Of a stretch of 64,000 nucleotides of DNA, positions 1-64,000 are shown in pieces (position 1 is the first letter of the stretch; each line of letters starts with the position of its first letter). A program made the translations under genes and the position numbers. The notes under the pieces are model-generated. The model searched no databases, had not been told where the DNA came from, and saw only the letters and a program-made list of their open reading frames with translations. Source of the DNA: Microbispora sp. ZYX-F-249. GTDB lineage: Bacteria; Actinomycetota; Actinomycetes; Streptosporangiales; Streptosporangiaceae. The stretch lies in the NCBI RefSeq assembly GCF_039649665.1, contig NZ_JBDJAW010000016.1, forward strand, positions 1 to 64,000, written 5' to 3'.

Positions 1-2
1 GC

Positions 3-389
3 GCGACGCCGAACACCAGCCCGTCTCCGGGCACCAGCCCGAACACCAGCCCGTCCCCGCGTACCAGCCCGTCCTCGACGCCGTCTCCGGTGACGGGGGC
101 GTGTTCGGCGACGATCGAGACGACCAACAGCTGGCCGGGCGGGTTCCAGTCGACGGTGACCGTGCGGGCGGGCAGCGCGCCGGTGAACGGCTGGACCGTG
201 AAGTGGACCTGGCCGGGCGGGCAGACCATCAGCAGCGTGTGGAACGGTGAGCAGAGCGGGTCCGGCTCCTCCGTGACGGTCCGCAACGCCCCCTACAACG
301 GCTCCATCGCGGCCGGCTCGTCCACCACCTTCGGCTTCACCGCCAACGGCAGCGCGGCCACCCCGGCCGTGACCTGCACCAGCCCCTGA
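3..389 (+). CDS. C-terminal part of a secreted enzyme with a CBM2 module (5' end outside window)
   Basis: The reading frame is open from the window edge, so the start and any catalytic domain lie upstream. The visible 128 residues begin with a Pro/Thr/Ser linker of about 30 residues made of repeated TSPSP/TSPN units, the usual spacer between catalytic and binding domains in secreted actinobacterial glycosidases. A family 2 carbohydrate-binding module of about 95 residues follows, with the expected opening Cys (GACSATI), the closing Cys near the end (AVTCTSP) and spaced Trp residues (NSWPGG, WTVKWTW, VWNG) that would stack on cellulose or xylan. A strong terminator follows directly. The convergent LacI regulator and its operator-like site fit a plant-polysaccharide enzyme; which glycoside hydrolase family is attached cannot be told. 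Confidence 0.85.
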   Translation, partial: ATPNTSPSPGTSPNTSPSPRTSPSSTPSPVTGACSATIETTNSWPGGFQSTVTVRAGSAPVNGWTVKWTWPGGQTISSVWNGEQSGSGSSVTVRNAPYNGSIAAGSSTTFGFTANGSAATPAVTCTSP

Positions 390-410
390 CCCTCCTCCTG
401 GCGAGGATCA

Positions 411-452
411 CCTCCGGTGCGGGCGGGACCAAGACCCCGCCCGCACCGGAGG
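411..452. terminator. Bidirectional terminator between the CBM2 enzyme and the LacI gene
   Basis: A perfect 17-bp inverted repeat (411-427 with 436-452) with an 8-base loop sits between two convergent genes. No U-run is present on either side, as is common in high-GC actinobacteria. Confidence 0.85.
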
Positions 453-462
453 CTCCGGGGAA

Positions 463-1500
463 CTACCGCTGCTTCGGCGGCGCGGTGCTGTCGCGTACGA
501 CGAGGGCGGTGGCGAACTCCTGACGGTTGTGGGGGAGTGGTTCGCCTCTGGCGAGCGTCACCAGCATTCTGGCGGCGGCCGCCGCCATCTCGGTCAGCGG
601 CTGGTGGATCGTGGTCAGCGGCGGGATGGCCCAGCGCATCGGGGGCATGTCGTCGAAGCCGATGACGCTGAGGTCCTCCGGGATGCGCAGCCCCAGCTGG
701 TGGGCCGCGTGGTAGACGCCGATGGCCTGGCCGTCGTTGGAGGCGAAAACGGCGGTGGGCGGGTTCGGCATGCGCAGCAGGCGGTGCGTGTGCGTCAGGC
801 CGTCCTCGATCTGGTAGTCGCCCGGGCAGATGAGGTCGGGGTCGACGGGCACACCGGCGGTGTCGAGCGCCGCGCGGTACCCGTCGAGACGGGCCCGGCT
901 GGACAACGCGTGCGACGGCCCGGTGATGATGGCGATCCGCCGGTGGCCCAGCTCCAGCAGATGGCGGGTGGCGCTGAGCCCGCCGTTCCAGTTGCCCGCG
1001 CCCACGGAGGGGGTCCGGTGGCCGGGGTCGTCCGTCGGATCCAGGAGGACGAGGGGGATCTTGCGGGTGGCGAGCCGTTCCCGCTGCAGGCCGGTCAGGT
1101 CGGAGAAGACCGCGATGACACCGGTGGGGCGGCGCATGAGCACGTCCTCCAGCCAGTCGCCGCCGGGAGTGTGGTTGCCCTGCAGCTCGGAGATGGCCAC
1201 GGCCAGGTGGTGCTCGCGCGCGACCCGCCCGACACCCCGGACGATCTCCGTCGGGTAGTCGCCCGCCAGCTCGTGGAAGACCAGCTCCAGCACGGCCGCC
1301 GGGCTGGAACGCCGTCGCTGCCGGCGGAAGCCGTGCTCCCGGATGAGGTCCTCGATCATCGCGCGGGTCTCCGGCGCCACCGCGGAGCGGCCGTTCACCA
1401 CCTTGGAGACCGTCGCCTTGGACACTCCGGCGAGCTCGGCGAGCTGCGCGAGGGTCAGCGGTTCTGGTTCTGATGCGGACGGCTCGTCGACAACGGTCAC
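463..1500 (-). CDS. LacI-family transcriptional regulator
   Basis: The 345-residue protein has a LacI N-terminal helix-turn-helix at about residues 16-40 (LAQLAELAGVSKATVSKVVNG) with KA in the specificity positions. The periplasmic-binding-protein-like sugar sensor follows, including LGHRRIAIITG and the SVIGFDDMP hinge motif. The start is GTG at 1500. The neighbouring convergent gene is a CBM2-bearing secreted enzyme, and the region upstream of this gene carries a palindrome of the kind bound by xylan/xylose LacI repressors in Streptomyces. It is likely an autoregulated repressor of polysaccharide degradation; the effector sugar is not deducible. Confidence 0.85.
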   Translation of the reverse strand: MTVVDEPSASEPEPLTLAQLAELAGVSKATVSKVVNGRSAVAPETRAMIEDLIREHGFRRQRRRSSPAAVLELVFHELAGDYPTEIVRGVGRVAREHHLAVAISELQGNHTPGGDWLEDVLMRRPTGVIAVFSDLTGLQRERLATRKIPLVLLDPTDDPGHRTPSVGAGNWNGGLSATRHLLELGHRRIAIITGPSHALSSRARLDGYRAALDTAGVPVDPDLICPGDYQIEDGLTHTHRLLRMPNPPTAVFASNDGQAIGVYHAAHQLGLRIPEDLSVIGFDDMPPMRWAIPPLTTIHQPLTEMAAAAARMLVTLARGEPLPHNRQEFATALVVRDSTAPPKQR

Positions 1501-1600
1501 AAGGCGCAGTCTAACGGCGAGTTGTGCGTATGGCTCTAAATGTTTCGGTCATCGTGACCACGAAATCGGTGAACTGCCCGGCTGGCGCTTGATAGCGGGC

Positions 1601-1614
1601 CCGAAAACTTTCGG
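1601..1614. promoter_or_regulatory. Putative LacI-family operator (CCGAAAACTTTCGG)
   Basis: A near-perfect palindrome lies about 100 bp upstream of the LacI start. A further half-site, TTTCGG, is at 1543-1548. The core resembles the CGAAA...TTTCG sites described for Streptomyces xylan-responsive LacI regulators (BxlR-like). Assignment to this regulator is inference from position. Confidence 0.45.
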
Positions 1615-1631
1615 TCTTCGGCATGCCGGGG

Positions 1632-2471
1632 CTACCCGGTGAGTGATTGGGTGCCGAGCACGGTGAGCAGTGCGAGGCGCTCGGCGTCCTCGGTCCCGGG
1701 CTCGGCGGTGTAGACCATGACGCGCAGGTCGCTGCCCGTCACCGTGAGCACGTCGCAGTCCAGGGTCAGGGGGCCGACGTCCGGGTGGTCGATGGTCTTG
1801 CGCCCGGCCTGATGCCGGCCGACGGTGCCGGAGTCCCACAGTTCGGCGAACCGGTCGCTGTTCGCGCGCAGATCCGCGACCAGCCGGCGCAGGCGCTGGT
1901 CGCCCGGGTAGCGGTCGCGGGTCGCGCGCAGATCGGCGACCAGGCCCGCCTCGAACGCCCGCAGCGACTCCGGGGTGTGCCGGGCCCGGCTGCCGGGCCC
2001 GAGGAAGTGCCGCCACACCGCGTTGCGCTGGTCGCCGCGCCACCCGGACGGATCGCCCATCAGCGCGGCGTACGGCGGGTTCGCGATGAGCAGGGTCCAG
2101 CACGCGTCGAAGACCGCGACGGGTGTCCCGGCCAGCCGGTCGAGCATCCGCTGCACGCCGGGGGTGACGTACGCCGACACCGTCTCCGGGCCGGGCGGCA
2201 CCAGCCCGGCCAGCCGGAACAGGTGCGCGCGCTCGGTGCCGGACAGCCGCAGGGCCCGCGCCAGGGCCTCGACGACCTGCGCCGACGGGTGGGACGCGCG
2301 GCCCTGTTCGAGCCGCGTGACGTAGTCGACGGAGATCCCGGCCAGCATGGCCAGCTCCTCCCGGCGCAGTCCGGCCGCGCGCCGGTGCCCGCCCCCGGGC
2401 AGCCCGGCGGCCTCGGGCGAGGCGCGGTCGCGCCAGCGGCGCACCGCTTCACCGAACTCCGTCGTCGCCAT
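1632..2471 (-). CDS. XRE-family regulator with MmyB-like ligand-binding domain
   Basis: The 279-residue protein starts at ATG 2471, chosen because the product then begins with the usual short lead MATTEFGEAVRRWRDR. An XRE helix-turn-helix occupies about residues 30-90 (RREELAMLAGISVDYVTRLEQGR), the signature of the MmyB-type family. The C-terminal PAS-like MmyB domain contains the usual segments (VFDACWTLLIANPPYAALMG, the RHFLGP region and FAELWDS...VGRHQAG). Members commonly repress an adjacent divergent oxidoreductase. Here an SDR gene starts 102 bp away on the other strand, which fits that pattern. Confidence 0.88.
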   Translation of the reverse strand: MATTEFGEAVRRWRDRASPEAAGLPGGGHRRAAGLRREELAMLAGISVDYVTRLEQGRASHPSAQVVEALARALRLSGTERAHLFRLAGLVPPGPETVSAYVTPGVQRMLDRLAGTPVAVFDACWTLLIANPPYAALMGDPSGWRGDQRNAVWRHFLGPGSRARHTPESLRAFEAGLVADLRATRDRYPGDQRLRRLVADLRANSDRFAELWDSGTVGRHQAGRKTIDHPDVGPLTLDCDVLTVTGSDLRVMVYTAEPGTEDAERLALLTVLGTQSLTG

Positions 2472-2573
2472 GCACCCAAGTCTGCACCGCCGGGCGCGGT
2501 CCTTCCTGGTACCGGGAGTCCCAGGAAGCGGAGGGCGCTGGCCGGCCGTACGGCCGGGGCGGACCCTGGAGAC

Positions 2574-3281
2574 ATGACGACGACACTGATCACCGGAGCG
2601 AACAAGGGACTCGGATTCGAGACCGCCCGCCGGCTCGTCGAGGCGGGGCACACCGTCTACGTCGGCAGCCGGGACGCCGAGCGCGGGCGCCGGGCCGCCG
2701 AACGGCTCGGCGCGCGCTGGGTCCTCCTCGACGTCACCGACGACGCGTCCGTGGCCGCCGCCGCGAAGACCGTCGAGGCGGACGGCGGACTGGACGTGCT
2801 GGTCAACAACGCCGGCATCGAGGAGCGCACCGAGACGAACGCGGTCACCGGCGCCGCGGGGACCACCGCCGACCTGATGCGGCACGTGTTCGAGACGAAC
2901 GTCTTCGGACTGGTGCGCGTCACCCACGCGTTCCTGCCGCTGCTGGAGCGGTCCGCCGCGCCGGTCGTGGTGAACGTCAGCAGCGGCCTGGCCTCGCTCG
3001 CCGCCGCCTCGTCCCCCGGCTCGCCGGCGTACGCGTACCCGGGAGTCGCCTACCCGGCGTCGAAGAGCGCGGTCAACATGATCACCGTCCAGTACGCGAA
3101 GGCGTTCCCGGGGATGCGGATCAACGCGGTGGAACCCGGATACACCGCCACGGACCTGAACGGGCACACCGGCACGCAGACCGTCGAGGAGGGCGCCGAA
3201 ATCATCGTCCGCATGGCGCGGCTGGGCCCGGACGGCCCGACCGGGGGCTACTTCGACGCCCGGGGCCCCCTGCCCTGGTGA
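2574..3281 (+). CDS. Short-chain dehydrogenase/reductase
   Basis: This 235-residue classical SDR starts at ATG 2574 behind a GGAG ribosome site. The nucleotide-binding TGANKGLG motif is at residues 6-13, NNAG in mid-protein, a catalytic Ser in VNVSSGLAS, and YPASK as the active-site YxxxK. The substrate is unknown. It is divergent from a MmyB-type regulator, a frequent arrangement in actinomycetes in which the regulator controls the reductase. Longer upstream in-frame reading is a shadow of the opposite gene, so the ATG close to the Rossmann motif was chosen. Confidence 0.88.
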   Translation: MTTTLITGANKGLGFETARRLVEAGHTVYVGSRDAERGRRAAERLGARWVLLDVTDDASVAAAAKTVEADGGLDVLVNNAGIEERTETNAVTGAAGTTADLMRHVFETNVFGLVRVTHAFLPLLERSAAPVVVNVSSGLASLAAASSPGSPAYAYPGVAYPASKSAVNMITVQYAKAFPGMRINAVEPGYTATDLNGHTGTQTVEEGAEIIVRMARLGPDGPTGGYFDARGPLPW

Positions 3282-3299
3282 CTCGGAATACTGGCGTGC

Positions 3300-3704
3300 A
3301 TGGCGTCGGAATCAAGACACATCAGCGAGCGCATCGACCGGCCGGCGGACGAGGTCTACGAATACGCTTCGGACCCGGCCAATCTCCCCACCTGGGCGCC
3401 CGGGCTCGGCGAGGCCGTGGAGAACGTCGACGGGCAGTGGTTCGTGCAGACCCCGTCGGGACGGGTCGGCTTCGCCTTCGTGGAGCGCAACGCGTACGGC
3501 GTGCTCGACCATGAGGTCACGCTTCCCTCCGGCGAGGTCGTGTACAACCCGATGCGGGTCATCCCCGACGGCGACGGCTGCGAGGTGGTGTTCACCCTGC
3601 GCCGCCTCCCGGGCGTGAGCGACGAGGACTTCGCCCGCGACGCGGGCCTCGTGCAGGCCGACCTCACCCGGCTGAAGCAGGTGCTCGAAGCGCCGGGCGC
3701 CTGA
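3300..3704 (+). CDS. SRPBCC (START-like) family protein
   Basis: The 134-residue protein starts MASESRHISERIDRPADEV and shows the polyketide-cyclase/START fold pattern: an initial strand, then DEVYEYASDPANLPTWAPGL, a central sheet and a terminal helix (FARDAGLVQADLTRLKQVLE). Such single-domain proteins bind hydrophobic ligands, but the ligand is unknown. It starts 18 bp after the SDR stop and is probably cotranscribed with it. Confidence 0.75.
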   Translation: MASESRHISERIDRPADEVYEYASDPANLPTWAPGLGEAVENVDGQWFVQTPSGRVGFAFVERNAYGVLDHEVTLPSGEVVYNPMRVIPDGDGCEVVFTLRRLPGVSDEDFARDAGLVQADLTRLKQVLEAPGA

Positions 3705-3774
3705 AGGGCTCGTCGCGGCACGGCAGCCGATCGCTGTCTTGCGGGTTCCGCTCGATCGGGATTCATTGCTTACC

Positions 3775-5061
3775 ATGCGCGGTCGCTTGCGAAAGCTCAT
3801 GGTTCCGGCTCGTTCCGCGGACGGTTCTCTGGCGCGAAACCGCGAATTCCGGCTGCTGTGGCTCAGCTTCACGATGTCGGTGGCGGCCGACCAGATCTTT
3901 CCGGTCACGATCACCATCGCGGCTCTCGACGCGGGTGGCACGGCCTCCACCGTCGGCGCGATCTTCACGTGCCGGTGGATCGCGATCATCGTGTTCGCGT
4001 TGCTGGGCGGGCTGTGGGCGGACCGGCTGCCGCGCCGTACGGTGATGGTCGCCTCGCTGGGTTTCCAGTGCTGTGTGGCCGCCGTCGGGTTGTCCGGCGG
4101 CACCTCCACCTGGCTCCTCGGGCTGCTGGTCTTCCTGGCCGGAGCGGCGGAGGCGTTCCACCGGCCCGCCTACCAGGCGTGCCTGTCGTCCGTGCTCACC
4201 CCCGCCCAGCGTCCGGCCGGCGCGGCGCTGACCGCAGTCTCCTGGCGGCTCGGCGCCGTCGTCGGGCCCGGACTCGGCGCGTACGTCGTGACGGCGTGGT
4301 CCGCCCGGATCGGATTCCTCGCCGTGCTGACGGCCTATCTGCTCGGCCTCGTCCTTCTCCTGCCGCTGCGCGAACCCGTCGTCAGAGCGGGGCCGCGGGC
4401 GTCGGCCGTACGGGAGATCGGCGACGGCCTCTCGGAGGTCTCACGGCGACGGTGGGTCCTGGGGGTCATCGTCGCCGTCGCGCTCCAGCAGATGTTCACG
4501 ATCGCGCCGGCGCAGGTCCTGTTGCCTCTCGTCTCCCGCGAGACCTTCGGCGGCGACGCCGTGTACGGAACCGCCCTCGCCCTGCTGTCGGTGGGGGGCC
4601 TCGCGGGCGGGCTGATCGGCATGAGGTGGAGACCCGCCCGGCCGGGACTGGCCGCGATCACCGGGCTCGCCCTCTACGGCGTCGTGCCGCTCGCGCTCGC
4701 CTGGCCGGTGTCGCCGGAGTTCGTGTACGCGTGCTACATCACCGCGGGTCTCGGGTTGGAGGTCTTCGCCGTGCAGTGGGTGGTGAACCTCCAGAAGGAG
4801 ATCCCGCCGGACCGCCTCGCCCGGGTCACCTCCGTCGACTGGCTGGCCGCCTCGGTCATGACGCCCATCGGCCTGACGCTGACCGGTCCGGCCGGCGCGG
4901 CGATGGGCCGTCAGACGCTGCTGCTGATCGGCGCGGCCGCCGGGTTCGCCGTGCCGATGGCGACCGTCTTCCTGCGCGGGATGTCCCGCTTTCAGAGCGA
5001 CGTCACTCCACTCCGCGGGGACCCCGCTTCGGATGCGGCCTCCCCGCTCAGAACGCCCTGA
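3775..5061 (+). CDS. MFS transporter (MFS_3/enterobactin-exporter-like)
   Basis: About 428 residues with twelve predicted hydrophobic segments. It opens with the typical LARNREFRLLWLSFTMSVAADQ entry helix and carries LWADRLPRRTVM between helices 2 and 3, the motif A loop of this drug/siderophore efflux family. The start is ATG 3775; ATG 3799 or TTG 3739 are possible. Its last 70 bp overlap, tail to tail, the convergent membrane gene at 4992-5594. The exported substrate is not predictable. Confidence 0.82.
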   Translation: MRGRLRKLMVPARSADGSLARNREFRLLWLSFTMSVAADQIFPVTITIAALDAGGTASTVGAIFTCRWIAIIVFALLGGLWADRLPRRTVMVASLGFQCCVAAVGLSGGTSTWLLGLLVFLAGAAEAFHRPAYQACLSSVLTPAQRPAGAALTAVSWRLGAVVGPGLGAYVVTAWSARIGFLAVLTAYLLGLVLLLPLREPVVRAGPRASAVREIGDGLSEVSRRRWVLGVIVAVALQQMFTIAPAQVLLPLVSRETFGGDAVYGTALALLSVGGLAGGLIGMRWRPARPGLAAITGLALYGVVPLALAWPVSPEFVYACYITAGLGLEVFAVQWVVNLQKEIPPDRLARVTSVDWLAASVMTPIGLTLTGPAGAAMGRQTLLLIGAAAGFAVPMATVFLRGMSRFQSDVTPLRGDPASDAASPLRTP

Positions 5062-5594
5062 GCTGTCACGGCACGCCCGCCGAACGCGACGGCACCGGTC
5101 AGAAGCACGAGTCCGGACAGCACCCCGCTGACGAAGGGCACCCAGGCGACGGCGGCCGTCGAGGCGAGGACGAGACCGACGGCGCCGAGCACGGACAGGA
5201 GCACACCGAGGGCGGCGATGCCCCGCTCCTTCCATATCGGGGCGAGTGCGATGAAGTGCACCCCGACCACCAGCGCCACCCAGGCCACGTTGGTCTCCTC
5301 GGGACGGCCCAGCATCGCCAGAACCCGGATTCCGCCGATGAGCAGGACCACCTCGGCCGCGACGACGATCAGGTAGCCGCGGCCGAACATGGGCCGCCGC
5401 GGCCCCTCGGCCGGCCGTTCCCTGCGGGCGGCGACGAACCACATGGCCAGAACGCTCGCGGCCGCCAGGCAGGCGGCCGCTTTCAGAAGGGTCACGGCCA
5501 CGGGAGGGAGCGGGCTCTGTGCGTTGACAAGCACGAACACCGCGCCGAAAACCGCGCCGATCAGCAATCCAGTCATTCGCTGCATGTGATCCAT
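4992..5594 (-). CDS. Multi-pass membrane protein of unknown function
   Basis: The 200-residue protein has about six hydrophobic helices: GLLIGAVFGAVFVLV, the LLKAAACLAAASVLAMWFV region, GYLIVVAAEVVLLIGGI, VAWVALVVGVHFIALAPIW, the AALGVLLSVLGAVGLVL region and FVSGVLSGLVLLTGAVAF. No family was recognised with certainty. It overlaps the end of the MFS gene on the opposite strand and lies downstream of the LuxR regulator (gap about 60 bp, same strand), so the two may be cotranscribed. Confidence 0.7.
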   Translation of the reverse strand: MDHMQRMTGLLIGAVFGAVFVLVNAQSPLPPVAVTLLKAAACLAAASVLAMWFVAARRERPAEGPRRPMFGRGYLIVVAAEVVLLIGGIRVLAMLGRPEETNVAWVALVVGVHFIALAPIWKERGIAALGVLLSVLGAVGLVLASTAAVAWVPFVSGVLSGLVLLTGAVAFGGRAVTAQGVLSGEAASEAGSPRSGVTSL

Positions 5595-5655
5595 TCAAAC
5601 GGGTGCCGCGTCGCCCGCGCATGGGGGCCAGGGCGACAACGAGGTATGCCTGGCA

Positions 5656-6384
5656 CTACCTCGCCGTTCCGCGGAGATAGGCGAGCACGGCCAGCACCCG
5701 CCGGTTGACGTCCTCGGTCGCCGGCAGCTCGAGCTTGGCGAACACACTGGCGACGTGCTTGCCGACGGCGGCCTCCGTGATCGACAGCGCGCGGGCCACG
5801 GCGCTGTTGGAGCGCCCTTCGGCGATCAGATCGAGCACCTCGCGCTCGCGCGCGGTCAGCCGCTGCACCGGCTCGGTGACGTCCCTGGCTTTGCGCCACA
5901 TGTGCTCGAACAGGTCGACGAGCATGGTGATCAGGGTCGGTTGCCTGATCAGAAGAGCGCCCGGCGAGTAGGCGACGGGAGTCGTCCGTACGAACGCCAC
6001 GGTGCGGTCGAAGACGAGCAGTTGCTGGATCGGCTCGTCGACCACACGGTGCAGGTCGCCGGAGGAGTGCAGCTCCCTGATGCGCGCCGCCTTGCCGGGA
6101 TCGTCCAGCACGCTCGCGTGCACGATGGTGCGCATCTCCATCCCGCGCTGCAGGGCGTCGAGCACCCTGCGCCTGCTCCTCTGCTCCTGGCGCCCCCTGT
6201 CCGTCGAGCCCACCGGGTGCATGGCGCGCAGCTCGCGAGCGGTGTGCGCCGCCTCCAGGATCCGCCGCTGGACGAGCTCGTTGTCGTCCACGAGCTCGAC
6301 GCCGACGGGGATGCCACGCAACTTGTCCACGGCATGCTCAAGCTGGAGGGCCAGCTGGGCCAGCTGAGTCGTGCCCGTGTCCAC
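5656..6384 (-). CDS. LuxR-family (HTH) regulator with a PLD/TrmB-like sensor region
   Basis: The 242-residue protein has a C-terminal LuxR helix-turn-helix at about residues 172-230 (LTAREREVLDLIAEGRSNSAVARALSITEAAVGKHVASVFAKL). The N-terminal 160 residues resemble the effector-binding region seen in TrmB-like actinobacterial regulators: a helical lead, then RRVLDALQRGMEMRTIVHASVLDDP and HRVVDEPIQQLLVFDRTVAFV. No phosphoacceptor receiver domain is present. The start is GTG 6384. Target genes are unknown; the membrane gene downstream on the same strand is a candidate. Confidence 0.8.
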   Translation of the reverse strand: MDTGTTQLAQLALQLEHAVDKLRGIPVGVELVDDNELVQRRILEAAHTARELRAMHPVGSTDRGRQEQRSRRRVLDALQRGMEMRTIVHASVLDDPGKAARIRELHSSGDLHRVVDEPIQQLLVFDRTVAFVRTTPVAYSPGALLIRQPTLITMLVDLFEHMWRKARDVTEPVQRLTAREREVLDLIAEGRSNSAVARALSITEAAVGKHVASVFAKLELPATEDVNRRVLAVLAYLRGTAR

Positions 6385-6489
6385 GCGCCTCCTGTCGCCC
6401 GAAAGTGTGCGTCCGGCGGTGCCAGGCTACCGATCTCGCCCTGCCCGGCCGGAAACCCGCGGCCCGAAGCGCCCGGCGTCAGCCGCGTC

Positions 6490-7359
6490 TCAGGGAGGCG
6501 TCAGGAAGCCGAAATGGTCCTTGCCCACGACAACCTGGTTGCGGAGCTCTCCGACCTCCTCGATCGACACGGTGATCAGGTCGCCCGCGTGCAACCGGAA
6601 GTCGAGTTCGGGCACGAGGCCGGTCCCGGTGGAGAGCACGACTCCGTGGGGATGGTTCTCGGAGTGGAACAGGTAGGCGGTCAGCTCGGTGAACGAGCGC
6701 CTGATCTGACTGGTGGAGGTCGTGCCGTCCCAGACGACGACGCCCTCGCGGGCGACCGTCATGCGGATGGCGAGGTCGGAGGCGTCCACTTCCCATGCGG
6801 GCCTGATGCCGGAGGACAGTGCACACGCGCCGGCGTACGTCTTGGCCTGCGGCAGGTAGAGCGGGTTCTCGCCCTCCACCGACCGTGAGCTCATGTCGTT
6901 GCAGACGACGTAACCGACGATCTCCTCGAACCGGTTGACCACGAGCGCCAGCTCGGGCTCGGGCACGTTGAGCACCGAATCGGACCGGATGCCGACGGGT
7001 TCGCCGTCGACGACCACCCGCCAGGCAGGCGACTTGAAGAACAATTCGGGGCGCTCGGCGTCGTAGACCAGCTCGTAGACCGATTTGAGGGCGCTCTCCT
7101 CCACCCGGGCGTCCCGGGAGCGCAGATAGGTGACGCCCGAGGCCCAGACCTCTGTGGCGCCGTCCACGGGGGCGAGCAGCCGGACCTCGCTGAGCAGGCC
7201 GTCGGGAGTGGCGTCGGCGCACATCCCTTCGATCTCCTCCTTCCGGTGCCGGAGAAGCTCGGACATGCCGGCGACCGGCAGGGTGGACAGGATGCCGTCG
7301 TTCACCACGGCGATGTGTGCGCGGGGGTCGGCATGCCGCCGATACCTAACGATGTGCAC
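6490..7359 (-). CDS. FAH-family hydro-lyase, probable 2-keto-3-deoxy-pentonate dehydratase
   Basis: The 289-residue protein belongs to the fumarylacetoacetate hydrolase fold. It carries a stretch characteristic of the sugar-acid branch (XylX/KdaD/AraD-like): GVTYLRSRDARVEES, YDAERPELFFKSP, VPEPELALVVN, NDMSSRSVEGENPLYLPQAK. Metal ligands expected of the family are the Glu residues in NVPEPEL and the Asp in CNDMSSR. Such enzymes dehydrate 2-keto-3-deoxy-D-xylonate or L-arabonate to 2-oxoglutarate semialdehyde in the Weimberg pathway. The gene is divergent from a GH3 glycosidase, and an IlvD/Edd dehydratase is encoded downstream in the same cluster, which supports this role. The start is GTG 7359. 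Confidence 0.8.
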   Translation of the reverse strand: MHIVRYRRHADPRAHIAVVNDGILSTLPVAGMSELLRHRKEEIEGMCADATPDGLLSEVRLLAPVDGATEVWASGVTYLRSRDARVEESALKSVYELVYDAERPELFFKSPAWRVVVDGEPVGIRSDSVLNVPEPELALVVNRFEEIVGYVVCNDMSSRSVEGENPLYLPQAKTYAGACALSSGIRPAWEVDASDLAIRMTVAREGVVVWDGTTSTSQIRRSFTELTAYLFHSENHPHGVVLSTGTGLVPELDFRLHAGDLITVSIEEVGELRNQVVVGKDHFGFLTPP

Positions 7360-7453
7360 TCCGGTATCCCTTCCGCCGTGCAGCGCATGACCTCAGGCGC
7401 CCTTGCGAGCTCTGGACAAAGTCATTGTGATCGGCGACGGTGACGTTGTAAAC

Positions 7454-7465
7454 GTTACCGATTAC
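7454..7465. promoter_or_regulatory. LacI/GalR-type operator GTTACCGATTAC
   Basis: The site matches the palindrome GTWAYCGRTWAC and lies between the divergent FAH and GH3 genes, about 30 bp upstream of the GH3 start. The same pattern recurs upstream of the cluster's LacI gene at 10016-10027. The half-site resembles the GTnAnCG site of GalR-like regulators. Together the two sites argue for control by the LacI protein at 10051-11091. Confidence 0.65.
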
Positions 7466-7494
7466 GTTTGCACAAGCATGATTGGGGTGATCGG

Positions 7495-9888
7495 GTGACC
7501 ACTGTGGAGTCCGGGGCGATCTACACCGATCGGGCCGCTCCCGTGGAGGAGCGCGTGGCGGATCTGCTCGCCCGGATGACCCGGGAGGAGAAGCTCGCGC
7601 AGCTGGGCAGCGTCTGGGCGTTCTCGCTGATGGACGGCGGCCGGTATTCGGAGGAGCGGGCACAAACGGTCCTCCGGCACGGCCTGGGGCACGTGACCCG
7701 GGTCGCCGGAGCCACCAATCTCAAGGCCGTACAGGTGGCGCGGGCGGCCAACGCGATCCAGCGGTTCCTGGTGACGCGGACCCGGCTGGGGATTCCGGCG
7801 ATCGTGCACGAGGAGGTGTGCTCCGGCCTGATGGCGCGCGAGGCGACCATCTTCCCCCAGGCGATCGGGGTCGCGAGCACCTGGGAGCCGGAGCTCAACC
7901 GGCGGCTGGCGGACGCGGTCCGGGCGCAGATGCGCGCGATGGGAAGCCACCAGGGGCTCTCCCCGGTGCTGGACGTGGTGCGGGACCCGCGGTGGGGCCG
8001 GACGGAGGAGACCTACGGCGAGGATCCGTATCTGGTCGCCCGCATGGGCGTGGCGTTCGTCCGGGGCCTGCAGGGCGATTGCCCGGCGGAGGGCGTCATC
8101 GCGACGGCCAAGCACTTCGTCGGTTACGGGGCGTCCGAGGGCGGGTTGAACTGGGCGCCGGCGCACCTGCCGCCTCGTCTGCTGCGGGAGGTGTATCTGT
8201 ATCCGTTCGAGGCGGCGGTCCGCGAGGCGGGCCTCCAGTCGGTGATGGCCGGCTACCACGAACTGGACGGCATCCCCTGCCACGCCAACCGAGAGCTTCT
8301 CACCGAGGTCCTCCGCGGGGAGTGGGGCTTCACGGGCACCGTCGTGTCGGACTACTTCGCCGTCGACGATCTCCACTCGTATCACCGCTTCGCGGAGGAC
8401 AAGCGGCAGGCGGCGGCCGCGGCGCTCACCGCGGGCACCGACGTCGAGCTTCCGGCGACGGACGCGTACGCGGACGCGCTGGCGCGTGCCCTGGACGCCG
8501 GCGAGGTCGGCGAAGGGGAAGTGGACGAAGCGGTCGCACGGGTCCTCCGGCACAAGTTCGAACTGGGCCTGTTCGAGAACCCGTACGTCGACGAGACCGC
8601 GGTCGCGGTGACGGTGAACGCCGAGCGGCATCGGGAGGTGGCGCTCGAGACGGCCCGCCGCAGCCTGGTCCTGCTCAAGAACGAGGGCATCCTGCCGCTG
8701 CGGCCGGCCGCCGGAACGGTTGCCCTGATCGGACCGAACGCCGACAGCGCCCGGCACCTGCTCGGTGACTACTCCTTCGCCGCCCACGTCGAGTCGCTGT
8801 TGGAGGCGCGCGAGCGGAAGGGCCTGCTCGGCCAGACGATGACGGTCCCGGACGACCTCGAGATGGAGGAGAGCACGGACGGGGTGCCCACGGTGCGCGA
8901 CGAGCTCACGGCTCGCCTGGGTGACCGGGTGCGCTACGCGCACGGGTGCGACGTGATCGACGCGTCGAGGGACGGTTTCGGCGAGGCGGTCGCGGCCGCC
9001 GCGGCCGCCGACGTCGCGGTGCTGGTCCTGGGAGACCGCTCGGGGCTGACGACCCGGGCCACGACGGGAGAGTCGAGGGACCGGTCCAGCCTGGAGCTGC
9101 CCGGTGTCCAGGAGGACCTGGTCCGTGCCGTCGTCGCCACCGGCACCCCCGTGGTGGCGGTGCTCGTCGCCGGCCGGCCGGTCGGCGGCGACTTCCTGCA
9201 CGAGGAGTGCGCCGCGGTGCTGATGGCCTGGCTGCCCGGGCAGACCGGGGCACGGGCGATCGCCGAGGTCCTGCTCGGCGAGGTGAACCCGAGCGGGAAG
9301 CTGCCCATCTCCTACCCCCGCTCCGTTGGCCAGATCCCCGTCTTCTACGGGCACAAGGTGTCCGGCGGGCGGTCGCACTGGCACGGCGACTACGTCGACT
9401 CGCCCGTCAGCCCGCGATACCCCTTCGGCCACGGGCTCGGGTACGCCCCGTTCGTCGTCGAGAACGTCACGCTCGACCGCGCCGAAGTGGCCGCCGGGGA
9501 CAGCGTCACCGTGGAGGTCACCGTGGCCAACACGGGTGACCGAGCAGGTGAGGAAGTGGTTCAGCTCTACATCAGGGATCCGCAGGCGTCGGTCACCCGG
9601 CCCGTGCTCGAGTTGAAGAGCTTCGCCCGTGTGAGCGCCGGTCCGGGCCGGCGAACGGCCGTACGATTCCGCCTCCCGACGGGTCAGCTTGGTTTCTATA
9701 ACCGCAACATGGACTACGCACTAGAAACCGGACATATTGAGGTACATGTCGGTTTCTCCTCCGACGCGCTCACCCTCGCGGGGACGTTCGCCATCACCGG
9801 CGACGCCGGCCGGCCCGAGGTCCGAAAGGCCTACACGGGCACCGTCAGCGTGGTGGAAGTGCCGCCGGCGACCGCGCGGCCGAGATGA
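7495..9888 (+). CDS. Glycoside hydrolase family 3 beta-glycosidase (beta-glucosidase/beta-xylosidase)
   Basis: A 797-residue intracellular-type GH3 enzyme; no signal peptide is seen, and the start is GTG 7495 behind a GGGGTGAT ribosome site. The N-terminal TIM barrel contains the conserved DVVRDPRWGRTEETYGEDP, TAKHFVGYG and the nucleophile Asp286 in VVSDYFAV. The alpha/beta sandwich follows (RRSLVLLKNEGILPL onward), then a fibronectin-III-like domain at the C terminus (VTVEVTVANTGDRAGEEVVQLYI). It would release terminal sugars from imported oligosaccharides. Given the neighbouring pentose-acid enzymes, xylosides or arabinosides are likely substrates, but GH3 specificity cannot be read from sequence alone. 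Confidence 0.9.
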   Translation: MTTVESGAIYTDRAAPVEERVADLLARMTREEKLAQLGSVWAFSLMDGGRYSEERAQTVLRHGLGHVTRVAGATNLKAVQVARAANAIQRFLVTRTRLGIPAIVHEEVCSGLMAREATIFPQAIGVASTWEPELNRRLADAVRAQMRAMGSHQGLSPVLDVVRDPRWGRTEETYGEDPYLVARMGVAFVRGLQGDCPAEGVIATAKHFVGYGASEGGLNWAPAHLPPRLLREVYLYPFEAAVREAGLQSVMAGYHELDGIPCHANRELLTEVLRGEWGFTGTVVSDYFAVDDLHSYHRFAEDKRQAAAAALTAGTDVELPATDAYADALARALDAGEVGEGEVDEAVARVLRHKFELGLFENPYVDETAVAVTVNAERHREVALETARRSLVLLKNEGILPLRPAAGTVALIGPNADSARHLLGDYSFAAHVESLLEARERKGLLGQTMTVPDDLEMEESTDGVPTVRDELTARLGDRVRYAHGCDVIDASRDGFGEAVAAAAAADVAVLVLGDRSGLTTRATTGESRDRSSLELPGVQEDLVRAVVATGTPVVAVLVAGRPVGGDFLHEECAAVLMAWLPGQTGARAIAEVLLGEVNPSGKLPISYPRSVGQIPVFYGHKVSGGRSHWHGDYVDSPVSPRYPFGHGLGYAPFVVENVTLDRAEVAAGDSVTVEVTVANTGDRAGEEVVQLYIRDPQASVTRPVLELKSFARVSAGPGRRTAVRFRLPTGQLGFYNRNMDYALETGHIEVHVGFSSDALTLAGTFAITGDAGRPEVRKAYTGTVSVVEVPPATARPR

Positions 9889-10015
9889 CGGCGCGGCAGG
9901 TGGGGCGGGGGATCGGAGCGATCCGGCCGTGCCCTTTTCGGACATGTGGACCGCGTGTAACGAGTCCGAAATGGGTCTTGTCTTGGCTTTCGTTATCGCG
10001 TTAAATGTTGGAAAC

Positions 10016-10027
10016 GTAACCGATAAC
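10016..10027. promoter_or_regulatory. LacI/GalR-type operator GTAACCGATAAC
   Basis: A second match to GTWAYCGRTWAC, 24 bp upstream of the LacI start, consistent with autoregulation. An extra CGTTATCG half-site lies just upstream, around 9991-9998. Confidence 0.65.
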
Positions 10028-10050
10028 GATTGCAATGTAGAGAGGGTGGC

Positions 10051-11091
10051 ATGGCCGACGGCGATACGCCGGTGACGATGAGCGACGTCGCGCGTCTGGC
10101 GGGCGTCTCCACCGCGACGGTGTCGCGGGTGGTCAACGGGCGTTACGGCGTCAGTGCCAGCACCATCGCGCAGGTCCGTTCGGCCATCGAACGACTGGGC
10201 TACGAGTCGAGTCTCGTGGCGACCAGCCTGCGCCGCAGCCGCACCAACGTTCTGGGCCTGGTGACGCACAGCTTCCAGTCCTATACGGCCGAGGTGCTCA
10301 AGGGCGTGATGGAGGCCCTGAGCCAGTCCGGCTTCGACCTGATCATCTATGCCAACAGCGATCTCTACGGAACGTACTCGGAGGGCTGGGAGCAGCGGCA
10401 CCTGACCCGCCTTTCGGGCACGCTCACCGACGGATGCATCGTGGTCACGCCCTGGGGTGAGGTGCGGAGCAGCACCCCGGTCGTGGTCATCGATCCGGTG
10501 AGGGACTCGACGGTCCCGTCCGTGACGGCCGACAACCTCACGGGCGCCACTCAGGTGGTCGAGCATCTGCTCGGCCTGGGGCATCGGCGTGTCGGATTCA
10601 TCGCGGGCCGTTCCAGCCTCGCGGCGGCCTGGTCGCGTGAGGAGGGGTACCGCAGGGCGCTGGCCGAAGCGGGAGTCCCGGCCGATCCGACGTTGGTCGG
10701 CAGGGGGGACTTCAATCCCGAGTCCGCGATCCCGCTGGCGCGCGCGTTGCTGGAGAGGCCTGACCGGCCGACGGCGATCTTCGCGGCGAGCGACGGGATG
10801 GCCCTGAAGGTCCTGGAGGTCGCGAAGGAGCTGGGGCTCGACGTGCCCGGCGACCTGTCGGTGGTCGGATTCGACAACATTCCGGAGTCGGCGCTGGCCG
10901 AGCCGGCGCTGACCACCGTGGACCAGTCGATGTACCGCCTCGGATACGAGGCCGCCCACATGCTGAAGTCGCTGGTGACCGGTGAGTGGGAGGGCCCTCG
11001 CCAGATACTGCTTCCGACCCGGTTGGTGGTCCGTGGCTCCACCGCGCCACCGAAGATCACTGCGCCATCGAAGACCGCGACGAGAGTCTGA
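10051..11091 (+). CDS. LacI-family repressor of the sugar cluster
   Basis: The 346-residue protein has an N-terminal HTH (MSDVARLAGVSTATVSRVVNG) and a LacI sensor domain (LGHRRVGFIAGRSS, SVVGFDNIPESALAEPALTTVDQ). The start is ATG 10051 behind GAGAGGG. It is flanked by the GH3 gene and by the esterase and ABC transporter genes, and matching operators lie before itself and before the GH3 gene, so it probably represses the cluster until an inducing sugar is bound. The TA...R recognition-helix residues are of the class expected to read GTnAnCG-type half-sites. Confidence 0.88.
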   Translation: MADGDTPVTMSDVARLAGVSTATVSRVVNGRYGVSASTIAQVRSAIERLGYESSLVATSLRRSRTNVLGLVTHSFQSYTAEVLKGVMEALSQSGFDLIIYANSDLYGTYSEGWEQRHLTRLSGTLTDGCIVVTPWGEVRSSTPVVVIDPVRDSTVPSVTADNLTGATQVVEHLLGLGHRRVGFIAGRSSLAAAWSREEGYRRALAEAGVPADPTLVGRGDFNPESAIPLARALLERPDRPTAIFAASDGMALKVLEVAKELGLDVPGDLSVVGFDNIPESALAEPALTTVDQSMYRLGYEAAHMLKSLVTGEWEGPRQILLPTRLVVRGSTAPPKITAPSKTATRV

Positions 11092-11112
11092 CACCCGACC
11101 CCAGGTGCACGG

Positions 11113-11128
11113 ACCAGGTGCACCTGGT
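11113..11128. promoter_or_regulatory. 16-bp perfect palindrome ACCAGGTGCACCTGGT
   Basis: The palindrome lies 22 bp after the LacI stop and 130 bp before the esterase start, with an extra half-site CCAGGTGCAC at 11101-11110. It could be a weak terminator for the LacI gene or a binding site for the esterase promoter; the repeated half-site favours a binding site. Confidence 0.4.
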
Positions 11129-11258
11129 GTTCAGGAATACATGAAAACCAGTGACGAACGGAGGTGCGGACACCCAAACAGAAACCGCGTCACACTCACC
11201 GAGAAACTAGGTCGGCTGAGCGGCCCCACCCGCTGCCGACCATCAAAGGAGTTTCGGT

Positions 11259-13433
11259 ATGACGTTACTGTATCACGGCAGGATGCGTCCCATGGGCGCA
11301 CGCCGGCTCCCGGCGGCGATCATCGCCGGAGTCATGGCGCTCGCGGCGGTGTTACTCGCGCCGCGACCGGTTGCGGCGGCCACGCCGTGGCTGACCGTCT
11401 CGGACGACGGCTACGTGTCGTTCAGCGTCCCGGCGGCGGACGTCCAGGCCGGCATGGGCCAGGTGTCCCAGGTCGTCATCGAGGGGAACTTCGGCCCCTC
11501 CTCCACCTGGGTGGAGTACGGCCTGACCCGAGGCGGCGCCGCCTGGACGGGCACCCTCGGCCCGCTCAAGCCGGGGCTGTACTACTACCAGGTCACGGGT
11601 GACGACACCAAGGTTCTCAAGGACCCGACGAACGGCACCACCGTGGCGTCCAAGCCCCTGTGGAGCACCTTCCTCGTCCGGGGCGACTCGGCGCGCCTGC
11701 TCGCGGACGTGCCCGAGGGGCAGGGCGGCAAGGTCGAGACCCTGACCTACCGGGTCAAGAAGGAGGAGCGGTCGGCTCTGGTCTGGACCCCGCCGGGGTA
11801 CGCGGCCAAGGGCAAGCCGTATCCGGTGCTGTACCTGCAGTCCGGCACGGACAGGAGCGCCACGGACTGGCTCGACCTCGGCCGGGCCAGGCAGATCCTC
11901 GACAACCTGTCGGTCCAGGGCTCCATGGAGCCGATGGTGGTCGTGATCAGCGATGGTCGCGGACCGGACGACGACAAGGAGCTCAAGGCCCTCCGCAAGG
12001 CGGTCGCGGACGCCTACCGCGTCCATCACGACCGGGAGCACCAGGCGATCGCCGGCGTGTCGGAGGGCGGGTCGCAGGCGCTGCGTGCCGCCCTGACCGG
12101 TCCGGGCCAGTTCGCGTACGCCGGCTCGTTCTCCGGTCTCCTCACGGAGATCGCCAATGGAAAGCCCGGTCCCGGACCCCGGCCCGGTGCCAAGCTGCTG
12201 CGTCTGTACACCGGGAACGTGACCGATCCGGCGTACAACGCGACCGTCCGCCTGACGAAGGCGCTGGACCGCGCCCGGGTCACGTACGAGTTCGACGGGG
12301 TCAACCCCGACGGCGGGGCCAACTGGACCGCCTGGCAGGAGAACCTGATCGACTTCGTGCCGCGGCTGTTCCGCACGGTGCCGGACCACGGGCCGAGCGC
12401 CGGTCACGGGCCGCTGAAGGGCGAGTTCACCCCGCCGGCGCCCGGCACCACGCCGACGCCGTTCCTGCAGGACGGTTTCGTCACCTTCGAGACCACGACG
12501 GACTTCACGGACGCCAAGCACGTCACGGTGTGGGCGAACATCGCTCCCGGCGGGAGCTGGCTGCGGGTCCCGCTGTCCCGTGCGGGCGACCGGTGGCGGG
12601 CGACCGTGGGTCCGCTGGAACCGTGGTTCTACTACTACCGGCTCATCGTGGACCGGGTCGCGGTCAAGGACGCGTCGAACCCGACGAAGGTGACCACCGA
12701 GCCCACCTGGAGCACCTTCCTCGTCCCAGGTGAGAGGGCACGCATGCTCATGGACGTTCCCGCCGGTCAGGGCGGGAAGGTCGAGAGCCTGACGTACCGC
12801 AGCAACGTGACGAACCAGGACCGGACCGCCTTGGTCTGGACCCCGCCCGGCTACGACCCGGACCGTGCCGAGCCGTACCCCGTCTTCTACCTGCAGCACG
12901 GTGGCGGCCAGAACCACACGGACTGGGTCGAGATGGGACGCGCCAAGCAGATCCTCGACAACCATTCCGTTGACGGCAACCTGGTGCCGATGGTGGTCGT
13001 GATGAGCAACGGCAACGTGCCCGACTTCAACAAGGAACTGCTGGAGAACATCGATCCGGCCGTCCGCGCCCGCTACAACGTCTCCGGCGACCCGTCGCGG
13101 CAGGCCCTCGCCGGCCTCTCGATGGGCGGTGGGCAGACGATGGGGATGCTCAAGGCGCACCCGGGCCGGTTCGCCTACATCGCGGCGTTCTCGGCCGGGT
13201 TCGGCAGCGGGAACGGCGTCGACGTGGCGGCGATCAACAGCGGGACCAAGCTGCTGCGCATGTACGTCGGCGACGTGACCGACTTCGTCTACCCGTCGTT
13301 CATGGCGGGACTGACCACGATGGACAACCTCGGCGTCCACTACGAGTTCGACGGCGTCACCCCCGGCCCGCACGGCTGGGACGTCTGGCAGAAGAACCTC
13401 ATCGACCTGGCACCGCGCTTGTTCAAGCGCTGA
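11259..13433 (+). CDS. Secreted tandem esterase (two CBM48-like plus esterase-D modules)
   Basis: The 724-residue protein starts at ATG 11259 behind AAAGGAG. A signal peptide covers roughly residues 1-41 (basic lead, hydrophobic core, VAAATP cleavage region). Two homologous modules of about 340 residues follow. Each has an E-set/CBM48-like beta sandwich (LVSFSV/FVTFET start, GPLxPxxYYYxx motif, STFLVxGxxARxLxDVPxGQGGKVE) and an enterochelin-esterase/feruloyl-esterase-like alpha/beta hydrolase (ALVWTPPGY...YPVxYLQ). The nucleophile elbows are GVSEGG (Ser268) and GLSMGG (Ser621). The second module has His705 in PHGWDVW, but the aligned residue in module one is Ala354 (GGANW), so module one is probably inactive. 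Likely role: de-esterifying plant polysaccharide side chains outside the cell. Confidence 0.85.
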   Translation: MTLLYHGRMRPMGARRLPAAIIAGVMALAAVLLAPRPVAAATPWLTVSDDGYVSFSVPAADVQAGMGQVSQVVIEGNFGPSSTWVEYGLTRGGAAWTGTLGPLKPGLYYYQVTGDDTKVLKDPTNGTTVASKPLWSTFLVRGDSARLLADVPEGQGGKVETLTYRVKKEERSALVWTPPGYAAKGKPYPVLYLQSGTDRSATDWLDLGRARQILDNLSVQGSMEPMVVVISDGRGPDDDKELKALRKAVADAYRVHHDREHQAIAGVSEGGSQALRAALTGPGQFAYAGSFSGLLTEIANGKPGPGPRPGAKLLRLYTGNVTDPAYNATVRLTKALDRARVTYEFDGVNPDGGANWTAWQENLIDFVPRLFRTVPDHGPSAGHGPLKGEFTPPAPGTTPTPFLQDGFVTFETTTDFTDAKHVTVWANIAPGGSWLRVPLSRAGDRWRATVGPLEPWFYYYRLIVDRVAVKDASNPTKVTTEPTWSTFLVPGERARMLMDVPAGQGGKVESLTYRSNVTNQDRTALVWTPPGYDPDRAEPYPVFYLQHGGGQNHTDWVEMGRAKQILDNHSVDGNLVPMVVVMSNGNVPDFNKELLENIDPAVRARYNVSGDPSRQALAGLSMGGGQTMGMLKAHPGRFAYIAAFSAGFGSGNGVDVAAINSGTKLLRMYVGDVTDFVYPSFMAGLTTMDNLGVHYEFDGVTPGPHGWDVWQKNLIDLAPRLFKR

Positions 13434-13496
13434 TCCCAGGCCCGTCGGAGGCGAGACCACCGGGCCACCGGTGATGCTCGCCGCGCACGTGAGCGT

Positions 13497-13508
13497 GTGA
13501 GCGCTCAC
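13497..13508. promoter_or_regulatory. LacI-type operator palindrome GTGAGCGCTCAC
   Basis: A perfect 12-bp palindrome lies 123 bp upstream of the sugar-binding protein gene. It is identical to the core of the symmetric lac operator. An adjoining GTGAGCGTG on the left gives a second partial site. Binding by a LacI-family protein is inference; neither LacI in the window has the lac-type YQ recognition residues. Confidence 0.5.
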
Positions 13509-13630
13509 ATCGAGAAATCGGCACGAGGGGCAGGGCGCGGAGGGTGTCATCCGTGCCCCGTCCCGGCCGATCGCCCGGCCTCAGCGGCGGCGCATGGACC
13601 CTTGTGCGCTGTGACCCCGAAGGGGAGATC

Positions 13631-15028
13631 ATGTCAATGAAGACGAAAAGATTACTTGTCACGGCGGCCATGCTCGCCGCAGCGAGTGCGCTCGCCGCCT
13701 GCGCCCCCGACGCGGGAGGGGGCGCGAACACCGCGGGTGGGAGCGCCGCGCCCGCGGACAACGCCGGTGGGAACAACGCGAGCAACTGCACGAACACGAT
13801 CAGCAAGAAGGACCTGCCGGTCGTGACCTTCTGGGGCTGGTACCCCAACATGCAGCTCGTCGTCGACAACTTCAACAAGCAGAACAACGAGGTGCAGGTC
13901 TGCTGGACCAACGTCGGCCAGGGCGGTGACGAGTACGACAAGTTCCAGACGGCCATCTCCGCGGGCACCGGCGCGCCCGATGTGATCATGATCGAGGCGG
14001 ACCGGATTCCGACCTTCCAGATCCAGAAGGCGCTCGTCGACATCAAGCAGTACGGGTACGACGCCGTCAAGGACAACTACGGCCCGGGCGCGTGGAAGGA
14101 CGTCTCGATCGGCGGCGCGGTCTACGGCGTGCCGGTCGACGGCGGCCCGATGGCGATGATCTACCGCAAGGACGTCTTCGACAAGTACAAGATCACGCCG
14201 CCGAAGACGTGGGCCGAGTACGAGCAGGCGGCGCAGAAGGTGAAGGACGCGGGCGGCCCGCTGTTCGGCGACCTGGGCGCGAACGTGCCGGCCGTCCTGA
14301 TGGCGCTGCAGATCCAGAAGGGCGCCAATCCGTTCACCTACGATCCGGCGAAGCCGGAGACGATCGGCGTCAAGCTGAACGACCAGGCGTCCAAGGACGT
14401 GCTCGACTACTGGGGGGGCCTCGCCAAGAAGGGCCTGGTCGGGACGCAGGACCAGTTCACGCCGGAGTACATCGCCGGTGTGGTCAACGGGAAGTACGCG
14501 ACGTACATCTCGGCGGCGTGGGCGCCCGGATACCTCACCGGCGCCGGCGTCGGCAAGGGCGAGGACACCGGCAAGTGGGCGGTGGCGCCGCTCCCGCAGT
14601 GGGATCCCGCCAACCCGGTGCAGGTGAACTGGGGCGGGTCGGCCTTCTCGGTGACGAACCAGGCGAAGAACCCCGAACTCGCGGCGAAGGTGGCGTACGG
14701 CCTCTACGCCGACGACGAGTCGCTCACCGACGGCTGGACCAACCAGATCATCTTCCCGCTGAACCTCAAGGCGCTCAACGATCCCAAGTTCGTGGACCTG
14801 AAGGTGGCGTTCTTCGACGGCCAGCAGGCGAACAAGGAGGTCTACGTCCCCGCGGCGAACGCCTACAAGGGCATGACCTACGCCCCGTTCGGCCAGTACT
14901 ACTTCGACGCCATGACGAAGCAGGTCAGCGCCCTCATCGAGGGCTCCGTGACCGGTGCGCAGGCCGCTGACCGAGTCCAGGAGGACGTGGTGGGCTACGC
15001 CAAGGAGCAAGGGTTCACCGTCCAGTGA
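13631..15028 (+). CDS. ABC transporter sugar-binding lipoprotein (family 1)
   Basis: The 465-residue protein has a lipoprotein signal peptide (MSMKTKRLL lead, lipobox LAAC at about residues 19-22) followed by a low-complexity Gly/Ala/Asn spacer. The MalE/family-1 solute-binding fold then begins (VVTFWGWYPNMQLVVDNFNKQN; GAPDVIMIEADRIPTFQ). The start ATG 13631 follows AGGGGAG. It delivers an oligosaccharide to the two permeases encoded immediately downstream. No ATPase gene is present; actinomycetes often use a shared MsiK-type ATPase encoded elsewhere. Confidence 0.9.
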   Translation: MSMKTKRLLVTAAMLAAASALAACAPDAGGGANTAGGSAAPADNAGGNNASNCTNTISKKDLPVVTFWGWYPNMQLVVDNFNKQNNEVQVCWTNVGQGGDEYDKFQTAISAGTGAPDVIMIEADRIPTFQIQKALVDIKQYGYDAVKDNYGPGAWKDVSIGGAVYGVPVDGGPMAMIYRKDVFDKYKITPPKTWAEYEQAAQKVKDAGGPLFGDLGANVPAVLMALQIQKGANPFTYDPAKPETIGVKLNDQASKDVLDYWGGLAKKGLVGTQDQFTPEYIAGVVNGKYATYISAAWAPGYLTGAGVGKGEDTGKWAVAPLPQWDPANPVQVNWGGSAFSVTNQAKNPELAAKVAYGLYADDESLTDGWTNQIIFPLNLKALNDPKFVDLKVAFFDGQQANKEVYVPAANAYKGMTYAPFGQYYFDAMTKQVSALIEGSVTGAQAADRVQEDVVGYAKEQGFTVQ

Positions 15029-15096
15029 CAGACGCGGGTGGGCCGGGCGTCCCGGCCCACCCGCGACCCTCCAGCATCAAATCCCCGGAGCCCACA

Positions 15097-16041
15097 ATGA
15101 CCCTCCTGATCGAGGAGAGTGCAGCGAGCACTCAGAAGAAGAAAGCGCACAAGGTCCGCGGCAAGGTGCGCCTCCGTGAGCACCTGATGGGGTGGCTGTT
15201 CGTCGGGCCGTTCGGGCTCGTCTTCCTGGCGTTTCTCATCGCGCCGCTCGCGTACGCGCTGTATCTCAGCCTCTGGCAGAAGAAGCTGATCGGCGGGACC
15301 AGCTTCGTCTTCCTCGGCAACTACGTGAAGGCGTTCTCGGACCCGACCTTCCTGTCCGGGGCGTGGTTCGTCATCCGTTTCTCGCTCGTCGCCATCCCGC
15401 TGCAGATCGTCCTCGCGCTCGCGATGGCCCTCATCCTGGACGCCGTGACCTCGCTGTTCACCCGCTTCTCCCGCCTCATGATCTTCCTCCCCTACGCCAT
15501 TCCCACGGTCATCGGGGCGGTCATGTGGGGATTCCTGTACAGCAAGAGCTTCGGGCCGCTCACCGACGTCTTCGGGTTGTTCGGCGCCACCGCGCCCGAC
15601 TTCTTCAGCAGCAATCTGATCTTCTACGGCCTGATCAACGTCGTCACCTGGCAGTGGGCCGGTTACTACATGATCATCCTGTACGCGGCGCTCCAGGGGA
15701 TCGACCCGACGCTCTACGAGGCCGCCCGTATGGACGGCGCCGGGAAATGGCAGGTCGCGCTTCGGATCAAGATCCCGCTGATCGCCCCCGCGCTGCTCCT
15801 GATCCTGGTCTTCTCGCTCATCGGCACCCTGCAGTTCTTCAACGAACCACAGATTCTGCGCTACCTCGCGGCCGGCACGATCTCGCCGGGATTCACCCCC
15901 AACATGTACGCCTACCAGCAGGCGTTCGGGCTCGCGAACTTCAACTACGGATCGGCGATCTCCTTCGCCCTCGGCGGGATCGTGTTCGTCTGCGTCTACG
16001 CCTTCCTGTTCTTCACCCGCAAGCGGAGGAGCTTCTTCTGA
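15097..16041 (+). CDS. Sugar ABC transporter permease (MalF type)
   Basis: The 314-residue protein starts at ATG 15097 after GGAG. It has six hydrophobic segments beginning with LMGWLFVGPFGLVFLAFLIAP. The cytoplasmic EAA loop that docks the ATPase reads EAARMDGAGKWQVALRIKIPL. It forms the channel with the next gene, which it overlaps by one base (TGATG). Confidence 0.93.
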   Translation: MTLLIEESAASTQKKKAHKVRGKVRLREHLMGWLFVGPFGLVFLAFLIAPLAYALYLSLWQKKLIGGTSFVFLGNYVKAFSDPTFLSGAWFVIRFSLVAIPLQIVLALAMALILDAVTSLFTRFSRLMIFLPYAIPTVIGAVMWGFLYSKSFGPLTDVFGLFGATAPDFFSSNLIFYGLINVVTWQWAGYYMIILYAALQGIDPTLYEAARMDGAGKWQVALRIKIPLIAPALLLILVFSLIGTLQFFNEPQILRYLAAGTISPGFTPNMYAYQQAFGLANFNYGSAISFALGGIVFVCVYAFLFFTRKRRSFF

Positions 16042-16922
16042 TGACCGGCAGCTCCCGCGCCGGCGCACGCCGCCGTCCCCAGCGCCACCTCCCCGTGCAG
16101 ATCTTCCTCGGCTTCCTGGTCGTGTATTTCCTGGTGCCGTTCTGGTGGGTCATCGTCAACAGCTCCAAAGACGCCCCCGGCCTGTTCAGCGGCAGCAACA
16201 CCCTGTGGTTCGCCGATTCGGTCGACTACTTCGGAAATCTGCAACGGCTGTTCACCTACGACGGCGGCATCTACGGCAGGTGGATCCTCAACTCCACGCT
16301 GTACGCGTTCGCGGGCGGGATCGGCGCGACGGTTCTGGCCGTCATGGCCGGCTACGGATTCGCCAAATACCGGTTCGCCGGCCGGCGCTTCAGCTTCTCG
16401 GTCCTGCTGGGCGCGTTGATGGTGCCCGCGACCGCCCTGGTGATCCCCACCTTCATGATGTTCTCCGGGCTCGGCCTGACGAACACGATCTGGGCGGTGA
16501 TCCTCCCGTCGCTGCTCAATCCGTTCGGCGTCTATCTGATGCACGTGTACGCGCGCGACGCGGTGCCCGACGAGATCCTGGACGCGGCGCGGGTCGACGG
16601 CGCGGGTGAACTGCGGACGTTCATCCAGGTCGCCTTCCCGCTGATGCGGCCCGCGGTGGTCACGGTGCTGCTCCTGTCCGCCGTGGCGTCCTGGAACAAC
16701 TATTTCCTGCCCCTCGCGATGCTCTCCGACAACCGGCTTTTCCCCGTCACCGTCGGGCTCGGCCTCTGGCAGGGAATCGCCTCGGCGAACAACTCGGGTA
16801 GTACCTCTCTTTGGAGCCTCATCATCCTGGGCGCGCTCGTCTCGGTGATCCCGCTCATCATCGCCTTCTTCACCCTCCAGCGGCACTGGCGCGGCGGACT
16901 GTCCGTCGGAGGCCTGAGATAG
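16041..16922 (+). CDS. Sugar ABC transporter permease (MalG type)
   Basis: The 293-residue protein starts at ATG 16041, overlapping the preceding stop. Six hydrophobic segments open with the LPVQIFLGFLVVYFLVPFWWV region. The EAA loop is DAARVDGAGELRTFIQVAFPL, and the C terminus (FFTLQRHWRGGLSVGGLR) is typical of the family. It pairs with the upstream MalF-type permease. Confidence 0.93.
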   Translation: MTGSSRAGARRRPQRHLPVQIFLGFLVVYFLVPFWWVIVNSSKDAPGLFSGSNTLWFADSVDYFGNLQRLFTYDGGIYGRWILNSTLYAFAGGIGATVLAVMAGYGFAKYRFAGRRFSFSVLLGALMVPATALVIPTFMMFSGLGLTNTIWAVILPSLLNPFGVYLMHVYARDAVPDEILDAARVDGAGELRTFIQVAFPLMRPAVVTVLLLSAVASWNNYFLPLAMLSDNRLFPVTVGLGLWQGIASANNSGSTSLWSLIILGALVSVIPLIIAFFTLQRHWRGGLSVGGLR

Positions 16923-16970
16923 CCGCGGCCGGTGTCCAGCCAACAATCGAAACGACAGAGAGGTGTGCCG

Positions 16971-18698
16971 ATGTCGATGACGAATCGTCCGTTGCGCAGT
17001 CAGGAGTGGTTCGGCGCGGAGGGCCGCAACGGGTTCATCCATCGATCGTGGATGCGCAACCAGGGGTTCGCGGACGACGTCTTCGACGGCCGGCCGGTGA
17101 TCGGCATCGCCAGCACATGGTCGGAACTGACGCCGTGCAACGCCCATCTGCGCGATCTGGCCGAGTCGGTGAAGCGCGGTGTGTGGGAGAGCGGCGGCCT
17201 GCCGCTGGAGTTTCCGGCGATGAGCCTGGGGGAGCCGCTGATGCGGCCGACGACCATGCTCTACCGCAACCTGCTGGCGATGGAGGCCGAGGAACTGATC
17301 CGGGCCAACCCGCTCGACGGAGTGGTGCTGCTGTCCGGCTGCGACAAGACCACGCCCGGGCTGCTGATGGGCGCGGCCAGTGTCGACCTGCCCGCTTTGA
17401 TGGTCACCGGTGGCCCGATGCTGAACGGCAAGTTCCGTGGCCGGGACATCGGCTCGGGCACCGACGTGTGGCGGTTCACCGAGGAACAGCGCGCCGGCCG
17501 GATGACGGCGGCCGACTGCGCCGAGGCGGAGATCTGCATGTCCCGTAGCCGCGGCCACTGCATGACCATGGGGACCGCCTCCACGATGGCCTGCGTGACC
17601 GAGGCGCTGGGCGTCCAGCTGCCGGGGGCCGCCGCCGTACCGGCGGTCGACTCCCGCCGGTACGCGCTCGCGCACGCCGCCGGGCGGCGGATCGTGGCCA
17701 TGGTCGAGGAGGACCAGCGGCTGTCCACCGTGCTCACCCGCGAGGCGTTCGAGAACGCCATCCGGGTCAACGCCGCGATCGGCGGCTCCACCAACGCCGT
17801 GGTGCACCTGCTCGCGATCGCCGGGCGTCTCGGCGTACCCCTGTCGCTGGAGGACTTCGACACGCTCACCGCCGACGTGCCCATGCTGGTGAACCTGATG
17901 CCCTCCGGGACGTACCTCATGGAGGACTTCGCGTACGCCGGCGGGCTCCCGGCGGTGATGAAGGAGATCGCCCCGCTGCTGCACATGGACCACGTCACCG
18001 TCAGCGGCAAGAGCGTGGCCGACAACGTCAGCGCTGCCCAGTGCTGGAACCGGGAGGTCATCGGCACCATGGAGGAGCCGTTCCAGCCCGCCGGGTCGGG
18101 GACCGTCGTCCTGCGCGGGTCGCTCGCGCCGTCCGGGGCCGTGCTGAAGGTCTCCGCCGCCTCGCCGCACCTGCTGCGGCACACCGGACAGGCGCTCGTG
18201 TTCGACCGGATCGAGGACTACATCGCCGTGGCCGACGACCCGGATCTGGACGTCACCGCCGACACGGTCATCGTGGTGCGGAACGCCGGACCACGCGGCT
18301 ACCCGGGGTTCCCGGAGGTGGGCAACATGCCCATGCCGCGGCGGCTGCTCACCGAGGGGGTCACCGACATGGTGCGGATCTCCGACGCCCGCATGAGCGG
18401 CACCGGCTACGGCACCTGCGTCCTGCACGTGGCTCCCGAGGCGTCGGTGGGCGGCCCACTCGCCCTCGTGCGCACCGGCGACGTGATCCGGCTCGACGTC
18501 CCGGCGCGCCGTCTGGACCTGCTGGTCGACGCCGCCGAACTCGGGCGCCGTCGCGCCGCGTGGCAGCCCCCGGGACCGGCCGCCGACCGCGGATGGGTGC
18601 GTCTGTACAGCGAGCACGTCCTCCAGGCCGACCAGGGCGCGGACCTGGACTTCCTCACCGGCGGCAGCGGCAGCGCCCCGCCCCGCCACTCCCACTGA
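16971..18698 (+). CDS. IlvD/Edd-family dehydratase, probable pentonate dehydratase
   Basis: The 575-residue protein starts at ATG 16971 behind AGAGAGG, 48 bp after the permease. Iron-sulphur and active-site motifs are SGCDKTTPG, RGHCMTMGTASTM and IGGSTNAVVHLLAIAGR. The C-terminal ADAR-like DARMSGTGYGTCVLHVAPEA is present. The family includes dihydroxyacid dehydratase (IlvD) and sugar-acid dehydratases. The opening (RSQEWFGAEGRNGFIHRSWM) and the context of a sugar transporter, GH3 enzyme and FAH-type hydro-lyase favour D-xylonate or L-arabinonate dehydratase over branched-chain amino acid synthesis. Its product would feed the FAH-family enzyme at 6490. Confidence 0.85.
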   Translation: MSMTNRPLRSQEWFGAEGRNGFIHRSWMRNQGFADDVFDGRPVIGIASTWSELTPCNAHLRDLAESVKRGVWESGGLPLEFPAMSLGEPLMRPTTMLYRNLLAMEAEELIRANPLDGVVLLSGCDKTTPGLLMGAASVDLPALMVTGGPMLNGKFRGRDIGSGTDVWRFTEEQRAGRMTAADCAEAEICMSRSRGHCMTMGTASTMACVTEALGVQLPGAAAVPAVDSRRYALAHAAGRRIVAMVEEDQRLSTVLTREAFENAIRVNAAIGGSTNAVVHLLAIAGRLGVPLSLEDFDTLTADVPMLVNLMPSGTYLMEDFAYAGGLPAVMKEIAPLLHMDHVTVSGKSVADNVSAAQCWNREVIGTMEEPFQPAGSGTVVLRGSLAPSGAVLKVSAASPHLLRHTGQALVFDRIEDYIAVADDPDLDVTADTVIVVRNAGPRGYPGFPEVGNMPMPRRLLTEGVTDMVRISDARMSGTGYGTCVLHVAPEASVGGPLALVRTGDVIRLDVPARRLDLLVDAAELGRRRAAWQPPGPAADRGWVRLYSEHVLQADQGADLDFLTGGSGSAPPRHSH

Positions 18699-19919
18699 TC
18701 ATTCTCGCGGACCGGCGCCGGCGCCGACCGGCGCCCTGCGCGTCTCGATCAGCGACTTCAGCCGCATCAGGTCCTTGGCGAACTTGCGTCCGGGATCGGC
18801 TCCGAAGATCTTCGCCACCGCGTGACCGACCGCGCCGAACGCCGGATTGTAGGTGAGCCGGACCTGGATGCGGCTTCGGCCCGCGTCCTCCGGCGTCACA
18901 CTGAGCTCGCCGGAGTGGGCGACCAACTGCCCTTCCGTGGTCTTCCAGGCGATCCTGCGGCCCTCCTCCCGGGCGGTCTCCACGGCCTCGAACCGGATCG
19001 GCACTCCGGCCGGTCCCGAGACCCGCCACTGGGACCGCCCGCCGTCGTCCGAGCGCCGTACGTCCAGGACGTCGGGCATCCACCGGGCGAAGAGGCCGTA
19101 GTCGCTCAGCACCGGCCAGACCTCCTCGGCCGGCGCGGCCACGGAGATGGAGTCCCCTACGTCGATCGCGTCACGGCCCGCTCCGATGCCCGTGAGCCGC
19201 CGCAGCGGCAGGTTCGTCGCGGCACGTGCGGCCAGGACCGCGCAGCCGGCGCGCACCAGGTAGCCGAGCGGCCGCGGCAGGCGTCCGGACAGCGACCAGA
19301 CGACGGCGGCGGCCAGACCGGTGAGCGACCTGCCGGCCGGTGACCACCTCTGCCGGAACAGGTCTTGCAGCGCCTCCATCGGCCCGCCGTCTTCCCGCGA
19401 CCGAGGCGCTCGCCTGGCGTCGTGGTGGGTGGTCCAGCTCGCGTCCACGCCCGCGACGCCGGGTATCCGCGCCACCGCCCGGTGCGCCCTCCGGCTCTCC
19501 CTGTCGAGCACGTCACCGGTGAGGGTGACGTGACCGCTCTCCACGCGGACGTCCACCTCACGCGGGTGGCGGACGTGACGGCCCAGCTCGGCGCGTACCC
19601 GCTCGTGGAGGACCTCGTCGTCGGCCTCCCGTCCGGTGGTCCGATAGCGGGCGGCGCCGAGGACGCCCTGGCCTCGGTTGCGGACGTCGCGGACGACGGT
19701 CCTGGTTCCGTTCCTGACCCCGTGCGTCAGACGGACGCCCTTGTCCCGGAGCCGGGCGCGGCGGCTCCGCCCGAGCTCGGGATCGAACAGATACTCGGTG
19801 ACCATGCCTCCGACGGCGCCGAGCCCCGCCGCGGAGACCGTACGGGACATCGGTGGCGCCTGCCGGACCACGGTGATGTTCTGGGACCGTTCCGCCCCGG
19901 CGCGAGTGCTGACGACCAT
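18699..19919 (-). CDS. BON-domain plus SRPBCC membrane-associated protein
   Basis: The 406-residue composite protein has an N-terminal segment (about 1-100) with a YtxH-like glycine-rich stretch (AAGLGAVGGMVTEYLFDPELGRSRRARLRDKG). A BON phospholipid-binding-like domain follows at about 103-165 (VRAELGRHVRHPREVDVRVESGHVTLTGDV). Two hydrophobic helices occupy about 195-240, and a START/cyclase-like SRPBCC domain covers about 255-390 (SVAAPAEEVWPVLSDYGLFARWMPDV). It probably acts at the membrane, binding lipid or coping with osmotic or envelope stress; that is inference. It is convergent with the dehydratase gene with no bases between the stops. Confidence 0.75.
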   Translation of the reverse strand: MVVSTRAGAERSQNITVVRQAPPMSRTVSAAGLGAVGGMVTEYLFDPELGRSRRARLRDKGVRLTHGVRNGTRTVVRDVRNRGQGVLGAARYRTTGREADDEVLHERVRAELGRHVRHPREVDVRVESGHVTLTGDVLDRESRRAHRAVARIPGVAGVDASWTTHHDARRAPRSREDGGPMEALQDLFRQRWSPAGRSLTGLAAAVVWSLSGRLPRPLGYLVRAGCAVLAARAATNLPLRRLTGIGAGRDAIDVGDSISVAAPAEEVWPVLSDYGLFARWMPDVLDVRRSDDGGRSQWRVSGPAGVPIRFEAVETAREEGRRIAWKTTEGQLVAHSGELSVTPEDAGRSRIQVRLTYNPAFGAVGHAVAKIFGADPGRKFAKDLMRLKSLIETRRAPVGAGAGPRE

Positions 19920-19996
19920 GGCGACTCCCCCTTGTCCGCCCCTCGTTCGCGACCGCCTTACCCATTCGGCGGGAGGCGATGCCGGGCCGGCGGGCC

Positions 19997-20656
19997 TCAG
20001 GTCACCAGGCCCCTGCGGTAGGCGTAGACGACCGCCTGCACGCGGTCACGCAGGCCGAGTTTGGTGAGGATGCGCGAGACGTACGTCTTGACGGTCTCCT
20101 GGCTGATCACCAGCTCCGCGGCGATCTCGCTGTTGGACAGGCCGTCGGCGATGAGGCGCAGCACCTCCAGTTCGCGCGGGGTCAGCGCGACGTCGTCCGG
20201 TGTGCTCTCGGCGGGGCGGATCCGCGCCGCGTACCTGCCGACGAGCTGCCGCGTCACCTCGGGCGCCAGCAGCGCGGCACCCGACGCGACGGTGCGGATG
20301 CCGTGCAGCAGCTGCGCCGGCGGAGCGTCCTTGAGCAGGAACCCGCTCGCCCCCGCGCGCAGCGCCTCGTACACGTACTCGTCCAGGTTGAACGTCGTCA
20401 CCACGAGCACCTTGACCGGATGCTCGACCCCGGCGCCGGCCAGCAGGCGGGTCGCCTCGATGCCGTCGAGCACCGGCATGCGCACGTCCATCACCACGAT
20501 GTCCGGGTTCAGCCGGCGGGCGAGGTCGACCGCGGCGCGGCCGTCCCCGCACTCGCCAACCACCTCCAGGTCGGGCTGCGCGTCGATGATCGTCGCGAAC
20601 CCGGTGCGGATCAGCGCCTGGTCGTCGCAGACCAGGACCCGGACCGGCGCGTTCAC
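19997..20656 (-). CDS. NarL/LuxR-type response regulator
   Basis: The 219-residue protein has a receiver domain at about 5-120 with VLVCDDQALIRTG, phosphoacceptor Asp in PDIVVMDVRMP, Thr in VLVVTTFN and Lys in FLLKDAPP. The C-terminal LuxR HTH at about 150-210 reads LTPRELEVLRLIADGLSNSEIAAEL. It overlaps the kinase gene by a GTGA junction, so the two form a two-component pair and are cotranscribed after the CPBP gene. Confidence 0.93.
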   Translation of the reverse strand: MNAPVRVLVCDDQALIRTGFATIIDAQPDLEVVGECGDGRAAVDLARRLNPDIVVMDVRMPVLDGIEATRLLAGAGVEHPVKVLVVTTFNLDEYVYEALRAGASGFLLKDAPPAQLLHGIRTVASGAALLAPEVTRQLVGRYAARIRPAESTPDDVALTPRELEVLRLIADGLSNSEIAAELVISQETVKTYVSRILTKLGLRDRVQAVVYAYRRGLVT

Positions 20657-21798
20657 GACGGGCTCCCCGCGGGGATTCGCGCCCGTACGACGAAGCCGCC
20701 GTCCGCCCGCCCGGCGCTGAACTCGCCGCCGAGGGCGTTCACCCGCTCGCGGAGCCCGGCGAGGCCCCGGCCGCTCCCGCCGGGCGAGCCGGCCCGCGAA
20801 CCGGATCCGTCGGTGCCGACCTCCACGATGATCTCCTTGCCATAGCGCACACGGACCACCGTGGGGCTGCCGTGGGCATATTTGAGAGCGTTCGTCAGGG
20901 ATTCCTGGACGACCCTATAGGCCACGACTTCGGCGCTGCCGCGCGATTCCGCCGGCGTGCCCTCCTCGGTGAACTCCACCGGCTGCCCGGCCCGGCGGGT
21001 CTGCTCCACGAGGGTGCGCAATTCACCGACCGACGGCATCGTGTCGGTGTCGTGGTCGGGGTTGAGCAGGTCGAGCAGGTGCCGCAGGTCGGCGATGGCC
21101 CGCCGGCCGGTGTCGGTGACGGCGCTCAGGGCCGCGTCGAGGCGATCGGGCGCGGCGGTCAGGTAGCGTGCCGCCTCGGCCTGTACGACCATGGCCGTCA
21201 CGTGGTGGGTCACGACGTCGTGGAGCTCGCGGGCGATGCGGGTGCGTTCCGCGGCGCGGGTGGCCTCGGCGATGTGGCGGCGGCGTTCGGCCTCGGCGGC
21301 CCGGGTGGAGCGCAGCCAGGCGCCGATGCCCCACGCGAGGACCAGCGTCAGGTAGAACACCACGTACCCTTCCACCTTCTCGGTCGCGCCGAGCCGGTCG
21401 AGCGCGACCGCCAGCGGCACGTACGCCATGGAGAGGAGGATCACGGTGGTGCGCCGGTGGCGTTCCAGATGGGCGCCCGCGCTGATCAGCGCGACGGTCA
21501 TCGCGTTGCTCGCGAAGACGTGGTAGGCGCGGATCTGGTCGAGGACGAAGCCGAGCGTCACCAGAGCCAGGCACACGGCCGGCCATCGGCGGCGTACGGC
21601 GAGCGGAAGGCACTCCAGAGCGATCACCACGTACGCGAGTGCGTCCAAGGGACGGACCGGCATGTCCCCGACCTGCGTTCCCTTGCCGTAGAGGGCCGGC
21701 AGCAGCGACACGACGGCCAGCAGCAGCCCGAACGGCGCGTCCCGGACCACGACGTCACACCGCCGCCACAGGTCCGGGACCCTCCGGAAGTCGATCAC
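20653..21798 (-). CDS. Two-component sensor histidine kinase (HisKA_3)
   Basis: The 381-residue protein starts at GTG 21798, overlapping the upstream CPBP stop by GTGA. The N-terminal half has about five membrane helices. The dimerisation and phosphoacceptor motif is RTRIARELHDVVTHHVTAM, with His in ELHD. The ATPase part carries VQESLTNALKYAHG (N box) and GSGRGLAGLRERV (G box). It is the cognate kinase of the downstream regulator. The signal is unknown. Confidence 0.92.
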   Translation of the reverse strand: MIDFRRVPDLWRRCDVVVRDAPFGLLLAVVSLLPALYGKGTQVGDMPVRPLDALAYVVIALECLPLAVRRRWPAVCLALVTLGFVLDQIRAYHVFASNAMTVALISAGAHLERHRRTTVILLSMAYVPLAVALDRLGATEKVEGYVVFYLTLVLAWGIGAWLRSTRAAEAERRRHIAEATRAAERTRIARELHDVVTHHVTAMVVQAEAARYLTAAPDRLDAALSAVTDTGRRAIADLRHLLDLLNPDHDTDTMPSVGELRTLVEQTRRAGQPVEFTEEGTPAESRGSAEVVAYRVVQESLTNALKYAHGSPTVVRVRYGKEIIVEVGTDGSGSRAGSPGGSGRGLAGLRERVNALGGEFSAGRADGGFVVRARIPAGSPS

Positions 21799-22628
21799 CG
21801 GGTGAGCGTAGCGGTCGCGTCCGCCCGGGCGTCGCGCCGCATGGGGACGAGGTTGCCGCGCCGGCGGGCCAGCCACAGGAACACGACCGTCAGCGCCAGG
21901 CCGAACACCACCGCGTACGGGCTCGCCTCCGGGCCGAAGTCGCCGCCGGTGAGCAGGGCCGGGCCCGACGTCACGCTGTGCAGCAGCCCCTGGCTCGCGC
22001 CGTTGCCGGAGACCTCGGTGCTGAAGATGCCGGCCGCGGCGAAGTTCCAGCCGAAGTGCAGGCCGATCGGCAGCCACAGGGTGCGGGTGGCGGCGTAGGC
22101 GGCGGCGAGCATGCCGCCGGCCTCGATCGCGATGGCGATCGCGCCCCACAGGTTGGCGTGCTCGTTGGTCAGGTGCATCAGGCCGAACACCAGGCCGGTG
22201 AGGACCAGCGCGATCCACGTGCCGGCCCACCCCTCGACGATCCGGAACAGCACGCCGCGGAACAGCAGCTCCTCCGTCACGGCGGCGGCGGCCATGAAGC
22301 CGAGCAGCCCGGCCGCGCCCGTCACCGAGCCGAGGCCGTCGACCCGGTAGTACCCCAGGAAGGCGAGGTTCACGATGACGGCCGCGAACATCCCGATTCC
22401 GATCAGCAGTCCCCGGCCGACGGCGGGGACGGCGCCTTTCCCGGCCACCTCCACCGGCGCGCGGCGCTCGGACCATCGCACCGCCCAGCCGTACACGAAC
22501 ACCGCGAGGACGGCGGTCGCGACACCGAGGATCAGGGTGAGGAACGCGTTCCCCTGCACCACGCCCACGACCGTACCGCCGGCGAAGGCGACCAGCGCGA
22601 CGGGCACGAGCTGCTTCAACAGCCGCAT
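21795..22628 (-). CDS. CPBP-family intramembrane metalloprotease
   Basis: The 277-residue membrane protein starts at ATG 22628 behind AAGGAG. The CAAX-protease/bacteriocin-processing (CPBP, Abi) motifs are VTEELLFRGVLFRIVE (motif 1, Glu-Glu and Arg), FGLMHL (motif 2 His) and HFGWNFAA (motif 3). It is the first gene of a three-gene operon with a histidine kinase and response regulator joined by 4-base overlaps, which suggests that the system signals through, or regulates, this protease. Confidence 0.88.
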   Translation of the reverse strand: MRLLKQLVPVALVAFAGGTVVGVVQGNAFLTLILGVATAVLAVFVYGWAVRWSERRAPVEVAGKGAVPAVGRGLLIGIGMFAAVIVNLAFLGYYRVDGLGSVTGAAGLLGFMAAAAVTEELLFRGVLFRIVEGWAGTWIALVLTGLVFGLMHLTNEHANLWGAIAIAIEAGGMLAAAYAATRTLWLPIGLHFGWNFAAAGIFSTEVSGNGASQGLLHSVTSGPALLTGGDFGPEASPYAVVFGLALTVVFLWLARRRGNLVPMRRDARADATATLTR

Positions 22629-22876
22629 GACGACTCCTTCGGAGGATTCCGCGACCGGAGCGCCGCGGCTACGGGGAGAAACGCTAGGGATCCGGCGGCC
22701 GGGAATCGTCACCGCGCGGTGGACATTCGCGGGTAGCTCTCACGGGGGACAGCGCGGGAAAAGCTGGTGAAACCACCAGGTCAGGGGTGAAACCGGCGTG
22801 AAGCCGCGATGAATCCGGCGGCACGGAAGCTCTTCTCGTACGCCGGGAGGTACCCGGCGGAGAGAGGAGACGCGTC

Positions 22877-23860
22877 ATGGCGGACCTCAGCGCCGTCCGG
22901 GCCGACGGTCTGGTCAAGACCTTCGGCGACTTCCGGGCCGTGGACGGAATCGACCTCCACGTACGGCAGGGCGAGATCTTCGGAGTTCTGGGCCCCAACG
23001 GGGCGGGCAAGACCACCACGCTCCGGATGCTCGCCACCCTGCTGCCCATCGACGGCGGGCATGCGGAGATCTTCGGCGTCGACGTCCGGCGGGAGCCCCA
23101 CCGCATCCGGCAGCTGGTGGGCGTGACGGGGCAGTACGCCTCGGTGGACGAGGACCTCACCGCGAGGGAGAACCTCTGGCTGTTCGGCCGGCTGCAGGGC
23201 CTGACGAGCACCCGGGCCAAGAGCATCGCCGGTGACCTGCTCGACCGCTTCGACCTGCAGGAGGCGGCCGACCGTCCCCTGTCCCAGTTCAGCGGCGGCA
23301 TGCGCCGCCGTCTCGACCTGGCGTCGAGCCTGATCACCCGCCCGCCCCTGATCTTCCTCGACGAGCCCACGACCGGCCTCGACCCGAGAACCCGGGGCCA
23401 GATGTGGGACACCATCCGCGAGCTGGTCACCGACGGCTCCACGATCCTCCTGACCACCCAGTACCTGGACGAGGCCGATCAGCTGGCCGACCGCATCGCC
23501 GTGATCGACCGGGGCCGGAAGGTCGCCGAGGACACTCCCGACGCGCTGAAGACCCAGGTCGGCGAGTCGACCCTGCAGCTCCGCCTGGTGGAGGGCGCCG
23601 ACGTCGCCCTGGGCGCGGACGTCGTCCGCCGGCTGCTGGGCGAGGACCCGGTCCTGACGCCGGAATCGGGGCGCATGAACATCCCCCTCCCCGACCCCGA
23701 CCGGGCCGCGGACGTCCTGATCGGCCTGCGGGAGGCAGGCCTCGGCATCTCCTCGGTGAGTGTCGCCAAGCCGACGCTGGACGAGGTCTTCCTGGCGCTG
23801 ACCGGCCACGGCGCCGACGACGAATCCCAGATGAAGCCCCAGATGGAGGCGGCCCGATGA
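22877..23860 (+). CDS. ABC transporter ATP-binding protein (DrrA/daunorubicin-resistance type)
   Basis: The 327-residue ATPase starts at ATG 22877 behind GAGAGGAG. It has Walker A GPNGAGKTTT, signature FSGGMRRRLDLA, Walker B LIFLDEPTTGLDP, and the long C-terminal extension typical of DrrA-type exporter ATPases (MNIPLPDPDRAADVLIGLR...PTLDEVFLALTGH). It works with the permease gene, which overlaps its stop (ATGA). Exported substrate unknown. Confidence 0.93.
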   Translation: MADLSAVRADGLVKTFGDFRAVDGIDLHVRQGEIFGVLGPNGAGKTTTLRMLATLLPIDGGHAEIFGVDVRREPHRIRQLVGVTGQYASVDEDLTARENLWLFGRLQGLTSTRAKSIAGDLLDRFDLQEAADRPLSQFSGGMRRRLDLASSLITRPPLIFLDEPTTGLDPRTRGQMWDTIRELVTDGSTILLTTQYLDEADQLADRIAVIDRGRKVAEDTPDALKTQVGESTLQLRLVEGADVALGADVVRRLLGEDPVLTPESGRMNIPLPDPDRAADVLIGLREAGLGISSVSVAKPTLDEVFLALTGHGADDESQMKPQMEAAR

Positions 23861-24705
23861 CCACGACCACCGTTGCCCCGAACCCGCTCGACCCCCGGCG
23901 CGTCGACCCGTCCGCCGTGGTCGCCCGCACGACGTCGCACAGTTCGCTGCAGGAGACCTGGGTCCAGACCCTGTCCATGGCGTGGCGTGCCCTGAAGAAG
24001 ATGCGCCGCAAGCCCGAGCAGTTCTTCGACGTCCTCATCCAGCCGCTGCTGTTCACCGCGATGTTCGCGTTCATCTTCGGCGGCGCGATCTCCGGCAGCG
24101 TGGCGGACTACCTCCCGGTGCTGATCCCCGGCATCCTCGCCCAGACGGCCCTGACCGTCTGCATGGCGACGGGCGTGCAACTGCGCGAAGACATGGACAA
24201 GGGGGTCTTCGACCGCTTCAAGTCCCTGCCGATCGCGAGGATCGCCCCCCTGGCCGGCCCGATGATCGCCGACCTGATCCGTTACGGCATCGCGTCGGTG
24301 CTGACGGTCGTCACCGGCCTGCTCATCGGTTACCGCCCCGGCGGCGGTGTGCTCGGCTGCGTCGGCGGGGTCGCGCTCACCGTGATCGCGGGCTGGTCGC
24401 TGGCGTGGATCTTCACCTGGCTGGGCACGATGGCGCGTTCCGCGCAGAGCGTCCAGGGGATCTCGATGATGATCATGTTCCCGCTCACCTTCCTGTCCAA
24501 CGCCTTCGTCCCCGCCGAGACGCTGCCCGGCTGGCTGGAGGCGTTCGTGAAGGTCAACCCGGTGTCGCACGTCGTCTCCGCGGTGCGCGACCTGTTCAAC
24601 GACGGGGCCGTGACGGCCGAGGTCGGCTGGGCGGTCATCGGCTGCGCGGTCGTCGTCGCGGTCTTCGCCCCGCTGGCGGTCCGCTCGTACTCCCGCAAGA
24701 TGTAG
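23857..24705 (+). CDS. ABC-2 type permease (DrrB type)
   Basis: The 282-residue protein starts at ATG 23857 in an ATGA overlap. A Thr/Pro lead is followed by MAWRALKKMRRKPEQFFDVL and six hydrophobic segments. It includes the family segment QGISMMIMFPLTFLSNAFVPAETLPGWLEAFVKVNPVSHVV (spread over two helices). It forms the membrane part of the exporter with the upstream ATPase. The next gene is convergent, only 10 bp away. Confidence 0.92.
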   Translation: MTTTTVAPNPLDPRRVDPSAVVARTTSHSSLQETWVQTLSMAWRALKKMRRKPEQFFDVLIQPLLFTAMFAFIFGGAISGSVADYLPVLIPGILAQTALTVCMATGVQLREDMDKGVFDRFKSLPIARIAPLAGPMIADLIRYGIASVLTVVTGLLIGYRPGGGVLGCVGGVALTVIAGWSLAWIFTWLGTMARSAQSVQGISMMIMFPLTFLSNAFVPAETLPGWLEAFVKVNPVSHVVSAVRDLFNDGAVTAEVGWAVIGCAVVVAVFAPLAVRSYSRKM

Positions 24706-24715
24706 CCGGCCGGTG

Positions 24716-27700
24716 TCAGAACAGCCGTTCCAGGACGGCACGCGCCTCGGCCAGCAGGTCGGGGCCGCGTCGTTCGCCGTACTCGGCCTCGATGCGGGAC
24801 ATGACGCCGGGGGCGATCCGTTCGGCGTGCGCGGACAGGACCGGCCACTGCAGCGTCGGGACGAACCGGTTGTAGGCGAACCTGTCGGCGAGCACGAGCA
24901 GCCGGACCGCCTCCTCGGCGGGCAGCGCCCCCTTGCGCAGGCCCCAGATGCCCAGCCCGGCGAGCACCATCCCCATCACGGGGTAGTCCGTGTGGTGCAG
25001 CGCGAAGGCGGTCCGGACTTTGCCCCGCAACGACTCGAAGAGGTCCGCGCCGTCGTCGCCCTCGCCGTACAGAGCGAACGCCGAGAGCGCGACGACCTCG
25101 CCCAGGACGCCCCACGGCGTGACGCCGTCCCCCGCGCCCGGGACGCGCAGGTTCCGCAGCGCCTCGGCCGTCTCTCGGTGCTGCCGCAGTCCCTCGGCGA
25201 CGTCGCCGTCGGCGAGGGTCAGCTGGGCCCTGGCGGCCGCGACCGACAGGACCTGCCCGTAGGTGCCCTGGGAGGCGAGCGCCTCCAGATCGTCGACCAT
25301 CCGCGCGGCCTCGTCGCGGCGGCCCTCGGCGAGCGCCGCCATGGCGAGGGAGGCGCGGATCTGTACGGCGTCGTCCACCGCCCCGAGGCGTTCGAGCACC
25401 GGGAGCGCCTCGACGGCATGCCGGGAGGCCGACGCGGTGTCACCGAGGTGCGCGTACAGGCCGGCCAGTTGCGTGTGCAGCACCGCCTGGTGCCAGGGAC
25501 CGCCGTCATCGGCGACGAGTTCGAGGGCGGCTCGGGCCGCTTCGATCGCGCCGACCGGGTCGCCGACGTTCTCCCGGCCGTGGCTCAGCCAGTGCAGCGC
25601 GATGCGGCGGATCATCGGGTCGGGATCGGCGGTCAGCTTGTCCAGGCCGCGCTCGGGATCCGACGCCGCTGTGAGCAGGGCGGTCACCGCCGCCCGGAGG
25701 GCGGGGTTCGCCGAGCCGGCGCCCAGCCCGGACAGGAGCCGCGCCAGCGTCCCGGACTCCTCCAGCGGGACGATCATGGTGTTGAACAGCGCGATGCTCA
25801 GGGCCGCCCGGGTCCGGTCGAGGAGCCGGGGTGGCGGCGTCCAGCCAGTCAGGGCGGACGCGACGGCGGGGGTGAGAACGATGCTGCGCGGATGGTCTCC
25901 GCTGATCGACCAGAAGCCGCCCAGAGCCGAGAACAGCAGCACGACGGCCTCCGGGTCGGGGTCGGCGAGGGCCTCGCGCAGGATGTCGGAGAGGTTCGTC
26001 TCCTCCGCACGCAGCCGGTCCATCGCGTCGACCTGCTCCGGCGAGTACAGCCGGGCGCCGTGCCGGTCGGCGTGACCGAGGGCCCACGCGCGTACGGCGG
26101 CCCGCGCCTCGTCGGTCTCGCCGGCCGAGTCCAGCCGCATCCGGCCGAACTCCCGCACCGTCTCGAGCATGCGGTACCGGACGGTCCCGGCCGTTTCCAC
26201 GACGGTGAGAAGGGACTGCTCCACGAGCTCCTCGACGTCGCCCAGAGCGCCGTCGCCGAGCACCTCCTCCGCGGCGTCGAGGGCGAAGCCGTCCGGGAAG
26301 GCCGAGAGGCGGCGCAGGGCCCGGCGCTCCCGCTCGCCCAGCAGGTTCCAGGACCAGTCGATCACCGCCAGCAGCGTCTGGTGGCGGGAGGGCGCGCTCC
26401 GGTCGCCGCCGCGCAGCAGCGAGAACCTGTCCTCCAGCCGCCGGGCGATCTCGGCCGGTGACATCACCCGCACCTTCGCCGCGGCCAGTTCGATGGCGAG
26501 CGGCAGGCCGTCCAGGCGGGTCACGACGGCGCGTACGTCATCCTCGTCGAGGTGCACACCGGGCCGGGCCGCGGTCGCGCGGTCGCGGAACAGCTCGATC
26601 GCGTCGGCGGTGCCCAGCTGGGGCAGCGGATAGACGCGTTCGGCGGCGATCGCCAGCGGCGAGCGCGTCGTGGTGAGGACGCGCAGCTCCCGCGTGGTCG
26701 CGGCCAGATAGGCGACCAGGTCGGCGACCGCCTCCACCAGATGCTCGCAGTTGTCGAGCACCAGCAGCGTCGGGGCCGGATCGAGCTGCTGGGCGATCCG
26801 GGCCCGGATGTCGGCGCGCTGCCGCGGGGTGAGCGTGCGGCGTCCGGTCACCGAGTCGCGGACGCCGAGCACCGACCCGACCTCGCCGACCAGGTCCTCG
26901 GGCGCGGTCACGCCGACCAGCTCGACGAAGTGCACCACCGGCTGCGGGGCCTCCCGGGCGACGGCATGGGCGAGCCGGGTCTTGCCGAGCCCGCCCGGGC
27001 CGAGGATCGAGACCACCCGGGAGGTGGCGAGCAGGGCCCGTACCCGCCGGAGGTCGTCGTCGCGGCCGAGCAGCGGGGTCGTGTCGAAACGCACGCCGGC
27101 GCGCACGGGATTGTCGAGGGCCAGGAGCTCACGATGGACCCGCCGCAGCTCCGGGCCGACGTCGGCGCCGACCCGGTCGCGCAGGTCCGACCGGTAACGC
27201 TCGAACCGGTCCAGCGCGGCGCCCGTTCCGCGTACCGTCGCCTCGCTGTGCAGGAGATCGGCGAGCAGTCCCTCGTCCTCGGGGCGGACGCGCACGGCCT
27301 CCTCGAGCTCGGGCAGGGCGATGTCGTGGTCGCCGCTGCGGCTCCGGGCCCGGGCGAGCACGACCCGCGCGGCCGCCAGGTCGCGTGCCGCGCGCCCGCG
27401 CACCTCGGCCAGCGGGCCGCCGCCGTCCGGCGGCAGCGCTCCGACGCCCAGCGCGAGAGCCTCCTTGGCCGCCACGGCCGCGGCGGCCGGGTCCTCGGAG
27501 AGCAGCGCCCGCGCCCGCTCCGTCAGACCATGCAGCCGGCCGGCGTCGACCCGGTCGGGCGGGACGTCGAGCCGGTAGCCGCCCCCCTCCGTTACCAGCG
27601 CCTCCGGCCCCACGACCGTCCTGGTCCGGGACACCAGGACCTGCAGCGCCTTGGCCGGATTGGCCGGTTCGTCGTCCCCCCACACCTGCGCGACGAGGCG

Positions 27701-27820
27701 GTCCGCGCTCACGGTCCGGGAAGCGGACGCCAGGGCCGCGAGCAGTGCCCGAGCCCTCTCGCCGACCACCGGCTGCCCCCGCCACCGCACCCCGGCGAGC
27801 AGGCTCAGGTCGATCGGCAT
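24716..27820 (-). CDS. AfsR/SARP-like regulator: BTAD, NB-ARC ATPase and TPR repeats
   Basis: The 1034-residue protein has an OmpR-like winged helix at about 1-90 (ARALLAALASASRTVSADRLVAQVWGDD). A bacterial transcriptional activation domain occupies about 95-240. An NB-ARC/STAND ATPase follows, with P-loop GPGGLGKTRLAH near residue 275, LLVLDNCEHL as Walker B and the GLPLAIELAA motif. A long helical, TPR-like C-terminal half completes it. Such regulators integrate a signal through the ATPase and activate promoters. The convergent Drr-type exporter is a possible target, but position alone does not show this. Confidence 0.88.
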   Translation of the reverse strand: MPIDLSLLAGVRWRGQPVVGERARALLAALASASRTVSADRLVAQVWGDDEPANPAKALQVLVSRTRTVVGPEALVTEGGGYRLDVPPDRVDAGRLHGLTERARALLSEDPAAAAVAAKEALALGVGALPPDGGGPLAEVRGRAARDLAAARVVLARARSRSGDHDIALPELEEAVRVRPEDEGLLADLLHSEATVRGTGAALDRFERYRSDLRDRVGADVGPELRRVHRELLALDNPVRAGVRFDTTPLLGRDDDLRRVRALLATSRVVSILGPGGLGKTRLAHAVAREAPQPVVHFVELVGVTAPEDLVGEVGSVLGVRDSVTGRRTLTPRQRADIRARIAQQLDPAPTLLVLDNCEHLVEAVADLVAYLAATTRELRVLTTTRSPLAIAAERVYPLPQLGTADAIELFRDRATAARPGVHLDEDDVRAVVTRLDGLPLAIELAAAKVRVMSPAEIARRLEDRFSLLRGGDRSAPSRHQTLLAVIDWSWNLLGERERRALRRLSAFPDGFALDAAEEVLGDGALGDVEELVEQSLLTVVETAGTVRYRMLETVREFGRMRLDSAGETDEARAAVRAWALGHADRHGARLYSPEQVDAMDRLRAEETNLSDILREALADPDPEAVVLLFSALGGFWSISGDHPRSIVLTPAVASALTGWTPPPRLLDRTRAALSIALFNTMIVPLEESGTLARLLSGLGAGSANPALRAAVTALLTAASDPERGLDKLTADPDPMIRRIALHWLSHGRENVGDPVGAIEAARAALELVADDGGPWHQAVLHTQLAGLYAHLGDTASASRHAVEALPVLERLGAVDDAVQIRASLAMAALAEGRRDEAARMVDDLEALASQGTYGQVLSVAAARAQLTLADGDVAEGLRQHRETAEALRNLRVPGAGDGVTPWGVLGEVVALSAFALYGEGDDGADLFESLRGKVRTAFALHHTDYPVMGMVLAGLGIWGLRKGALPAEEAVRLLVLADRFAYNRFVPTLQWPVLSAHAERIAPGVMSRIEAEYGERRGPDLLAEARAVLERLF

Positions 27821-27970
27821 GGCGCCAGTCTAGGCTTCACCGGGCCGTCCGCCCGTTCTCGTTTTCGGTCCCGCACCCCGGCCGGCGACGGCGGCGGTTC
27901 TCGGATGTGACGCCAGGAGAGGCAGCGGGGCGGAAGCGCAACGATCTGGAGGCGGGACCACTGTGAGCGG

Positions 27971-28774
27971 ATGATGTCTGCCATGCGGGCTTCGCTCCCA
28001 TTCCGGGGGACGGCGCTGCCGGGACTGGCCGCCCTCCCCGTCATCGTCACGCTGGTCGCCGACGGTTCTACTGTCCGCGGCGTGACCGTGGTGGAGGCCC
28101 TCCGCGCGGGCGTGATGCTGCTGGCGGGAGCGTGGGCGGGCGGCCGGCCCCAAAGCCGCGGTATCGGGCGAATCCTCTTGTTCGGCGGACTGCTGGGCGT
28201 GGCAGGGCTGGTGTGCCGGCTGCCGGGCCTCGTCATCGCGTCCGACGGACTGGCCGCGAGCTGGAACTCGTGGCTGCACTACTGGATCTGGGTGCCGCAG
28301 GTCATGACGCCGCTGCTGCTCGCGACCGCGATCTTCCCGGACGGGCGCCCGGCGCTGCCGATCGCCGCGAAGGTCTCGGTGTTCGCCGTCGCGGCGGCGT
28401 CGCTCACCGCCGCGACCTACAACTGGCCGCGCAGCGACGGCGGCGCCGGCGGCAACCCGGCGTCGTTGCCGCCGCGCCTCGGCGACCCGCTGATGGTGAT
28501 CACGCTCGCCGCCGTCCTCGTGGCGATCGTCCTGGTGCTCGCCTCCCTGGCCGTCCGGTGGAAGAGGGGCGAGGCGGCCGTCCGGCGGTCCCTGCTCTAT
28601 CCGCTCGCGGCGCTTCTCCTCGGCATCGCGTACGAACTGCTGCGCCCCGTGGTGCCCGAGGCGCCCGGCGACACGTGGGAGGTGTTCCTCCCGATCTACT
28701 GCGCCGTCCTGGCCCTCGCCGTACGCCCTCCTGGTCGCCGGCGACTACACAGCATCGGGCGCGGGGGCGCGTGA
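27971..28774 (+). CDS. Multi-pass membrane protein, probably a truncated sensor-kinase N-terminus
   Basis: The 267-residue product has six or seven hydrophobic segments. Its central part (WNSWLHYWIWVPQVMTPLLLATAIFPDGR) and the following helices (VRRSLLYPLAALLLGIAYELLRP) resemble the membrane half of actinobacterial histidine kinases. In such kinases the last helix continues into a coiled linker and HisKA domain. Here the frame runs into a basic tail (RPPGRRRLHSIGRGGA) and stops, so the kinase part is missing. It is either a decayed kinase or a stand-alone membrane protein. Confidence 0.55.
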   Translation: MMSAMRASLPFRGTALPGLAALPVIVTLVADGSTVRGVTVVEALRAGVMLLAGAWAGGRPQSRGIGRILLFGGLLGVAGLVCRLPGLVIASDGLAASWNSWLHYWIWVPQVMTPLLLATAIFPDGRPALPIAAKVSVFAVAAASLTAATYNWPRSDGGAGGNPASLPPRLGDPLMVITLAAVLVAIVLVLASLAVRWKRGEAAVRRSLLYPLAALLLGIAYELLRPVVPEAPGDTWEVFLPIYCAVLALAVRPPGRRRLHSIGRGGA

Positions 28775-28881
28775 CCATTTCGCGGACGAGCGATTCGCGG
28801 GAAACCGGGGGAGGCCTCACTGTCGATCCGGCCGTCTGCCGTTCGTGTAGAGGGTGAACCCGACTATGAAGGAGACGCGGA

Positions 28882-29466
28882 ATGGGCAAGGTCGTCGCGA
28901 TCGAGCACCTGACACTCGACGGCGTCATGCAGGCACCGGGGCACCCCGACGAGGACCTCCGGGACGGATTCCGGCACGGGGGATGGGCCACCCGGCGCCA
29001 GGACCCCGCCATGCAGGAGGCGATGGGCGCCCGGATGACGGACGCCTGGTCCCTGCTCGCCGGCCGGACCACCTACGAGCGTTTCGCGGACTACTGGCCC
29101 GCACAGGAGCCGAACCCGTTCACCGACGCGCTCAACCGCGTACAGAAGTACGTCGCATCCACCACGCTGACCGAGCCGCTGACCTGGCAGAACTCCACCC
29201 TGCTCAAGGGCGGCGCCGCGGACGCGGTGCCCGGTCTGAAAGAGGAACTGGCCGGCAACCTCGTCGTGTTCGGGAGCGGAGTGCTGGTGAGGTCGCTGCT
29301 GCCGCACCGCCTGGTCGACGAGCTCGTCCTCCTGATCCACCCGGTGGTGCTGGGCTCGGGGCGCCGGCTGTTCGACGAGACCTCGCCGGAGTCCTTCGAA
29401 CTCGTCGACTCCACGACGACCCGGACCGGTGTCGTCATCGCCACCTACCGACCTGGCGGCGGATGA
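28882..29466 (+). CDS. Dihydrofolate-reductase-like (RibD C-terminal) family protein
   Basis: The 194-residue protein starts at ATG 28882 behind GAAGGAG. It shows the fold's landmarks: VVAIEHLTLDGVMQAPG at the N terminus, WSLLAGRTTYERFADYWP, NLVVFGSGVLVRSLLPHRLVDEL and LIHPVVLGSGRRLF. These stand-alone proteins are NADPH-dependent reductases by homology, usually of unknown substrate, and are common near regulators in actinomycetes. Confidence 0.88.
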   Translation: MGKVVAIEHLTLDGVMQAPGHPDEDLRDGFRHGGWATRRQDPAMQEAMGARMTDAWSLLAGRTTYERFADYWPAQEPNPFTDALNRVQKYVASTTLTEPLTWQNSTLLKGGAADAVPGLKEELAGNLVVFGSGVLVRSLLPHRLVDELVLLIHPVVLGSGRRLFDETSPESFELVDSTTTRTGVVIATYRPGGG

Positions 29467-29512
29467 GGGAAAAGATGAGTCGGCGAGGAGACGGGCCCCT
29501 ACCGCGCTGCCG

Positions 29513-30415
29513 TCAGGTCCGGCTGGTGACGAGCCGGCGGGCGCTCTCTCCGGCAGCCTGGACGATCCGGTCTCGTGCGGCGCGGGGTCCGGCCGGCAGG
29601 AGAGCGGTCAGATCGGTGCCGTGAGCCTCCAGGCGTCCGGCGCCGATGTTGGAGAAGATCGAGAGCGTGTGGGTGATCTGGTACGGCTCCAGGCCGCTGC
29701 CGGCCAGTGCCTCGCGTGCGACGGACAGGGGGATCGGCCGGTAACAGACCGGGCGGTTCAGGGCGTCGCTCAACACCTCGGCGACGTCCTGACCGCCGAT
29801 CGCGTCCACGCCCTCCAGTTCGTAGGTCTTGCCCGCGTGCCGGCCGCGGTGGCCTGCGGCGAGGTCGCGCTGGGTCTCCGCCGCGACCCGGGCGGCGACC
29901 TCGGCCAGGTCCTCCTTCGCCACGACGGACACCCGCCCCGCGCCGAACGCGGCGGCGAAGACGCCGGTCTCGGCGGCCGATGCGGCGGCGGCCGCGGCGA
30001 GCCCGGCCGGAACCTCGGCGTACAGACCGTTGCGCAGGATCGTCACATCGAACGAGGCCGCGGCGAGGCGCGCTTCGGTCCAGCGGTGCGGCAGCGCGAT
30101 CGTCAGCAGGTCGCCCGACCTCGCCAGGCTGGTGTAGACGACGTGCCGGACACCCGCGGCCTCGGCCGCGTCCACGACCGCGCCATGGCGGGCCAGCACG
30201 ACGTCGTCCTCGGCGTATCCGGCCGAGACGAACACCAGGACGTCCACGCCTCGCAAGCCCTCGGCAAGTGAGGCCGGGTCGTCGAAGTCGATCCGGCGTG
30301 CGGCCGCCCCGTCGCCCGAGCGGGTGCCGCCGGCCACGTCAAGGCCGTCCTGCGCGGACAGACCACGGAAGATCAGGCCGCCGAGCCCGCCGGAGATGCC
30401 GGTGACGAGAATCAT
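29513..30415 (-). CDS. NmrA-like NAD(P)-binding oxidoreductase/isomerase
   Basis: The 300-residue atypical SDR has MILVTGISGGLGGLIF as the nucleotide-binding lead, VDVLVFVSAGYAEDDVV and HVVYTSLARSG in place of the classical catalytic Tyr region. Members of this NmrA/QOR2-like group sense or reduce quinones. It is divergent from an HxlR-type repressor 82 bp away, the usual arrangement for quinone-responsive oxidoreductases, so control by that regulator is likely. Confidence 0.87.
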   Translation of the reverse strand: MILVTGISGGLGGLIFRGLSAQDGLDVAGGTRSGDGAAARRIDFDDPASLAEGLRGVDVLVFVSAGYAEDDVVLARHGAVVDAAEAAGVRHVVYTSLARSGDLLTIALPHRWTEARLAAASFDVTILRNGLYAEVPAGLAAAAAASAAETGVFAAAFGAGRVSVVAKEDLAEVAARVAAETQRDLAAGHRGRHAGKTYELEGVDAIGGQDVAEVLSDALNRPVCYRPIPLSVAREALAGSGLEPYQITHTLSIFSNIGAGRLEAHGTDLTALLPAGPRAARDRIVQAAGESARRLVTSRT

Positions 30416-30497
30416 TCGAAGCTCCTCGATGTTGGTGCAGGCTGGAACAGCACCCGATCATCCGCGCCGCACCGCGGCATCGTAAGGAGGCACTTTC

Positions 30498-30905
30498 GTG
30501 TCAGTCACGAACACGGCGGTAATCCCACAGGCCGACGGCCCTGTTCCCACCGGACCGTGTGGTGATGACGACTGTGGGATCCGTGATGTGCTCGACCGGC
30601 TCGGTGATCGGTGGACCGTACTGGTGCTGGTCGAGCTGTCCAAGGGAACACGCCGCTTCCGGGAGCTGGAGCGGGCGATTCCCGGTATCTCGCAGCGGAT
30701 GCTCACGCTGACGACCAAACGGCTGTGCCGCGACGGGCTGGTCGAACGGACCGTCTACCCGACCATCCCGCCGCAGACCGACTATCGGCTCACGCCGATG
30801 GGGAAGAGCCTGGCGGACATGGTGTTCGCCCTGGCCGACTGGTCCCGCGATCACAAGGATGCCGTCGCCGCGGCCCGCAGCCGCTGGGATCGGGAGCACG
30901 CGTGA
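30498..30905 (+). CDS. HxlR-family transcriptional regulator
   Basis: The 135-residue winged-helix protein starts at GTG 30498 behind a strong TAAGGAGG site. The diagnostic pattern is CGIRDVLDRLGDRWTVLVLVELSKGTRRF followed by RELERAIPGISQRMLTLTTKRL, and DYRLTPMGKSL in the wing. The Cys preceding the HTH is often redox-active in this family. It is divergent from the NmrA-like oxidoreductase and is its likely regulator. Confidence 0.92.
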   Translation: MSVTNTAVIPQADGPVPTGPCGDDDCGIRDVLDRLGDRWTVLVLVELSKGTRRFRELERAIPGISQRMLTLTTKRLCRDGLVERTVYPTIPPQTDYRLTPMGKSLADMVFALADWSRDHKDAVAAARSRWDREHA

Positions 30906-30939
30906 GTCACTTGAAGCGATGCCGTCCTGAGCCGGGCCG

Positions 30940-32016
30940 ATGAACTCCGTGTCCGGCCCATCCTCCGGGCCCGGATGCCGGCCTCGGCCGGCCCGTCGAG
31001 TTCGTGTCGCGATCTTGCTGATCACGTGCCTCGGTCCGCTCGCGCTGACGGGCTGCACCCTGGACGAGCCACCGTCGCTGCCGCCCGCCGGTGTCTACGA
31101 GCATGAGGCGGCGGGTGAGGACTCGCAGGCCGAGGAGGCTCCGACCGACGGTACGGCAGGGGCTCTCACCCGGCCGTTGCGGAAAGCCGGTTGGTTCTGC
31201 GCGCGAGTACGAGCCAACGCGGACGGCCGTGCCGTATGGTGCCGGATCGCTCGCCGCGACGAGGCGGAGACGGTCTATCCGCAGGTAGCGCAGTTCCTGC
31301 TCGACCGCGACGACCGGCTCGCCTGGGCATGGTTCCCGTCCACCGAGGCGGACCATGAGAATCAGGTTGCCGCGGCCGCGGCGCCGGCGCTGACCGCGAT
31401 CTGGCCCGACGCCGGTGATCGCGTGCGACAGGAGATCGACGACTTCGATCGCGATGTCAAGACACGTGCGACGCGACGAAGTGACGACATTCCCCGGACG
31501 GGGTGGCGGGACACGCACGCGGACTACAGCTACGACGGGCACACCGGGCTGATCGTCACCGCCCGGGGCGCCTCCGTGCGGCGCTGGCCGTTCGGCTCCG
31601 AGCACTACGCGACCACGATGAGCTCCGCCGTCGATGATCTCCTGGTTGGTGGTTACGACTGCTTCTATCCACCTCAGCAGAGCTGCAACCGGCCCCAGTC
31701 GAACGGCTACTTCCGGGTCGCCCTCCGCGGTGATCGGATCGTCTCGGCCCAGTTCGGCATCGGCAGCCTGATCGAGTCGGGCCGGCAACGACACCTGCTC
31801 AGCGAGGAGTTCCCGCACGGCCTCACCTTCCTTACCGAGGCCGTCCGCCGTCCGGTCACCGAGCGCATCGAACAGTCCCGGCGGTCCGGCACCGGCTTCG
31901 CCGGCATCGTGGCCGGAACGGTCGTGATCATCGACGCACGGCGGGGCGCCGCGGAGGGAGATGATCTCGTGGCGTACTTCGACATCCAGATCGGCGTACC
32001 GCTGGCCGCGACCTGA
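30940..32016 (+). CDS. Putative lipoprotein of unknown function
   Basis: The 358-residue protein has a long basic lead, a hydrophobic segment and lipobox LTGC near residue 39, followed by an acidic, low-complexity linker (EAAGEDSQAEEAPTDG). The mature part shows no recognised family. It has several conserved-looking Cys residues (GWFCARV, VWCRIA, YDCFY, SCNRP) that could form disulphides outside the membrane. It starts 34 bp after the HxlR gene. Confidence 0.65.
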   Translation: MNSVSGPSSGPGCRPRPARRVRVAILLITCLGPLALTGCTLDEPPSLPPAGVYEHEAAGEDSQAEEAPTDGTAGALTRPLRKAGWFCARVRANADGRAVWCRIARRDEAETVYPQVAQFLLDRDDRLAWAWFPSTEADHENQVAAAAAPALTAIWPDAGDRVRQEIDDFDRDVKTRATRRSDDIPRTGWRDTHADYSYDGHTGLIVTARGASVRRWPFGSEHYATTMSSAVDDLLVGGYDCFYPPQQSCNRPQSNGYFRVALRGDRIVSAQFGIGSLIESGRQRHLLSEEFPHGLTFLTEAVRRPVTERIEQSRRSGTGFAGIVAGTVVIIDARRGAAEGDDLVAYFDIQIGVPLAAT

Positions 32017-32053
32017 TCGCGCAGGCCGGCTTGGGCTCGCCCGTTACCGGGCC

Positions 32054-32434
32054 CTACTGGTCCTGGTTCTTGTCCGCCTGACGCTGCTGCTCGCGGTAGG
32101 CCCGGCGCTGCTCCTCGGCCCGCTCCCGGCAGCGACGGAGGAACTCCTCGTCGTCGTCGGGGTTGGAGGGGACGAATCGGCCCGGCCGGTCGTACTCGGG
32201 GAAGCGCCCGGTGTTGCCCTTGTAGGGCAGTCCGCCGGGCCGCATCACGCCCTGCGGCCGGCCGAGGAGCAGCCACAGGATCGATCCGACCTCGGGGAGG
32301 AACAGGACGATCATGATCCACAACCCCTTGGGCAGGTTGCGGCAGTCCTCCTCCGCCGTGACGATCACGTCGAACAGGCAGAAGATCCATAAGGCGAGCA
32401 GAACCAGACCGAACCCGCCGTAGATGAGGGGCAT
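32054..32434 (-). CDS. PLD nuclease N-terminal-like (PLDc_N) membrane protein
   Basis: The 126-residue protein has two membrane helices at about 5-25 and 40-60, with the PLDc_N pattern LWIFCLFDVIVTAEEDCRNLPKGLWIMIVLFLPEVGSILWLLLGRP. A charged, glutamine-rich tail follows (REQQRQADKNQDQ). Despite the name, no phospholipase domain is present; stand-alone members are small membrane proteins of unknown function. It is convergent with the lipoprotein gene. Confidence 0.85.
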   Translation of the reverse strand: MPLIYGGFGLVLLALWIFCLFDVIVTAEEDCRNLPKGLWIMIVLFLPEVGSILWLLLGRPQGVMRPGGLPYKGNTGRFPEYDRPGRFVPSNPDDDEEFLRRCRERAEEQRRAYREQQRQADKNQDQ

Positions 32435-32655
32435 TTCGGAATCCTCCCAGTGTGAGACGCGCAGAGCGTAGTGGATCCGATCTTCGTCTGACGCGGCTTT
32501 CCCGGTATGGAAGCTTTTCCGATACGGCTGCGCGATTCACCCTCAGCGCGTAGTGCTCACCAACCCGGGCGCATCCCCTGTTTCGGCACGCACGCGATCA
32601 GGGTCGCTCACGGCTTAGATGCATCGGCGCACATAGGCGGGCACGATGGCGGGGT

Positions 32656-32880
32656 GTCGGACTTGGTGTGGGATGAAGTGAGGAGTTTCTTCGATCCGAA
32701 CTCGATGGGAACGCTGCCGGATGTATGGGTTTCGAGTGCCCACGTCTTCGTGTTTGGCCCGCCCCAGGGGTACTTGCGATCTTCCGGTTCCTGTCGGATG
32801 ACGTGATCGACTTTGACGTCGATCTGCGGGAGTTGCAGGGACAGGGACGGCTGGACAACCATGGTCGCCCCCTCGTCGCC
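32656..32880 (+). pseudogene. Broken small accessory gene (two frames)
   Basis: The first part reads VSDLVWDEVRSFFDPNSMGTLPDV in one frame. After a disrupted middle, the next frame reads LRVWPAPGVLAIFRFLSDDVIDFDVDLRELQGQ, ending in random residues. I recognise these two pieces as ends of one actinomycete hypothetical family of about 130 residues, so the middle appears deleted and the frame shifted. It lies in a 560-bp stretch (32435-32993) that holds no other gene. Confidence 0.5.
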
Positions 32881-32993
32881 CTGCTCGATGACACGCTTAC
32901 GGCACGCCGAGCGCAGTCCTGGTCAGGGGCTCCATCTTGTCGGCCCTCTGTCCTACGGTGTGCCAATACGAGGTTGTCCTGGCGATCGGAGTG

Positions 32994-33872
32994 ATGAGCA
33001 TGGGGCTGACGACGCCCCCGGCACCCTTTGATGTAGCGGCCGTCTTCCCTGAGCTGGAAGGCCGGCGCAGGACGACCGTCCGGTTGCATCCGCGCCGCGG
33101 TGCGCCGACCATCACGGATAGTTCTATGGGCGGGCCGTTGTTGTGGCCGGCCGATGAACCCTGGCCCATCTGCCCAGCGCCTGAGACGCATGATCCCCCG
33201 GAAGGGTTTGATCCGCTACCGCTGGTTCCAGTGCTTCAGCTCTTCGTCGGCGATGTCCCGGAGCTGCCGTTTCCCGACGACACCGATACTTTTCAATTGC
33301 TGTGGTGTCCGGTCGATCACGAGCCGTTCTTTCAGCCTCACCCGGTCGTACGCTGGCGTAAGGCGACGGCAGCCGGGTCTCTCCTCACCGAGGTCCCCGA
33401 ACCCCATGCCGACAGCGAGGAGTTGTATCTGCCTGCCGCGTGCGTGTTGTCGCCGGAGCGAGTGGGGGAGTATCCGGCCGGATGGGAACTGTCCCCTGAG
33501 CTCAGGGCTCGCATCCGGGACTGGGAGGAGAATTTCCCGAACCCCGATGGCTGGGAGTACTTCTCCCACCTGTCAGTGGCTCCGGGAAGCAAGGTCGGGG
33601 GGTGGATCGACTGGATCCAGGATCCGGTCAAGGTCGAGTGCAGCCGCGGCCATGAGATGGAGCACCTGTTGACGGTCGCAAGCTGGGAGCACAACGTCCA
33701 CTCCCGCAAGAGATGGACACCTTTGGAAGAGCAGCACCTGCTACGTCGCCATCAAGTCCCGGAGCTTCAGGAACCCGCAGACATCATGCTCGGCGACGCA
33801 GGGTCGATGTACCTCTTCGTCTGCTTGGCGTGCCCGGAGCGTCCGGTGGAGATGGTCGGCCAGTGCTCGTAG
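32994..33872 (+). CDS. DUF1963-like hypothetical protein
   Basis: About 292 residues; the start is uncertain between ATG 32994 and ATG 33000. An early MGGPLLWPADEPWPICP, then VPVLQLFVGDVPELPFPDDTDTFQLLWCPVDHEP and GSKVGGWIDWIQDPV, are features of the DUF1963/YwqG-type family often found near toxin-immunity genes. Cys residues near the end (FVCLACPERP) may bind metal. Function unknown. Confidence 0.7.
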   Translation: MSMGLTTPPAPFDVAAVFPELEGRRRTTVRLHPRRGAPTITDSSMGGPLLWPADEPWPICPAPETHDPPEGFDPLPLVPVLQLFVGDVPELPFPDDTDTFQLLWCPVDHEPFFQPHPVVRWRKATAAGSLLTEVPEPHADSEELYLPAACVLSPERVGEYPAGWELSPELRARIRDWEENFPNPDGWEYFSHLSVAPGSKVGGWIDWIQDPVKVECSRGHEMEHLLTVASWEHNVHSRKRWTPLEEQHLLRRHQVPELQEPADIMLGDAGSMYLFVCLACPERPVEMVGQCS

Positions 33873-33941
33873 CCCCGCCGGTATGCGCGTCACGCGCGCT
33901 TGCGCCTTGTCCGGTCCACTCGAAGGCGGGAGGCTGGCGAC

Positions 33942-34730
33942 GTGGGGATGGTCAGCAGGGTTGTGGCCGGTGGCGTGCCGGTCGCGGCAGAGGATTACGG
34001 GGGAAACGGCAGGGACGTTCTCCTTCTCCATGGGGGAGGACGATCCCGCAGGGATTGGGATTCCTTTGCTGGGCTTCTCATAAGCAACGGATTTCGCGCG
34101 GTCTCGATGGATCACCGTGGGCATGGGGAGTCCGGCGAGGCGCCATGGTCATGGGACGAGGCGCTCGCGGATGTCGCTGCCGTTGTCGAGGAGTATGGAC
34201 TTCACCGGCCTATGATCGTCGGGCATTCGCTCGGGGGTATGGTCGCCGCGTTGTGGGCCGGCGAACATGCGGAGTGTCCGCTCGCGGTGAACCTTGATGG
34301 TCATGGCAATCCGACGCGTCCAGACCAGTTCTTCGGTCTGGACGAGGTCTCGGCAGCCGATGCCTGCCGGGCGATGACCGGGTTCCTGGCTGAGATGGGC
34401 CGGGGGCTTCCGGAGGAGTTCCTGCAGGTCATGAAGGAGATAGACGCCCTGGGCCTGTGCACCGTCTATCGCGCTGTGCGTTGTCCGCTCCTTGTCGTCA
34501 GCGGCGACGCTTCGGCTTTCGCAGCAATGTTCCCGGAGCATCTCGTCACGGCGTGGAACGCCTACTGCCTCTGGCTCGAAAAACAGCTTGAAGCAATTAC
34601 TCGGGAACTGCCTCTGGTCCGGCACGTGTCACTGGGGACAGGGCATGATCCTCATATTGAGGATCCTCAGGCTCTGCTGAGTGTTTTGATTGGACACCTG
34701 AATCTACGCAGAGAGAAGTGGAGCGGGTGA
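33942..34730 (+). CDS. Alpha/beta hydrolase whose C-terminus is encoded by a tRNA-derived att remnant
   Basis: About 262 residues, with the start at GTG 33942 or ATG 33948; GGGAGG at 33928 favours the GTG. Landmarks are DVLLLHGGGRSRRDWDSF (oxyanion), SMDHRGHGESG, nucleophile elbow VGHSLGGM, and a His near the end (GTGHDPHIEDPQ). The last codons, Trp-Ser-Gly-stop, lie within the first copy of the tRNA-Gly 3' sequence that begins at 34719, so this end was created or altered by an integration event. Substrate unknown. Confidence 0.8.
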   Translation: MGMVSRVVAGGVPVAAEDYGGNGRDVLLLHGGGRSRRDWDSFAGLLISNGFRAVSMDHRGHGESGEAPWSWDEALADVAAVVEEYGLHRPMIVGHSLGGMVAALWAGEHAECPLAVNLDGHGNPTRPDQFFGLDEVSAADACRAMTGFLAEMGRGLPEEFLQVMKEIDALGLCTVYRAVRCPLLVVSGDASAFAAMFPEHLVTAWNAYCLWLEKQLEAITRELPLVRHVSLGTGHDPHIEDPQALLSVLIGHLNLRREKWSG

Positions 34731-34762
34731 CGGGAGGCGAACCTGCGCTGTCGGTTGAGAAT
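34719..34762 (-). repeat. Degenerate tRNA-Gly 3' fragment (att remnant 1)
   Basis: About 44 bp matching the 3' half of the tRNA-Gly gene at 53775-53848 with several mismatches (for example GGGAGGCGAACCTGC for GGGAATCGAACCCGC). It is the oldest-looking and outermost copy of the array, and marks the left limit of the accretion zone. Confidence 0.7.
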
Positions 34763-34773
34763 CGCGAGGAGGA

Positions 34774-35172
34774 TCACGCGGGGTGTTCCTGCTCCGGCCG
34801 GCGTGCAGGTTCGTCGGTGGTCACGGAGAACAGCAACCAGTCGACACCGGGCACAGTGAAGTGAGCACTGACCGTCTTGGTGGCGATGCCTTCGAATTCC
34901 AGGTCGTCGTCGAAGGTATTGCAGGTGACGGACCAGGGGAAGGCAATCCTCTGCGCCACGAGCAGGGTACGGAATACGGCCTCCTGCGGCTCCTGTATCC
35001 CGAGCGGGGAAGTCATCTGGACCGCGGCCAACTCCGGGATCTTCCAGTAGCGCTCGTAGGACAGGAGCGTGAAGGGCTCTCCCACGGCCTTGCCCATGCT
35101 GGCGATTACTCGTTCGGCTCCGGCCTGCTTGTTCACACGCAGGTAGCCTCGCCAGTAAATGACTCTGAACAC
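34774..35172 (-). CDS. Hypothetical protein
   Basis: About 132 residues from GTG 35172 (VFRVIYWRGYLRVNKQAGAE). An upstream open stretch reads as low-complexity, so this start is preferred. The protein is a mixed alpha/beta globular sequence with no family recognised (LLSYERYWKIPELAAVQMTS; PGVDWLLFSVTTDEP). It lies just inside the first att remnant and is probably integrated cargo. Confidence 0.55.
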   Translation of the reverse strand: MFRVIYWRGYLRVNKQAGAERVIASMGKAVGEPFTLLSYERYWKIPELAAVQMTSPLGIQEPQEAVFRTLLVAQRIAFPWSVTCNTFDDDLEFEGIATKTVSAHFTVPGVDWLLFSVTTDEPARRPEQEHPA

Positions 35173-35229
35173 GGCGTCATGGTGGCACGGGAGCCAGATG
35201 CCGCGCACCTGCGCGCACCCCGAAGAATT

Positions 35230-35490
35230 TCCGCGGGCGATGTGACCCGAGCCCGGGGGTTTGTTCTGTGGGGCTCCACAATCGACGGCGACTACCTTGG
35301 CTGGACGACAATGGGCACGCCGGAGGAATGGCCTGTGGCGCTTATCGGTGATGATGACGAGGCGCAGGAGCACTTGTTTGTGGCGACCCTGACTGAGCAG
35401 CTGGTCGGGTGGGCTTCGAGCGCGCGGTTCGACAGCGGTGGATTCGCCCGTAGAGATGAAGATCGCCCCCTGGTATGTGAACCCCGGTAG
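35230..35490 (+). pseudogene. C-terminal fragment of a SMI1/KNR4 (SUKH)-type immunity protein
   Basis: The frame reads VLWGSTIDGDYLGWTTMGTPEEWPVALI followed by LTEQLVGWASSARFDSGGFA. This is the C-terminal half of SUKH/SMI1 proteins, which commonly act as immunity proteins for polymorphic toxins. No start codon or N-terminal half is present. It is probably cargo decayed on insertion. Confidence 0.5.
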
Positions 35491-35601
35491 TAGGGCGACT
35501 CTCTCGTGGGGCGGGCCGAGCTCGCGGCCGAGTCGGGCCCGGGGCTCGAGGACCTCAGGGTCCGCTACCTGCTGAGCCGGCCGGGTGGGACAGTGAGCAC
35601 T

Positions 35602-35982
35602 ATGAACACTGTCCTCAATGTCATCTGGCTGATCTTCGCCGGCCTGTGGCTCGCATTAGGCTACGTCGTGGCGGGGATCATCTGCTGCGTCCTCATCGTC
35701 ACCATCCCGTTCGGCATCGCGTCGTTCCGTATCGCGGGCTACGCGCTGTGGCCGTTCGGCCGGACCGTCGCCGACAAACCGTCCTCCGGTGCGTGGTCGG
35801 TGCTCGGCAACGTCATCTGGCTGCTCGTCGCCGGGATCTGGTTGGCGATCGGGCACATCGCCACCGCGATCCCGCTGTTCATTTCGATCATCGGCATCCC
35901 GCTGGGGATCGCGAACCTCAAAATGATCCCGATTTCGCTGATGCCGCTGGGCAAGGACATCGTTCCGGTGAGCCGCGGATAA
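35602..35982 (+). CDS. yccF: YccF-family inner membrane protein
   Basis: 126 residues starting MNTVLNVIWLIFAGLWLALGY at ATG 35602 (GTG 35593 is the alternative). The two YccF/DUF307 repeats are clear: NVIWLIFAGLWLALGY...IPFGIASFRIAGYALWPFGRTV, then NVIWLLVAGIWLAIGH...IPLGIANLKM. Small membrane protein of unknown function. Confidence 0.88.
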   Translation: MNTVLNVIWLIFAGLWLALGYVVAGIICCVLIVTIPFGIASFRIAGYALWPFGRTVADKPSSGAWSVLGNVIWLLVAGIWLAIGHIATAIPLFISIIGIPLGIANLKMIPISLMPLGKDIVPVSRG

Positions 35983-36129
35983 GTGGCCTGCGATGACGAG
36001 TGGGTCTTCTCGGGGCGGACGAAGTGATCGCTGATGCGATCAACAAGCAGCTCGAGCGCCGTGACGACGACGGGGGCACGGCTGACGCGGTGAGACGTTG
36101 ACCTGGACGTATGGCGATCCCTTCGAGCC

Positions 36130-36447
36130 TCAGCACCATTCCTCGATGTAGAGCAGACGTTGCCCAGTTTCATCGCCGAACTCGTAGCCCATGTACACGG
36201 TGTCAGAGGTCGCAGACTCAGACATGCATGCGTAGTTCCGGCGTACCAGCTCCGAAAGAGCAACCCGCTCCTCGTCCACGACCCACCGCAAGTCAAAGCC
36301 GCCGGATTCGCCTAGCAATACCGGAACGTCGCGGCGGCGTACGAGGCTCCGGACAGTCCTGGGGTCAAGCTTGCGCCTCCGCACTTGCCAGGTGCGGCCA
36401 TCGGGATCCGTCAGCTCCCCCGAAGAGCCGGGGCTCAATCTAGTCAT
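36130..36447 (-). CDS. Hypothetical protein
   Basis: 105 residues from ATG 36447. The sequence is a plausible small globular protein (LTDPDGRTWQVRRRKLDPRTVRSLVRRR, then GFDLRWVVDEERVALSELVRRNY, and C-terminal MGYEFGDETGQRLLYIEEW). No family is recognised. It is flanked by structured repeat copy A. Confidence 0.55.
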   Translation of the reverse strand: MTRLSPGSSGELTDPDGRTWQVRRRKLDPRTVRSLVRRRDVPVLLGESGGFDLRWVVDEERVALSELVRRNYACMSESATSDTVYMGYEFGDETGQRLLYIEEWC

Positions 36448-36492
36448 CTCGCGAGTCTCGCCTATCTGTGCTCGGCGTACATTCCGTGGCGG

Positions 36493-36589
36493 TCCGAGCG
36501 GCGGGCGCGCGCGAGAACGGCCCGGGCCGCACGCGCAGCGTGGGGCCCGCAGGCTCGGGCCGCCTGGCGGCGCGGAGCGCCGCCCTTGA
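36493..36589. repeat. GC-rich structured repeat, copy A (divergent)
   Basis: About 97 bp ending in the hairpin GGCGGCGC-GGA-GCGCCGCC followed by CTTGA, as in copies B (40835-40928) and C (42259-42352). The internal part is rearranged relative to B and C. The truncated zinc-finger/rep remnant resumes exactly at its right edge. Confidence 0.65.
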
Positions 36590-37051
36590 TGTGCTGTGGC
36601 TCGACCCCGTGCGAGGGATCGTCGAGTGCCACGAGTGCGGCGAGAAGGCCACCGTCATCGTTGACGGTCTCGGCCCGGCCGACCTCCTCGACCCCCTCAG
36701 CGCGTGGGACGGTCACCGGTGACCAACCCGCACGACCGCTCCGCACCTCGCGCCGCCCGGATGGCTCAACCGCTGGCCCGTGAGGTCGTGGAAGAGATTG
36801 CCAAGCAGTACGGCGTCTGTATCCGGCCGGTTCCGCTGCGGCGGCAGGACATCCTCACCGGACAGGTGAGGTAATGGACGTCCCGTGCGGGGCCACGTTG
36901 GAGAGCAAGTGCCCGCCGTGCGCCAAGCGCAACCGGCAACTCCGGCGGGCGCAGTGCCGGGAAGGCTGGCACCTCGACCACGATCCGAATCAACCTTCCC
37001 GACAAGGCCGACGACGACCAGCGCCACCTCGTGGAACTGCGGGCCGACGCG
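36588..37051 (+). pseudogene. Remnant of a second AICE: zinc-finger gene plus RepSA 5' part
   Basis: Bases 36588-36721 match the C-terminal two-thirds of the small zinc-finger gene at 50326-50517. Bases 36719-37051 match about the first 115 codons of the RepSA-like gene at 50514. A one-base deletion around 36869 (CAGGTGAGG against CAGGTTGAGG) shifts the frame, and homology stops near 37051, where arm-type sequence begins. It is therefore non-functional, and shows that a related element once occupied this site. Confidence 0.85.
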
Positions 37052-37121
37052 CGAACAGGGGTGCAGGTCAGGGCTGGCCGAGTGACCGTGAGTCCCCGCG
37101 ATCCACCGCTGATCGCCGTCC

Positions 37122-37143
37122 GTTCTGGCACGCATCTGGCACG
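37122..37143. repeat. Paired 11-bp arm-type repeats (GTTCTGGCACG / CATCTGGCACG)
   Basis: Two tandem 11-bp units preceded by the GTGACCGTGAGTCCCC block seen at other left ends in the array. There is no tRNA fragment immediately beside it; the RepSA remnant abuts instead, suggesting an internal deletion. Confidence 0.6.
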
Positions 37144-37226
37144 GACGTCGACTCTCTCTCGTCGGTGTCACAACAGGCTCGTAATGGGCTTGACGTCCTC
37201 ACGCCGGCTCCCGGAATGATCGTCAG

Positions 37227-37742
37227 ATGTTCGACTTCGGGATCAGCGGATACAGGCCCGTATGGCTGAGCGGGACTTCAGCAGTCGCCGCCGCACATGG
37301 TCGGAGACTGGCCATGCTGGAAGGGCGAAGGCTGACGTGCGCTCTGCTGGTGTGGGACCTCGACGAGGATGTCTGGTTCTCCGATGGCCTGGTCCTGTTG
37401 GACTTCGAGGGCGAGCAGATCGAGATCGTCCACCAGAAGTTCGATGAGATCTCGATCACGTGGAACACGGTCAATCCGGCTCGGCCGTTGGATTGGGCGG
37501 GGGAGGGATTCCGGCTGGCATGGCGAGGGGGTGTGCCTGACGATCTGGCGCGATTGCTGGGGCAGAGGCTGCAGGCCGTGGAGCTGCTGACGTGGATAGG
37601 GGAGGACATGGCGCAAGGGATGGTGGCGGTTGGATTCCTCTTCCCGCACGGTCGGGTGACGATTTACAACGCTCTCGATGAGAACGGCCTGGAGTTCGGA
37701 GACCCTGATCAGCGGTATGCGCGCCGGAGGCTTAGCGCGTAG
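37227..37742 (+). CDS. Hypothetical protein
   Basis: 171 residues from ATG 37227. It reads as a beta-rich globular protein with aromatic clusters (VWLSGTSAVAAAHGRRL, WDLDEDVWFSDGLVLLDFEGEQIEI, SITWNTVNPARPLDW) and a well-formed C-terminal part (HGRVTIYNALDENGLEF). I recognise this as a conserved actinomycete hypothetical family without known function. It is cargo in the first segment of the array. Confidence 0.65.
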   Translation: MFDFGISGYRPVWLSGTSAVAAAHGRRLAMLEGRRLTCALLVWDLDEDVWFSDGLVLLDFEGEQIEIVHQKFDEISITWNTVNPARPLDWAGEGFRLAWRGGVPDDLARLLGQRLQAVELLTWIGEDMAQGMVAVGFLFPHGRVTIYNALDENGLEFGDPDQRYARRRLSA

Positions 37743-37782
37743 TGCTCGTGATTCACTGGCGAGGCTTATCGCCCCTGAAGAT

Positions 37783-37826
37783 TGGAGCGGGTGACGGGAA
37801 TCGAACCCGCGCTGCCAGCTTGGGAA
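37783..37826 (-). repeat. tRNA-Gly 3' fragment (att remnant 2)
   Basis: 44 bp identical to the 3' half of tRNA-Gly (from CCA to the anticodon loop) apart from one base (GCCAGC for GTCAGC). It starts the VapBC segment. The preceding bases lack the terminator found at some other copies. Confidence 0.85.
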
Positions 37827-37929
37827 GTCTTTCAGGACCATGCGCTCTGAGCTGGGAGTACGTTGACCTGGGCCTACAGCGGTCGAGTCACCGTGAGTCC
37901 CCGCAGCTCCCCACTGATCGCCGCCAACC

Positions 37930-37951
37930 GAACGGGCACGCCACGGGTACG
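37930..37951. repeat. Paired 11-bp arm-type repeats (GAACGGGCACG / CCACGGGTACG)
   Basis: Tandem units with an 11-bp period, about 104 bp inside att remnant 2, preceded by the shared GTCACCGTGAGTCCCC block. They are the left arm of the VapBC segment; no matching right arm was seen. Confidence 0.55.
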
Positions 37952-37998
37952 CCATCGTGTTCCTGCCGCTAGCGAGATCGCCAGCGTAGACTCGGAGT

Positions 37999-38244
37999 AT
38001 GAGCGCCGGGCATGCGCATGAGGAGCTTCATCACCTGGTCGACCGGCTGTCGCCGGACCAGGCGGGTCGGCTGCTGCGGTTGGTCAAGACAGACCCGGAA
38101 CTCGCTGAGGCCGCGAACGATGATTTGTCGGAACCGGTACGGCGTCGCCGACTGTCGATCGCGGGAATCGGCGCATCCGGAGAAGGCGATCTATCGGAAC
38201 GGGTCGAAAATCTGCTGGCGGAGCGATTCAATCGGTCGGTGTGA
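37999..38244 (+). CDS. vapB: VapB-type antitoxin
   Basis: The 81-residue protein is encoded directly upstream of a PIN toxin and overlaps it by GTGA. Two helical stretches (EELHHLVDRLSPDQAGRLLRLV; VRRRRLSIAGIGASG) are followed by a toxin-wrapping tail (DLSERVENLLAERF). A -10-like TAGACT ends 6 bp before the ATG, so the transcript may be leaderless. It neutralises the toxin and presumably autorepresses the pair. Confidence 0.75.
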   Translation: MSAGHAHEELHHLVDRLSPDQAGRLLRLVKTDPELAEAANDDLSEPVRRRRLSIAGIGASGEGDLSERVENLLAERFNRSV

Positions 38245-38666
38245 CCGCTACGCTCCTGGACACAGAGCCGCTGATCGCCGTTGTCGATCGCGATGACAAG
38301 CACCATGCCTCATGTGTGCGACTCCTTGAGCAGTTGGAAGGGCCGTTGCTTCTTCCTTCGACCATCCTGATCGAGGCTGGTTGGACGATCAACAGGCACA
38401 TGGGACCGGCCGTACACGCGCAGTTCCTTGATCTCGTCATTGAGGAGTTCGAGCTGGTCGATCTGCTTGCCGCTGACGTACGACGTATGGCCGAACTCGT
38501 CCGGCTCTACGAGGATGCTCGCCTCGACCCTGCAGATGTGTCCGTAGTCGCAATCGCCGAGCGGCTGGGAATCACACAGATAGCGACGATCGACCGGCGC
38601 GACTTCGGCCTAATCCGGCCCCGGCATGTGGCCGCGTTCAGGCTGCTGCCGGAGGTGCTCGCTTAG
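38241..38666 (+). CDS. vapC: VapC-type PIN-domain ribonuclease toxin
   Basis: The 141-residue PIN protein starts at GTG 38241. The acidic site is visible as LLDTEPLIAVVD (first Asp), IEAGW (Glu), LDPADVSVVAIAE (Asp) and ATIDRRDF (Asp pair). VapC toxins cleave tRNA or rRNA; the target here is unknown. The pair sits alone between two tRNA-Gly fragments, so it may stabilise the segment. Confidence 0.9.
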   Translation: MTATLLDTEPLIAVVDRDDKHHASCVRLLEQLEGPLLLPSTILIEAGWTINRHMGPAVHAQFLDLVIEEFELVDLLAADVRRMAELVRLYEDARLDPADVSVVAIAERLGITQIATIDRRDFGLIRPRHVAAFRLLPEVLA

Positions 38667-38670
38667 CTCT

Positions 38671-38711
38671 TGGAGCGGGTGACGGGAATCGAACCCGCGC
38701 TGTCAGCTTGG
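38671..38711 (-). repeat. tRNA-Gly 3' fragment (att remnant 3)
   Basis: Identical to the tRNA 3' half through GTCAGCTTGG, then one base shorter in the anticodon-loop run. It closes the VapBC segment and opens the next. Confidence 0.85.
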
Positions 38712-38815
38712 AAATAGACTACTGATCTTGCCGTGCTGAGCTGCGAAAACAGGGGCGCAGGTCAGGGCTGGCCGAGCGACCATGAATCTCCGCGATTCAC
38801 CGCTGGTCGCCGTCC

Positions 38816-38837
38816 GTTCTGGCATGCATATGGCACG
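38816..38837. repeat. Paired 11-bp arm-type repeats (GTTCTGGCATG / CATATGGCACG)
   Basis: Close to the pair at 37122-37143. It is preceded by the same block (GAGCGACCATGAATCTCC) that precedes the other left arms. Left arm of the segment 38671-39615. Confidence 0.6.
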
Positions 38838-38917
38838 TGATCAAGGTCGTGGCCTGGCCGCTTCTCTACCTGGCCTCGCGTTGGTCATTCAAGTCGAGCA
38901 GGGAGACAATTCCTGAC

Positions 38918-39556
38918 GTGCACTCCATCTACCAGGACGGAAACGACGCTGGGCGGTTTGCCGCTCAGATCTATCGGGGGCTGCGTGAGGGCGACCTTCG
39001 CGCCGAGCCGGTGGTCGAGCTTGCGTGCCAAATAGAGGAACTCGATGCAGGCCGCCCTCCGGTGCAAGAGATCCTGAAACGCCCGACAGCGGAGTTGACA
39101 TCTGAGGAAGTGGCCTATCTCGGGCGGGACCTGCTTAGGGTGACAGGCTTCGATCAATTATGGGCCACGCTGGAGACAGCAGTGAAGGTCGTGGAAGGCG
39201 ATGTCCGCGCCTCAGGTATCGATGCGGTGCTGACAATCGTTATCCCGGACTGGGATGACAGCGGCTGCGCGCGGGTGCAGTGCTGCGGCGGTTGTGGCGG
39301 TCCTGCCATCTGGCCGAGCAGCGGACGAGACGTCAGCGTCGCCCTTGTCGAGATCGCAGACGCAGCTCAGGACGTCGTCATGGAACACATCTGGGGAGTG
39401 TGGCCGACCTGTCCCGAGCACCGGCTTGGCCTACATGCTGCCTTGGTGGAGGGAACCGCAGTATGGCAATGCGCGGGCGCGGGCCTTCACACTGCGGCTG
39501 CCATCGGTGACCTTGGACTGAGTGCTCGCCAAAGTCATTCTCACCGGTCGAAGTGA
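38918..39556 (+). CDS. Hypothetical protein with C-terminal metal-binding-like region
   Basis: About 212 residues; start GTG 38918 behind GGGAG is preferred. The N-terminal half is helical (DAGRFAAQIYRGLREGDLRAEPVVELACQ; EEVAYLGRDLLRVTGFDQLW). The C-terminal half has CCGGCGG, then WPTCPEHRLGLHAALVEGTAVWQCAGAGLH, a Cys/His-rich pattern seen in actinomycete hypothetical proteins. It is the sole gene of its att-flanked segment. Function unknown. Confidence 0.6.
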   Translation: MHSIYQDGNDAGRFAAQIYRGLREGDLRAEPVVELACQIEELDAGRPPVQEILKRPTAELTSEEVAYLGRDLLRVTGFDQLWATLETAVKVVEGDVRASGIDAVLTIVIPDWDDSGCARVQCCGGCGGPAIWPSSGRDVSVALVEIADAAQDVVMEHIWGVWPTCPEHRLGLHAALVEGTAVWQCAGAGLHTAAAIGDLGLSARQSHSHRSK

Positions 39557-39614
39557 GGAGACGCATGAGGCTCGGTCATGTGCAAGGCCATAGGTTGACC
39601 TGGGCCTTCGTACG

Positions 39615-39658
39615 TGGAGCGGGTGACGGGAATCGAACCCGCGCTGTCAGCTTGGGAA
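39615..39658 (-). repeat. tRNA-Gly 3' fragment (att remnant 4)
   Basis: A 44-bp exact match to the tRNA 3' half, preceded by a partial terminator (GACCTGGGCCTT) as at the intact tRNA. It is the left boundary of the segment ending at 41323. Confidence 0.9.
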
Positions 39659-39708
39659 TTGCATGGATCACGTCATGAGTGACCGTGATTGTCCCCTCGT
39701 CACCCTGC

Positions 39709-39730
39709 TTAATGGCCCGTTAATGGCCCA
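39709..39730. repeat. Left paired arm repeats (TTAATGGCCCG / TTAATGGCCCA)
   Basis: Tandem 11-bp units 51 bp inside att remnant 4. The same sequence class recurs at the right end of this segment (41230-41251), so both ends belong to one element. Confidence 0.7.
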
Positions 39731-39782
39731 CCCACCAGAGCTGCCTGCCGAGGGCGTGAAGAGCGGTCAAGATGACCTTGTG

Positions 39783-40175
39783 ATGGATTTCACCTATGCC
39801 ATCTCCTTGGTGGCTATTGATCGTGAGGTTCCAGACGACGAGATCAGGAGATGGTGGAACTGGAAAGAGACGCCGCTGCTTGACGACCTCGTGGCGGCCG
39901 CTCCTCGGCTCCGCCTCGGGAGGGTCTTGGACAAGCACGGCGACGTTCCCGGCCCGGCTCGCCGTGTCTCTTCCCTGCTCTTCCTACGAGGTACCACGCC
40001 GCAATACGTCGTCCCCCGGCTCGACGATGAACTGATTGGCGAGCTTCTGGCTGCGTACCAAGGGCGAGATGATGACGGCCCGGGTACTCAGCAAGCTGAT
40101 CCCGCAGAGGTCGCCGCCTTCCTGGCAACTCATCATGGCACCGGAGTCCTTACCGATGAGGACCAGGAGCCGTAG
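39783..40175 (+). CDS. Hypothetical protein
   Basis: About 130 residues from ATG 39783 (GTG 39780 also possible). It is a well-formed globular sequence: MDFTYAISLVAIDREVPDDE, LDDLVAAAPRLRLGRVLDKHG, and an acidic C-terminal end. No family is recognised. It is cargo of an integrase-less segment. Confidence 0.55.
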   Translation: MDFTYAISLVAIDREVPDDEIRRWWNWKETPLLDDLVAAAPRLRLGRVLDKHGDVPGPARRVSSLLFLRGTTPQYVVPRLDDELIGELLAAYQGRDDDGPGTQQADPAEVAAFLATHHGTGVLTDEDQEP

Positions 40176-40364
40176 CTTGCGCGGACGCGCATGCCTCAGG
40201 CCCCCTACCTCAGCCAGTTACGGTCAGAGACGATGCGCGGGACTTGGCGGTCACCCCGGAGCCGGAGCCCCCCGCCGGAGGCGTTGGTTGTTCCGCTTGG
40301 GCATGTGGAGGGACGGGGTACCGGGGTGCGATCATCATGTCTATGACGTCGATCAGAAAGGGCT

Positions 40365-40769
40365 ATGCCTCGTAGGCGCCCCTCGCAGGTCCGTGCACGT
40401 GGGTCGGTGTGCGGAACTCACAGAGCCTCGATCCATCAGGTCCCTGGTCTCGGCCGTCGTCCCATGGCCGCGGTGATCAGGCTTGAACACACCAAAATGC
40501 GGCCGGGCGAGGTAGCCGAGGCGTTGCTCGCGTGGACACAAGCAGTGGTCCCCGGATCCGCTGATCGGATCGCACCGACATGTATGTGCCCTGAGTGCTG
40601 CGGAGTGGCCCCACGCTGGAGGCTTGAGCAGGCGCTCATGGCTTTGCCGCCATGGGCCAGGCTCTACCTGTACTCCTTGGTTCTCCCGCTGGACAGGCGG
40701 TTTCTCGCTCGGACGTCGCTGGATCCGCATGCCTCGCCTGAGTGGCCTTGGTGGCAGCGGAGGCACTGA
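40365..40769 (+). CDS. Hypothetical protein with CxCxxCC motif
   Basis: 134 residues from ATG 40365 behind AAAGGG. The central CMCPECCG motif suggests metal binding. MRPGEVAEALLAWTQAVVP and ALPPWARLYLYSLVLPLDRRFLARTSLDP are features of a conserved actinomycete hypothetical family. Function unknown; cargo of the segment 39615-41323. Confidence 0.65.
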   Translation: MPRRRPSQVRARGSVCGTHRASIHQVPGLGRRPMAAVIRLEHTKMRPGEVAEALLAWTQAVVPGSADRIAPTCMCPECCGVAPRWRLEQALMALPPWARLYLYSLVLPLDRRFLARTSLDPHASPEWPWWQRRH

Positions 40770-40803
40770 CTTCCGCGGCTTGAGCATGACCGAGTCGTCC
40801 GGC

Positions 40804-41085
40804 TCATGGGTGTGCGGCGGAGTAGACGTGCGCCCCGAGCCGCCGGCGGCCGGGATCGGCCCGCAGGCCGCACGCCCGGCCGCCGAGCGGGCGCAGGGCC
40901 GCGAGGCGGCGCGCAGCGCCGCCCTTGACAGTTACACGATGCTCGCGGTGGAGAGTGTCACGGTATTCAACCTCGTAACGTCCGTCCTCCAGGAGAGCTA
41001 CAGAGGCGAACCAGGTCGAGTCCTCTTCGTCGGGCTCGATGATGACGTAGGTGTTATCCGGATGGGTGAAATCCTCGATCATCAT
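40804..41085 (-). CDS. Hypothetical protein, tail replaced by a structured repeat
   Basis: 93 residues from ATG 41085. The first 53 residues look genuine (MMIEDFTHPDNTYVIIEPDE, ASVALLEDGRYEVEYRDTL). From VKGGAARRLAAL onward the frame simply translates repeat copy B, so the original C terminus has probably been replaced. The N-terminal part resembles small actinomycete immunity-like proteins; this is a weak impression. Confidence 0.5.
   Translation of the reverse strand: MMIEDFTHPDNTYVIIEPDEEDSTWFASVALLEDGRYEVEYRDTLHREHRVTVKGGAARRLAALRPLGGRACGLRADPGRRRLGAHVYSAAHP
40835..40928. repeat. GC-rich structured repeat, copy B
   Basis: 94 bp, nearly identical to copy C at 42259-42352. It ends in the hairpin GGCGGCGC-GCA-GCGCCGCC followed by CTTGA. 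It covers the end of the preceding minus-strand gene. Confidence 0.8.
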
Positions 41086-41229
41086 GTAGATGGCGTCTTC
41101 GGAAGGATCTTCGTGTTGACGTCACCGCCCTCGGACTTCGCAAGGTAGTAGACGGGTTCGCGCTCCATGGCTGCCCATCGGTTCAGTGGCCCGACCACAG
41201 CATCCAAGATCCAAGCTTGGAACAAGACC

Positions 41230-41251
41230 TAATGGCCCGCTGATGGCCCGA
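41230..41251. repeat. Right paired arm repeats (CTAATGGCCCG / CTGATGGCCCG)
   Basis: Tandem units matching the left pair at 39709-39730. They lie 72 bp before the att copy, the same layout as at the right end of the intact element. Confidence 0.7.
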
Positions 41252-41279
41252 GAAGAATGAAGCGCCTCGAAAACAATCA

Positions 41280-41317
41280 AGGCCCGGGTCTGGATTGCTG
41301 TCCTGACCTGGGCCTTC
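41280..41317 (-). terminator. Terminator hairpin duplicated with the att site
   Basis: Arms AAGGCCCGGGTC (41280-41291) and GACCTGGGCCTT (41306-41317). The same hairpin lies just past the 3' end of the intact tRNA-Gly at 53731-53768, so it travelled with an element right end. Confidence 0.7.
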
Positions 41318-41322
41318 GGGCT

Positions 41323-41366
41323 TGGAGCGGGTGACGGGAATCGAACCCGCGCTGTCAGCTTGGGAA
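41323..41366 (-). repeat. tRNA-Gly 3' fragment (att remnant 5, attL of the intact AICE)
   Basis: An exact 44-bp match to the 3' half of tRNA-Gly (CCA end to anticodon loop). With the intact tRNA copy at 53775-53818 it brackets a 12.4-kb element carrying xis and int at the opposite end, so it is the best candidate for attL. Boundary accurate to about one base. Confidence 0.88.
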
Positions 41367-41450
41367 TCGCACAGATCATGCCTCGTAGGGCGGCTGACCT
41401 GGGCTTCGGACGGGTCATGAGTGACCGTGGTTACCCCCTCGTCACCCTGG

Positions 41451-41472
41451 CTAATTGCACGCCAATTGCACG
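41451..41472. repeat. Left paired arm repeats (CTAATTGCACG / CCAATTGCACG)
   Basis: Two tandem 11-bp units 85 bp inside attL. They match the pair at the integrase stop codon, 53681-53702. They probably bind the integrase arm domain. Confidence 0.75.
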
Positions 41473-41576
41473 ACGATCACGCACACGACTGCGGCGGCAC
41501 GCCATGCGCGCGCCCCCGGCCCCTGCTCCGCCCCCGTCCTCCTCGTAGCTGCCGACACCCAGGACGGGACCACCGT

Positions 41577-41626
41577 GTCAAGGGTCAGCGAAGCTGATCG
41601 CGTGCGACGCCGTAGGCGCCCTTGAC
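41577..41626. repeat. 50-bp element with 8-bp inverted ends (GTCAAGGG / CCCTTGAC)
   Basis: The ends are a perfect inverted repeat and the interior contains a small hairpin (TCAGC-GAA-GCTGA). It shares the CCCTTGA edge with the 94-bp repeat family. There is one copy in the window. The surrounding 41473-41723 holds no gene that I can support. Confidence 0.4.
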
Positions 41627-41723
41627 TCGGCGGGCTCGGCCGGGACACTTGAGCAGCGAGGAGGACGGCAACACGCTCCCGATCGTTAGATCGTGTGAAC
41701 CCAGAAGTACCGGCCGACGTTTC

Positions 41724-42227
41724 ATGTGTATGACGCGTAAGCGCTGGGTCGCGCTCGCCGCCTCGGTCACCTTGGTTCTGGCGGCGCTGCTGTGGTGGAT
41801 GGTCACGGAGAACGACCGGCGGCTCGATGCCCAGATACGGCAGGCTCTTGAACGTTATGAGCAAGCTTTCGCGAGAGATGGCGTCGGTGCTACTCCAACA
41901 CCTCCTCGGCGGGAGGGATATGGCCGAAGTCTCGGCGTTCTGTCAATCGAGAAGGTGACCGTGCATAGGGACGGACAGACGCTTACCGCTGAGTTTGTTG
42001 GGGCCTTGTCCGCTGGAGCTTGTGGCGCGGATTACACCGCCCGCGCCGTGGAGTCTGAGCATGCGGTTCTGATCGTGGTGGAGGAGCACCCGCACGTGCA
42101 CGTGGGGGCACGGGCCTGCACCGCTGTGGGAATCCTCAACCAGGTGACCGTACGGCTCAGCCGTCCCTTGGGTGAGCGTGCGGTGCTGGAGGCCGAAAGA
42201 GGGATGCCAGTTCCCTCGACCTCATGA
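41724..42227 (+). CDS. Membrane-anchored hypothetical protein
   Basis: About 167 residues from ATG 41724 (ATG 41730 possible). A short basic lead (MTRKRW) precedes a membrane helix (VALAASVTLVLAALLWWMV) with the rest outside or periplasm-like. The extracytoplasmic part has two Cys (GACGADY, RACTAVG) and a beta-rich pattern (LSIEKVTVHRDGQTLTAEFVG; HAVLIVVEEHPHVHVG). No family recognised. First cargo gene inside the intact AICE. Confidence 0.6.
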   Translation: MCMTRKRWVALAASVTLVLAALLWWMVTENDRRLDAQIRQALERYEQAFARDGVGATPTPPRREGYGRSLGVLSIEKVTVHRDGQTLTAEFVGALSAGACGADYTARAVESEHAVLIVVEEHPHVHVGARACTAVGILNQVTVRLSRPLGERAVLEAERGMPVPSTS

Positions 42228-42258
42228 GGTGACAGGGTGCTCGCTACTGGCGGACGGA

Positions 42259-42352
42259 CCGAGCTGCCGGCGGCCGGGACCGGCCCCCAGGCCGCATGCC
42301 CGGCCGCCGAGCGGGCGACGGGCCGCGAGGCGGCGCGGAGCGCCGCCCTTGA
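42259..42352. repeat. GC-rich structured repeat, copy C
   Basis: 94 bp with only a handful of differences from copy B. The terminal hairpin is at 42329-42347 (8-bp arms, GGA loop). It lies in a 462-bp gene-free stretch (42228-42689); the remainder of that stretch shows only the promoter of the next gene. Confidence 0.8.
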
Positions 42353-42651
42353 TCCCTAAGATGCTAATTCGGCAGTCCATTGCCTGTCAGCGGCAACGGC
42401 GCAGTTGGACCCCGAGGCTCAACCGCAACAGATGGTGTTGCCACAGAACGAGCGGTGAGGCTCGGGGTAGCCCGGGCGGGCACATGCAGGACCACTGCGG
42501 GGATCAAGCCCAAGTAACAGGGCCATTCGCACTCTTTCGTTCCGCAGGAGTATGTAGACAAAACCTCCACGAGGGTTGATCATGGGTCGGAAGCCTCGTG
42601 TTGCTCATGTGGAGCTGTAAGGGATACAACCTGTGTCAATTCCATATTGAG

Positions 42652-42690
42652 TTGACGATTGGTAGCGCTGTGGATGGATACTGTTGCGCA
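42652..42690 (+). promoter_or_regulatory. Putative promoter, leaderless start of the ParB-like gene
   Basis: A TTGACG -35-like box at 42652-42657 and a GATACT -10-like box at 42677-42682 (spacer 19 bp) place the transcription start at or next to the ATG at 42690. No ribosome site is visible, which agrees with a leaderless message. Confidence 0.45.
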
Positions 42691-44141
42691 TGGAATACAA
42701 GGTATTGCCCCTCAAGCGGCTCCTCCTCGACACGCTCAATCCTCGGCATGACCCCATGACTGGCCAGCAAGATGCCATGCATGCCCTGCTGGCAGGCAAG
42801 GGAGGGGCACAGCTATTAAGGCTCGCAGAGGACATCGCAGAATATGGGCCAAGCCCCATCGAGTTACCACTTGTTATCCCTGAAGGTCAATTCTTTGTCG
42901 TCGTAGAAGGTAATCGGCGTATTGCGGCGATGAAGCTGCTCCAAGATCCGACCTTAGCTAGGGGCTCAAAAATCGAGCAAGCGATCCTTGAGCTTAGTAG
43001 CAGAACTGATTCCGCTATAGAGCTCCCGTGCGTTATCGCAGAGTCGCGGGATGAGGCTAGACGTTGGATCGAACTCCGGCACAACGGCAGTCAGCTAGGC
43101 GTCGGAGTTGTCGGGTGGAGCCCAGAAATGCAAGTGAGGTTCACTGGCATCTACTCCGGCCAGAGAGGACGGGCTCTCAGACTGACTGACGCGCTAGAGG
43201 CTGCATTTGCAGACGACGAGGAAATGAAGGGTCTCCTGCAAAGCGTCAAGTTGACCAGGCTGACGACACTCGGAAGGCTTGCTAGCGACCCAGATTTTCG
43301 TGCAGTAGTTGGGCTCACTTTTAAGCAAGATAAGCTTACGAGTGAGTACCCGCTTCGGGCGATGCGGCCTATCTGGCTCAAGGTCATGAAAGACCTGGCC
43401 GGATCGGTTACGGTCTCCTCTCTGAAGAATAAGAAGCAGCGGGGAGATTACATTGAGAAGCTCAGCGGGCTTGCTCCTCATCCAGAGGATGAGCCGACCC
43501 AGTCGGTGCCACCGCAAGAGGAAAGCCCTCCGCCTGCAGACCGGCCGAGAGAACCGGCCGGCGAGCCAAAAAAGGGCGGGCAAGAAACTCTATGGGAAGA
43601 GCCCTCCGCGGAACCTGCTCCTGACCCAGAGCCGGTACCGTCTCCTAGGCCGACGCAACCTATGGGTGATGACAGGGGCAACGTGTCCCGTGTCTCTAAT
43701 CAGAGGCCGCGGCCTATGCGGTTGTTCTACGGCGTCAGGCTGGCCAATGTCGGCCCAAAGGCTAAAGACGTTCTCCGGGAAGCTCAGCGGATAGATCTAC
43801 ATGAGTACCCAAATGCCGGGGCTGCTCTCATCCGTATCCTGGTCGAGCTAGTCATCGGCGAAGCAGTGGAAAGGCTCAAGTGGGAGGCGAGAACTGAGCT
43901 GAGAGACAGAATCAACGTATGTCTCGCCAAGCTCGATCCCACGAACAAGTCGGATCGGTACCTGCCGGTTCGCAGGGCGATGAGCGACAGGGATAGTCCC
44001 TTCTCAATGAGGTCCATGCAGGGCTATCTGCACAACGCCCATCTACCTGCTGACCCCCTCGGTCTCCGTGCACTTTCGGAAACTTATGCTACGCTTCTGC
44101 GTGATCTGGATGCCCAACTAGAAAGTCTCCCCCGAGCTTGA
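42690..44141 (+). CDS. ParB/Srx-like N-terminal domain protein (AICE cargo)
   Basis: The 483-residue protein opens with a ParB-like nuclease/NTPase fold: KVLPLKRLLLDTLNPRHDP, LAEDIAEYGPSPIELPLVI, and the diagnostic VEGNRRIAAMKLL at residues 72-84. A Pro/Glu-rich linker lies at about 262-335, and a helical C-terminal domain follows (DLHEYPNAGAALIRILVELVIGEAVERL). It is not a chromosome-partition ParB: there is no HTH of that family and no ParA neighbour. Its stop overlaps the start of a DNA adenine methyltransferase by TTGA. Base composition is clearly more AT-rich than neighbours, pointing to separate acquisition. It could be a nuclease or DNA-binding partner in a modification or defence system; that is inference. 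Confidence 0.75.
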   Translation: MEYKVLPLKRLLLDTLNPRHDPMTGQQDAMHALLAGKGGAQLLRLAEDIAEYGPSPIELPLVIPEGQFFVVVEGNRRIAAMKLLQDPTLARGSKIEQAILELSSRTDSAIELPCVIAESRDEARRWIELRHNGSQLGVGVVGWSPEMQVRFTGIYSGQRGRALRLTDALEAAFADDEEMKGLLQSVKLTRLTTLGRLASDPDFRAVVGLTFKQDKLTSEYPLRAMRPIWLKVMKDLAGSVTVSSLKNKKQRGDYIEKLSGLAPHPEDEPTQSVPPQEESPPPADRPREPAGEPKKGGQETLWEEPSAEPAPDPEPVPSPRPTQPMGDDRGNVSRVSNQRPRPMRLFYGVRLANVGPKAKDVLREAQRIDLHEYPNAGAALIRILVELVIGEAVERLKWEARTELRDRINVCLAKLDPTNKSDRYLPVRRAMSDRDSPFSMRSMQGYLHNAHLPADPLGLRALSETYATLLRDLDAQLESLPRA

Positions 44142-45034
44142 GATACTTCTATATTAGCCCGTTACGATACCCGGGCGGCAAAGCGGCCCTCGCCGACTTT
44201 TTCGCTGAGATAATTTCATCTCAGGGAACTCGCATCACGACTTTTGTCGAGCCTTTTGCGGGAGGTGCGGGGGCCGCCCTGCGCCTACTTTATACGGGAA
44301 GAATAAAGCAGCTCTTGCTGAACGATGCGAATCCGGGAATTGCGGCTTTCTGGAGGAGTGTCTTCTGGCATACCGATGAACTAAACGAGAGGTTGCGTAG
44401 CTGCGAGCTGTCCATTGATGCGTGGCATCACTATCGAGCCGTCTATGATGATCCGCTATCTTCGGAGATAGAGCTAGCCTTCGCTACGCTATACCTCAAC
44501 CGAACCAATCGGTCCGGAATACTTGGCGCGCGGCCGATCGGAGGATTGCGCCAAGATGGTAAGTGGAAGATCGATGCTCGATTTAATCGCCAAGATCTAA
44601 TTGACCGTATCACTATTCTCGGGCAGTATCGTGATCGGGTTCAGGTGTCACAATCCGATGCCCTGGAATTCTTGGAATCCACGCCTACGCGAAGCTCGTT
44701 TTTTTATGTTGATCCGCCATATCTTGGGCAGGGTGACGAGCTATACCTTAACACGCTACAGTGGGCTGATCATTTGCGTTTAGCGAACATCCTGCACCGT
44801 CGTCACCGACGATGGGTAGTAACTTATGATGCAGATCCGCGTATTCCTTCGATTCTGTATCCCGGCTTGCGTTGTGCCGAGTTCTCCATCAAACACACGG
44901 CGGCAAGGCAGCAAATAGGTTCAGAGTATGCAGTTTTTTCTGACAAGCTGACCGTTGACAGCATCAAGTTGCTGAGTCGAGGCTATTCCGCTTGGTTGTC
45001 AGACAGAGCTGATCGCGATGCCGCTGTCTCCTAA
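44138..45034 (+). CDS. D12-class (Dam-type) N6-adenine DNA methyltransferase
   Basis: The 298-residue protein starts at TTG 44138 within the preceding stop. D12-class motifs are SPLRYPGGKAAL near the N terminus, SAM-binding EPFAGGAGAAL at residues 38-48, LNDANPGIAAFW, LNRTNRSGILGARPIGG and catalytic DPPY at 192-195. It methylates adenine in a short DNA site (unknown). No partner restriction endonuclease of known type is nearby; the ParB-like protein is the only co-operonic gene. AT-richer than the rest of the element. Confidence 0.93.
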   Translation: MRYFYISPLRYPGGKAALADFFAEIISSQGTRITTFVEPFAGGAGAALRLLYTGRIKQLLLNDANPGIAAFWRSVFWHTDELNERLRSCELSIDAWHHYRAVYDDPLSSEIELAFATLYLNRTNRSGILGARPIGGLRQDGKWKIDARFNRQDLIDRITILGQYRDRVQVSQSDALEFLESTPTRSSFFYVDPPYLGQGDELYLNTLQWADHLRLANILHRRHRRWVVTYDADPRIPSILYPGLRCAEFSIKHTAARQQIGSEYAVFSDKLTVDSIKLLSRGYSAWLSDRADRDAAVS

Positions 45035-45080
45035 TTGTCGGACCTGAGGCCGATTGAAGGCGACCACGTAGCAGTGGTTG

Positions 45081-46376
45081 TTAGTCGAGCAGATCAGGGC
45101 GGCGACTAGTTAGGGCGCGGCGGGCCGCCACGTAGCGTTCGTGGAAATTGTCGGCGAGAGCTTCACGACGGTAGCGCTGACGTAGGACACGGTCGAGGTC
45201 TCCGGCCCGGTTCACGAGGTCGGTGAGGGACTTGCGCTCGATGTCGAATGCGGCCATGCCTCGCTCGACGGCGGCGTCAAGGTCTCCGCGTCGGGCGTGG
45301 ACGATGCCGAGGTCTATGTGGGCGTCGGCGACGCGCATAGGTGCGTTAGAGGTGCCGTCCGGGCGGGTGTGCATCTGGATCGTCTCCAGCGCGTGTTCCT
45401 CGGCCCGGTCGTTGTCCTCAAGCCACGTGTACGCAGTGGCGGCGTAGAAGACCCACTTGGCGTGGTCGAACACGAAGTGGTGATCCGGGTTCTCGGGGAG
45501 CGGCAGTTTGGCGAGGATGTCGGCCCCGCGTGAGAGCGCCTGGTCGGCTTCGCGGCGGTCGCCGATGCGGGCTAAGCCGCGGGCTTCTTGCAAGGTGAGC
45601 TGTACCTGTGCGCTGGATTGGCCGGCGAGGGCCTGGCCCTGGCGGGCGGCCGTGACAACGTCCTCGTATCGGCCTTCGACCAGGGCGAACCATGCGGACA
45701 TCTCGTGTGCCCAGCCCATGAGTTCGCCGTGTCCGACCTGGCGGCCCATCTCGTAGGCAGCCTGCCGGGCCGTCTCGGCTTCCTCACGCTCGCCCAGGTC
45801 GTAATGAACGCAGCCGAGCAGGGCGGTAAGCCATCCGGTGATGACCAGTAGTTCGCGGTGCTGGTCGAGTGTGATCCTGCCGGACAGGAGCCGGGTCACC
45901 TGGGCGAGGCGCTTTTGTGTCCGGTCGCGCAGCGTCGCGGCGGGGACAACCGGGTAGGCGCGGCACAGCAGATCGACGGCCTCGGCGAGGGCTTCGAGGG
46001 TGCCGGTCCCGACATCGGACGCCTGGAGCTGCTGCGCGAGCTCCATCGTGCCGTACAGTTCGGCCTCGGCCCGAAGCGCGTCGACCGGCATGACGTGTGC
46101 CTCGATGAGGCGGCTATTGCCGCTGCCTCTCTTTGCGGGAGAGAAGCCGAGATCTTCGGGCTGTAGTCCGGTGGCTTGAGTCAGCGCGAGTCGAAATGGG
46201 GCACGAGGCCAGGAGACTTCGCCGGCCTCCCATCGCCTAATGCGTTCTTCATCGACCGCGAGACGTTCCCTGATGCCCACAGGAGTGCGGTTAATCCGCT
46301 CGGCGAATTCGGCGCGGGTGAGCTGTTGCGCGTTGCGCCATGCGCGGAGTTGGACATTCGGGATGCTGTCTGGCAT
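45081..46376 (-). CDS. XRE-family regulator with TPR-like sensor region (AICE)
   Basis: 431 residues from ATG 46376 behind GGGAGGAAG. The HTH is at about 8-70 (VQLRAWRNAQQLTRAEFAERINR...VDEERIRRWEAGEVSWPRAPFR). The remainder is helical TPR-like repeats (LGCVHYDLGEREEAETARQAAYEMGR, ARQGQALAGQSSAQVQLTLQEARGLARIGDRREADQAL, split over several units). Such XRE-TPR proteins often sense small peptides or regulate mobile elements. It is divergent from the small AICE genes at 46520 and convergent with the methyltransferase. Confidence 0.85.
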   Translation of the reverse strand: MPDSIPNVQLRAWRNAQQLTRAEFAERINRTPVGIRERLAVDEERIRRWEAGEVSWPRAPFRLALTQATGLQPEDLGFSPAKRGSGNSRLIEAHVMPVDALRAEAELYGTMELAQQLQASDVGTGTLEALAEAVDLLCRAYPVVPAATLRDRTQKRLAQVTRLLSGRITLDQHRELLVITGWLTALLGCVHYDLGEREEAETARQAAYEMGRQVGHGELMGWAHEMSAWFALVEGRYEDVVTAARQGQALAGQSSAQVQLTLQEARGLARIGDRREADQALSRGADILAKLPLPENPDHHFVFDHAKWVFYAATAYTWLEDNDRAEEHALETIQMHTRPDGTSNAPMRVADAHIDLGIVHARRGDLDAAVERGMAAFDIERKSLTDLVNRAGDLDRVLRQRYRREALADNFHERYVAARRALTSRRPDLLD

Positions 46377-46519
46377 CTCGGGGTCTTCCTCCCGTCGGGG
46401 GGTCATCAGGGGGTTAAGAGGGGGGCTTTTCGGGGGTCCTATCGCACTCGCTTTGCCGGTGGACTTGCCATCAACCAACCACGGTACGTCAAGCGGCTTC
46501 CCGCCACAGGGAACGCCGG

Positions 46520-46729
46520 ATGAACGAGGAGATGGCGACGGTGACCCGGCCAGACGAGAACAGCGAGGCAAGACCCTGTCCTTCGTGTCGGGGACGTGGC
46601 ACCAAGCGGTGCCATTCACGCCGTCAGCTCGTCGTCGGCGGCGAAACCAGCGACGAACACGACTCGGGTGGGGAGCGGGAGTGCCTCGACTGCCTCGGAA
46701 ACGGCCGGGCCGAAGGGAGCGGAACATGA
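46520..46729 (+). CDS. Small zinc-finger-like AICE protein
   Basis: 69 residues with two CxxC pairs in a DnaJ-like pattern: CPSCRGRGTKRC and CLDCLGNG, separated by an acidic loop. It probably binds one or two zinc ions. It overlaps the next gene by ATGA and is divergent from the XRE regulator. Function unknown; small Cys-rich proteins are frequent in this element type. Confidence 0.7.
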   Translation: MNEEMATVTRPDENSEARPCPSCRGRGTKRCHSRRQLVVGGETSDEHDSGGERECLDCLGNGRAEGSGT

Positions 46730-47010
46730 ACCCGATCGAGGTTGCGGCGGTGGCCTACATGAACCGAAGCGACGAGGCGGACAAGCTCATCCGACTGCGT
46801 GACGCGCTGACCCGACTCAGCATCAACGCTGAGCTGCGCGACAACAACACGGCGCTGATGGTCAACCCGCCAAGTGGGCGGGGGATGCCGGTGTGGGTCT
46901 TCGTCGGCTATGGCGGCCAGTACTACTCATGGAACTCGGCAGGCAGGCGGCACCCCGTGTCCGATCTGGAGGGCGCCGCGAAGGTGATAGCCGCCTACGT
47001 TTGCCGCTGA
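46726..47010 (+). CDS. Hypothetical small AICE protein
   Basis: 94 residues from ATG 46726, overlapping the preceding stop. Helical N terminus (VAAVAYMNRSDEADKLIRLRDALTRL) then a beta-rich part (NNTALMVNPPSGRGMPVWVFV; GGQYYSWNSAGRRHPVSDLEGAAKVIAAYV). No family recognised. A strong hairpin follows its stop. Confidence 0.65.
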   Translation: MNPIEVAAVAYMNRSDEADKLIRLRDALTRLSINAELRDNNTALMVNPPSGRGMPVWVFVGYGGQYYSWNSAGRRHPVSDLEGAAKVIAAYVCR

Positions 47011-47013
47011 AGC

Positions 47014-47077
47014 GGGCGCGGCGAGGCAGTGAGCCGACGACGGGTCGGCAGCCATCAATCCCTGCCTCGTCGCGCCC
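47014..47077 (+). terminator. Terminator hairpin after the small AICE genes
   Basis: 16-bp arms at 47014-47029 and 47062-47077, paired throughout with one G-U, and a 32-base loop. It separates the small gene pair from the GntR regulator. Confidence 0.6.
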
Positions 47078-47242
47078 TTGATCTCCGGCAGGGCCACAGT
47101 GACTCGCCCCCGTGTCCCCCCGTGTGGCCCTGCCGGTCCCCTTCGCCCGGACTGCGAGTGCAGCCGAACGAGGTGACAGAAGCATCGAGCCGGTCTAGGC
47201 TCAAACTTAGTAAAACAACCTGTCGGCTGCTGGACGGTCGTG

Positions 47243-47971
47243 ATGTCTCTAGAGTCCGTGCCTCCGAAGTATGCACAGCTTGTGCAGACACTTCAGCGGC
47301 GTATCGAAGCGGGGGACTACCCTCCCGGAACCCTCCTGCCGAGCGAAAACCAGCTCATCCAAGAGTTCGGCGTCTCCCGTCCGACCGTCGTGGCGGCCCT
47401 CCGCATGCTTCGGGAACAGGGCTGGATCGATTCCCAGCAGGGCAAGGGCCGTTTCGTGCGGGGCCGTCCCGCCCTCGCCTCGCTCGAACAATCCCGGCCC
47501 GGCCACGCCTACCTCACCAGCGCCGAGACACCCTCGGCCGAACTACTGGAAGTCGGCGCGGTAGCCCTACCGAACAGGATCGCCGCTCTGCTCGACCTGC
47601 CGCCCAAGAGTAAGGCGTTCCTCCGTCGCCGACTGGTGTCACGCGGCGATGAGCCTTCCGAGATCGTCTCGCTGTGGCTGCCCCTGGACCTGTCGGAGGG
47701 GACGAACCTCACGAGCGCCGAGCCGCTGGCCCAGGGCATTCGCGAGCATATTCAGGCGCGTAAGGGCGTTCGGTTCGATCACGTCATCGAGCAGATCACG
47801 GCCCGGATGCCTACCTCTGATGAGGTCAAGCAGCTCGGTATGCCCAAGAACACGCCGGTCCTCGACGTCTACGCCGCGGTGCGCGACCCCGGTGGCCGGC
47901 CCCTTGCCGTGCTGGCTGTCGTGCTGCCTGCCGACCGTCACGAGCTGGAGGATGCCTATCCCATCGGGTAG
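47243..47971 (+). CDS. GntR-family regulator with UTRA domain (KorSA-type)
   Basis: About 242 residues from ATG 47243 (GTG 47240 possible). The winged helix is at about 8-75 (PKYAQLVQTLQRRIEAGDYPPGTLLPSENQLIQEFGVSRPTVVAALRMLREQGW in consecutive pieces) and the UTRA domain at about 90-235 (FLRRRLVSRGDEPSEIVSLWLPLDL). In pSAM2 the GntR protein KorSA represses the activator pra and thereby replication and transfer. The position here, immediately before a Pra-like gene with inverted repeats between them, fits the same job. Confidence 0.88.
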   Translation: MSLESVPPKYAQLVQTLQRRIEAGDYPPGTLLPSENQLIQEFGVSRPTVVAALRMLREQGWIDSQQGKGRFVRGRPALASLEQSRPGHAYLTSAETPSAELLEVGAVALPNRIAALLDLPPKSKAFLRRRLVSRGDEPSEIVSLWLPLDLSEGTNLTSAEPLAQGIREHIQARKGVRFDHVIEQITARMPTSDEVKQLGMPKNTPVLDVYAAVRDPGGRPLAVLAVVLPADRHELEDAYPIG

Positions 47972-47987
47972 GAACGCCTCACCTTCG

Positions 47988-48028
47988 GAGCCCACTTAGC
48001 TTAGGCACTTGACCTAGCAAGTGGGCTC
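47988..48028 (+). terminator. Hairpin between GntR and Pra-like genes
   Basis: 10-bp arms GAGCCCACTT and AAGTGGGCTC enclose a smaller partial stem, followed by TCTT. It could end the GntR message and also contains half of the inverted repeat described at 48004-48062. Confidence 0.6.
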
Positions 48029-48062
48029 TCTTATGCTCAAGGCACTCGATAGGTTAAGTGCC
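48004..48062. promoter_or_regulatory. Inverted repeat, candidate KorSA-like operator
   Basis: GGCACTTGACCTA at 48004-48016 and TAGGTTAAGTGCC at 48050-48062 are inverted copies with one mismatch, centred just upstream of the Pra-like gene (start 48089, RBS GAGAGGAG). Position and symmetry fit repressor control of the replication/transfer operon. Confidence 0.55.
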
Positions 48063-48088
48063 TATCAGTCAAGAGAGGAGAATGCCCG

Positions 48089-48511
48089 ATGGCTCTACAA
48101 GGTCCGATCCCCGTCAGCTTCGCCATGGTCTTCCCGCACGGCTGCTACCTCGTTGGTGAGGTGGAGGCGGTCAAGGACTTCGACGCCTCGGCCAACGGCC
48201 GATTCGTGCAGGCGCGCGACAAGCAGAGCGGCGAACTGGTCTGGCAGATCGCCGTCATGGACGCCGACCCCCAGGTCAAGCCCGCTCAGAAGACCGTCGC
48301 CGTAAAGATCATCGCCCCCGTCCAGCCGGTTCCCCCGGCCCCCGTCGCGGGCCTGCCCTTCACGCCGGTCGAGTTCAACGGCGTCACCGTCACCCCGTAC
48401 GTCAACGGAAACGGCCGCCTGGCCTACTCCATCCGCGTTCGGGAGATGCGTCCGCCTCGGACGGGCTCGGCCAAGTCCGGACACGCGGGCGGCAAGGAGG
48501 CGGCGGCGTGA
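48089..48511 (+). CDS. Pra-like AICE activator (replication/integration/excision)
   Basis: 140 residues from ATG 48089. The sequence has the pattern I associate with the conserved AICE protein annotated as Pra: IPVSFAMVFPHGCYLVGEVEAVKDF, VQARDKQSGELVWQIAVMDADP, VKIIAPVQPVPP and LPFTPVEFNGVTVTPYVN. In pSAM2 Pra switches on replication, excision and integration genes. It is the first gene after the GntR regulator and overlaps the next by GTGA. The name rests on recalled family resemblance. Confidence 0.65.
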   Translation: MALQGPIPVSFAMVFPHGCYLVGEVEAVKDFDASANGRFVQARDKQSGELVWQIAVMDADPQVKPAQKTVAVKIIAPVQPVPPAPVAGLPFTPVEFNGVTVTPYVNGNGRLAYSIRVREMRPPRTGSAKSGHAGGKEAAA

Positions 48512-48822
48512 ACTGGCGGCCGTACACGCACCTGACCATGTCGGTCGATCCCGGTGAGCGTCCCCGCATCGGCGTCTCGTTCTACGGCTCGATCACTGCG
48601 GCCAGCGCGCGAGTGCTGGAGTCGGGGCGGCCGTACCTGGTCCTGGAGTCCGGCGAGGCAGACGTGACTGTCTCGGCCACCGGGGCGGCCAGTCCGGTCA
48701 CCGCCGAAGACCTGGACATCGCACGGCAGATCTTCAACGCCGCCGCGCGGTACTTGGCCGACTGCGAGCGACTGCACGCCGACCACACCGAACACGCTCA
48801 GGCCACCGGCCCGGCGGCCTGA
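48508..48822 (+). CDS. Hypothetical AICE protein
   Basis: 104 residues from GTG 48508 behind GGAGG, overlapping the preceding stop. Beta-rich N-terminal half (HLTMSVDPGERPRIGVSFYG; RPYLVLESGEADVTVS) and a helical tail (AEDLDIARQIFNAAARYLADCERLHADH). No family recognised. A perfect hairpin follows its stop. Confidence 0.6.
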   Translation: MNWRPYTHLTMSVDPGERPRIGVSFYGSITAASARVLESGRPYLVLESGEADVTVSATGAASPVTAEDLDIARQIFNAAARYLADCERLHADHTEHAQATGPAA

Positions 48823-48831
48823 CACAAGGAC

Positions 48832-48863
48832 GGGGCCGCTGGAACTGGCATTCCAGCGGCCCC
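48832..48863 (+). terminator. Perfect 13-bp terminator hairpin before traSA-like gene
   Basis: Arms 48832-48844 and 48851-48863, loop CTGGCA. It separates the early genes from the transfer gene. Confidence 0.8.
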
Positions 48864-48907
48864 CAGATCTCTCACACACGCCAATGCCTGAGAGGACACC
48901 AAGCCTA

Positions 48908-50329
48908 ATGTTCAAGAAACTCCCTGGCGACGAGGCACGCAACCTCGTCTCCACCACACCAGACACGGCCGTGGTCTTCCGCCCGGCCGTCATGCAAACC
49001 CCCGCCATCGTCACCATCGTGATCTGGCTGTCCCGCCTCGTCGCGGGCCTGGTCCGCCTGGTCGTGCGGCATCCGGTCGCCGTGGCCATCCCGGTCGGCC
49101 TCGGGGTGATCTGGACCCTGTACGGCTGGCGACTGGCCCTGGTCATGGCCGGATTCCTGCCCTCGGCGGGCCTGTCCTGGCTGCTGTTGGACCGGGCCTC
49201 GTTCCTACGCCTGGTCGGCTGGCCGCTGCTGGCCTGGTGGCGGCTCGTCGCCGTCTACCGGCGGCACTGGCAACCGGTCATGGTCGTGTCCGGTCTCGGG
49301 CGGCACATCCGGGGCCGCGACTACCTGCCCCGCCTGGTGCGGGTGGAGTGCGACGGGTGGGCCGACCGCGTCAGTGTGAAGATGCTCAACGGTCAGGCTG
49401 TCACCGACTGGGCCGACCGCATCGAGCACCTGGCCCACGGCTTCGGCGCCCCGTCCTGCCGGGTGGCCGTCGCTCGGGCCGGGCGGCTCGTGCTCACCTT
49501 CCCCCGGCGCGACCCCCTCGCCGAACCCCTGCCCGCGCTTCCTGTCCCTGACGAGGCGTCGGTGGGGCCGGTGGAGATCGGGCGGTGCGAGGACGGCTCA
49601 CCGCTGCGGCTTAAGGTTCACGGCACGCACGTCCTGATCGCCGGGGCCACGGGCGCGGGTAAGGGCTCTTACCTGTGGTCGACGATCCGCGGTCTGCTTC
49701 CGGCGATGCGGGCGGGCCTGGTGCAGGTGTGGGCGCTGGACCCCAAGCGGATGGAGCTGTCCTTCGGGCGTGCGCTGTTCGGCGCGAGGTACGCCGCCGA
49801 TCCGAAGGAGTGCGCCGACCTGCTCGATGACGCCGTGTGCGTGATGCAGGAGCGGGCCGATCGGTTCGCCGGCCTCCAGCGCTCGCATACGCCGACCGCC
49901 GCTGATCCGTTCGTCTTGGTGCTCGTGGACGAGGTGGCGTTCCTGACCGCCTACCAGCCCGACAAGCAACTCCGTCAGCGCATCACGGCGGCCCTGGCCA
50001 CCCTGACCACGCAAGGCCGGGCGGTCGGTGTCGGGGTCATGGCGGCCTTGCAGGACCCGCGCAAGGAGGTCATGAACATCCGCAACCTGTTCCCCGACAA
50101 GATCGCGCTGCGGCTCGATGAGTCAGAGCAGGTGGACATGGTCCTCGGCGACGGCGCACGCGACCGGGGCGCACTGGCCGACCACATCTCACCCGTCCCG
50201 GAGCTGGGCGCGGGAGTCGGCTACGTCCGACTGGAGACCTCCCCCGATCCGGTCCGCGTGCGGGCGGCCTACGTCTCCGACACGGATATCCGGGCGATGG
50301 TCGCCGAGTTCGCGGGGGTGGGCCGATGA
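48908..50329 (+). CDS. traSA: FtsK/SpoIIIE-type DNA translocase (TraSA-like conjugation protein)
   Basis: About 473 residues from ATG 48908 (GAGAGG upstream; ATG 48884 is possible). Two to three membrane helices lie at about 30-110 (TPAIVTIVIWLSRLVAGLV; VAIPVGLGVIWTLYGWRLAL). The motor has Walker A GATGAGKGS at 246-254 and Walker B VLVLVDEVAF around Asp341, with ALDPKRMEL between. In actinomycetes one such protein moves double-stranded DNA between mycelia, so no type IV secretion genes are needed. It overlaps the next gene by ATGA in a tra-spd-rep operon. Confidence 0.93.
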   Translation: MFKKLPGDEARNLVSTTPDTAVVFRPAVMQTPAIVTIVIWLSRLVAGLVRLVVRHPVAVAIPVGLGVIWTLYGWRLALVMAGFLPSAGLSWLLLDRASFLRLVGWPLLAWWRLVAVYRRHWQPVMVVSGLGRHIRGRDYLPRLVRVECDGWADRVSVKMLNGQAVTDWADRIEHLAHGFGAPSCRVAVARAGRLVLTFPRRDPLAEPLPALPVPDEASVGPVEIGRCEDGSPLRLKVHGTHVLIAGATGAGKGSYLWSTIRGLLPAMRAGLVQVWALDPKRMELSFGRALFGARYAADPKECADLLDDAVCVMQERADRFAGLQRSHTPTAADPFVLVLVDEVAFLTAYQPDKQLRQRITAALATLTTQGRAVGVGVMAALQDPRKEVMNIRNLFPDKIALRLDESEQVDMVLGDGARDRGALADHISPVPELGAGVGYVRLETSPDPVRVRAAYVSDTDIRAMVAEFAGVGR

Positions 50330-50517
50330 TGCGCCTGGCCCACATCCTCGACGGCCTGCGCTGCTCGGGCTGCGGCGCGCTCGATGTGCTGTGGCTCGAC
50401 CCGGTGCGCGGCATCGTCGAGTGCCACGAGTGCGGCGAAAAGGCCGCCGTGATGGTCGATGGCCTCGGTCCGGCCGACCTCCTCGACCCCCTCAGCGCGT
50501 GGGACGGTGACCGGTGA
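50326..50517 (+). CDS. Small zinc-ribbon AICE protein
   Basis: 63 residues with RCSGCGA and VECHECGEK (two CxxC pairs), a zinc-ribbon pattern. It lies between tra and rep with 4-base overlaps on both sides, so it is tightly coupled to them. A truncated relative is at 36588-36721. Function unknown; position resembles small spread/replication accessory genes. Confidence 0.75.
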   Translation: MMRLAHILDGLRCSGCGALDVLWLDPVRGIVECHECGEKAAVMVDGLGPADLLDPLSAWDGDR

Positions 50518-52127
50518 CCAACCCGTCCGACCGCTCCATCCCTCGCGCCGTGCGGATGGCGCAACCGCTGGCCCGTGAGGTCGTGGAAGAGATCGCCAAG
50601 CGGTACGGCGTCTGTATCCGGCCGGTTCCGCTCCGGCGGCAGGACATCGTCACCGGTCAGGTTGAGGTCATCGACGTCCCCTGCGGGGCGACGCTGGAGA
50701 GCAAGTGCCCGCCGTGCGCCAAGCGGAACCGGCAGCTTCGGCGGGCGCAGTGCCGGGAGGGCTGGCACCTGGAAGCCGAGCCGGTCAACCTCCCGGACAA
50801 CGCTGACGAGTATCAGCGTCACCTCGTGGAGCTGCGGGCCGATGCCCAAGCCTGGCGGGATGAGGTGGAAAAGGCCGGCGGCGACACCACCGACCTGGAC
50901 GCCGCCATCGAAGACCTGGACGAGGAGATCAACCGGGCGGGCATGCGCGGCAACGTCCTTGGCCGCACCTCGGGCAAGCGCTCCCGCTCGACCAAGCGGC
51001 GGCAGGACGCACCGGACCTGCCCAAGCGGCAGATGACCAAGACCACACTCGGGCGGACCTTTACCGGCTCGTACGGCAAGACCTACCGGCCCTCGATGTT
51101 CGTCACGCTCACCCTGCCCTCCTACGGGCGCGTGCTGGAGGGTGCGCCGCTCAACCCGGACGCCTACGACTACACGCGGGCAGCCCGCGACGCGCTGCAC
51201 TTCTCCAAGCTCGTCGACCGGTTCGTGCAGAACCTCCGCCGGGTCGCCGGATACGACGTGCAGTACTTCGCAACCGTCGAGCCACAAAAGCGGCTCGCCC
51301 CGCACCTGCACATGGCGATCCGCGGCACCCTGCCCCGTGCGGAACTGCGGCAGATCATCGCGGCCACCTACCACCAGGTGTGGTGGCCCTCGACCGACGA
51401 CGTCCGTTTCGAGGGCGACCGTCTGCCGGTCTGGGAGGACGGGGCCGGCTACCTCGACCCCGAAACCGGGGAGGTCCTGCCGACCTGGGAACAGGCCCTC
51501 GACGCCCTCGACCAAGACGACGAAGCCGAACCCCTGCACGTGCTCCGCTTCGGCGACCAGATGGACGTCAAAGGCGTGCTCGCTGGAACCCCGGACGCTG
51601 ACCAGCTCATCGGGTACCTGTCGAAGTACCTCACCAAGAGCCTCGGCGATGCCCTGGGCACCGACGACCCCCGCCGGAAAGCTCACGCCGAACGGCTGCT
51701 GGAGGCCCTGCGGTTCGAGCCGTGCTCACCGACCTGCCCGAACTGGCTGCGCTACGGGATCCAGCCCAAGGGCGCCAAGCCCGGCATGGCTCCGGGCCGG
51801 TGCAAGGGCAAGGCGCACAAGCCCGACCACCTCGGCTACGCGGGCCGCCGTGTCCTGGTCTCGCGCAAGTGGTCCAACAAGACCCTCACCGAGCACAAGC
51901 AGGACCGCCGCACCTGGGTCCTCGAAGCGCTCGGCATCGAAGACGAGCCGGTCGATCCCCACCGCTACATCTGGAAGCCCGTCAAGCCCGGTGATCCCGA
52001 CCTCGCCCCGATCGGCGTACGGCTCCTGCGCTCGGTCCACGAACGCCAACGCTGGCGCAACCACATGAATCAGCTCCAGGCCCAAGCCGAGGGCCGAGAT
52101 CTTTCGGCAATTCAGTCCGCCGCGTGA
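50514..52127 (+). CDS. repSA: RepSA-like replication initiator (HUH, rolling-circle type)
   Basis: 537 residues from GTG 50514. N-terminal Cys cluster ESKCPPCAKRNRQLRRAQC may bind zinc. The HUH motif is PHLHMAIRG with His264 and His266, and candidate nicking tyrosines Tyr368 and Tyr372 lie in LIGYLSKYLTKS. A further Cys pair is in CSPTCPNW. Proteins of this type start rolling-circle replication of the excised AICE. It is followed 13 bp later by xis. A broken paralogue lies at 36719-37051. Confidence 0.92.
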   Translation: MTNPSDRSIPRAVRMAQPLAREVVEEIAKRYGVCIRPVPLRRQDIVTGQVEVIDVPCGATLESKCPPCAKRNRQLRRAQCREGWHLEAEPVNLPDNADEYQRHLVELRADAQAWRDEVEKAGGDTTDLDAAIEDLDEEINRAGMRGNVLGRTSGKRSRSTKRRQDAPDLPKRQMTKTTLGRTFTGSYGKTYRPSMFVTLTLPSYGRVLEGAPLNPDAYDYTRAARDALHFSKLVDRFVQNLRRVAGYDVQYFATVEPQKRLAPHLHMAIRGTLPRAELRQIIAATYHQVWWPSTDDVRFEGDRLPVWEDGAGYLDPETGEVLPTWEQALDALDQDDEAEPLHVLRFGDQMDVKGVLAGTPDADQLIGYLSKYLTKSLGDALGTDDPRRKAHAERLLEALRFEPCSPTCPNWLRYGIQPKGAKPGMAPGRCKGKAHKPDHLGYAGRRVLVSRKWSNKTLTEHKQDRRTWVLEALGIEDEPVDPHRYIWKPVKPGDPDLAPIGVRLLRSVHERQRWRNHMNQLQAQAEGRDLSAIQSAA

Positions 52128-52140
52128 AGGGAGGAACACC

Positions 52141-52347
52141 TTGGATCAACTGCTCACTGTCCCGCAAGCGGCGGCCCGCCTGAACACCTCGGTTCGCTTC
52201 GTCCGTCGCCTGGTGGCCGAACGGCGCATCGAGTTCGTGAAGGTCGGTCGCCACGTCCGCATCTCCGAGTCTGCACTGACCGCCTTCGTCGTCGCGGGCA
52301 CGGTCGCGCCCCTGACGGCCCATGACATCACCGGGAGGGCGGCCTGA
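52141..52347 (+). CDS. xis: Excisionase (MerR-like HTH)
   Basis: 68 residues from TTG 52141 behind GGGAGG. HTH_17-type fold: LLTVPQAAARLNTSVRFVRRLVAERRIEFVKVGRHVRISESALTAFV in successive parts. It overlaps the integrase start (TGATG). It directs the integrase toward excision. Confidence 0.9.
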   Translation: MDQLLTVPQAAARLNTSVRFVRRLVAERRIEFVKVGRHVRISESALTAFVVAGTVAPLTAHDITGRAA

Positions 52348-53684
52348 TGGCCAAGGGCAACAAGCCGAACCATCGCCGTTTCGGCAACATCCGTCAGCTC
52401 CCGTCCGGCCGTTATCAGGTGAGCTACCTGGGGCCGGACGGGCGGCGGCGTACGGGCTCCGAGACGTACGAGCGCAAAGGCGATGCCGAACGAGCGCTCA
52501 CGCTGATCGAGGCCAAGATGATCTCGGGGGAGTGGACCGACCCCGATCGCGGCAAGGTCAAGCTCAAGGATTACGCCGAGACGTGGATCTCCCAGCGTCC
52601 GGGCCTTCGTCCGCGCACTGTCGATCTCTATACGTGGCTGCTCAAGAAGCACATCACGCCGTACCTCGGCGGGGTCCAGCTCGGCAAGCTCTCAACCGCG
52701 ATGATTCGGCAGTGGCGGGCCGACCTTCTCGGCAACGGCGTCTCGGTGTCCGTAGCGGCCAAGGCGTACCGGCTGCTGCGGGCTGTGCTGATGACGGCGG
52801 CCGAAGAGGACCACATCATCCCGCGCAACCCATGCCGGATCCGCGGGGCCGGCGACGAGCACGCGCAAGAGCGGCCGGTCCTCACCGTGGCCCAGGTCTT
52901 CGAGCTGGCTGACCTCGTGGGCCGTCGCCCTGTCGGCAACGTGCGCAAGCTCAAGGACAACGCCTATCGGCTGCGCTTCCAGCGGCATGGGGAGATGCGC
53001 ACGCATCCCGAGGTCTTCCGGACTCGCGCGGACGCCGAACGGGCGCTCTGGGCGATGGGCATGGACGGCCGGGCCGACTGTACCCAGGACAGACGCTTCC
53101 GCGCCCTGGTGCTGCTCGCAACCTTCGCGAGCCTGCGATGGGGCGAGGTCAGCGCCCTTCGTCGCAGTGACCTCGACCTGATCGCCGGGACGGTTCGCGT
53201 TCGGGCGGCCTTCGTCGAGCGCTCCACGGGGGAACTGGTCCTCGGGCCTCCCAAGTCCAAGGCCGGACGGCGAACCGTGGGCATCCCGCAAGCGATCGTT
53301 CCCGCACTGCGCGAGCACCTCGCTACCTACGTGCAGGACGAGCCGGGCGCGCTCCTCTTCCCCGGGGCCAAGGGCGGCCCTCTACGGCGCAGCGGCTTCA
53401 ACACCCGTACGCGCTGGGTGGACGTGGTCAAGGAGATGGGCCTCCCTGGCCTTCACTTCCATGATCTGCGTCACACCGGCAACATGCTCGCCGCCGAGTC
53501 GGGTGCGGGGCTCAAGGACCTGATGGCCCGGATGGGGCACGACAACGTCCGGGCCGCGATGATCTACCAGCACGCCGTACGCGGTGCCGACAAGACGATC
53601 ACGGACGCCATCGACCGGCACATCAGCGGGGCCGGTGACGAGGACGAGGGCGGGTCGGCCGCCGTCCTGATCCCCGTGGGCTAA
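52347..53684 (+). CDS. int: Tyrosine site-specific integrase with a duplicated arm-binding-like domain
   Basis: 445 residues, longer than usual for this family (about 380-400). N-terminal AP2-like arm-binding domain at about 11-60 (RFGNIRQLPSGRYQVSYLG...DAERALTLIE), core-binding domain at about 75-165, catalytic domain after that with Arg264 (SLRWGE), His372 and Arg375 (HFHDLRH), His398 and nucleophile Tyr407 (YQHA). Residues about 194-248 are an insertion before the first catalytic Arg that again reads VGNVRKL...AYRLRF...RADAERALWAM, matching the N-terminal domain. The gene ends 90 bp from tRNA-Gly; its stop codon lies in the right arm repeats. Confidence 0.93.
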   Translation: MAKGNKPNHRRFGNIRQLPSGRYQVSYLGPDGRRRTGSETYERKGDAERALTLIEAKMISGEWTDPDRGKVKLKDYAETWISQRPGLRPRTVDLYTWLLKKHITPYLGGVQLGKLSTAMIRQWRADLLGNGVSVSVAAKAYRLLRAVLMTAAEEDHIIPRNPCRIRGAGDEHAQERPVLTVAQVFELADLVGRRPVGNVRKLKDNAYRLRFQRHGEMRTHPEVFRTRADAERALWAMGMDGRADCTQDRRFRALVLLATFASLRWGEVSALRRSDLDLIAGTVRVRAAFVERSTGELVLGPPKSKAGRRTVGIPQAIVPALREHLATYVQDEPGALLFPGAKGGPLRRSGFNTRTRWVDVVKEMGLPGLHFHDLRHTGNMLAAESGAGLKDLMARMGHDNVRAAMIYQHAVRGADKTITDAIDRHISGAGDEDEGGSAAVLIPVG

Positions 53685-53702
53685 TTGCACGCTAATTGCA
53701 CG
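53681..53702. repeat. Right paired arm repeats (two CTAATTGCACG units)
   Basis: Two perfect tandem 11-bp units; the first contains the integrase stop codon. They match the left pair at 41451-41472 and so define the ends of the intact element. Confidence 0.8.
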
Positions 53703-53730
53703 GAAGATCGAACAGGTGTCAGAAATGATC

Positions 53731-53768
53731 AAGGCCCGGGTCGGGAATCTGTCCCTGACCTGGGCCTT
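53731..53768 (-). terminator. Terminator downstream of tRNA-Gly / element right end
   Basis: Arms AAGGCCCGGGTC and GACCTGGGCCTT with a 14-base centre. It lies between int and the tRNA 3' end and is repeated at 41280-41317. It probably ends int transcription from the left and tRNA transcription from the right. Confidence 0.75.
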
Positions 53769-53774
53769 CGCTCG

Positions 53775-53848
53775 TGGAGCGGGTGACGGGAATCGAACCC
53801 GCGCTGTCAGCTTGGGAAGCTGATGTTCTGCCATTGAACTACACCCGC
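53775..53848 (-). tRNA. tRNA-Gly (anticodon CCC), integration site of the AICE
   Basis: 74 nt including an encoded CCA. It folds as a full cloverleaf: acceptor GCGGGTG/CACCCGC, anticodon stem TCAGC/GCTGA with loop TTCCCAA (anticodon CCC, reading GGG) and T-arm GCGGG-TTCGATT-CCCGT. The 44 bp from CCA to the anticodon loop (53775-53818) is the att core, repeated five times to the left. Integration restores the gene because the element supplies the identical 3' half. Confidence 0.97.
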
Positions 53849-53967
53849 GTGACCGGCTGTGGAGCCCGTCGCTGCCCCTACTGTAGCGGATCCGGGGCGT
53901 GCTCCTGCAGCCCCGACGCGAAGATCCGCGACACCCATCGCTGAAATGGCCTACTAGCCTTGCACCC

Positions 53968-54543
53968 GTGCTGCTTTCCGATCGTGACCTCCGTGCCGAG
54001 ATCGAGTCGGGCAGGGTGAAGCTCGACCCGTACGACCCGGCGATGATCCAGCCGTCCAGCGTCGACGTGCGGCTGGACCGCTACTTCCGGGTGTTCGAGA
54101 ACCATCGTTACCCGCACATCGACCCCGCGATCGAGCAGCCCGATCTCACCCGGCAGGTGGAACCGGACGGCGACGAGCCGTTCATCCTGCATCCGGGCGA
54201 GTTCGTGCTGGCCAGCACGTACGAGGTGATCAGCCTGCCCGACGACATCGCCTCGCGGCTGGAGGGCAAGTCGAGCCTGGGCCGGCTGGGCCTGCTGACG
54301 CACTCGACGGCCGGCTTCATCGACCCCGGTTTCGAGGGACATGTCACACTCGAGCTGTCCAACGTCGCCACGCTGCCCATCAAGCTGTGGCCCGGGATGA
54401 AGATCGGACAGCTCTGCATGTTCCGGCTCAGCTCGCCCGCCGAGTTCCCGTACGGCTCGGACCGGTACGGCTCGCGCTACCAGGGGCAGCGGGGGCCGAC
54501 CCCGAGCAGATCGTTCCTGAACTTCCACCGCACCAAGATCTGA
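53968..54543 (+). CDS. dcd: dCTP deaminase
   Basis: 191 residues from GTG 53968 ([15 protein letters not shown]). Family motifs: [62 protein letters not shown] (active-site Glu in the last part) and [10 protein letters not shown]. It converts dCTP to dUTP; actinobacterial enzymes may also hydrolyse it to dUMP. First core gene right of the tRNA. Confidence 0.95.
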
Positions 54544-54699
54544 AGCGTCTGAGGCAACAAGTGTGTCACGGGAGCCGTTCTGGGCAGCGGGAAGGGGAAG
54601 AGTAGGTTACAAGCGGGCTTGTACGGCCTGAACTTCGCATTTCCACTGGTAACCCGTACCCTTCTCTGCGGACCGTCCCCGCACATCTGGAGAAACGAC

Positions 54700-55317
54700 G
54701 TGCGCCTGCGTCTCACGCCCCGTGAGGACAGCTACTACGACTTGTTCGCCGACTCGGCGAACAACCTCGTCACCGCATCGCGTCTGCTGGTCGAGATCAT
54801 CAGCGACGGTTCGGACCGGGAGGCTCTGGCCGAGAAGATGCGCGCCTGCGAACACGCGGGCGACGAGCGCACTCACGCGATCATGAACCGGCTCAATGAG
54901 AGCTTCATCACGCCCTTCGACCGTGAGGACATCTACCGCCTCGCGTCGAATCTCGACGACGTGATGGACTACATGGAGGCCGCGGCCGACCTGATCGTCC
55001 TTTATCAGATCGACCACCTGCCCAAGGAGGTCGTACGTCAGGTGGAGGTCCTCGAACGGGCCGCCGAGCTCACGGCGGACGCGATGCCGCGCCTGCGCGG
55101 GATGCAGCACCTCAACGAGTACTGGATCGAGATCAACCGGCTCGAGAACCAGGCCGACCAGGTCTACCGCAGGCTGCTGGCGAAGCTGTTCAGCGGCGAG
55201 TACGACGCGCTGACCGTGATGAAGATGCGCGAGGTCATCGAGCAGCTCGAGCTCGCGGCCGACGCCTTCGAGCACGTCGCGAACACGATCGAGTCGATCG
55301 CGGTCAAGGAAAGCTAA
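54700..55317 (+). CDS. Pit accessory protein (DUF47, PhoU-like)
   Basis: 205 residues from GTG 54700 behind GGAGA. All-helical PhoU-like protein: REDSYYDLFADSANNLVTAS, CEHAGDERTHAIMNRLNESFITPFDREDIYRLASNLDDVMDY. Genes of this family sit beside low-affinity phosphate permeases and regulate them. It abuts the permease start with no gap. Confidence 0.93.
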   Translation: MRLRLTPREDSYYDLFADSANNLVTASRLLVEIISDGSDREALAEKMRACEHAGDERTHAIMNRLNESFITPFDREDIYRLASNLDDVMDYMEAAADLIVLYQIDHLPKEVVRQVEVLERAAELTADAMPRLRGMQHLNEYWIEINRLENQADQVYRRLLAKLFSGEYDALTVMKMREVIEQLELAADAFEHVANTIESIAVKES

Positions 55318-56316
55318 GTGGAGCTCGCGCTTGTCATCGGCGTGGTCGTCATCGCGCTGGTGTTCGACTACACGAACGGTTTCCACGACGCCGCCAACGC
55401 CATCGCCACCTCCGTCTCGACCCGCGCCCTCACGCCCCGGCTGGCGCTGCTCATGGCCGCGGTCATGAACTTCATCGGTGCGCATCTGGGCACGTCGGTC
55501 GCCTCGACCGTGGGCAAGGGGATCATCGCTCCCCCGGACGGCAGGCATGGCCTGATCATCGTCGGCGCCGCGTTGATCGGGGCCATCGTCTGGAACCTCA
55601 TCACCTGGTACTTCGGCCTGCCCTCGTCCTCCAGTCACGCTCTCATCGGCGGCCTGATCGGCTCGGCCCTGGCCGCGACCGAGTCGGTGAAATGGGGCGG
55701 GGTGGTCGAGAAGGTCGTCATTCCCATGGTGCTGTCCCCGGTCGTGGGCTTCTTCCTGGGCGCGCTCATCATGATCGCGATCTTGTGGATCTTTCGCAAG
55801 GCCAATCCCCATAAGGCGGGCAAGGGGTTCCGGTACGCCCAGACGGTGTCCGCGGCCGGGATGGCCCTCGGCCACGGCCTGCAGGACGCACAGAAGACGA
55901 TGGGCGTGATCTTCCTCGCACTGGTCGTCGGCGGGTACGTCCCCCAGAACTCGGACATCCCCGAGTGGGTCATCACGGCCTCGGCGCTGGCGATCTCCCT
56001 GGGCACCTACGCCGGCGGCTGGCGCATCATGCGCACTCTGGGCCGCAGGATCATCCACCTCGACCCGCCGCAGGGCTTCGCGGCCGAGGCGGCGGCGGCC
56101 GGCGTCCTCTACACGGCGGCCATCGGGTTCGGCGCGCCGATCTCGACCACGCACACGATCACCTCCGCCATCATGGGCGTCGGCGCCACCAAGCGGCTGT
56201 CGGCCGTGCGGTGGGGCATCGCCGGCAACATCGTGACCGCGTGGGTCCTGACGATCCCGGCCGCGGCGGTCGTCGCCGCGATCGGCTACTTCATCCTCAA
56301 TCTCATCCTGGGATAG
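55318..56316 (+). CDS. pit: Low-affinity inorganic phosphate transporter (Pit)
   Basis: 332 residues from GTG 55318. Both inverted PiT signature motifs are present: FDYTNGFHDAANAIATSVSTRAL at the N terminus and AAIGFGAPISTTHTI near the C terminus, plus GLPSSSSHALIGGL. About ten membrane helices. Takes up phosphate-metal complexes with protons. A terminator follows. Confidence 0.95.
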   Translation: MELALVIGVVVIALVFDYTNGFHDAANAIATSVSTRALTPRLALLMAAVMNFIGAHLGTSVASTVGKGIIAPPDGRHGLIIVGAALIGAIVWNLITWYFGLPSSSSHALIGGLIGSALAATESVKWGGVVEKVVIPMVLSPVVGFFLGALIMIAILWIFRKANPHKAGKGFRYAQTVSAAGMALGHGLQDAQKTMGVIFLALVVGGYVPQNSDIPEWVITASALAISLGTYAGGWRIMRTLGRRIIHLDPPQGFAAEAAAAGVLYTAAIGFGAPISTTHTITSAIMGVGATKRLSAVRWGIAGNIVTAWVLTIPAAAVVAAIGYFILNLILG

Positions 56317-56334
56317 AGGACACTCCTCCACGTG

Positions 56335-56368
56335 GACGGGCCGGCCCCCGGAAGGGGACCGGCCCGTC
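56335..56368. terminator. Terminator between pit and mshD
   Basis: A stem of about 14 bp (GACGGGCCGGCCCC with GGGGACCGGCCCGTC, one bulged A) between two convergent genes. Confidence 0.85.
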
Positions 56369-56373
56369 GGCGT

Positions 56374-57264
56374 TCACCGCCGGTACATCACGTCGGTCTT
56401 CCACCGGGTGAACCCGAGCGACTCGTACAGCCGGACCGCCGCGGCGTTCTCCTCGTCCACGTAGAGCATGACGTGAGCGAGGCCGAGCGCGCGCAGGTGC
56501 GCGAGCCCGGCGAGGGTCAGCGCCCGGCCGAGGCCCGTGCCGCGCTCTCCGGGCGCGACCCCCACCACGTAGACCTCCCCGATCGGCTCGTCGCCGTCGT
56601 GCACCTTGGTCCAGTGGAAGCCCGCCAGCGCGTCTCCCCGTACGGCGAGGAAGAAGCCGGCCGGGTCGAACCACGCCTCCCGTTCCCGCACTTCGAGGTC
56701 GTCGAGCGTCCAGGAGCCCTGCTCGGGGTGGGTGGCGAAGGCCAGCGCGTTGAGCGTGAGCCACGCCTTCTCGTCGCGCCCGGGTTCGAACGCGCGCAGC
56801 CGTACGCCCTCCGGGAGGACCGCGGCGGGCAGGGGCTCGGACAGCGGGCGGCGCATCTGCCACAGCGACCGCACCCGGGCCAGGCCCGCGCTCGCGGCGA
56901 GACGGGCGGCGCCGGGCAGGTCGCCGTGCGCCCACAGGCGCAGCCGGCCCCCGCTCGCCTCCAGCGCGGCGCCGAGCAGCCGGCGGCCCAGGCCGCGCCG
57001 GCGGAAGGCGGGGTGCACCACGAGTTCGCCGCTCGGCCCCTCCTCGGGGTCCGCCGGATCCAGGTGGGCGAAGCCCGCGACGTTCCCGTCCTCGTACAGC
57101 AGTACGGCTCTCGCGCCCGGCTCGGCGCCGTGGCGCACCTGGAGCATCACGTGCTCGTTCAGCGGACCGACACCATCGGCCTCGGCGGCCGCCTCCACCA
57201 GGGCGAGCACCGCCGCCACCTGCTCGTCATCGAGCCGTTCCGTGATCTCCACGCGTACGTCCAT
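56374..57264 (-). CDS. mshD: Mycothiol synthase
   Basis: 296 residues from ATG 57264 (GTG 57273 possible). Two GNAT domains: the N-terminal one with ELVVHPAFRRRGLGRRLL, and the catalytic C-terminal one with VYVVGVAPGERGTGLGRALTLAGL and YVDEENAAAVRLYESLGFTRW. MshD acetylates Cys-GlcN-Ins in the last step of mycothiol synthesis, a thiol restricted to actinobacteria. In mycobacteria it also neighbours glnR. Confidence 0.93.
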   Translation of the reverse strand: MDVRVEITERLDDEQVAAVLALVEAAAEADGVGPLNEHVMLQVRHGAEPGARAVLLYEDGNVAGFAHLDPADPEEGPSGELVVHPAFRRRGLGRRLLGAALEASGGRLRLWAHGDLPGAARLAASAGLARVRSLWQMRRPLSEPLPAAVLPEGVRLRAFEPGRDEKAWLTLNALAFATHPEQGSWTLDDLEVREREAWFDPAGFFLAVRGDALAGFHWTKVHDGDEPIGEVYVVGVAPGERGTGLGRALTLAGLAHLRALGLAHVMLYVDEENAAAVRLYESLGFTRWKTDVMYRR

Positions 57265-57394
57265 GTCTGGCACGATAGGTGAAGGTCAGGCGATTCCTGC
57301 ACCGGGCTTCGGCAATAGACGCCATGCGTTCCCTCCCTGAATCGTTATCTCTGCGCAATTTCCCGCTCAGGTCCCCGCTCTACTGTCGGAGGTC

Positions 57395-59182
57395 ATGACC
57401 CGAGCATCCCTGACGCGACTGGCCGTCGCCGGCGCCGCCGTGGTGGGCGTCGCGGCCCTCACGATGGGCACGGCCGCCGCATCTCCCGCTCCCCAAGCCG
57501 GCAAGCACGACAAGAAGCCCGGCCCCTCCGTCCCTATCCGGTTGCTGACCATCAACGACCTGCACGGCAACCTCGAGCCCCCGACCGGGTCCAGCTCCCG
57601 GATCCTGGACCCGAACGGCGCGAACACCGACACCGACGGCTCACTGACCGGCATCGCCGGCGCCAAGTACTCGATCGCGGGCGGCGCCTCCTACCTGGCC
57701 GCCCACCTCAAGCAGCTGCGCGACCCCAACACCCTCCTGGTCGGCGCGGGCGACCTCATCGGCGCCTCGCCGCTGCTGTCCGCCGCCTACCACGACGAGC
57801 CGACCGCCGCCCTGCTCGACAAGCTCGGCCTGACCACCTCCTCCGCCGGCAACCACGAGTTCGACGAGGGCATCGACGAGCTCAACCGCATCATGAACGG
57901 CGGCTGCCACCCGGTCGACGGCTGCTCCCCGGCCGGCCAGTGGAAGGGCACGAAGTTCGACTACCTCGGGGCGAACGTGATCAAGGAGGGCAAGGGCGAC
58001 TACGCCCTGCCGCCCTTCTTCGTCAAGAAGATCAACGGGGTGAAGATCGGTTTCATCGGCCTGGTGACGCAGACCACCCCGAACATCGTCACCGCCGCCG
58101 GCATCAAGGGCCTGCAGTTCGCCGAGGAGGTCGCGGCGGCCAACAAGGTGTCGAAGGACCTCGCCAAGCACGGCGTCAAGGCGCAGGTCGTGCTGGTCCA
58201 CGAGGGCGACAACATCACCCCGAACCAGGACCCCAGCTCGTGCCCGGTCGTCCCCGGCAACGGCTCGCGGATCGCCAAGGGCCTCGACCCGCAGATCGAC
58301 CTGGTGATCAGCGGCCACAGCCACCAGGCGTACGTCTGCACGGTGAAGGACCCGGCGGGCCAGGACCGCGTCTACACCCAGGGCTCGTCGTTCGGCCGCG
58401 CGATCACCCAGATCGACTTCCGGGTCGACCGTAGGACGAAGGACGTCATCCGCTCCAGCGTCGTCGCGAAGAACAACGTGGTGACGCGCACGGTCACGCC
58501 GGACGCCGAGACCGAGGCGTACATCAAGACCTGGCAGGAGCGGGTCTCGACCGTGGCCAACAAGCCGATCGGCCAGATCACGGCCAACATCGGGCGCGGC
58601 GGCAACGTGGGTGAGACGCCGCTCGGCGACCTCATCGCCGACGCGCAGCTTGAGGCGACGAAGAACGGCGGCAACGCGGAGATCGCGCTGATGAACCCGG
58701 GCGGTGTGCGCACCGACCTGACCTACGCGCAGAGCGGCTCCGAGGGCGACGGCGTCGTGACGTACGGCGAGGCCTTCCAGGTGCAGCCCTTCAACAACCT
58801 CATGCAGGTCGTCACGCTCACCGGGGCCCAGCTGAAGGCGCTGCTGGAGCAGCAGATCTGGACGGTCGACCCGGCGACCGGCGGCATCACGCAGCGGATC
58901 CTCCAGCCGTCCGCGTCGCTGACCTACACCTTCGACACGACGAAGCCGGTGGGCTCGCGGGTCTCCGACATCAAGATCAACGGCACCGCGGTGACCGACG
59001 CCCAGCAGATCCGGGTGGCCGCCAACAACTTCCTCGTCGGCGGCGGCGACGGCTTCACCGTCTTCACCCAGGGCACGGACCTGTGGAGCGGCCCGCTGGA
59101 CATCGACGCGTTCGTCGCCTACATGGGCGCGCACTCGCCGATCGCCCCGCCGGCGACCGGCCGTATCAACCTCGTCAGGTAG
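57395..59182 (+). CDS. Secreted 5'-nucleotidase / metallophosphatase
   Basis: 595 residues from ATG 57395, with a signal peptide at about 1-30 (LAVAGAAVVGVAALTMGTAAASP). The metallophosphoesterase domain has LLTINDLHGN, GAGDLIGASP, SSAGNHEFDEG and VISGHSHQAYV, the metal ligands of the UshA/5'-nucleotidase family. The C-terminal substrate-specificity domain has NPGGVRTDL and NFLVGGGDGF. It releases phosphate from extracellular nucleotides, which fits with the nearby phosphate permease. Confidence 0.92.
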   Translation: MTRASLTRLAVAGAAVVGVAALTMGTAAASPAPQAGKHDKKPGPSVPIRLLTINDLHGNLEPPTGSSSRILDPNGANTDTDGSLTGIAGAKYSIAGGASYLAAHLKQLRDPNTLLVGAGDLIGASPLLSAAYHDEPTAALLDKLGLTTSSAGNHEFDEGIDELNRIMNGGCHPVDGCSPAGQWKGTKFDYLGANVIKEGKGDYALPPFFVKKINGVKIGFIGLVTQTTPNIVTAAGIKGLQFAEEVAAANKVSKDLAKHGVKAQVVLVHEGDNITPNQDPSSCPVVPGNGSRIAKGLDPQIDLVISGHSHQAYVCTVKDPAGQDRVYTQGSSFGRAITQIDFRVDRRTKDVIRSSVVAKNNVVTRTVTPDAETEAYIKTWQERVSTVANKPIGQITANIGRGGNVGETPLGDLIADAQLEATKNGGNAEIALMNPGGVRTDLTYAQSGSEGDGVVTYGEAFQVQPFNNLMQVVTLTGAQLKALLEQQIWTVDPATGGITQRILQPSASLTYTFDTTKPVGSRVSDIKINGTAVTDAQQIRVAANNFLVGGGDGFTVFTQGTDLWSGPLDIDAFVAYMGAHSPIAPPATGRINLVR

Positions 59183-59216
59183 CCGCGCGAAATCAGGCAA
59201 CCACGCGAAACGCGGT

Positions 59217-59239
59217 GGCCCGCCCCGCCGGGGCGGGCC
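59217..59239. terminator. Terminator between the nucleotidase and glnR
   Basis: A perfect 10-bp stem GGCCCGCCCC/GGGGCGGGCC with a 3-base loop between convergent genes. Confidence 0.88.
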
Positions 59240-59240
59240 A

Positions 59241-59954
59241 TCAGCGTCGAGCGGGTTCGGCCTCGTTCTGCTGCTCGCCGCCGCGGTCGGGGACGAAGCG
59301 GTAGCCGACGTTGCGGACCGTTCCGATGAGCGCCTCGTACTCGGCGCCCAGCTTGGCCCGCAGGCGCCGTACGTGCACGTCCACGGTCCGGGTGCCGCCG
59401 AAGTAGTCGTAGCCCCAGACCTCCTGCAGCAGCTGGGCCCGGGTGAAGACCCGGCCCGGGTGCTGGGCGAGGTACTTCAGCAGCTCGAACTCCTTGAACG
59501 TGAGGTCCAGCGCGCGCCCGCGCAGCCGGGCCGTGTAGGTCGCCTCGTCGATCGTCAGGTCGCCGCTGCGGATCTCGTCGGGGACCTCCTCGGCGGCGGC
59601 CAGCGCCAGCCGTCCGACCGCCATCCGCAGCCGGGCCTCGACCTCCGCCGGTCCCGCGGTGTCGAGGAGCACGTCGTCGACACCCCACTCCGCCGACATC
59701 GCCGCCAGACCGCCCTCGGTCACGATCGCCATCAGCGGGGACGTGACGCCGGTCGTCCGCAGCAGCCGGCACAGGCTCTTGGCCTGCACGAGCTCGCGGC
59801 GCGCGTCCACCAGGATGGCGTCGGCCGGGGGCGTGTCGATCAGCGCGGAGGCCTCGGCGGGCGCGACCCGCACCGAGTGAAGCAGCAGTCCAAGGGCCGG
59901 GAGCACCTCCGCCGACGGCTCCAGAGCGTTGGTCAGCAGGAGCAGATTGCTCAC
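59241..59954 (-). CDS. glnR: Orphan OmpR-type nitrogen regulator GlnR
   Basis: 237 residues from GTG 59954 ([21 protein letters not shown]). The atypical receiver has [22 protein letters not shown] and [21 protein letters not shown]. The winged-helix part is nearly the textbook GlnR sequence: [40 protein letters not shown] and [15 protein letters not shown]. GlnR activates or represses glnA, amtB and other nitrogen genes and needs no cognate kinase; its receiver lacks a normal phosphorylation pocket. No kinase gene adjoins. Confidence 0.95.
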
Positions 59955-60200
59955 ATGAGCCTCCTCGCACCATGTCGGCTCGGCGCCGTTTGCAGCACTG
60001 GAAACCGCGACAGCCGTCCAAACACGTAAGGACCCGGGGGCCACATCGCCCGAGTCCATAATTCGTAGGGTAGCCCACACGAAGTTTGCGTCCAATGAGC
60101 GTCACCCGTGTGAACAACACGTCACGTGGTTTACCGCCGTAACGTGACGGTCACGGAGAGCTTCCGGCGGGTGGCGGGAAATCGAGGGGAGCGGCGCGTC

Positions 60201-60449
60201 ATGGCCAGGGGAACGATCCGCTACTGGGCGGCGGCGAAGGACGCCGCCGGTGTGCCGGAGGAGGTGTTCGACGCCGAGACACTGGGAGACCTGCTCGCGC
60301 AGGTCTCACGCGACCCGGCCCTCGAGCGCGTGCTGCGCCGGTGCTCCTTCCTCGTCGACGGCGCTCCGGCTGGTACGCGCGATCCGGCGGCGATCGACCT
60401 GCCCGAGGGTGCCGTGGTCGAGGTTTTACCCCCCTTCGCCGGGGGATGA
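60201..60449 (+). CDS. MoaD/ThiS-family sulphur carrier
   Basis: 82 residues from ATG 60201. Ubiquitin-like fold (GTIRYWAAAKDAAGVPEEVF; VLRRCSFLVDGAPAG) ending in the required Gly-Gly (PPFAGG). It would carry a C-terminal thiocarboxylate, for molybdopterin or another thio-product. Divergent from glnR; the following 200 bp hold only the promoter region of the next gene. Confidence 0.88.
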   Translation: MARGTIRYWAAAKDAAGVPEEVFDAETLGDLLAQVSRDPALERVLRRCSFLVDGAPAGTRDPAAIDLPEGAVVEVLPPFAGG

Positions 60450-60649
60450 GCAGCAGGTGCCTCTCCCGTCAATCTTTGCCCCTCGCGTCGCCCAGAGCGG
60501 CACCTCGCTGCGTTGTCGTCGTCGTCCGTAGCTCCGCCACGGACTCCTCCTTCGCCTTGCGATGCACCACTCTGGACACCGCTCGTTTCGGGCAAATCTT
60601 GCCGGTCAAGGCACTACTCTGATCACAAAGGCGCCTTCGGAGGAGTCGG

Positions 60650-61330
60650 ATGCGCAAGTTGGTCGTGGCCGTGGCCCTGCTGGCCATCCTGCTCGTCGTG
60701 CTCGACAGGGTCGCCGTGGTCGGGGTGCAGCGTGAGATCGCCCGGCAGATCGAGGCGAAGTACGACCTGGCGCAGACGCCGTCGGTGCAGGTGAAGGGCA
60801 TACCGTTCCTCACGCAGGCCGTCTCGGGCCGATACGAGGAGATCGCCATCGGCATCGGCGAGGTGGAGCGGGAGGGCATCCGGCTCGAGCGCATCGACGC
60901 CACGTTGTACGGCGTCACCGCCCCGCTCTCCGATCTGATCCAGAACGCCGCCGCCACCGAGATCCGGGCCGAGCGCGTGACGGGGACCGTGGTCATCTCC
61001 CGGGAGACCCTGTCGGCGCGCGCGCCCCGCGGCATCAAGGTCGAGGGCGCCGGCGACGACGCGCTCCGCGTCTCGGGCAACGTGACCGTGCTCGGCAACC
61101 AGGTGCCGGTCACCGCCGACCTGAAGATCCAGGTGGTGCAGGGCGCGATACGGCTCACGCCCACCAACGTGAAGATCGCCGGCGGCATCCCCGTGCCGAA
61201 CCCCGAGCGGCTCATCTCTTTCACGGTGCCGGTGAAGAACCTGCCGCTCAATCTCAGGATCACCCGCGTGAAGTCCACGAGCGAAGGGCTCGCGGTGCAG
61301 GGCACCGCGTCCGATGTCCCCCTCCGCTGA
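60650..61330 (+). CDS. LmeA-like (DUF2993) envelope protein
   Basis: 226 residues from ATG 60650 behind GGAGGAG. An N-terminal membrane anchor or signal (LVVAVALLAILLVVLDRVAVV) is followed by a DUF2993 domain (SVQVKGIPFLTQAVSGRYEEI; SFTVPVKNLPLNLRITRVKSTSEGLAVQG). The mycobacterial relative LmeA takes part in lipomannan elongation and also lies beside glnR. Its last 17 bp overlap the sigma factor start. Confidence 0.87.
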   Translation: MRKLVVAVALLAILLVVLDRVAVVGVQREIARQIEAKYDLAQTPSVQVKGIPFLTQAVSGRYEEIAIGIGEVEREGIRLERIDATLYGVTAPLSDLIQNAAATEIRAERVTGTVVISRETLSARAPRGIKVEGAGDDALRVSGNVTVLGNQVPVTADLKIQVVQGAIRLTPTNVKIAGGIPVPNPERLISFTVPVKNLPLNLRITRVKSTSEGLAVQGTASDVPLR

Positions 61331-61904
61331 GGGCCCGCGTGACGATCGTCACACCGCTGAACCGCCGGGTCCCGGCGTACGTGATGAGGATGTGAGTCCA
61401 GCCGGAACCGCCGACGAGGAGCTCATACGCGCACTTTGGGAGGATCACGGAGGGCCGCTGTACGGCTACGTGCTGCGGTTGACCGGTGATCCGGGCAGGG
61501 CGGAGGACGTGGTGCAGGAGACGTTGCTTCGGGCCTGGCGGCATCCCTCCGGGCTCGAGGGGCGCCCGGTTCGCGCGTGGCTGTTCACCGTCGCCCGCAA
61601 CCTCGTCGTCGACCAGCACCGGGCCCGCAAGTCCAGGCCGCAGGAGACGGGGGACGAGGCGCTCGCCGTGCTGCCCGCCGACGACGAGCTCGAACGGGCC
61701 GTCGAGTCGTGGGGGGTGGCCGAGGCGCTGGCCTCGCTCAGGGCGGAGCACCGCGAGGTGCTCCTGGAGACGTACTACCGGGGGAGATCGGTGAAGGAGG
61801 CGTCGGAGATCCTCGGCATTCCGCCGGGCACGGTGAAGTCGCGGACCTACTACGCCCTCCGGGCGCTGAAACTCGCCCTGGAGGAACGGGGGCTGGCGCC
61901 ATGA
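61314..61904 (+). CDS. ECF sigma factor (SigK/SigL-like)
   Basis: 196 residues; the start may be ATG 61314 or the later GTG 61392. Region 2 is at about 35-100 (IRALWEDHGGPLYGYVLRLTGDPGRAEDVVQETLLRAWRHP in consecutive parts; VRAWLFTVARNLVVDQHRARK). Region 4 is at about 135-190 (LRAEHREVLLETYYRGRSVKEASEILGIPPGTVKSRTYYALRAL in parts). It is cotranscribed with its zinc-type anti-sigma (ATGA overlap). The signal is probably redox or envelope stress, by analogy. Confidence 0.92.
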   Translation: MSPSAEGPRDDRHTAEPPGPGVRDEDVSPAGTADEELIRALWEDHGGPLYGYVLRLTGDPGRAEDVVQETLLRAWRHPSGLEGRPVRAWLFTVARNLVVDQHRARKSRPQETGDEALAVLPADDELERAVESWGVAEALASLRAEHREVLLETYYRGRSVKEASEILGIPPGTVKSRTYYALRALKLALEERGLAP

Positions 61905-62806
61905 CCTGCGAGGAGGTGCGGATCTCGCTCGGCGTGTACGTGCTGGGGGCGCTCGACGCCGAGGAGACCGCCGAGGTCGAGGCCCACCTGGAGACCTGCG
62001 CGGCGTGCCGGGCGGAGCTGGCCGAGCTGTCCGGTCTGCCGCCGCTGCTGGCCCGCGTGTCGGCCGAGGACATCGAGCGCGCCGCCGCGCCGCCGCGCGC
62101 CGTGCTCGACGGCGTTGTCGCGGGTGTTTCCAAGGGTGTGTCCGGGGGTGCGGTCGCGGCGGCGGCTTCGCCCGCCCGCCGCAAGCGCCCGTTCCGCGTG
62201 CTGCTGGCGCTCGCCGCGTCCGTCGTCGTCGCGGCGGTGGGCGGCACGGCGTGGTTGTCGGCGGCGCAGGACGCGTCGGACGGGGCGGCGTCGGTCGCCG
62301 CGGCGCCGGCCACGCAGAGCGCCGTGGACGGGGCCGCCGACTCGGCGGCCACCGGCCAGGCGCCCGCGACGGAGCAGGACGTGCCGCAGGAGCAGCGTCT
62401 CTTCGACCTGCAGGAGCCGGCCGCGTCGTCGCCGGGCCCCGGGCGGTCGCCGAACGCCGTGGCGAAGAAGGTGGAGGACCCGCCCGCGGAGGCCACCGTC
62501 ACGGCGCAACCCGAGGCGCGCGGGCGCATAGGCGACGCGCGCATCGCCGTACGGCTCGTCCCGCACGACGGCGGGACGCAGGTCGTCGCCAGGGTCGCGG
62601 GAGTCCCCGCGGGCACGGTCTGCACCTTGCGCGTGGTCGCGAAGGACGGCACGGTCTCGGCCCTCGGCAGCTGGACCGTGGGAGCGGGCGAGTACCGCGG
62701 GCAGAAGATGGTCCTCGAAGGCTCGACGGCGTTGCGGCCGGGCCAGATCGACCGCGTGGAGCTCGCCGACTCGGGCGGCCGCGTCCTGGTGACCGCGACG
62801 CTGTGA
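61901..62806 (+). CDS. Zinc-binding anti-sigma factor (membrane)
   Basis: 301 residues from ATG 61901, overlapping the sigma factor stop. The ZAS domain has Cys3, His29, Cys33 and Cys36 (HLETCAACRAEL), the zinc ligands that can act as a redox switch. One membrane helix lies at about 100-125 (VLLALAASVVVAAVGGTAWL), then an Ala/Pro-rich linker and an extracytoplasmic beta domain (AVRLVPHDGGTQVVARVAGVPAGTVCTLRVVAKDG). It holds the sigma factor at the membrane until released. Confidence 0.92.
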   Translation: MTCEEVRISLGVYVLGALDAEETAEVEAHLETCAACRAELAELSGLPPLLARVSAEDIERAAAPPRAVLDGVVAGVSKGVSGGAVAAAASPARRKRPFRVLLALAASVVVAAVGGTAWLSAAQDASDGAASVAAAPATQSAVDGAADSAATGQAPATEQDVPQEQRLFDLQEPAASSPGPGRSPNAVAKKVEDPPAEATVTAQPEARGRIGDARIAVRLVPHDGGTQVVARVAGVPAGTVCTLRVVAKDGTVSALGSWTVGAGEYRGQKMVLEGSTALRPGQIDRVELADSGGRVLVTATL

Positions 62807-62863
62807 CCTTCCCGTGATCCGGTACGGGAATCAGCCTTACCGGGCGTACGGTTGCACACCGTG

Positions 62864-63310
62864 ATGGCAGGTGTCTCGACCCTCGTGGCCACGCTCGTCC
62901 TGGGCGTGGTCATCGGACTGGTCCTGAGACGGCGTGACGGGAGGATGCGGGCCGTGGAACACGCCCCGGTGACGAGCGCGGATCTCGGTGCCGACCTCGG
63001 CGAGCGCGCCACGCTGGTGCAGTTCTCGACCGCGTTCTGCCAGCCGTGCCGGGCGACCCGCCGGATTCTGGGCGAGGTGGCCGCCATGGTGCCCGGCGTC
63101 CGGCACGTGGAGATCGACGCGGAGTCGCGCCTCGACCTGGTCAGGCGCTTCGAGGTGCTGCGCACCCCCACCGTGCTCGTCCTCGACGACGCGGGAAACG
63201 TCGTGAAGAGGGCGTCCGGCCAGCCGCGCAAGGCCGACGTGATCGTCGCCCTCGGTGCGGCCGTGGACGGCGCGTCTCATGGGCCGTCTCATCCATCGGA
63301 CAAGGTGTGA
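62864..63310 (+). CDS. Membrane-anchored thioredoxin (ThiX-like)
   Basis: 148 residues from ATG 62864 (TTG 62852 and GTG 62861 possible). An N-terminal membrane helix (VSTLVATLVLGVVIGLVLRRR) precedes a thioredoxin fold with active-site FCQPC and cis-Pro in LRTPTVLVLD. Mycobacterial ThiX lies between lmeA and cysA2 in the same order. Probably supplies reductant for sulphur handling. Confidence 0.9.
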   Translation: MAGVSTLVATLVLGVVIGLVLRRRDGRMRAVEHAPVTSADLGADLGERATLVQFSTAFCQPCRATRRILGEVAAMVPGVRHVEIDAESRLDLVRRFEVLRTPTVLVLDDAGNVVKRASGQPRKADVIVALGAAVDGASHGPSHPSDKV

Positions 63311-63336
63311 CAGATGCCGAGACGGAAGGTACTGTC

Positions 63337-63426
63337 ATGACCATGACTCCCACGACAGAGCTGCTCACGAAGCGGCGCGCGGTGGACTTCTGCCGCGTCG
63401 CGACCTCGCTCTGTCGCATGGCCTGA
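63337..63426 (+). CDS. Cysteine-containing leader peptide
   Basis: A 29-residue ORF, MTMTPTTELLTKRRAVDFCR then VATSLCRMA, directly before the DUF4395/sulphurtransferase operon. The LTKRRAVDxCRVAxxLCR pattern is the known actinobacterial sulphur-gene leader motif. Two Cys codons near the end would let ribosomes stall when cysteinyl-tRNA is low. A hairpin (GCGGC-TTCGT-GCCGC) follows within 25 bp. Confidence 0.8.
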   Translation: MTMTPTTELLTKRRAVDFCRVATSLCRMA

Positions 63427-63437
63427 GGGTGATTCCT

Positions 63438-63452
63438 GCGGCTTCGTGCCGC
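63438..63452 (+). promoter_or_regulatory. Candidate attenuator hairpin after the leader peptide
   Basis: Stem GCGGC/GCCGC with loop TTCGT, flanked by GATTC and GAATC that can extend the fold. It lies between the leader peptide stop and the DUF4395 start (63484, ribosome site CAGGAG). Confidence 0.45.
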
Positions 63453-63483
63453 GTTCCAAGAATCCTTCAGGAGCATCCCCACG

Positions 63484-63894
63484 ATGCAGATCGACCCTCG
63501 TGGCCCGCGTTTCGGCGCGGCCGTGACCACCCTGGTCCTCGCGGCCGTACTGGTCACGCAGAATCCCTGGCTCCTCGCCGCGCAGGCGATCGTCTTCGCG
63601 CTCGGCGCGACTGACGCGTCGCCGTACGGGCTGGTCTTCCGCCGGTTCGTACGTCCGAGGCTGGGGCCCCCGGCCGAGACGGAGGACGCGGCGCCGCCGC
63701 GGTTCGCGCAGGCCGTCGGACTGGGGTTCGCGGTGGTGGGACTGATCGGATTCGCGGCGGGGATCACCCCCCTGGCCTTGGGTGCGACAGCAGCGGCACT
63801 GCTGGCCGCCTTCCTCAACGCAGCGTTCGGCTTCTGCCTGGGCTGCGAAACGTACCTGCTCATTCGCCGTCTACAACCTGGGAGAATCCAATGA
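63484..63894 (+). CDS. DUF4395 membrane protein
   Basis: 136 residues from ATG 63484. It begins MQIDPRGPRFGAAVTTLVLAAV and has four hydrophobic helices, with the family's C-terminal NAAFGFCLGCETYLLIRRL containing a CxxC pair. DUF4395 genes accompany thioredoxin and sulphurtransferase genes. It overlaps the next gene by ATGA. Possibly a partner in transmembrane thiol or sulphur transfer (inference). Confidence 0.9.
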   Translation: MQIDPRGPRFGAAVTTLVLAAVLVTQNPWLLAAQAIVFALGATDASPYGLVFRRFVRPRLGPPAETEDAAPPRFAQAVGLGFAVVGLIGFAAGITPLALGATAAALLAAFLNAAFGFCLGCETYLLIRRLQPGRIQ

Positions 63895-64000
63895 GCCGCT
63901 CCGCCGTTCTGGTGGACGCCGACTGGGTCGAGGCCAACCTCGACACGCCGGGTGTCGTGCTCGTCGAGGTCGACGAGGACACCAGCGCCTACGACAAGGG
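63891..64000 (+). CDS. Sulphurtransferase (CysA2-like rhodanese), start only
   Basis: 36 residues are visible before the window ends: MSRSAVLVDADWVEANLDTP then VLVEVDEDTSAYDKG. This is the characteristic opening of actinobacterial thiosulphate sulphurtransferases. It overlaps the DUF4395 stop by ATGA and completes the conserved thioredoxin-DUF4395-sulphurtransferase order. Confidence 0.88.
   Translation, partial: MSRSAVLVDADWVEANLDTPGVVLVEVDEDTSAYDK

Follow-up and report, generated by a model that had tools for sequence, protein, structure and literature searches.

The segments stacked at the tRNA-Gly(CCC) gene of the soil actinomycete Microbispora sp. probably form a cassette array, in which whole units are exchanged at copies of the 44-bp 3′ half (core) of this gene. 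We read the locus as CIME-like accretion that turned into an integron-like cassette array. The reading is built on the anatomy of the units, their recurrence in relatives, their differing orders, the discordant tree of a VapBC-like unit and one core-to-core presence/absence case. Because some of its packets turn up in relatives in a different arrangement, the locus resembles a stock of genes open to exchange. Features of the window (the whole stretch of 64,000 nt that was analysed) are collected in Table 1.

Core copies and segments in the window

The stacked repeat array at tRNA-Gly(CCC) described in the initial annotation was confirmed as an observation. There are five intact or near-intact cores, that of the tRNA included, with 0–1 mismatches each. 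Four of the five copies previously listed beside the tRNA (those starting at 37783, 38671, 39615 and 41323) belong to this set, whereas the fifth is degenerate. Segments 1–5, given earlier as about 3.1, 0.9, 0.9, 1.7 and 12.4 kb, measure 3064, 888, 944, 1708 and 12452 bp. The array also extends beyond that description, with a core-less left arm within segment 1 and an arm remnant at 32858–32906. A chance origin of the repeats was ruled out, as none of 100 shuffled sequences contained a core copy. The fragments are not an unrelated dispersed repeat either: in a scan of the draft genome with the leading 28 core bases (≤3 mismatches), matches were confined to the six array sites. An assembly artefact is unlikely because G013, a single-contig Microbispora genome, has six cores.

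Table 1. Features of the array (positions in the window)
Feature	Position	Strand	Remarks
Degenerate core copy	34719..34762	+	9/44 mismatches
AICE-region remnant, segment 1	36577..36987	+	88-90% to 50372-50783 (start of rep)
Type-B left arm without core, segment 1	37054..37143	+	Extra unit boundary; E 3.6e-24
Core copy	37783..37826	+	1 mismatch
Type-A left arm, segment 2	37827..37951	+	Ends in arm-type direct repeat, imperfect here
Upstream partner of PIN gene, segment 2	38012..38296	+	Presumed VapB-like antitoxin, by position only
PIN-domain (VapC-like) gene, segment 2	38241..38666	+	E 3.3e-13
Core copy	38671..38714	+	1 mismatch
Type-B left arm, segment 3	38717..38837	+	Repeat imperfect
239-aa ORF, segment 3	38837..39556	+	
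Core copy	39615..39658	+	0 mismatches
Type-C left arm, segment 4	39662..39729	+	Shortened; repeat TAATGGCCCG/TAATGGCCCA
D6, segment 4	40835..40928	+	GC-rich 94-bp repeated site
Right arm, segment 4	41229..41319	+	Repeat TAATGGCCCG/TGATGGCCCG; terminator-like hairpin
Core copy	41323..41366	+	0 mismatches; AICE left att / segment 4 right att
Type-C left arm of AICE	41368..41472	+	TAATTGCACG/CAATTGCACG
D6 copy in AICE	42259..42352	+	
PD-Lambda-5 A anti-phage protein	42684..44141	+	AICE cargo; E 6e-116
PD-Lambda-5 B, D12-class adenine methyltransferase	44138..45034	+	AICE cargo; E 1.5e-100
FtsK/TraB-like transfer protein	48884..50329	+	PF01580, E 4e-12, over its cut-off
RepSA-type replication initiator	50514..52127	+	PF20199, E 3e-108
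Xis	52141..52347	+	Excisionase family, E 1e-15
Tyrosine integrase Int, type C	52347..53684	+	
Right arm of AICE	53681..53772	+	TAATTGCACG x2; hairpin-like end
tRNA-Gly(CCC), intact	53775..53848	-	3′ 44 bp (53775-53818) = core and right att of AICE

By its gene content, segment 5 is an AICE. One of its ends carries genes for a tyrosine integrase and Xis; it further has a tRNA 3′-end site, an FtsK/TraB-type transfer protein and a RepSA-like initiator, and this content fits the earlier claim of one intact AICE in the last segment. The transfer protein and the initiator scored below the cut-offs of the NCBIfam equivalog models for TraB and RepSA, respectively. Among plasmids, no record covered 80% of a circular form of this AICE, the best being an 11.85-Mb Nonomuraea record at 27%. 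Among the gene calls of segments 2–4, none matched the window Int, Tra or Rep; these calls came from a home-made ORF scorer that overlooked two ORFs, the 239-aa one of segment 3 and the VapB-like one.

Segments 1–4 resemble CIMEs in having att copies on their flanks, no working int, tra or rep, and an adjoining intact element with the same att; segment 1 is exceptional in its 0.4-kb rep-region remnant and degenerate left core. Both arm repeats are present in segment 4, and the left one only in segments 2 and 3. In segment 2, the PIN-domain (VapC-like) gene ends with its stop codon 4 nt short of the next core, and its presumed VapB-like partner had no Pfam match. The 239-aa ORF of segment 3 had no family match. 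The earlier interpretation was partly supported, in that att-bounded units are stacked beside an intact AICE. Its term "decayed neighbours" suits segment 4 (both arms and D6, no int) and segment 1, but not segments 2 and 3, both of which are found complete, from core to core, in other genomes as well.

Arm types and integrase groups

The left arms of segments 2 and 3 are of types A and B, Int and segment 5 are of type C, and the arm of segment 4 departs from C at two bases. The arm class of the resident integrase is common to segments 4 and 5 only, and a search of this draft genome gave no intact Int of type A or B. Several att pairs had been suggested as possible substrates of the intact integrase; the matching cores agree with this, but the arms of segments 2 and 3 do not. 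We predict that the type-C Int would release the 12.45-kb AICE and a 14.2-kb composite of segment 4 and the AICE, possibly also the 1.7-kb segment 4 alone, and that it would release segments 2 and 3 poorly.

Right-arm type tracked the Int group in 10/10 Ints (likeness of 81–93% within C and 66–86% within A; the single B ≤56% to any), and the left arm was mismatched with the integrase in 4/10 elements. The arm repeat is the best-kept part of the arm, at 89% pairwise in type A, 86% in B and 68% in C, compared with 69, 60 and 57% for the preceding 20 bp; these figures are somewhat inflated, since the repeat had been positioned by consensus matching. We expected the left arm to travel with its cargo and did not find this (65% alike against a 63% baseline). 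As left arms are unlinked to cargo and chimeric A/B arms exist, some other recombination also acts.

Recurrence and order of units in relatives

Core-to-core units were observed in 13/15 Microbispora genomes and also across the family, where cores were counted with a 28-bp pattern that may also fit other tRNA-Gly genes. In the sequence stretches examined, all detected cores had the same direction and the tRNA was last wherever it was reached; one stretch held as many as 13 units, arrays having been sampled partly by high copy number. The arrays often had no intact local integrase of the types searched. The single-contig Microbispora genome G009 has the tRNA copy only.

We read 187 units after removing four loci, of which two duplicated G201 and G136 and two lacked cores; segment 1 of the window is outside this set, as its left core had degenerated too far to be picked up. 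Thirteen recurrent families cover 42 of the 187 units, and 145 do not recur in the sample. The neighbours of recurrent units were conserved in 2 of 51 known pairs on the right and 2 of 49 on the left, and orders differ: F00-F01 in the window versus F01-F00 in G011, and F04-F02-F00 versus F00-F04 in two Planomonospora. Outside the cores, units of the same cargo were 55 and 57% alike and unrelated units 54 and 56%, against 74 and 51%, respectively, inside the right end (111 pairs, 91 of them vapBC). In one close pair, the interval between two cores in G036 holds three units (6858 bp), whereas G116 has a single core there and matches on both sides; homology switches at the core, and the two right arms differ in sequence. 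A candidate ectopic array piece in G004:C1 was set aside, since right flanks were non-syntenic among the matches listed and no empty site was shown.

The same cargo without tRNA fragments in relatives had been named as a finding that would speak against the stack. Most relatives show the reverse: of the 22 named loci with the VapBC-like cargo of segment 2, 19 have it against a core, and three (L100, L104 and L113) have no core. On the vapBC tree, the AU test rejected a Streptosporangium clade (p 4.4e-5), although the genus may not be cleanly delimited for this purpose, because Planomonospora is equally near S. canum by rpoB (94.3%, against 94.6% for S. subroseum). A Nonomuraea clade was also rejected (p 0.0014), a Planotetraspora clade was not (p 0.41), and the Microbispora copies form one clade. 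The vapBC of S. subroseum is 86% alike to that of Planotetraspora mira and 80% to that of S. canum, against 90% and 95% for its rpoB stretch. Genus names were used in the clade test because rpoB, matched as species marker in 14 of 23 genomes, was long enough for comparison in ten, eight of them with vapBC. Within vapBC units, the comparison of core and cargo did not demonstrate better conservation of the core.

Short units mostly keep the left arm repeat

Among the 187 units, 103 are under 2 kb. Units were classed by tblastn, which replaced the gene-call classes because six of 87 "int-less" units hold Int pieces. Among the 81 short units that hold no piece of Int, Rep or Tra, the left repeat was kept in 64 and the right repeat in 4, a right-hand loss that is partly built in because the right repeat lies at the end of int. 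The counts were 18 and 16 for the 22 short units with an Int piece, and 82 and 20 for all 103, with a null of 2/1345 on each side. Matches to Rep or Tra alone were absent from the short units by tblastn. With the gene-call classes and the arm found by its proximal part, the repeat was within 3 mismatches in 70/82 short int-less units; the arm profiles used here were trained on repeat-bearing arms, though with the repeat columns cut off. By direction of the first gene it was present in 47/53 forward, 18/26 reverse and 5/8 units with no called gene; the forward–reverse difference (p 0.057) leaves undecided whether the left arm is kept only as a cargo promoter. A fixed deletion point at the right-arm hairpin was rejected, the right-end breakpoints being scattered instead.

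We scanned 150 of 151 cargo representatives. They include acetyltransferases and toxin-antitoxin-like genes, 18 PADLOC defence families (15 single-member) and two RepSA matches by Pfam, whose units may be 2–4 kb or int-bearing.

Explanations of the array

We propose that AICEs and relatives with integrases of types A, B and C would use one core at tRNA-Gly(CCC), each integration restoring the tRNA at the right end and moving older units left. Many units, now without int, rep and tra, would simply run from one core, through a left arm bearing the integrase arm repeats and one or two cargo genes, to the following core. Whole units would be gained, lost and re-ordered by recombination at the cores, the integrase probably being supplied by an incoming AICE; pieces would spread between genera, and the array would stay static between AICE visits. 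We infer that the arm repeats bind Int, that Int acts in trans and that one arm suffices.

The left/right repeat bias of the 81 units, the agreement of right arms with Int, the changes of neighbours, the vapBC tree and the G036/G116 pair argue for such a cassette array. Against it stand the uncoupling of left arms from cargo, the left-arm/integrase mismatches, the scattered right-end breakpoints, the recurrence of no more than 42/187 units, the three vapBC loci without a core and the bare tRNA copy of G009. Some of these points suit ordinary accretion and decay, in which AICEs stacked at one tRNA were internally deleted and their pieces immobile thereafter. This is unlikely but deserves weight: Int pieces persist in 22/103 short units, segment 1 has its rep-region remnant and core-less arm, breakpoints are scattered, most units are non-recurrent, and accretion with defective AICEs is known in Streptomyces (PMC9513070). 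However, immobile pieces agree poorly with recurrent units that mostly lie beside different neighbours, with a left repeat equally common without Int pieces and with them, with the lack of short units matching Rep or Tra alone by tblastn, and with a vapBC tree discordant with two genera.

RecA homologous recombination between the ~165-bp core-plus-arm repeats after chromosomal DNA transfer, with no integrase, would explain why arms are exchanged relative to cargo and why chimeric A/B arms exist, and such repeats are present throughout. We nevertheless consider it quite improbable, as the homology of G036 and G116 switches at the core, where the right arms differ, and the repeats are the best-kept part of the arms (by the somewhat inflated figures). 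An old array inherited vertically, with lineage-specific loss only, was already disfavoured; core copies widespread in the genus and family and the single clade of Microbispora vapBC copies would fit it, but the differing orders and the rejection of two genus clades make it very hard to credit. Beyond the cassette array itself, we tentatively suggest that Streptosporangiaceae may run integron-like storage from a tRNA gene, with one-armed packets (core, one integrase arm and a gene) moved in trans by AICE integrases of three types, so that toxin-antitoxin, acetyltransferase and other genes would pass one by one from genus to genus.

Relation to known systems

As in CIMEs, tandem ICE accretion (ICESt1 family) and AICE accretion, att-bounded int-less segments lie here beside an intact element. 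Parts of PMC3218068 describe tandem Frankia AICEs that excise singly and together, and parts of PMC9513070 describe AICE accretion at one tRNA-Arg in Streptomyces. The present arrays differ in having up to 13 units per stretch, 103/187 of them under 2 kb across the set, some units that recur across genera in new orders, and three arm types with one core. In the Dehalococcoides ssrA arrays, islands lie in tandem between copies of the end of a single RNA gene, and 15/31 have no integration module and were suggested to be CIMEs; they differ in their serine recombinase and 20-bp repeat, and the parts of PMC3146451 covered describe no single-gene packet format or arm typing.

Integron cassette content resembles the present cargo, and CALINs are cassette arrays without an integrase. 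Like these, the arrays keep small packets of varied cargo in an ordered row, often with no intact local integrase of the types searched. However, their site is a tRNA 3′ half with direct-repeat arms, in anatomy unlike a known attC, and the IntI-type integrase model (TIGR02249) reached 18 bits against a cut-off of 265.

The pSAM2 layout has TraB, RepSA, Xis and Int in that order and a tRNA target. The AICE here shares this arrangement, with TraB-like and RepSA-type proteins, but may be an array helper rather than a solitary element. If the cassette reading is right, single genes in these actinomycetes move as tRNA-bounded packets that carry no mobility gene and that integrase-based island finders would overlook, and conjugative-element decay would be linked to the origin of a cassette system. 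It could then be tested whether one arm and a core suffice for an AICE integrase and whether arm type selects packets.

Two further features concern segment 4. Its right arm and core, folded as DNA, gave a z of −4.0, and D6 is a candidate transfer or replication origin.

Array of tRNA-Gly cores in the window

We confirmed the array of tRNA cores. The core, i.e. the 44-bp 3' part of tRNA-Gly(CCC), starts with 0–1 mismatches at 37783, 38671, 39615, 41323 and 53775 of the window, and no copies with 0–1 mismatches appeared in 100 shuffles of it. Besides the gene itself, the initial annotation had counted five copies; four of them stood, whereas the one at 34719 is degenerate (9 mismatches). A search of the 8.8-Mb draft genome with the core's first 28 bp, allowing up to 3 mismatches, matched only these six places. 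The segment lengths given earlier were borne out. The extent of the array had been drawn too short, as arm profiles revealed two further arms (see table). Segment 1 contains a 0.4-kb piece having 88–90% identity to 50372–50783 of the AICE (the integrative element, segment 5), and a hydrolase-like ORF left of 34719 has a 3' end that, by eye, is like a unit end in the relative G011.

Features of the array and of the AICE, with positions in the window
Feature	Position	Strand	Remark
Type-C arm remnant	32858–32906		arm profiles built from relatives
Type-B left arm without core	37054–37143		arm profiles built from relatives
D6, GC-rich 94-bp element	36556–36590		
D6, GC-rich 94-bp element	40835–40928		
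D6, GC-rich 94-bp element	42259–42352		
PD-Lambda-5 anti-phage pair (A + B)	42684–45034		AICE cargo
tRNA-Gly(CCC)	53775–53848	minus	3' 44 bp is the core

Distribution of the arrays among relatives

The 28-bp core (up to 2 mismatches) occurred 1 to 9 times in each of the 15 Microbispora genomes that we searched, one of which is the source of the window. Thirteen of these 15 yielded core-to-core units, and the stretches fetched from the other two (G009 and G012) contained none. For a class-wide sample we used the 44-bp core as the pattern, allowing up to 3 mismatches, and counted the table by eye: within the same family 8 of 41 genomes had at least four copies, and outside it 0 of 353, where the largest number was 3. 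The arrays are not just a fault of assembly, since G013, a single-contig genome, carries six cores. Our unit sample comprised 187 core-to-core units, the 47 unit-bearing stretches coming from 45 genome names partly picked for high copy number. Every core in the fetched stretches shares one orientation, and the tRNA is the last on the right wherever it was reached. Of the 215 cores other than the tRNA itself, 106 show no difference from it over positions 3–44, and 52 further ones have one mismatch.

Arms of the units and their integrases

The left arm, lying right of the core, falls into three families (A, B and C). At its end is a pair of 10-bp repeats 11 bp apart, whose start lies ∼85 bp from the core in C and ∼101 bp from it in A and B. 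In many int-bearing units the right arm carries a repeat ∼93 bp before the core, adjoining int, plus a hairpin; the hairpin is also found in the right arm of segment 4. Within a unit, the left motif differs from the right one by a mean of 1.15 mismatches, against 2.02 for shuffled pairs (41 units; 0/2000 shuffles). We grouped the integrases (Ints) of ten units having an Int of at least 300 aa. In these ten, right-arm type and Int group go together: four are C (81–93% alike), five are A (66–86%), and one is B, which is no more than 56% like any of the rest. For the left arm, type and Int group differ in 4 of the 10. From their position and the arm–Int match, we infer that the repeats are putative arm-type integrase sites.

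Units were classed by tblastn with the ten Ints plus the Rep and Tra of the window. Among units <2 kb, 81 of 103 had no Int, Rep or Tra piece; these kept the left repeat in 64 cases and the right one in 4, whereas in the other 22, which do have an Int piece, the counts were 18 and 16. The corresponding numbers were 33 and 26 for the 44 longer units with Int, and 24 and 4 for the 40 without, against 2 of 1345 random places on each side. When the arm was detected by its proximal part only, the repeat (at most 3 mismatches) was present in 70 of 82 short units of an earlier int-less class defined by gene calls. Part of this left/right asymmetry follows from how the classes are defined, the right repeat being next to int; that leaves unexplained why the left repeat is as common in int-less as in int-bearing units. 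The right ends of the units are cut at scattered points.

One recurrent family, F07 (L121–L123 in G156:C6 and L125–L126 in G118:C19), is a ∼16-kb unit common to two genomes (97%), with no Int call and with proteins of ∼750 and ∼1700 aa.

The AICE and the reach of its integrase

Segment 5 encodes Int, Xis, a RepSA-type initiator and an FtsK/TraB-like protein. An NsdA-family TPR regulator, scoring over the NCBIfam cut-off, also lies within it (45081–46727). D6 occurs in 22 of 46 int-bearing units as against 6 of 141 others (int-bearing class from gene calls), segment 4 being among the 6. Over 39 bp, D6 recurs unchanged in a Nonomuraea plasmid of 7.7 kb, adjoining a GntR gene; it is a candidate clt or replication origin. 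Having both arms of type C plus D6, segment 4 differs in kind from the one-armed short units.

In the draft genome, the window Int was the only return for the type-A (E up to 1e-40) and type-C (E up to 1e-60) queries; the type-B query (E up to 1e-20) returned it plus two incomplete frames (165 and 236 aa). The arms of this Int match segment 5, and also segment 4 with two differing bases per repeat. Its predicted products would be the 12.45-kb AICE, a composite of 14.2 kb and, possibly, a circle of 1.7 kb. The proposal that Int could act on several att pairs may hold for segment 5 and for its composite with segment 4, where the arms match. It fares less well for segments 2 and 3, which are probably poor substrates because their arms are of types A and B with imperfect repeats; these would move only if arms are unneeded or another Int arrives. 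A full-length type-A or type-C Int at tRNA-Gly(CCC) was found in 3 of 15 Microbispora (G000, G001 and G008; types A and C searched).

Probable movement and reassortment of units

Thirteen recurrent families account for 42 of the 187 units, and the remaining 145 do not recur in the sample. Same-cargo units are 74% alike inside the right end, compared with 51% for unrelated ones, whereas outside the cores they are 55 and 57% alike compared with 54 and 56% (91 of these 111 pairs are vapBC). Where both neighbours were known, they agreed in 2 of 51 pairs on the right and 2 of 49 on the left. Unit order differs between the window and G011, and also between one Planomonospora and another. The clearest single case of a core-to-core unit difference comes from aligning two relatives, G036 and G116: two core flanks of G036, 6858 bp and three units apart, meet at one core of G116. 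On the left, the match extends to the core and across it, bar a ∼95-bp gap; beyond the core it switches to the right side of the second G036 core.

Some results speak against a plain cassette model. Left arms do not travel with the cargo (65%, with a baseline of 63%), and within Microbispora the vapBC arms are 67–86% alike and the cargo 90–98%. Two arms are also chimeric, their proximal and distal parts being of different type (A and B). Therefore, some other recombination also exchanges arms. The scattered cuts at the right ends and the 145 non-recurrent units likewise count against that model.

For the VapC-like protein of segment 2 (the putative vapBC unit), eight genera provided 22 named loci with relatives of at least 84% identity; one of these is a fragment (L118). 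A core starts within ∼20 nt of the match end in 19 of them, from seven genera; there was no core at L100, L104 and L113, with a degenerate trace seen by eye at L100. In the vapBC tree, S. subroseum groups with Planotetraspora and Sphaerisporangium (support 100/99), and N. candida and N. corallina group with S. canum and S. minutum (100/99). Clade tests rejected holding together Streptosporangium (p = 4.4e-5) and Nonomuraea (p = 0.0014); Planotetraspora as a clade was not rejected (p = 0.41). We compared rpoB stretches from eight carriers: the identity of S. subroseum is 94.6% with S. canum and 90.3% with Planotetraspora mira, whereas by vapBC the values are 79.6% and 85.6%. The genus borders are soft, since in rpoB Planomonospora comes about as close to S. 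canum (94.3%) as S. subroseum does.

The interpretation in the initial annotation is partly supported. The array is best read as a variation on tandem accretion with CIME-like units (att-bounded, without their own int), many of the short ones being one-armed with 1–2 genes and some reassorted across the family.

Cargo, literature and other loci

Of 151 cargo representatives from units <4 kb, 150 were scanned, and together they hit 129 Pfam families. GNAT acetyltransferases come first (7 for the leading model); others are helix-turn-helix, PIN and Gp49-like proteins, methyltransferases and IS transposases. Such cargo may resemble the content of integron cassettes.

Titles and abstract beginnings, in a literature coverage that most subscription papers fall outside, gave no account of such arrays in Streptosporangiaceae. 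The literature considered includes Ghinet 2011 (PMC3218068), Choufa 2022 (PMC9513070), McMurdie 2011 (PMC3146451), van der Gulik 2023 (PMC9897764) and PMC10936790.

Locus L069 (G004:C1:404000-414000) holds a vapBC unit and sequence like the start of a different unit, one present in G013. The fetched stretch of this contig has no tRNA-Gly, and the array piece adjoins a stretch conserved in the genus. Type-C-arm-like sequences with part of the core also occur elsewhere (G013:C1:3051386, G006:C20:59070, G007:C58:107457 and others). This suggests that one arm family also serves elements at other loci.
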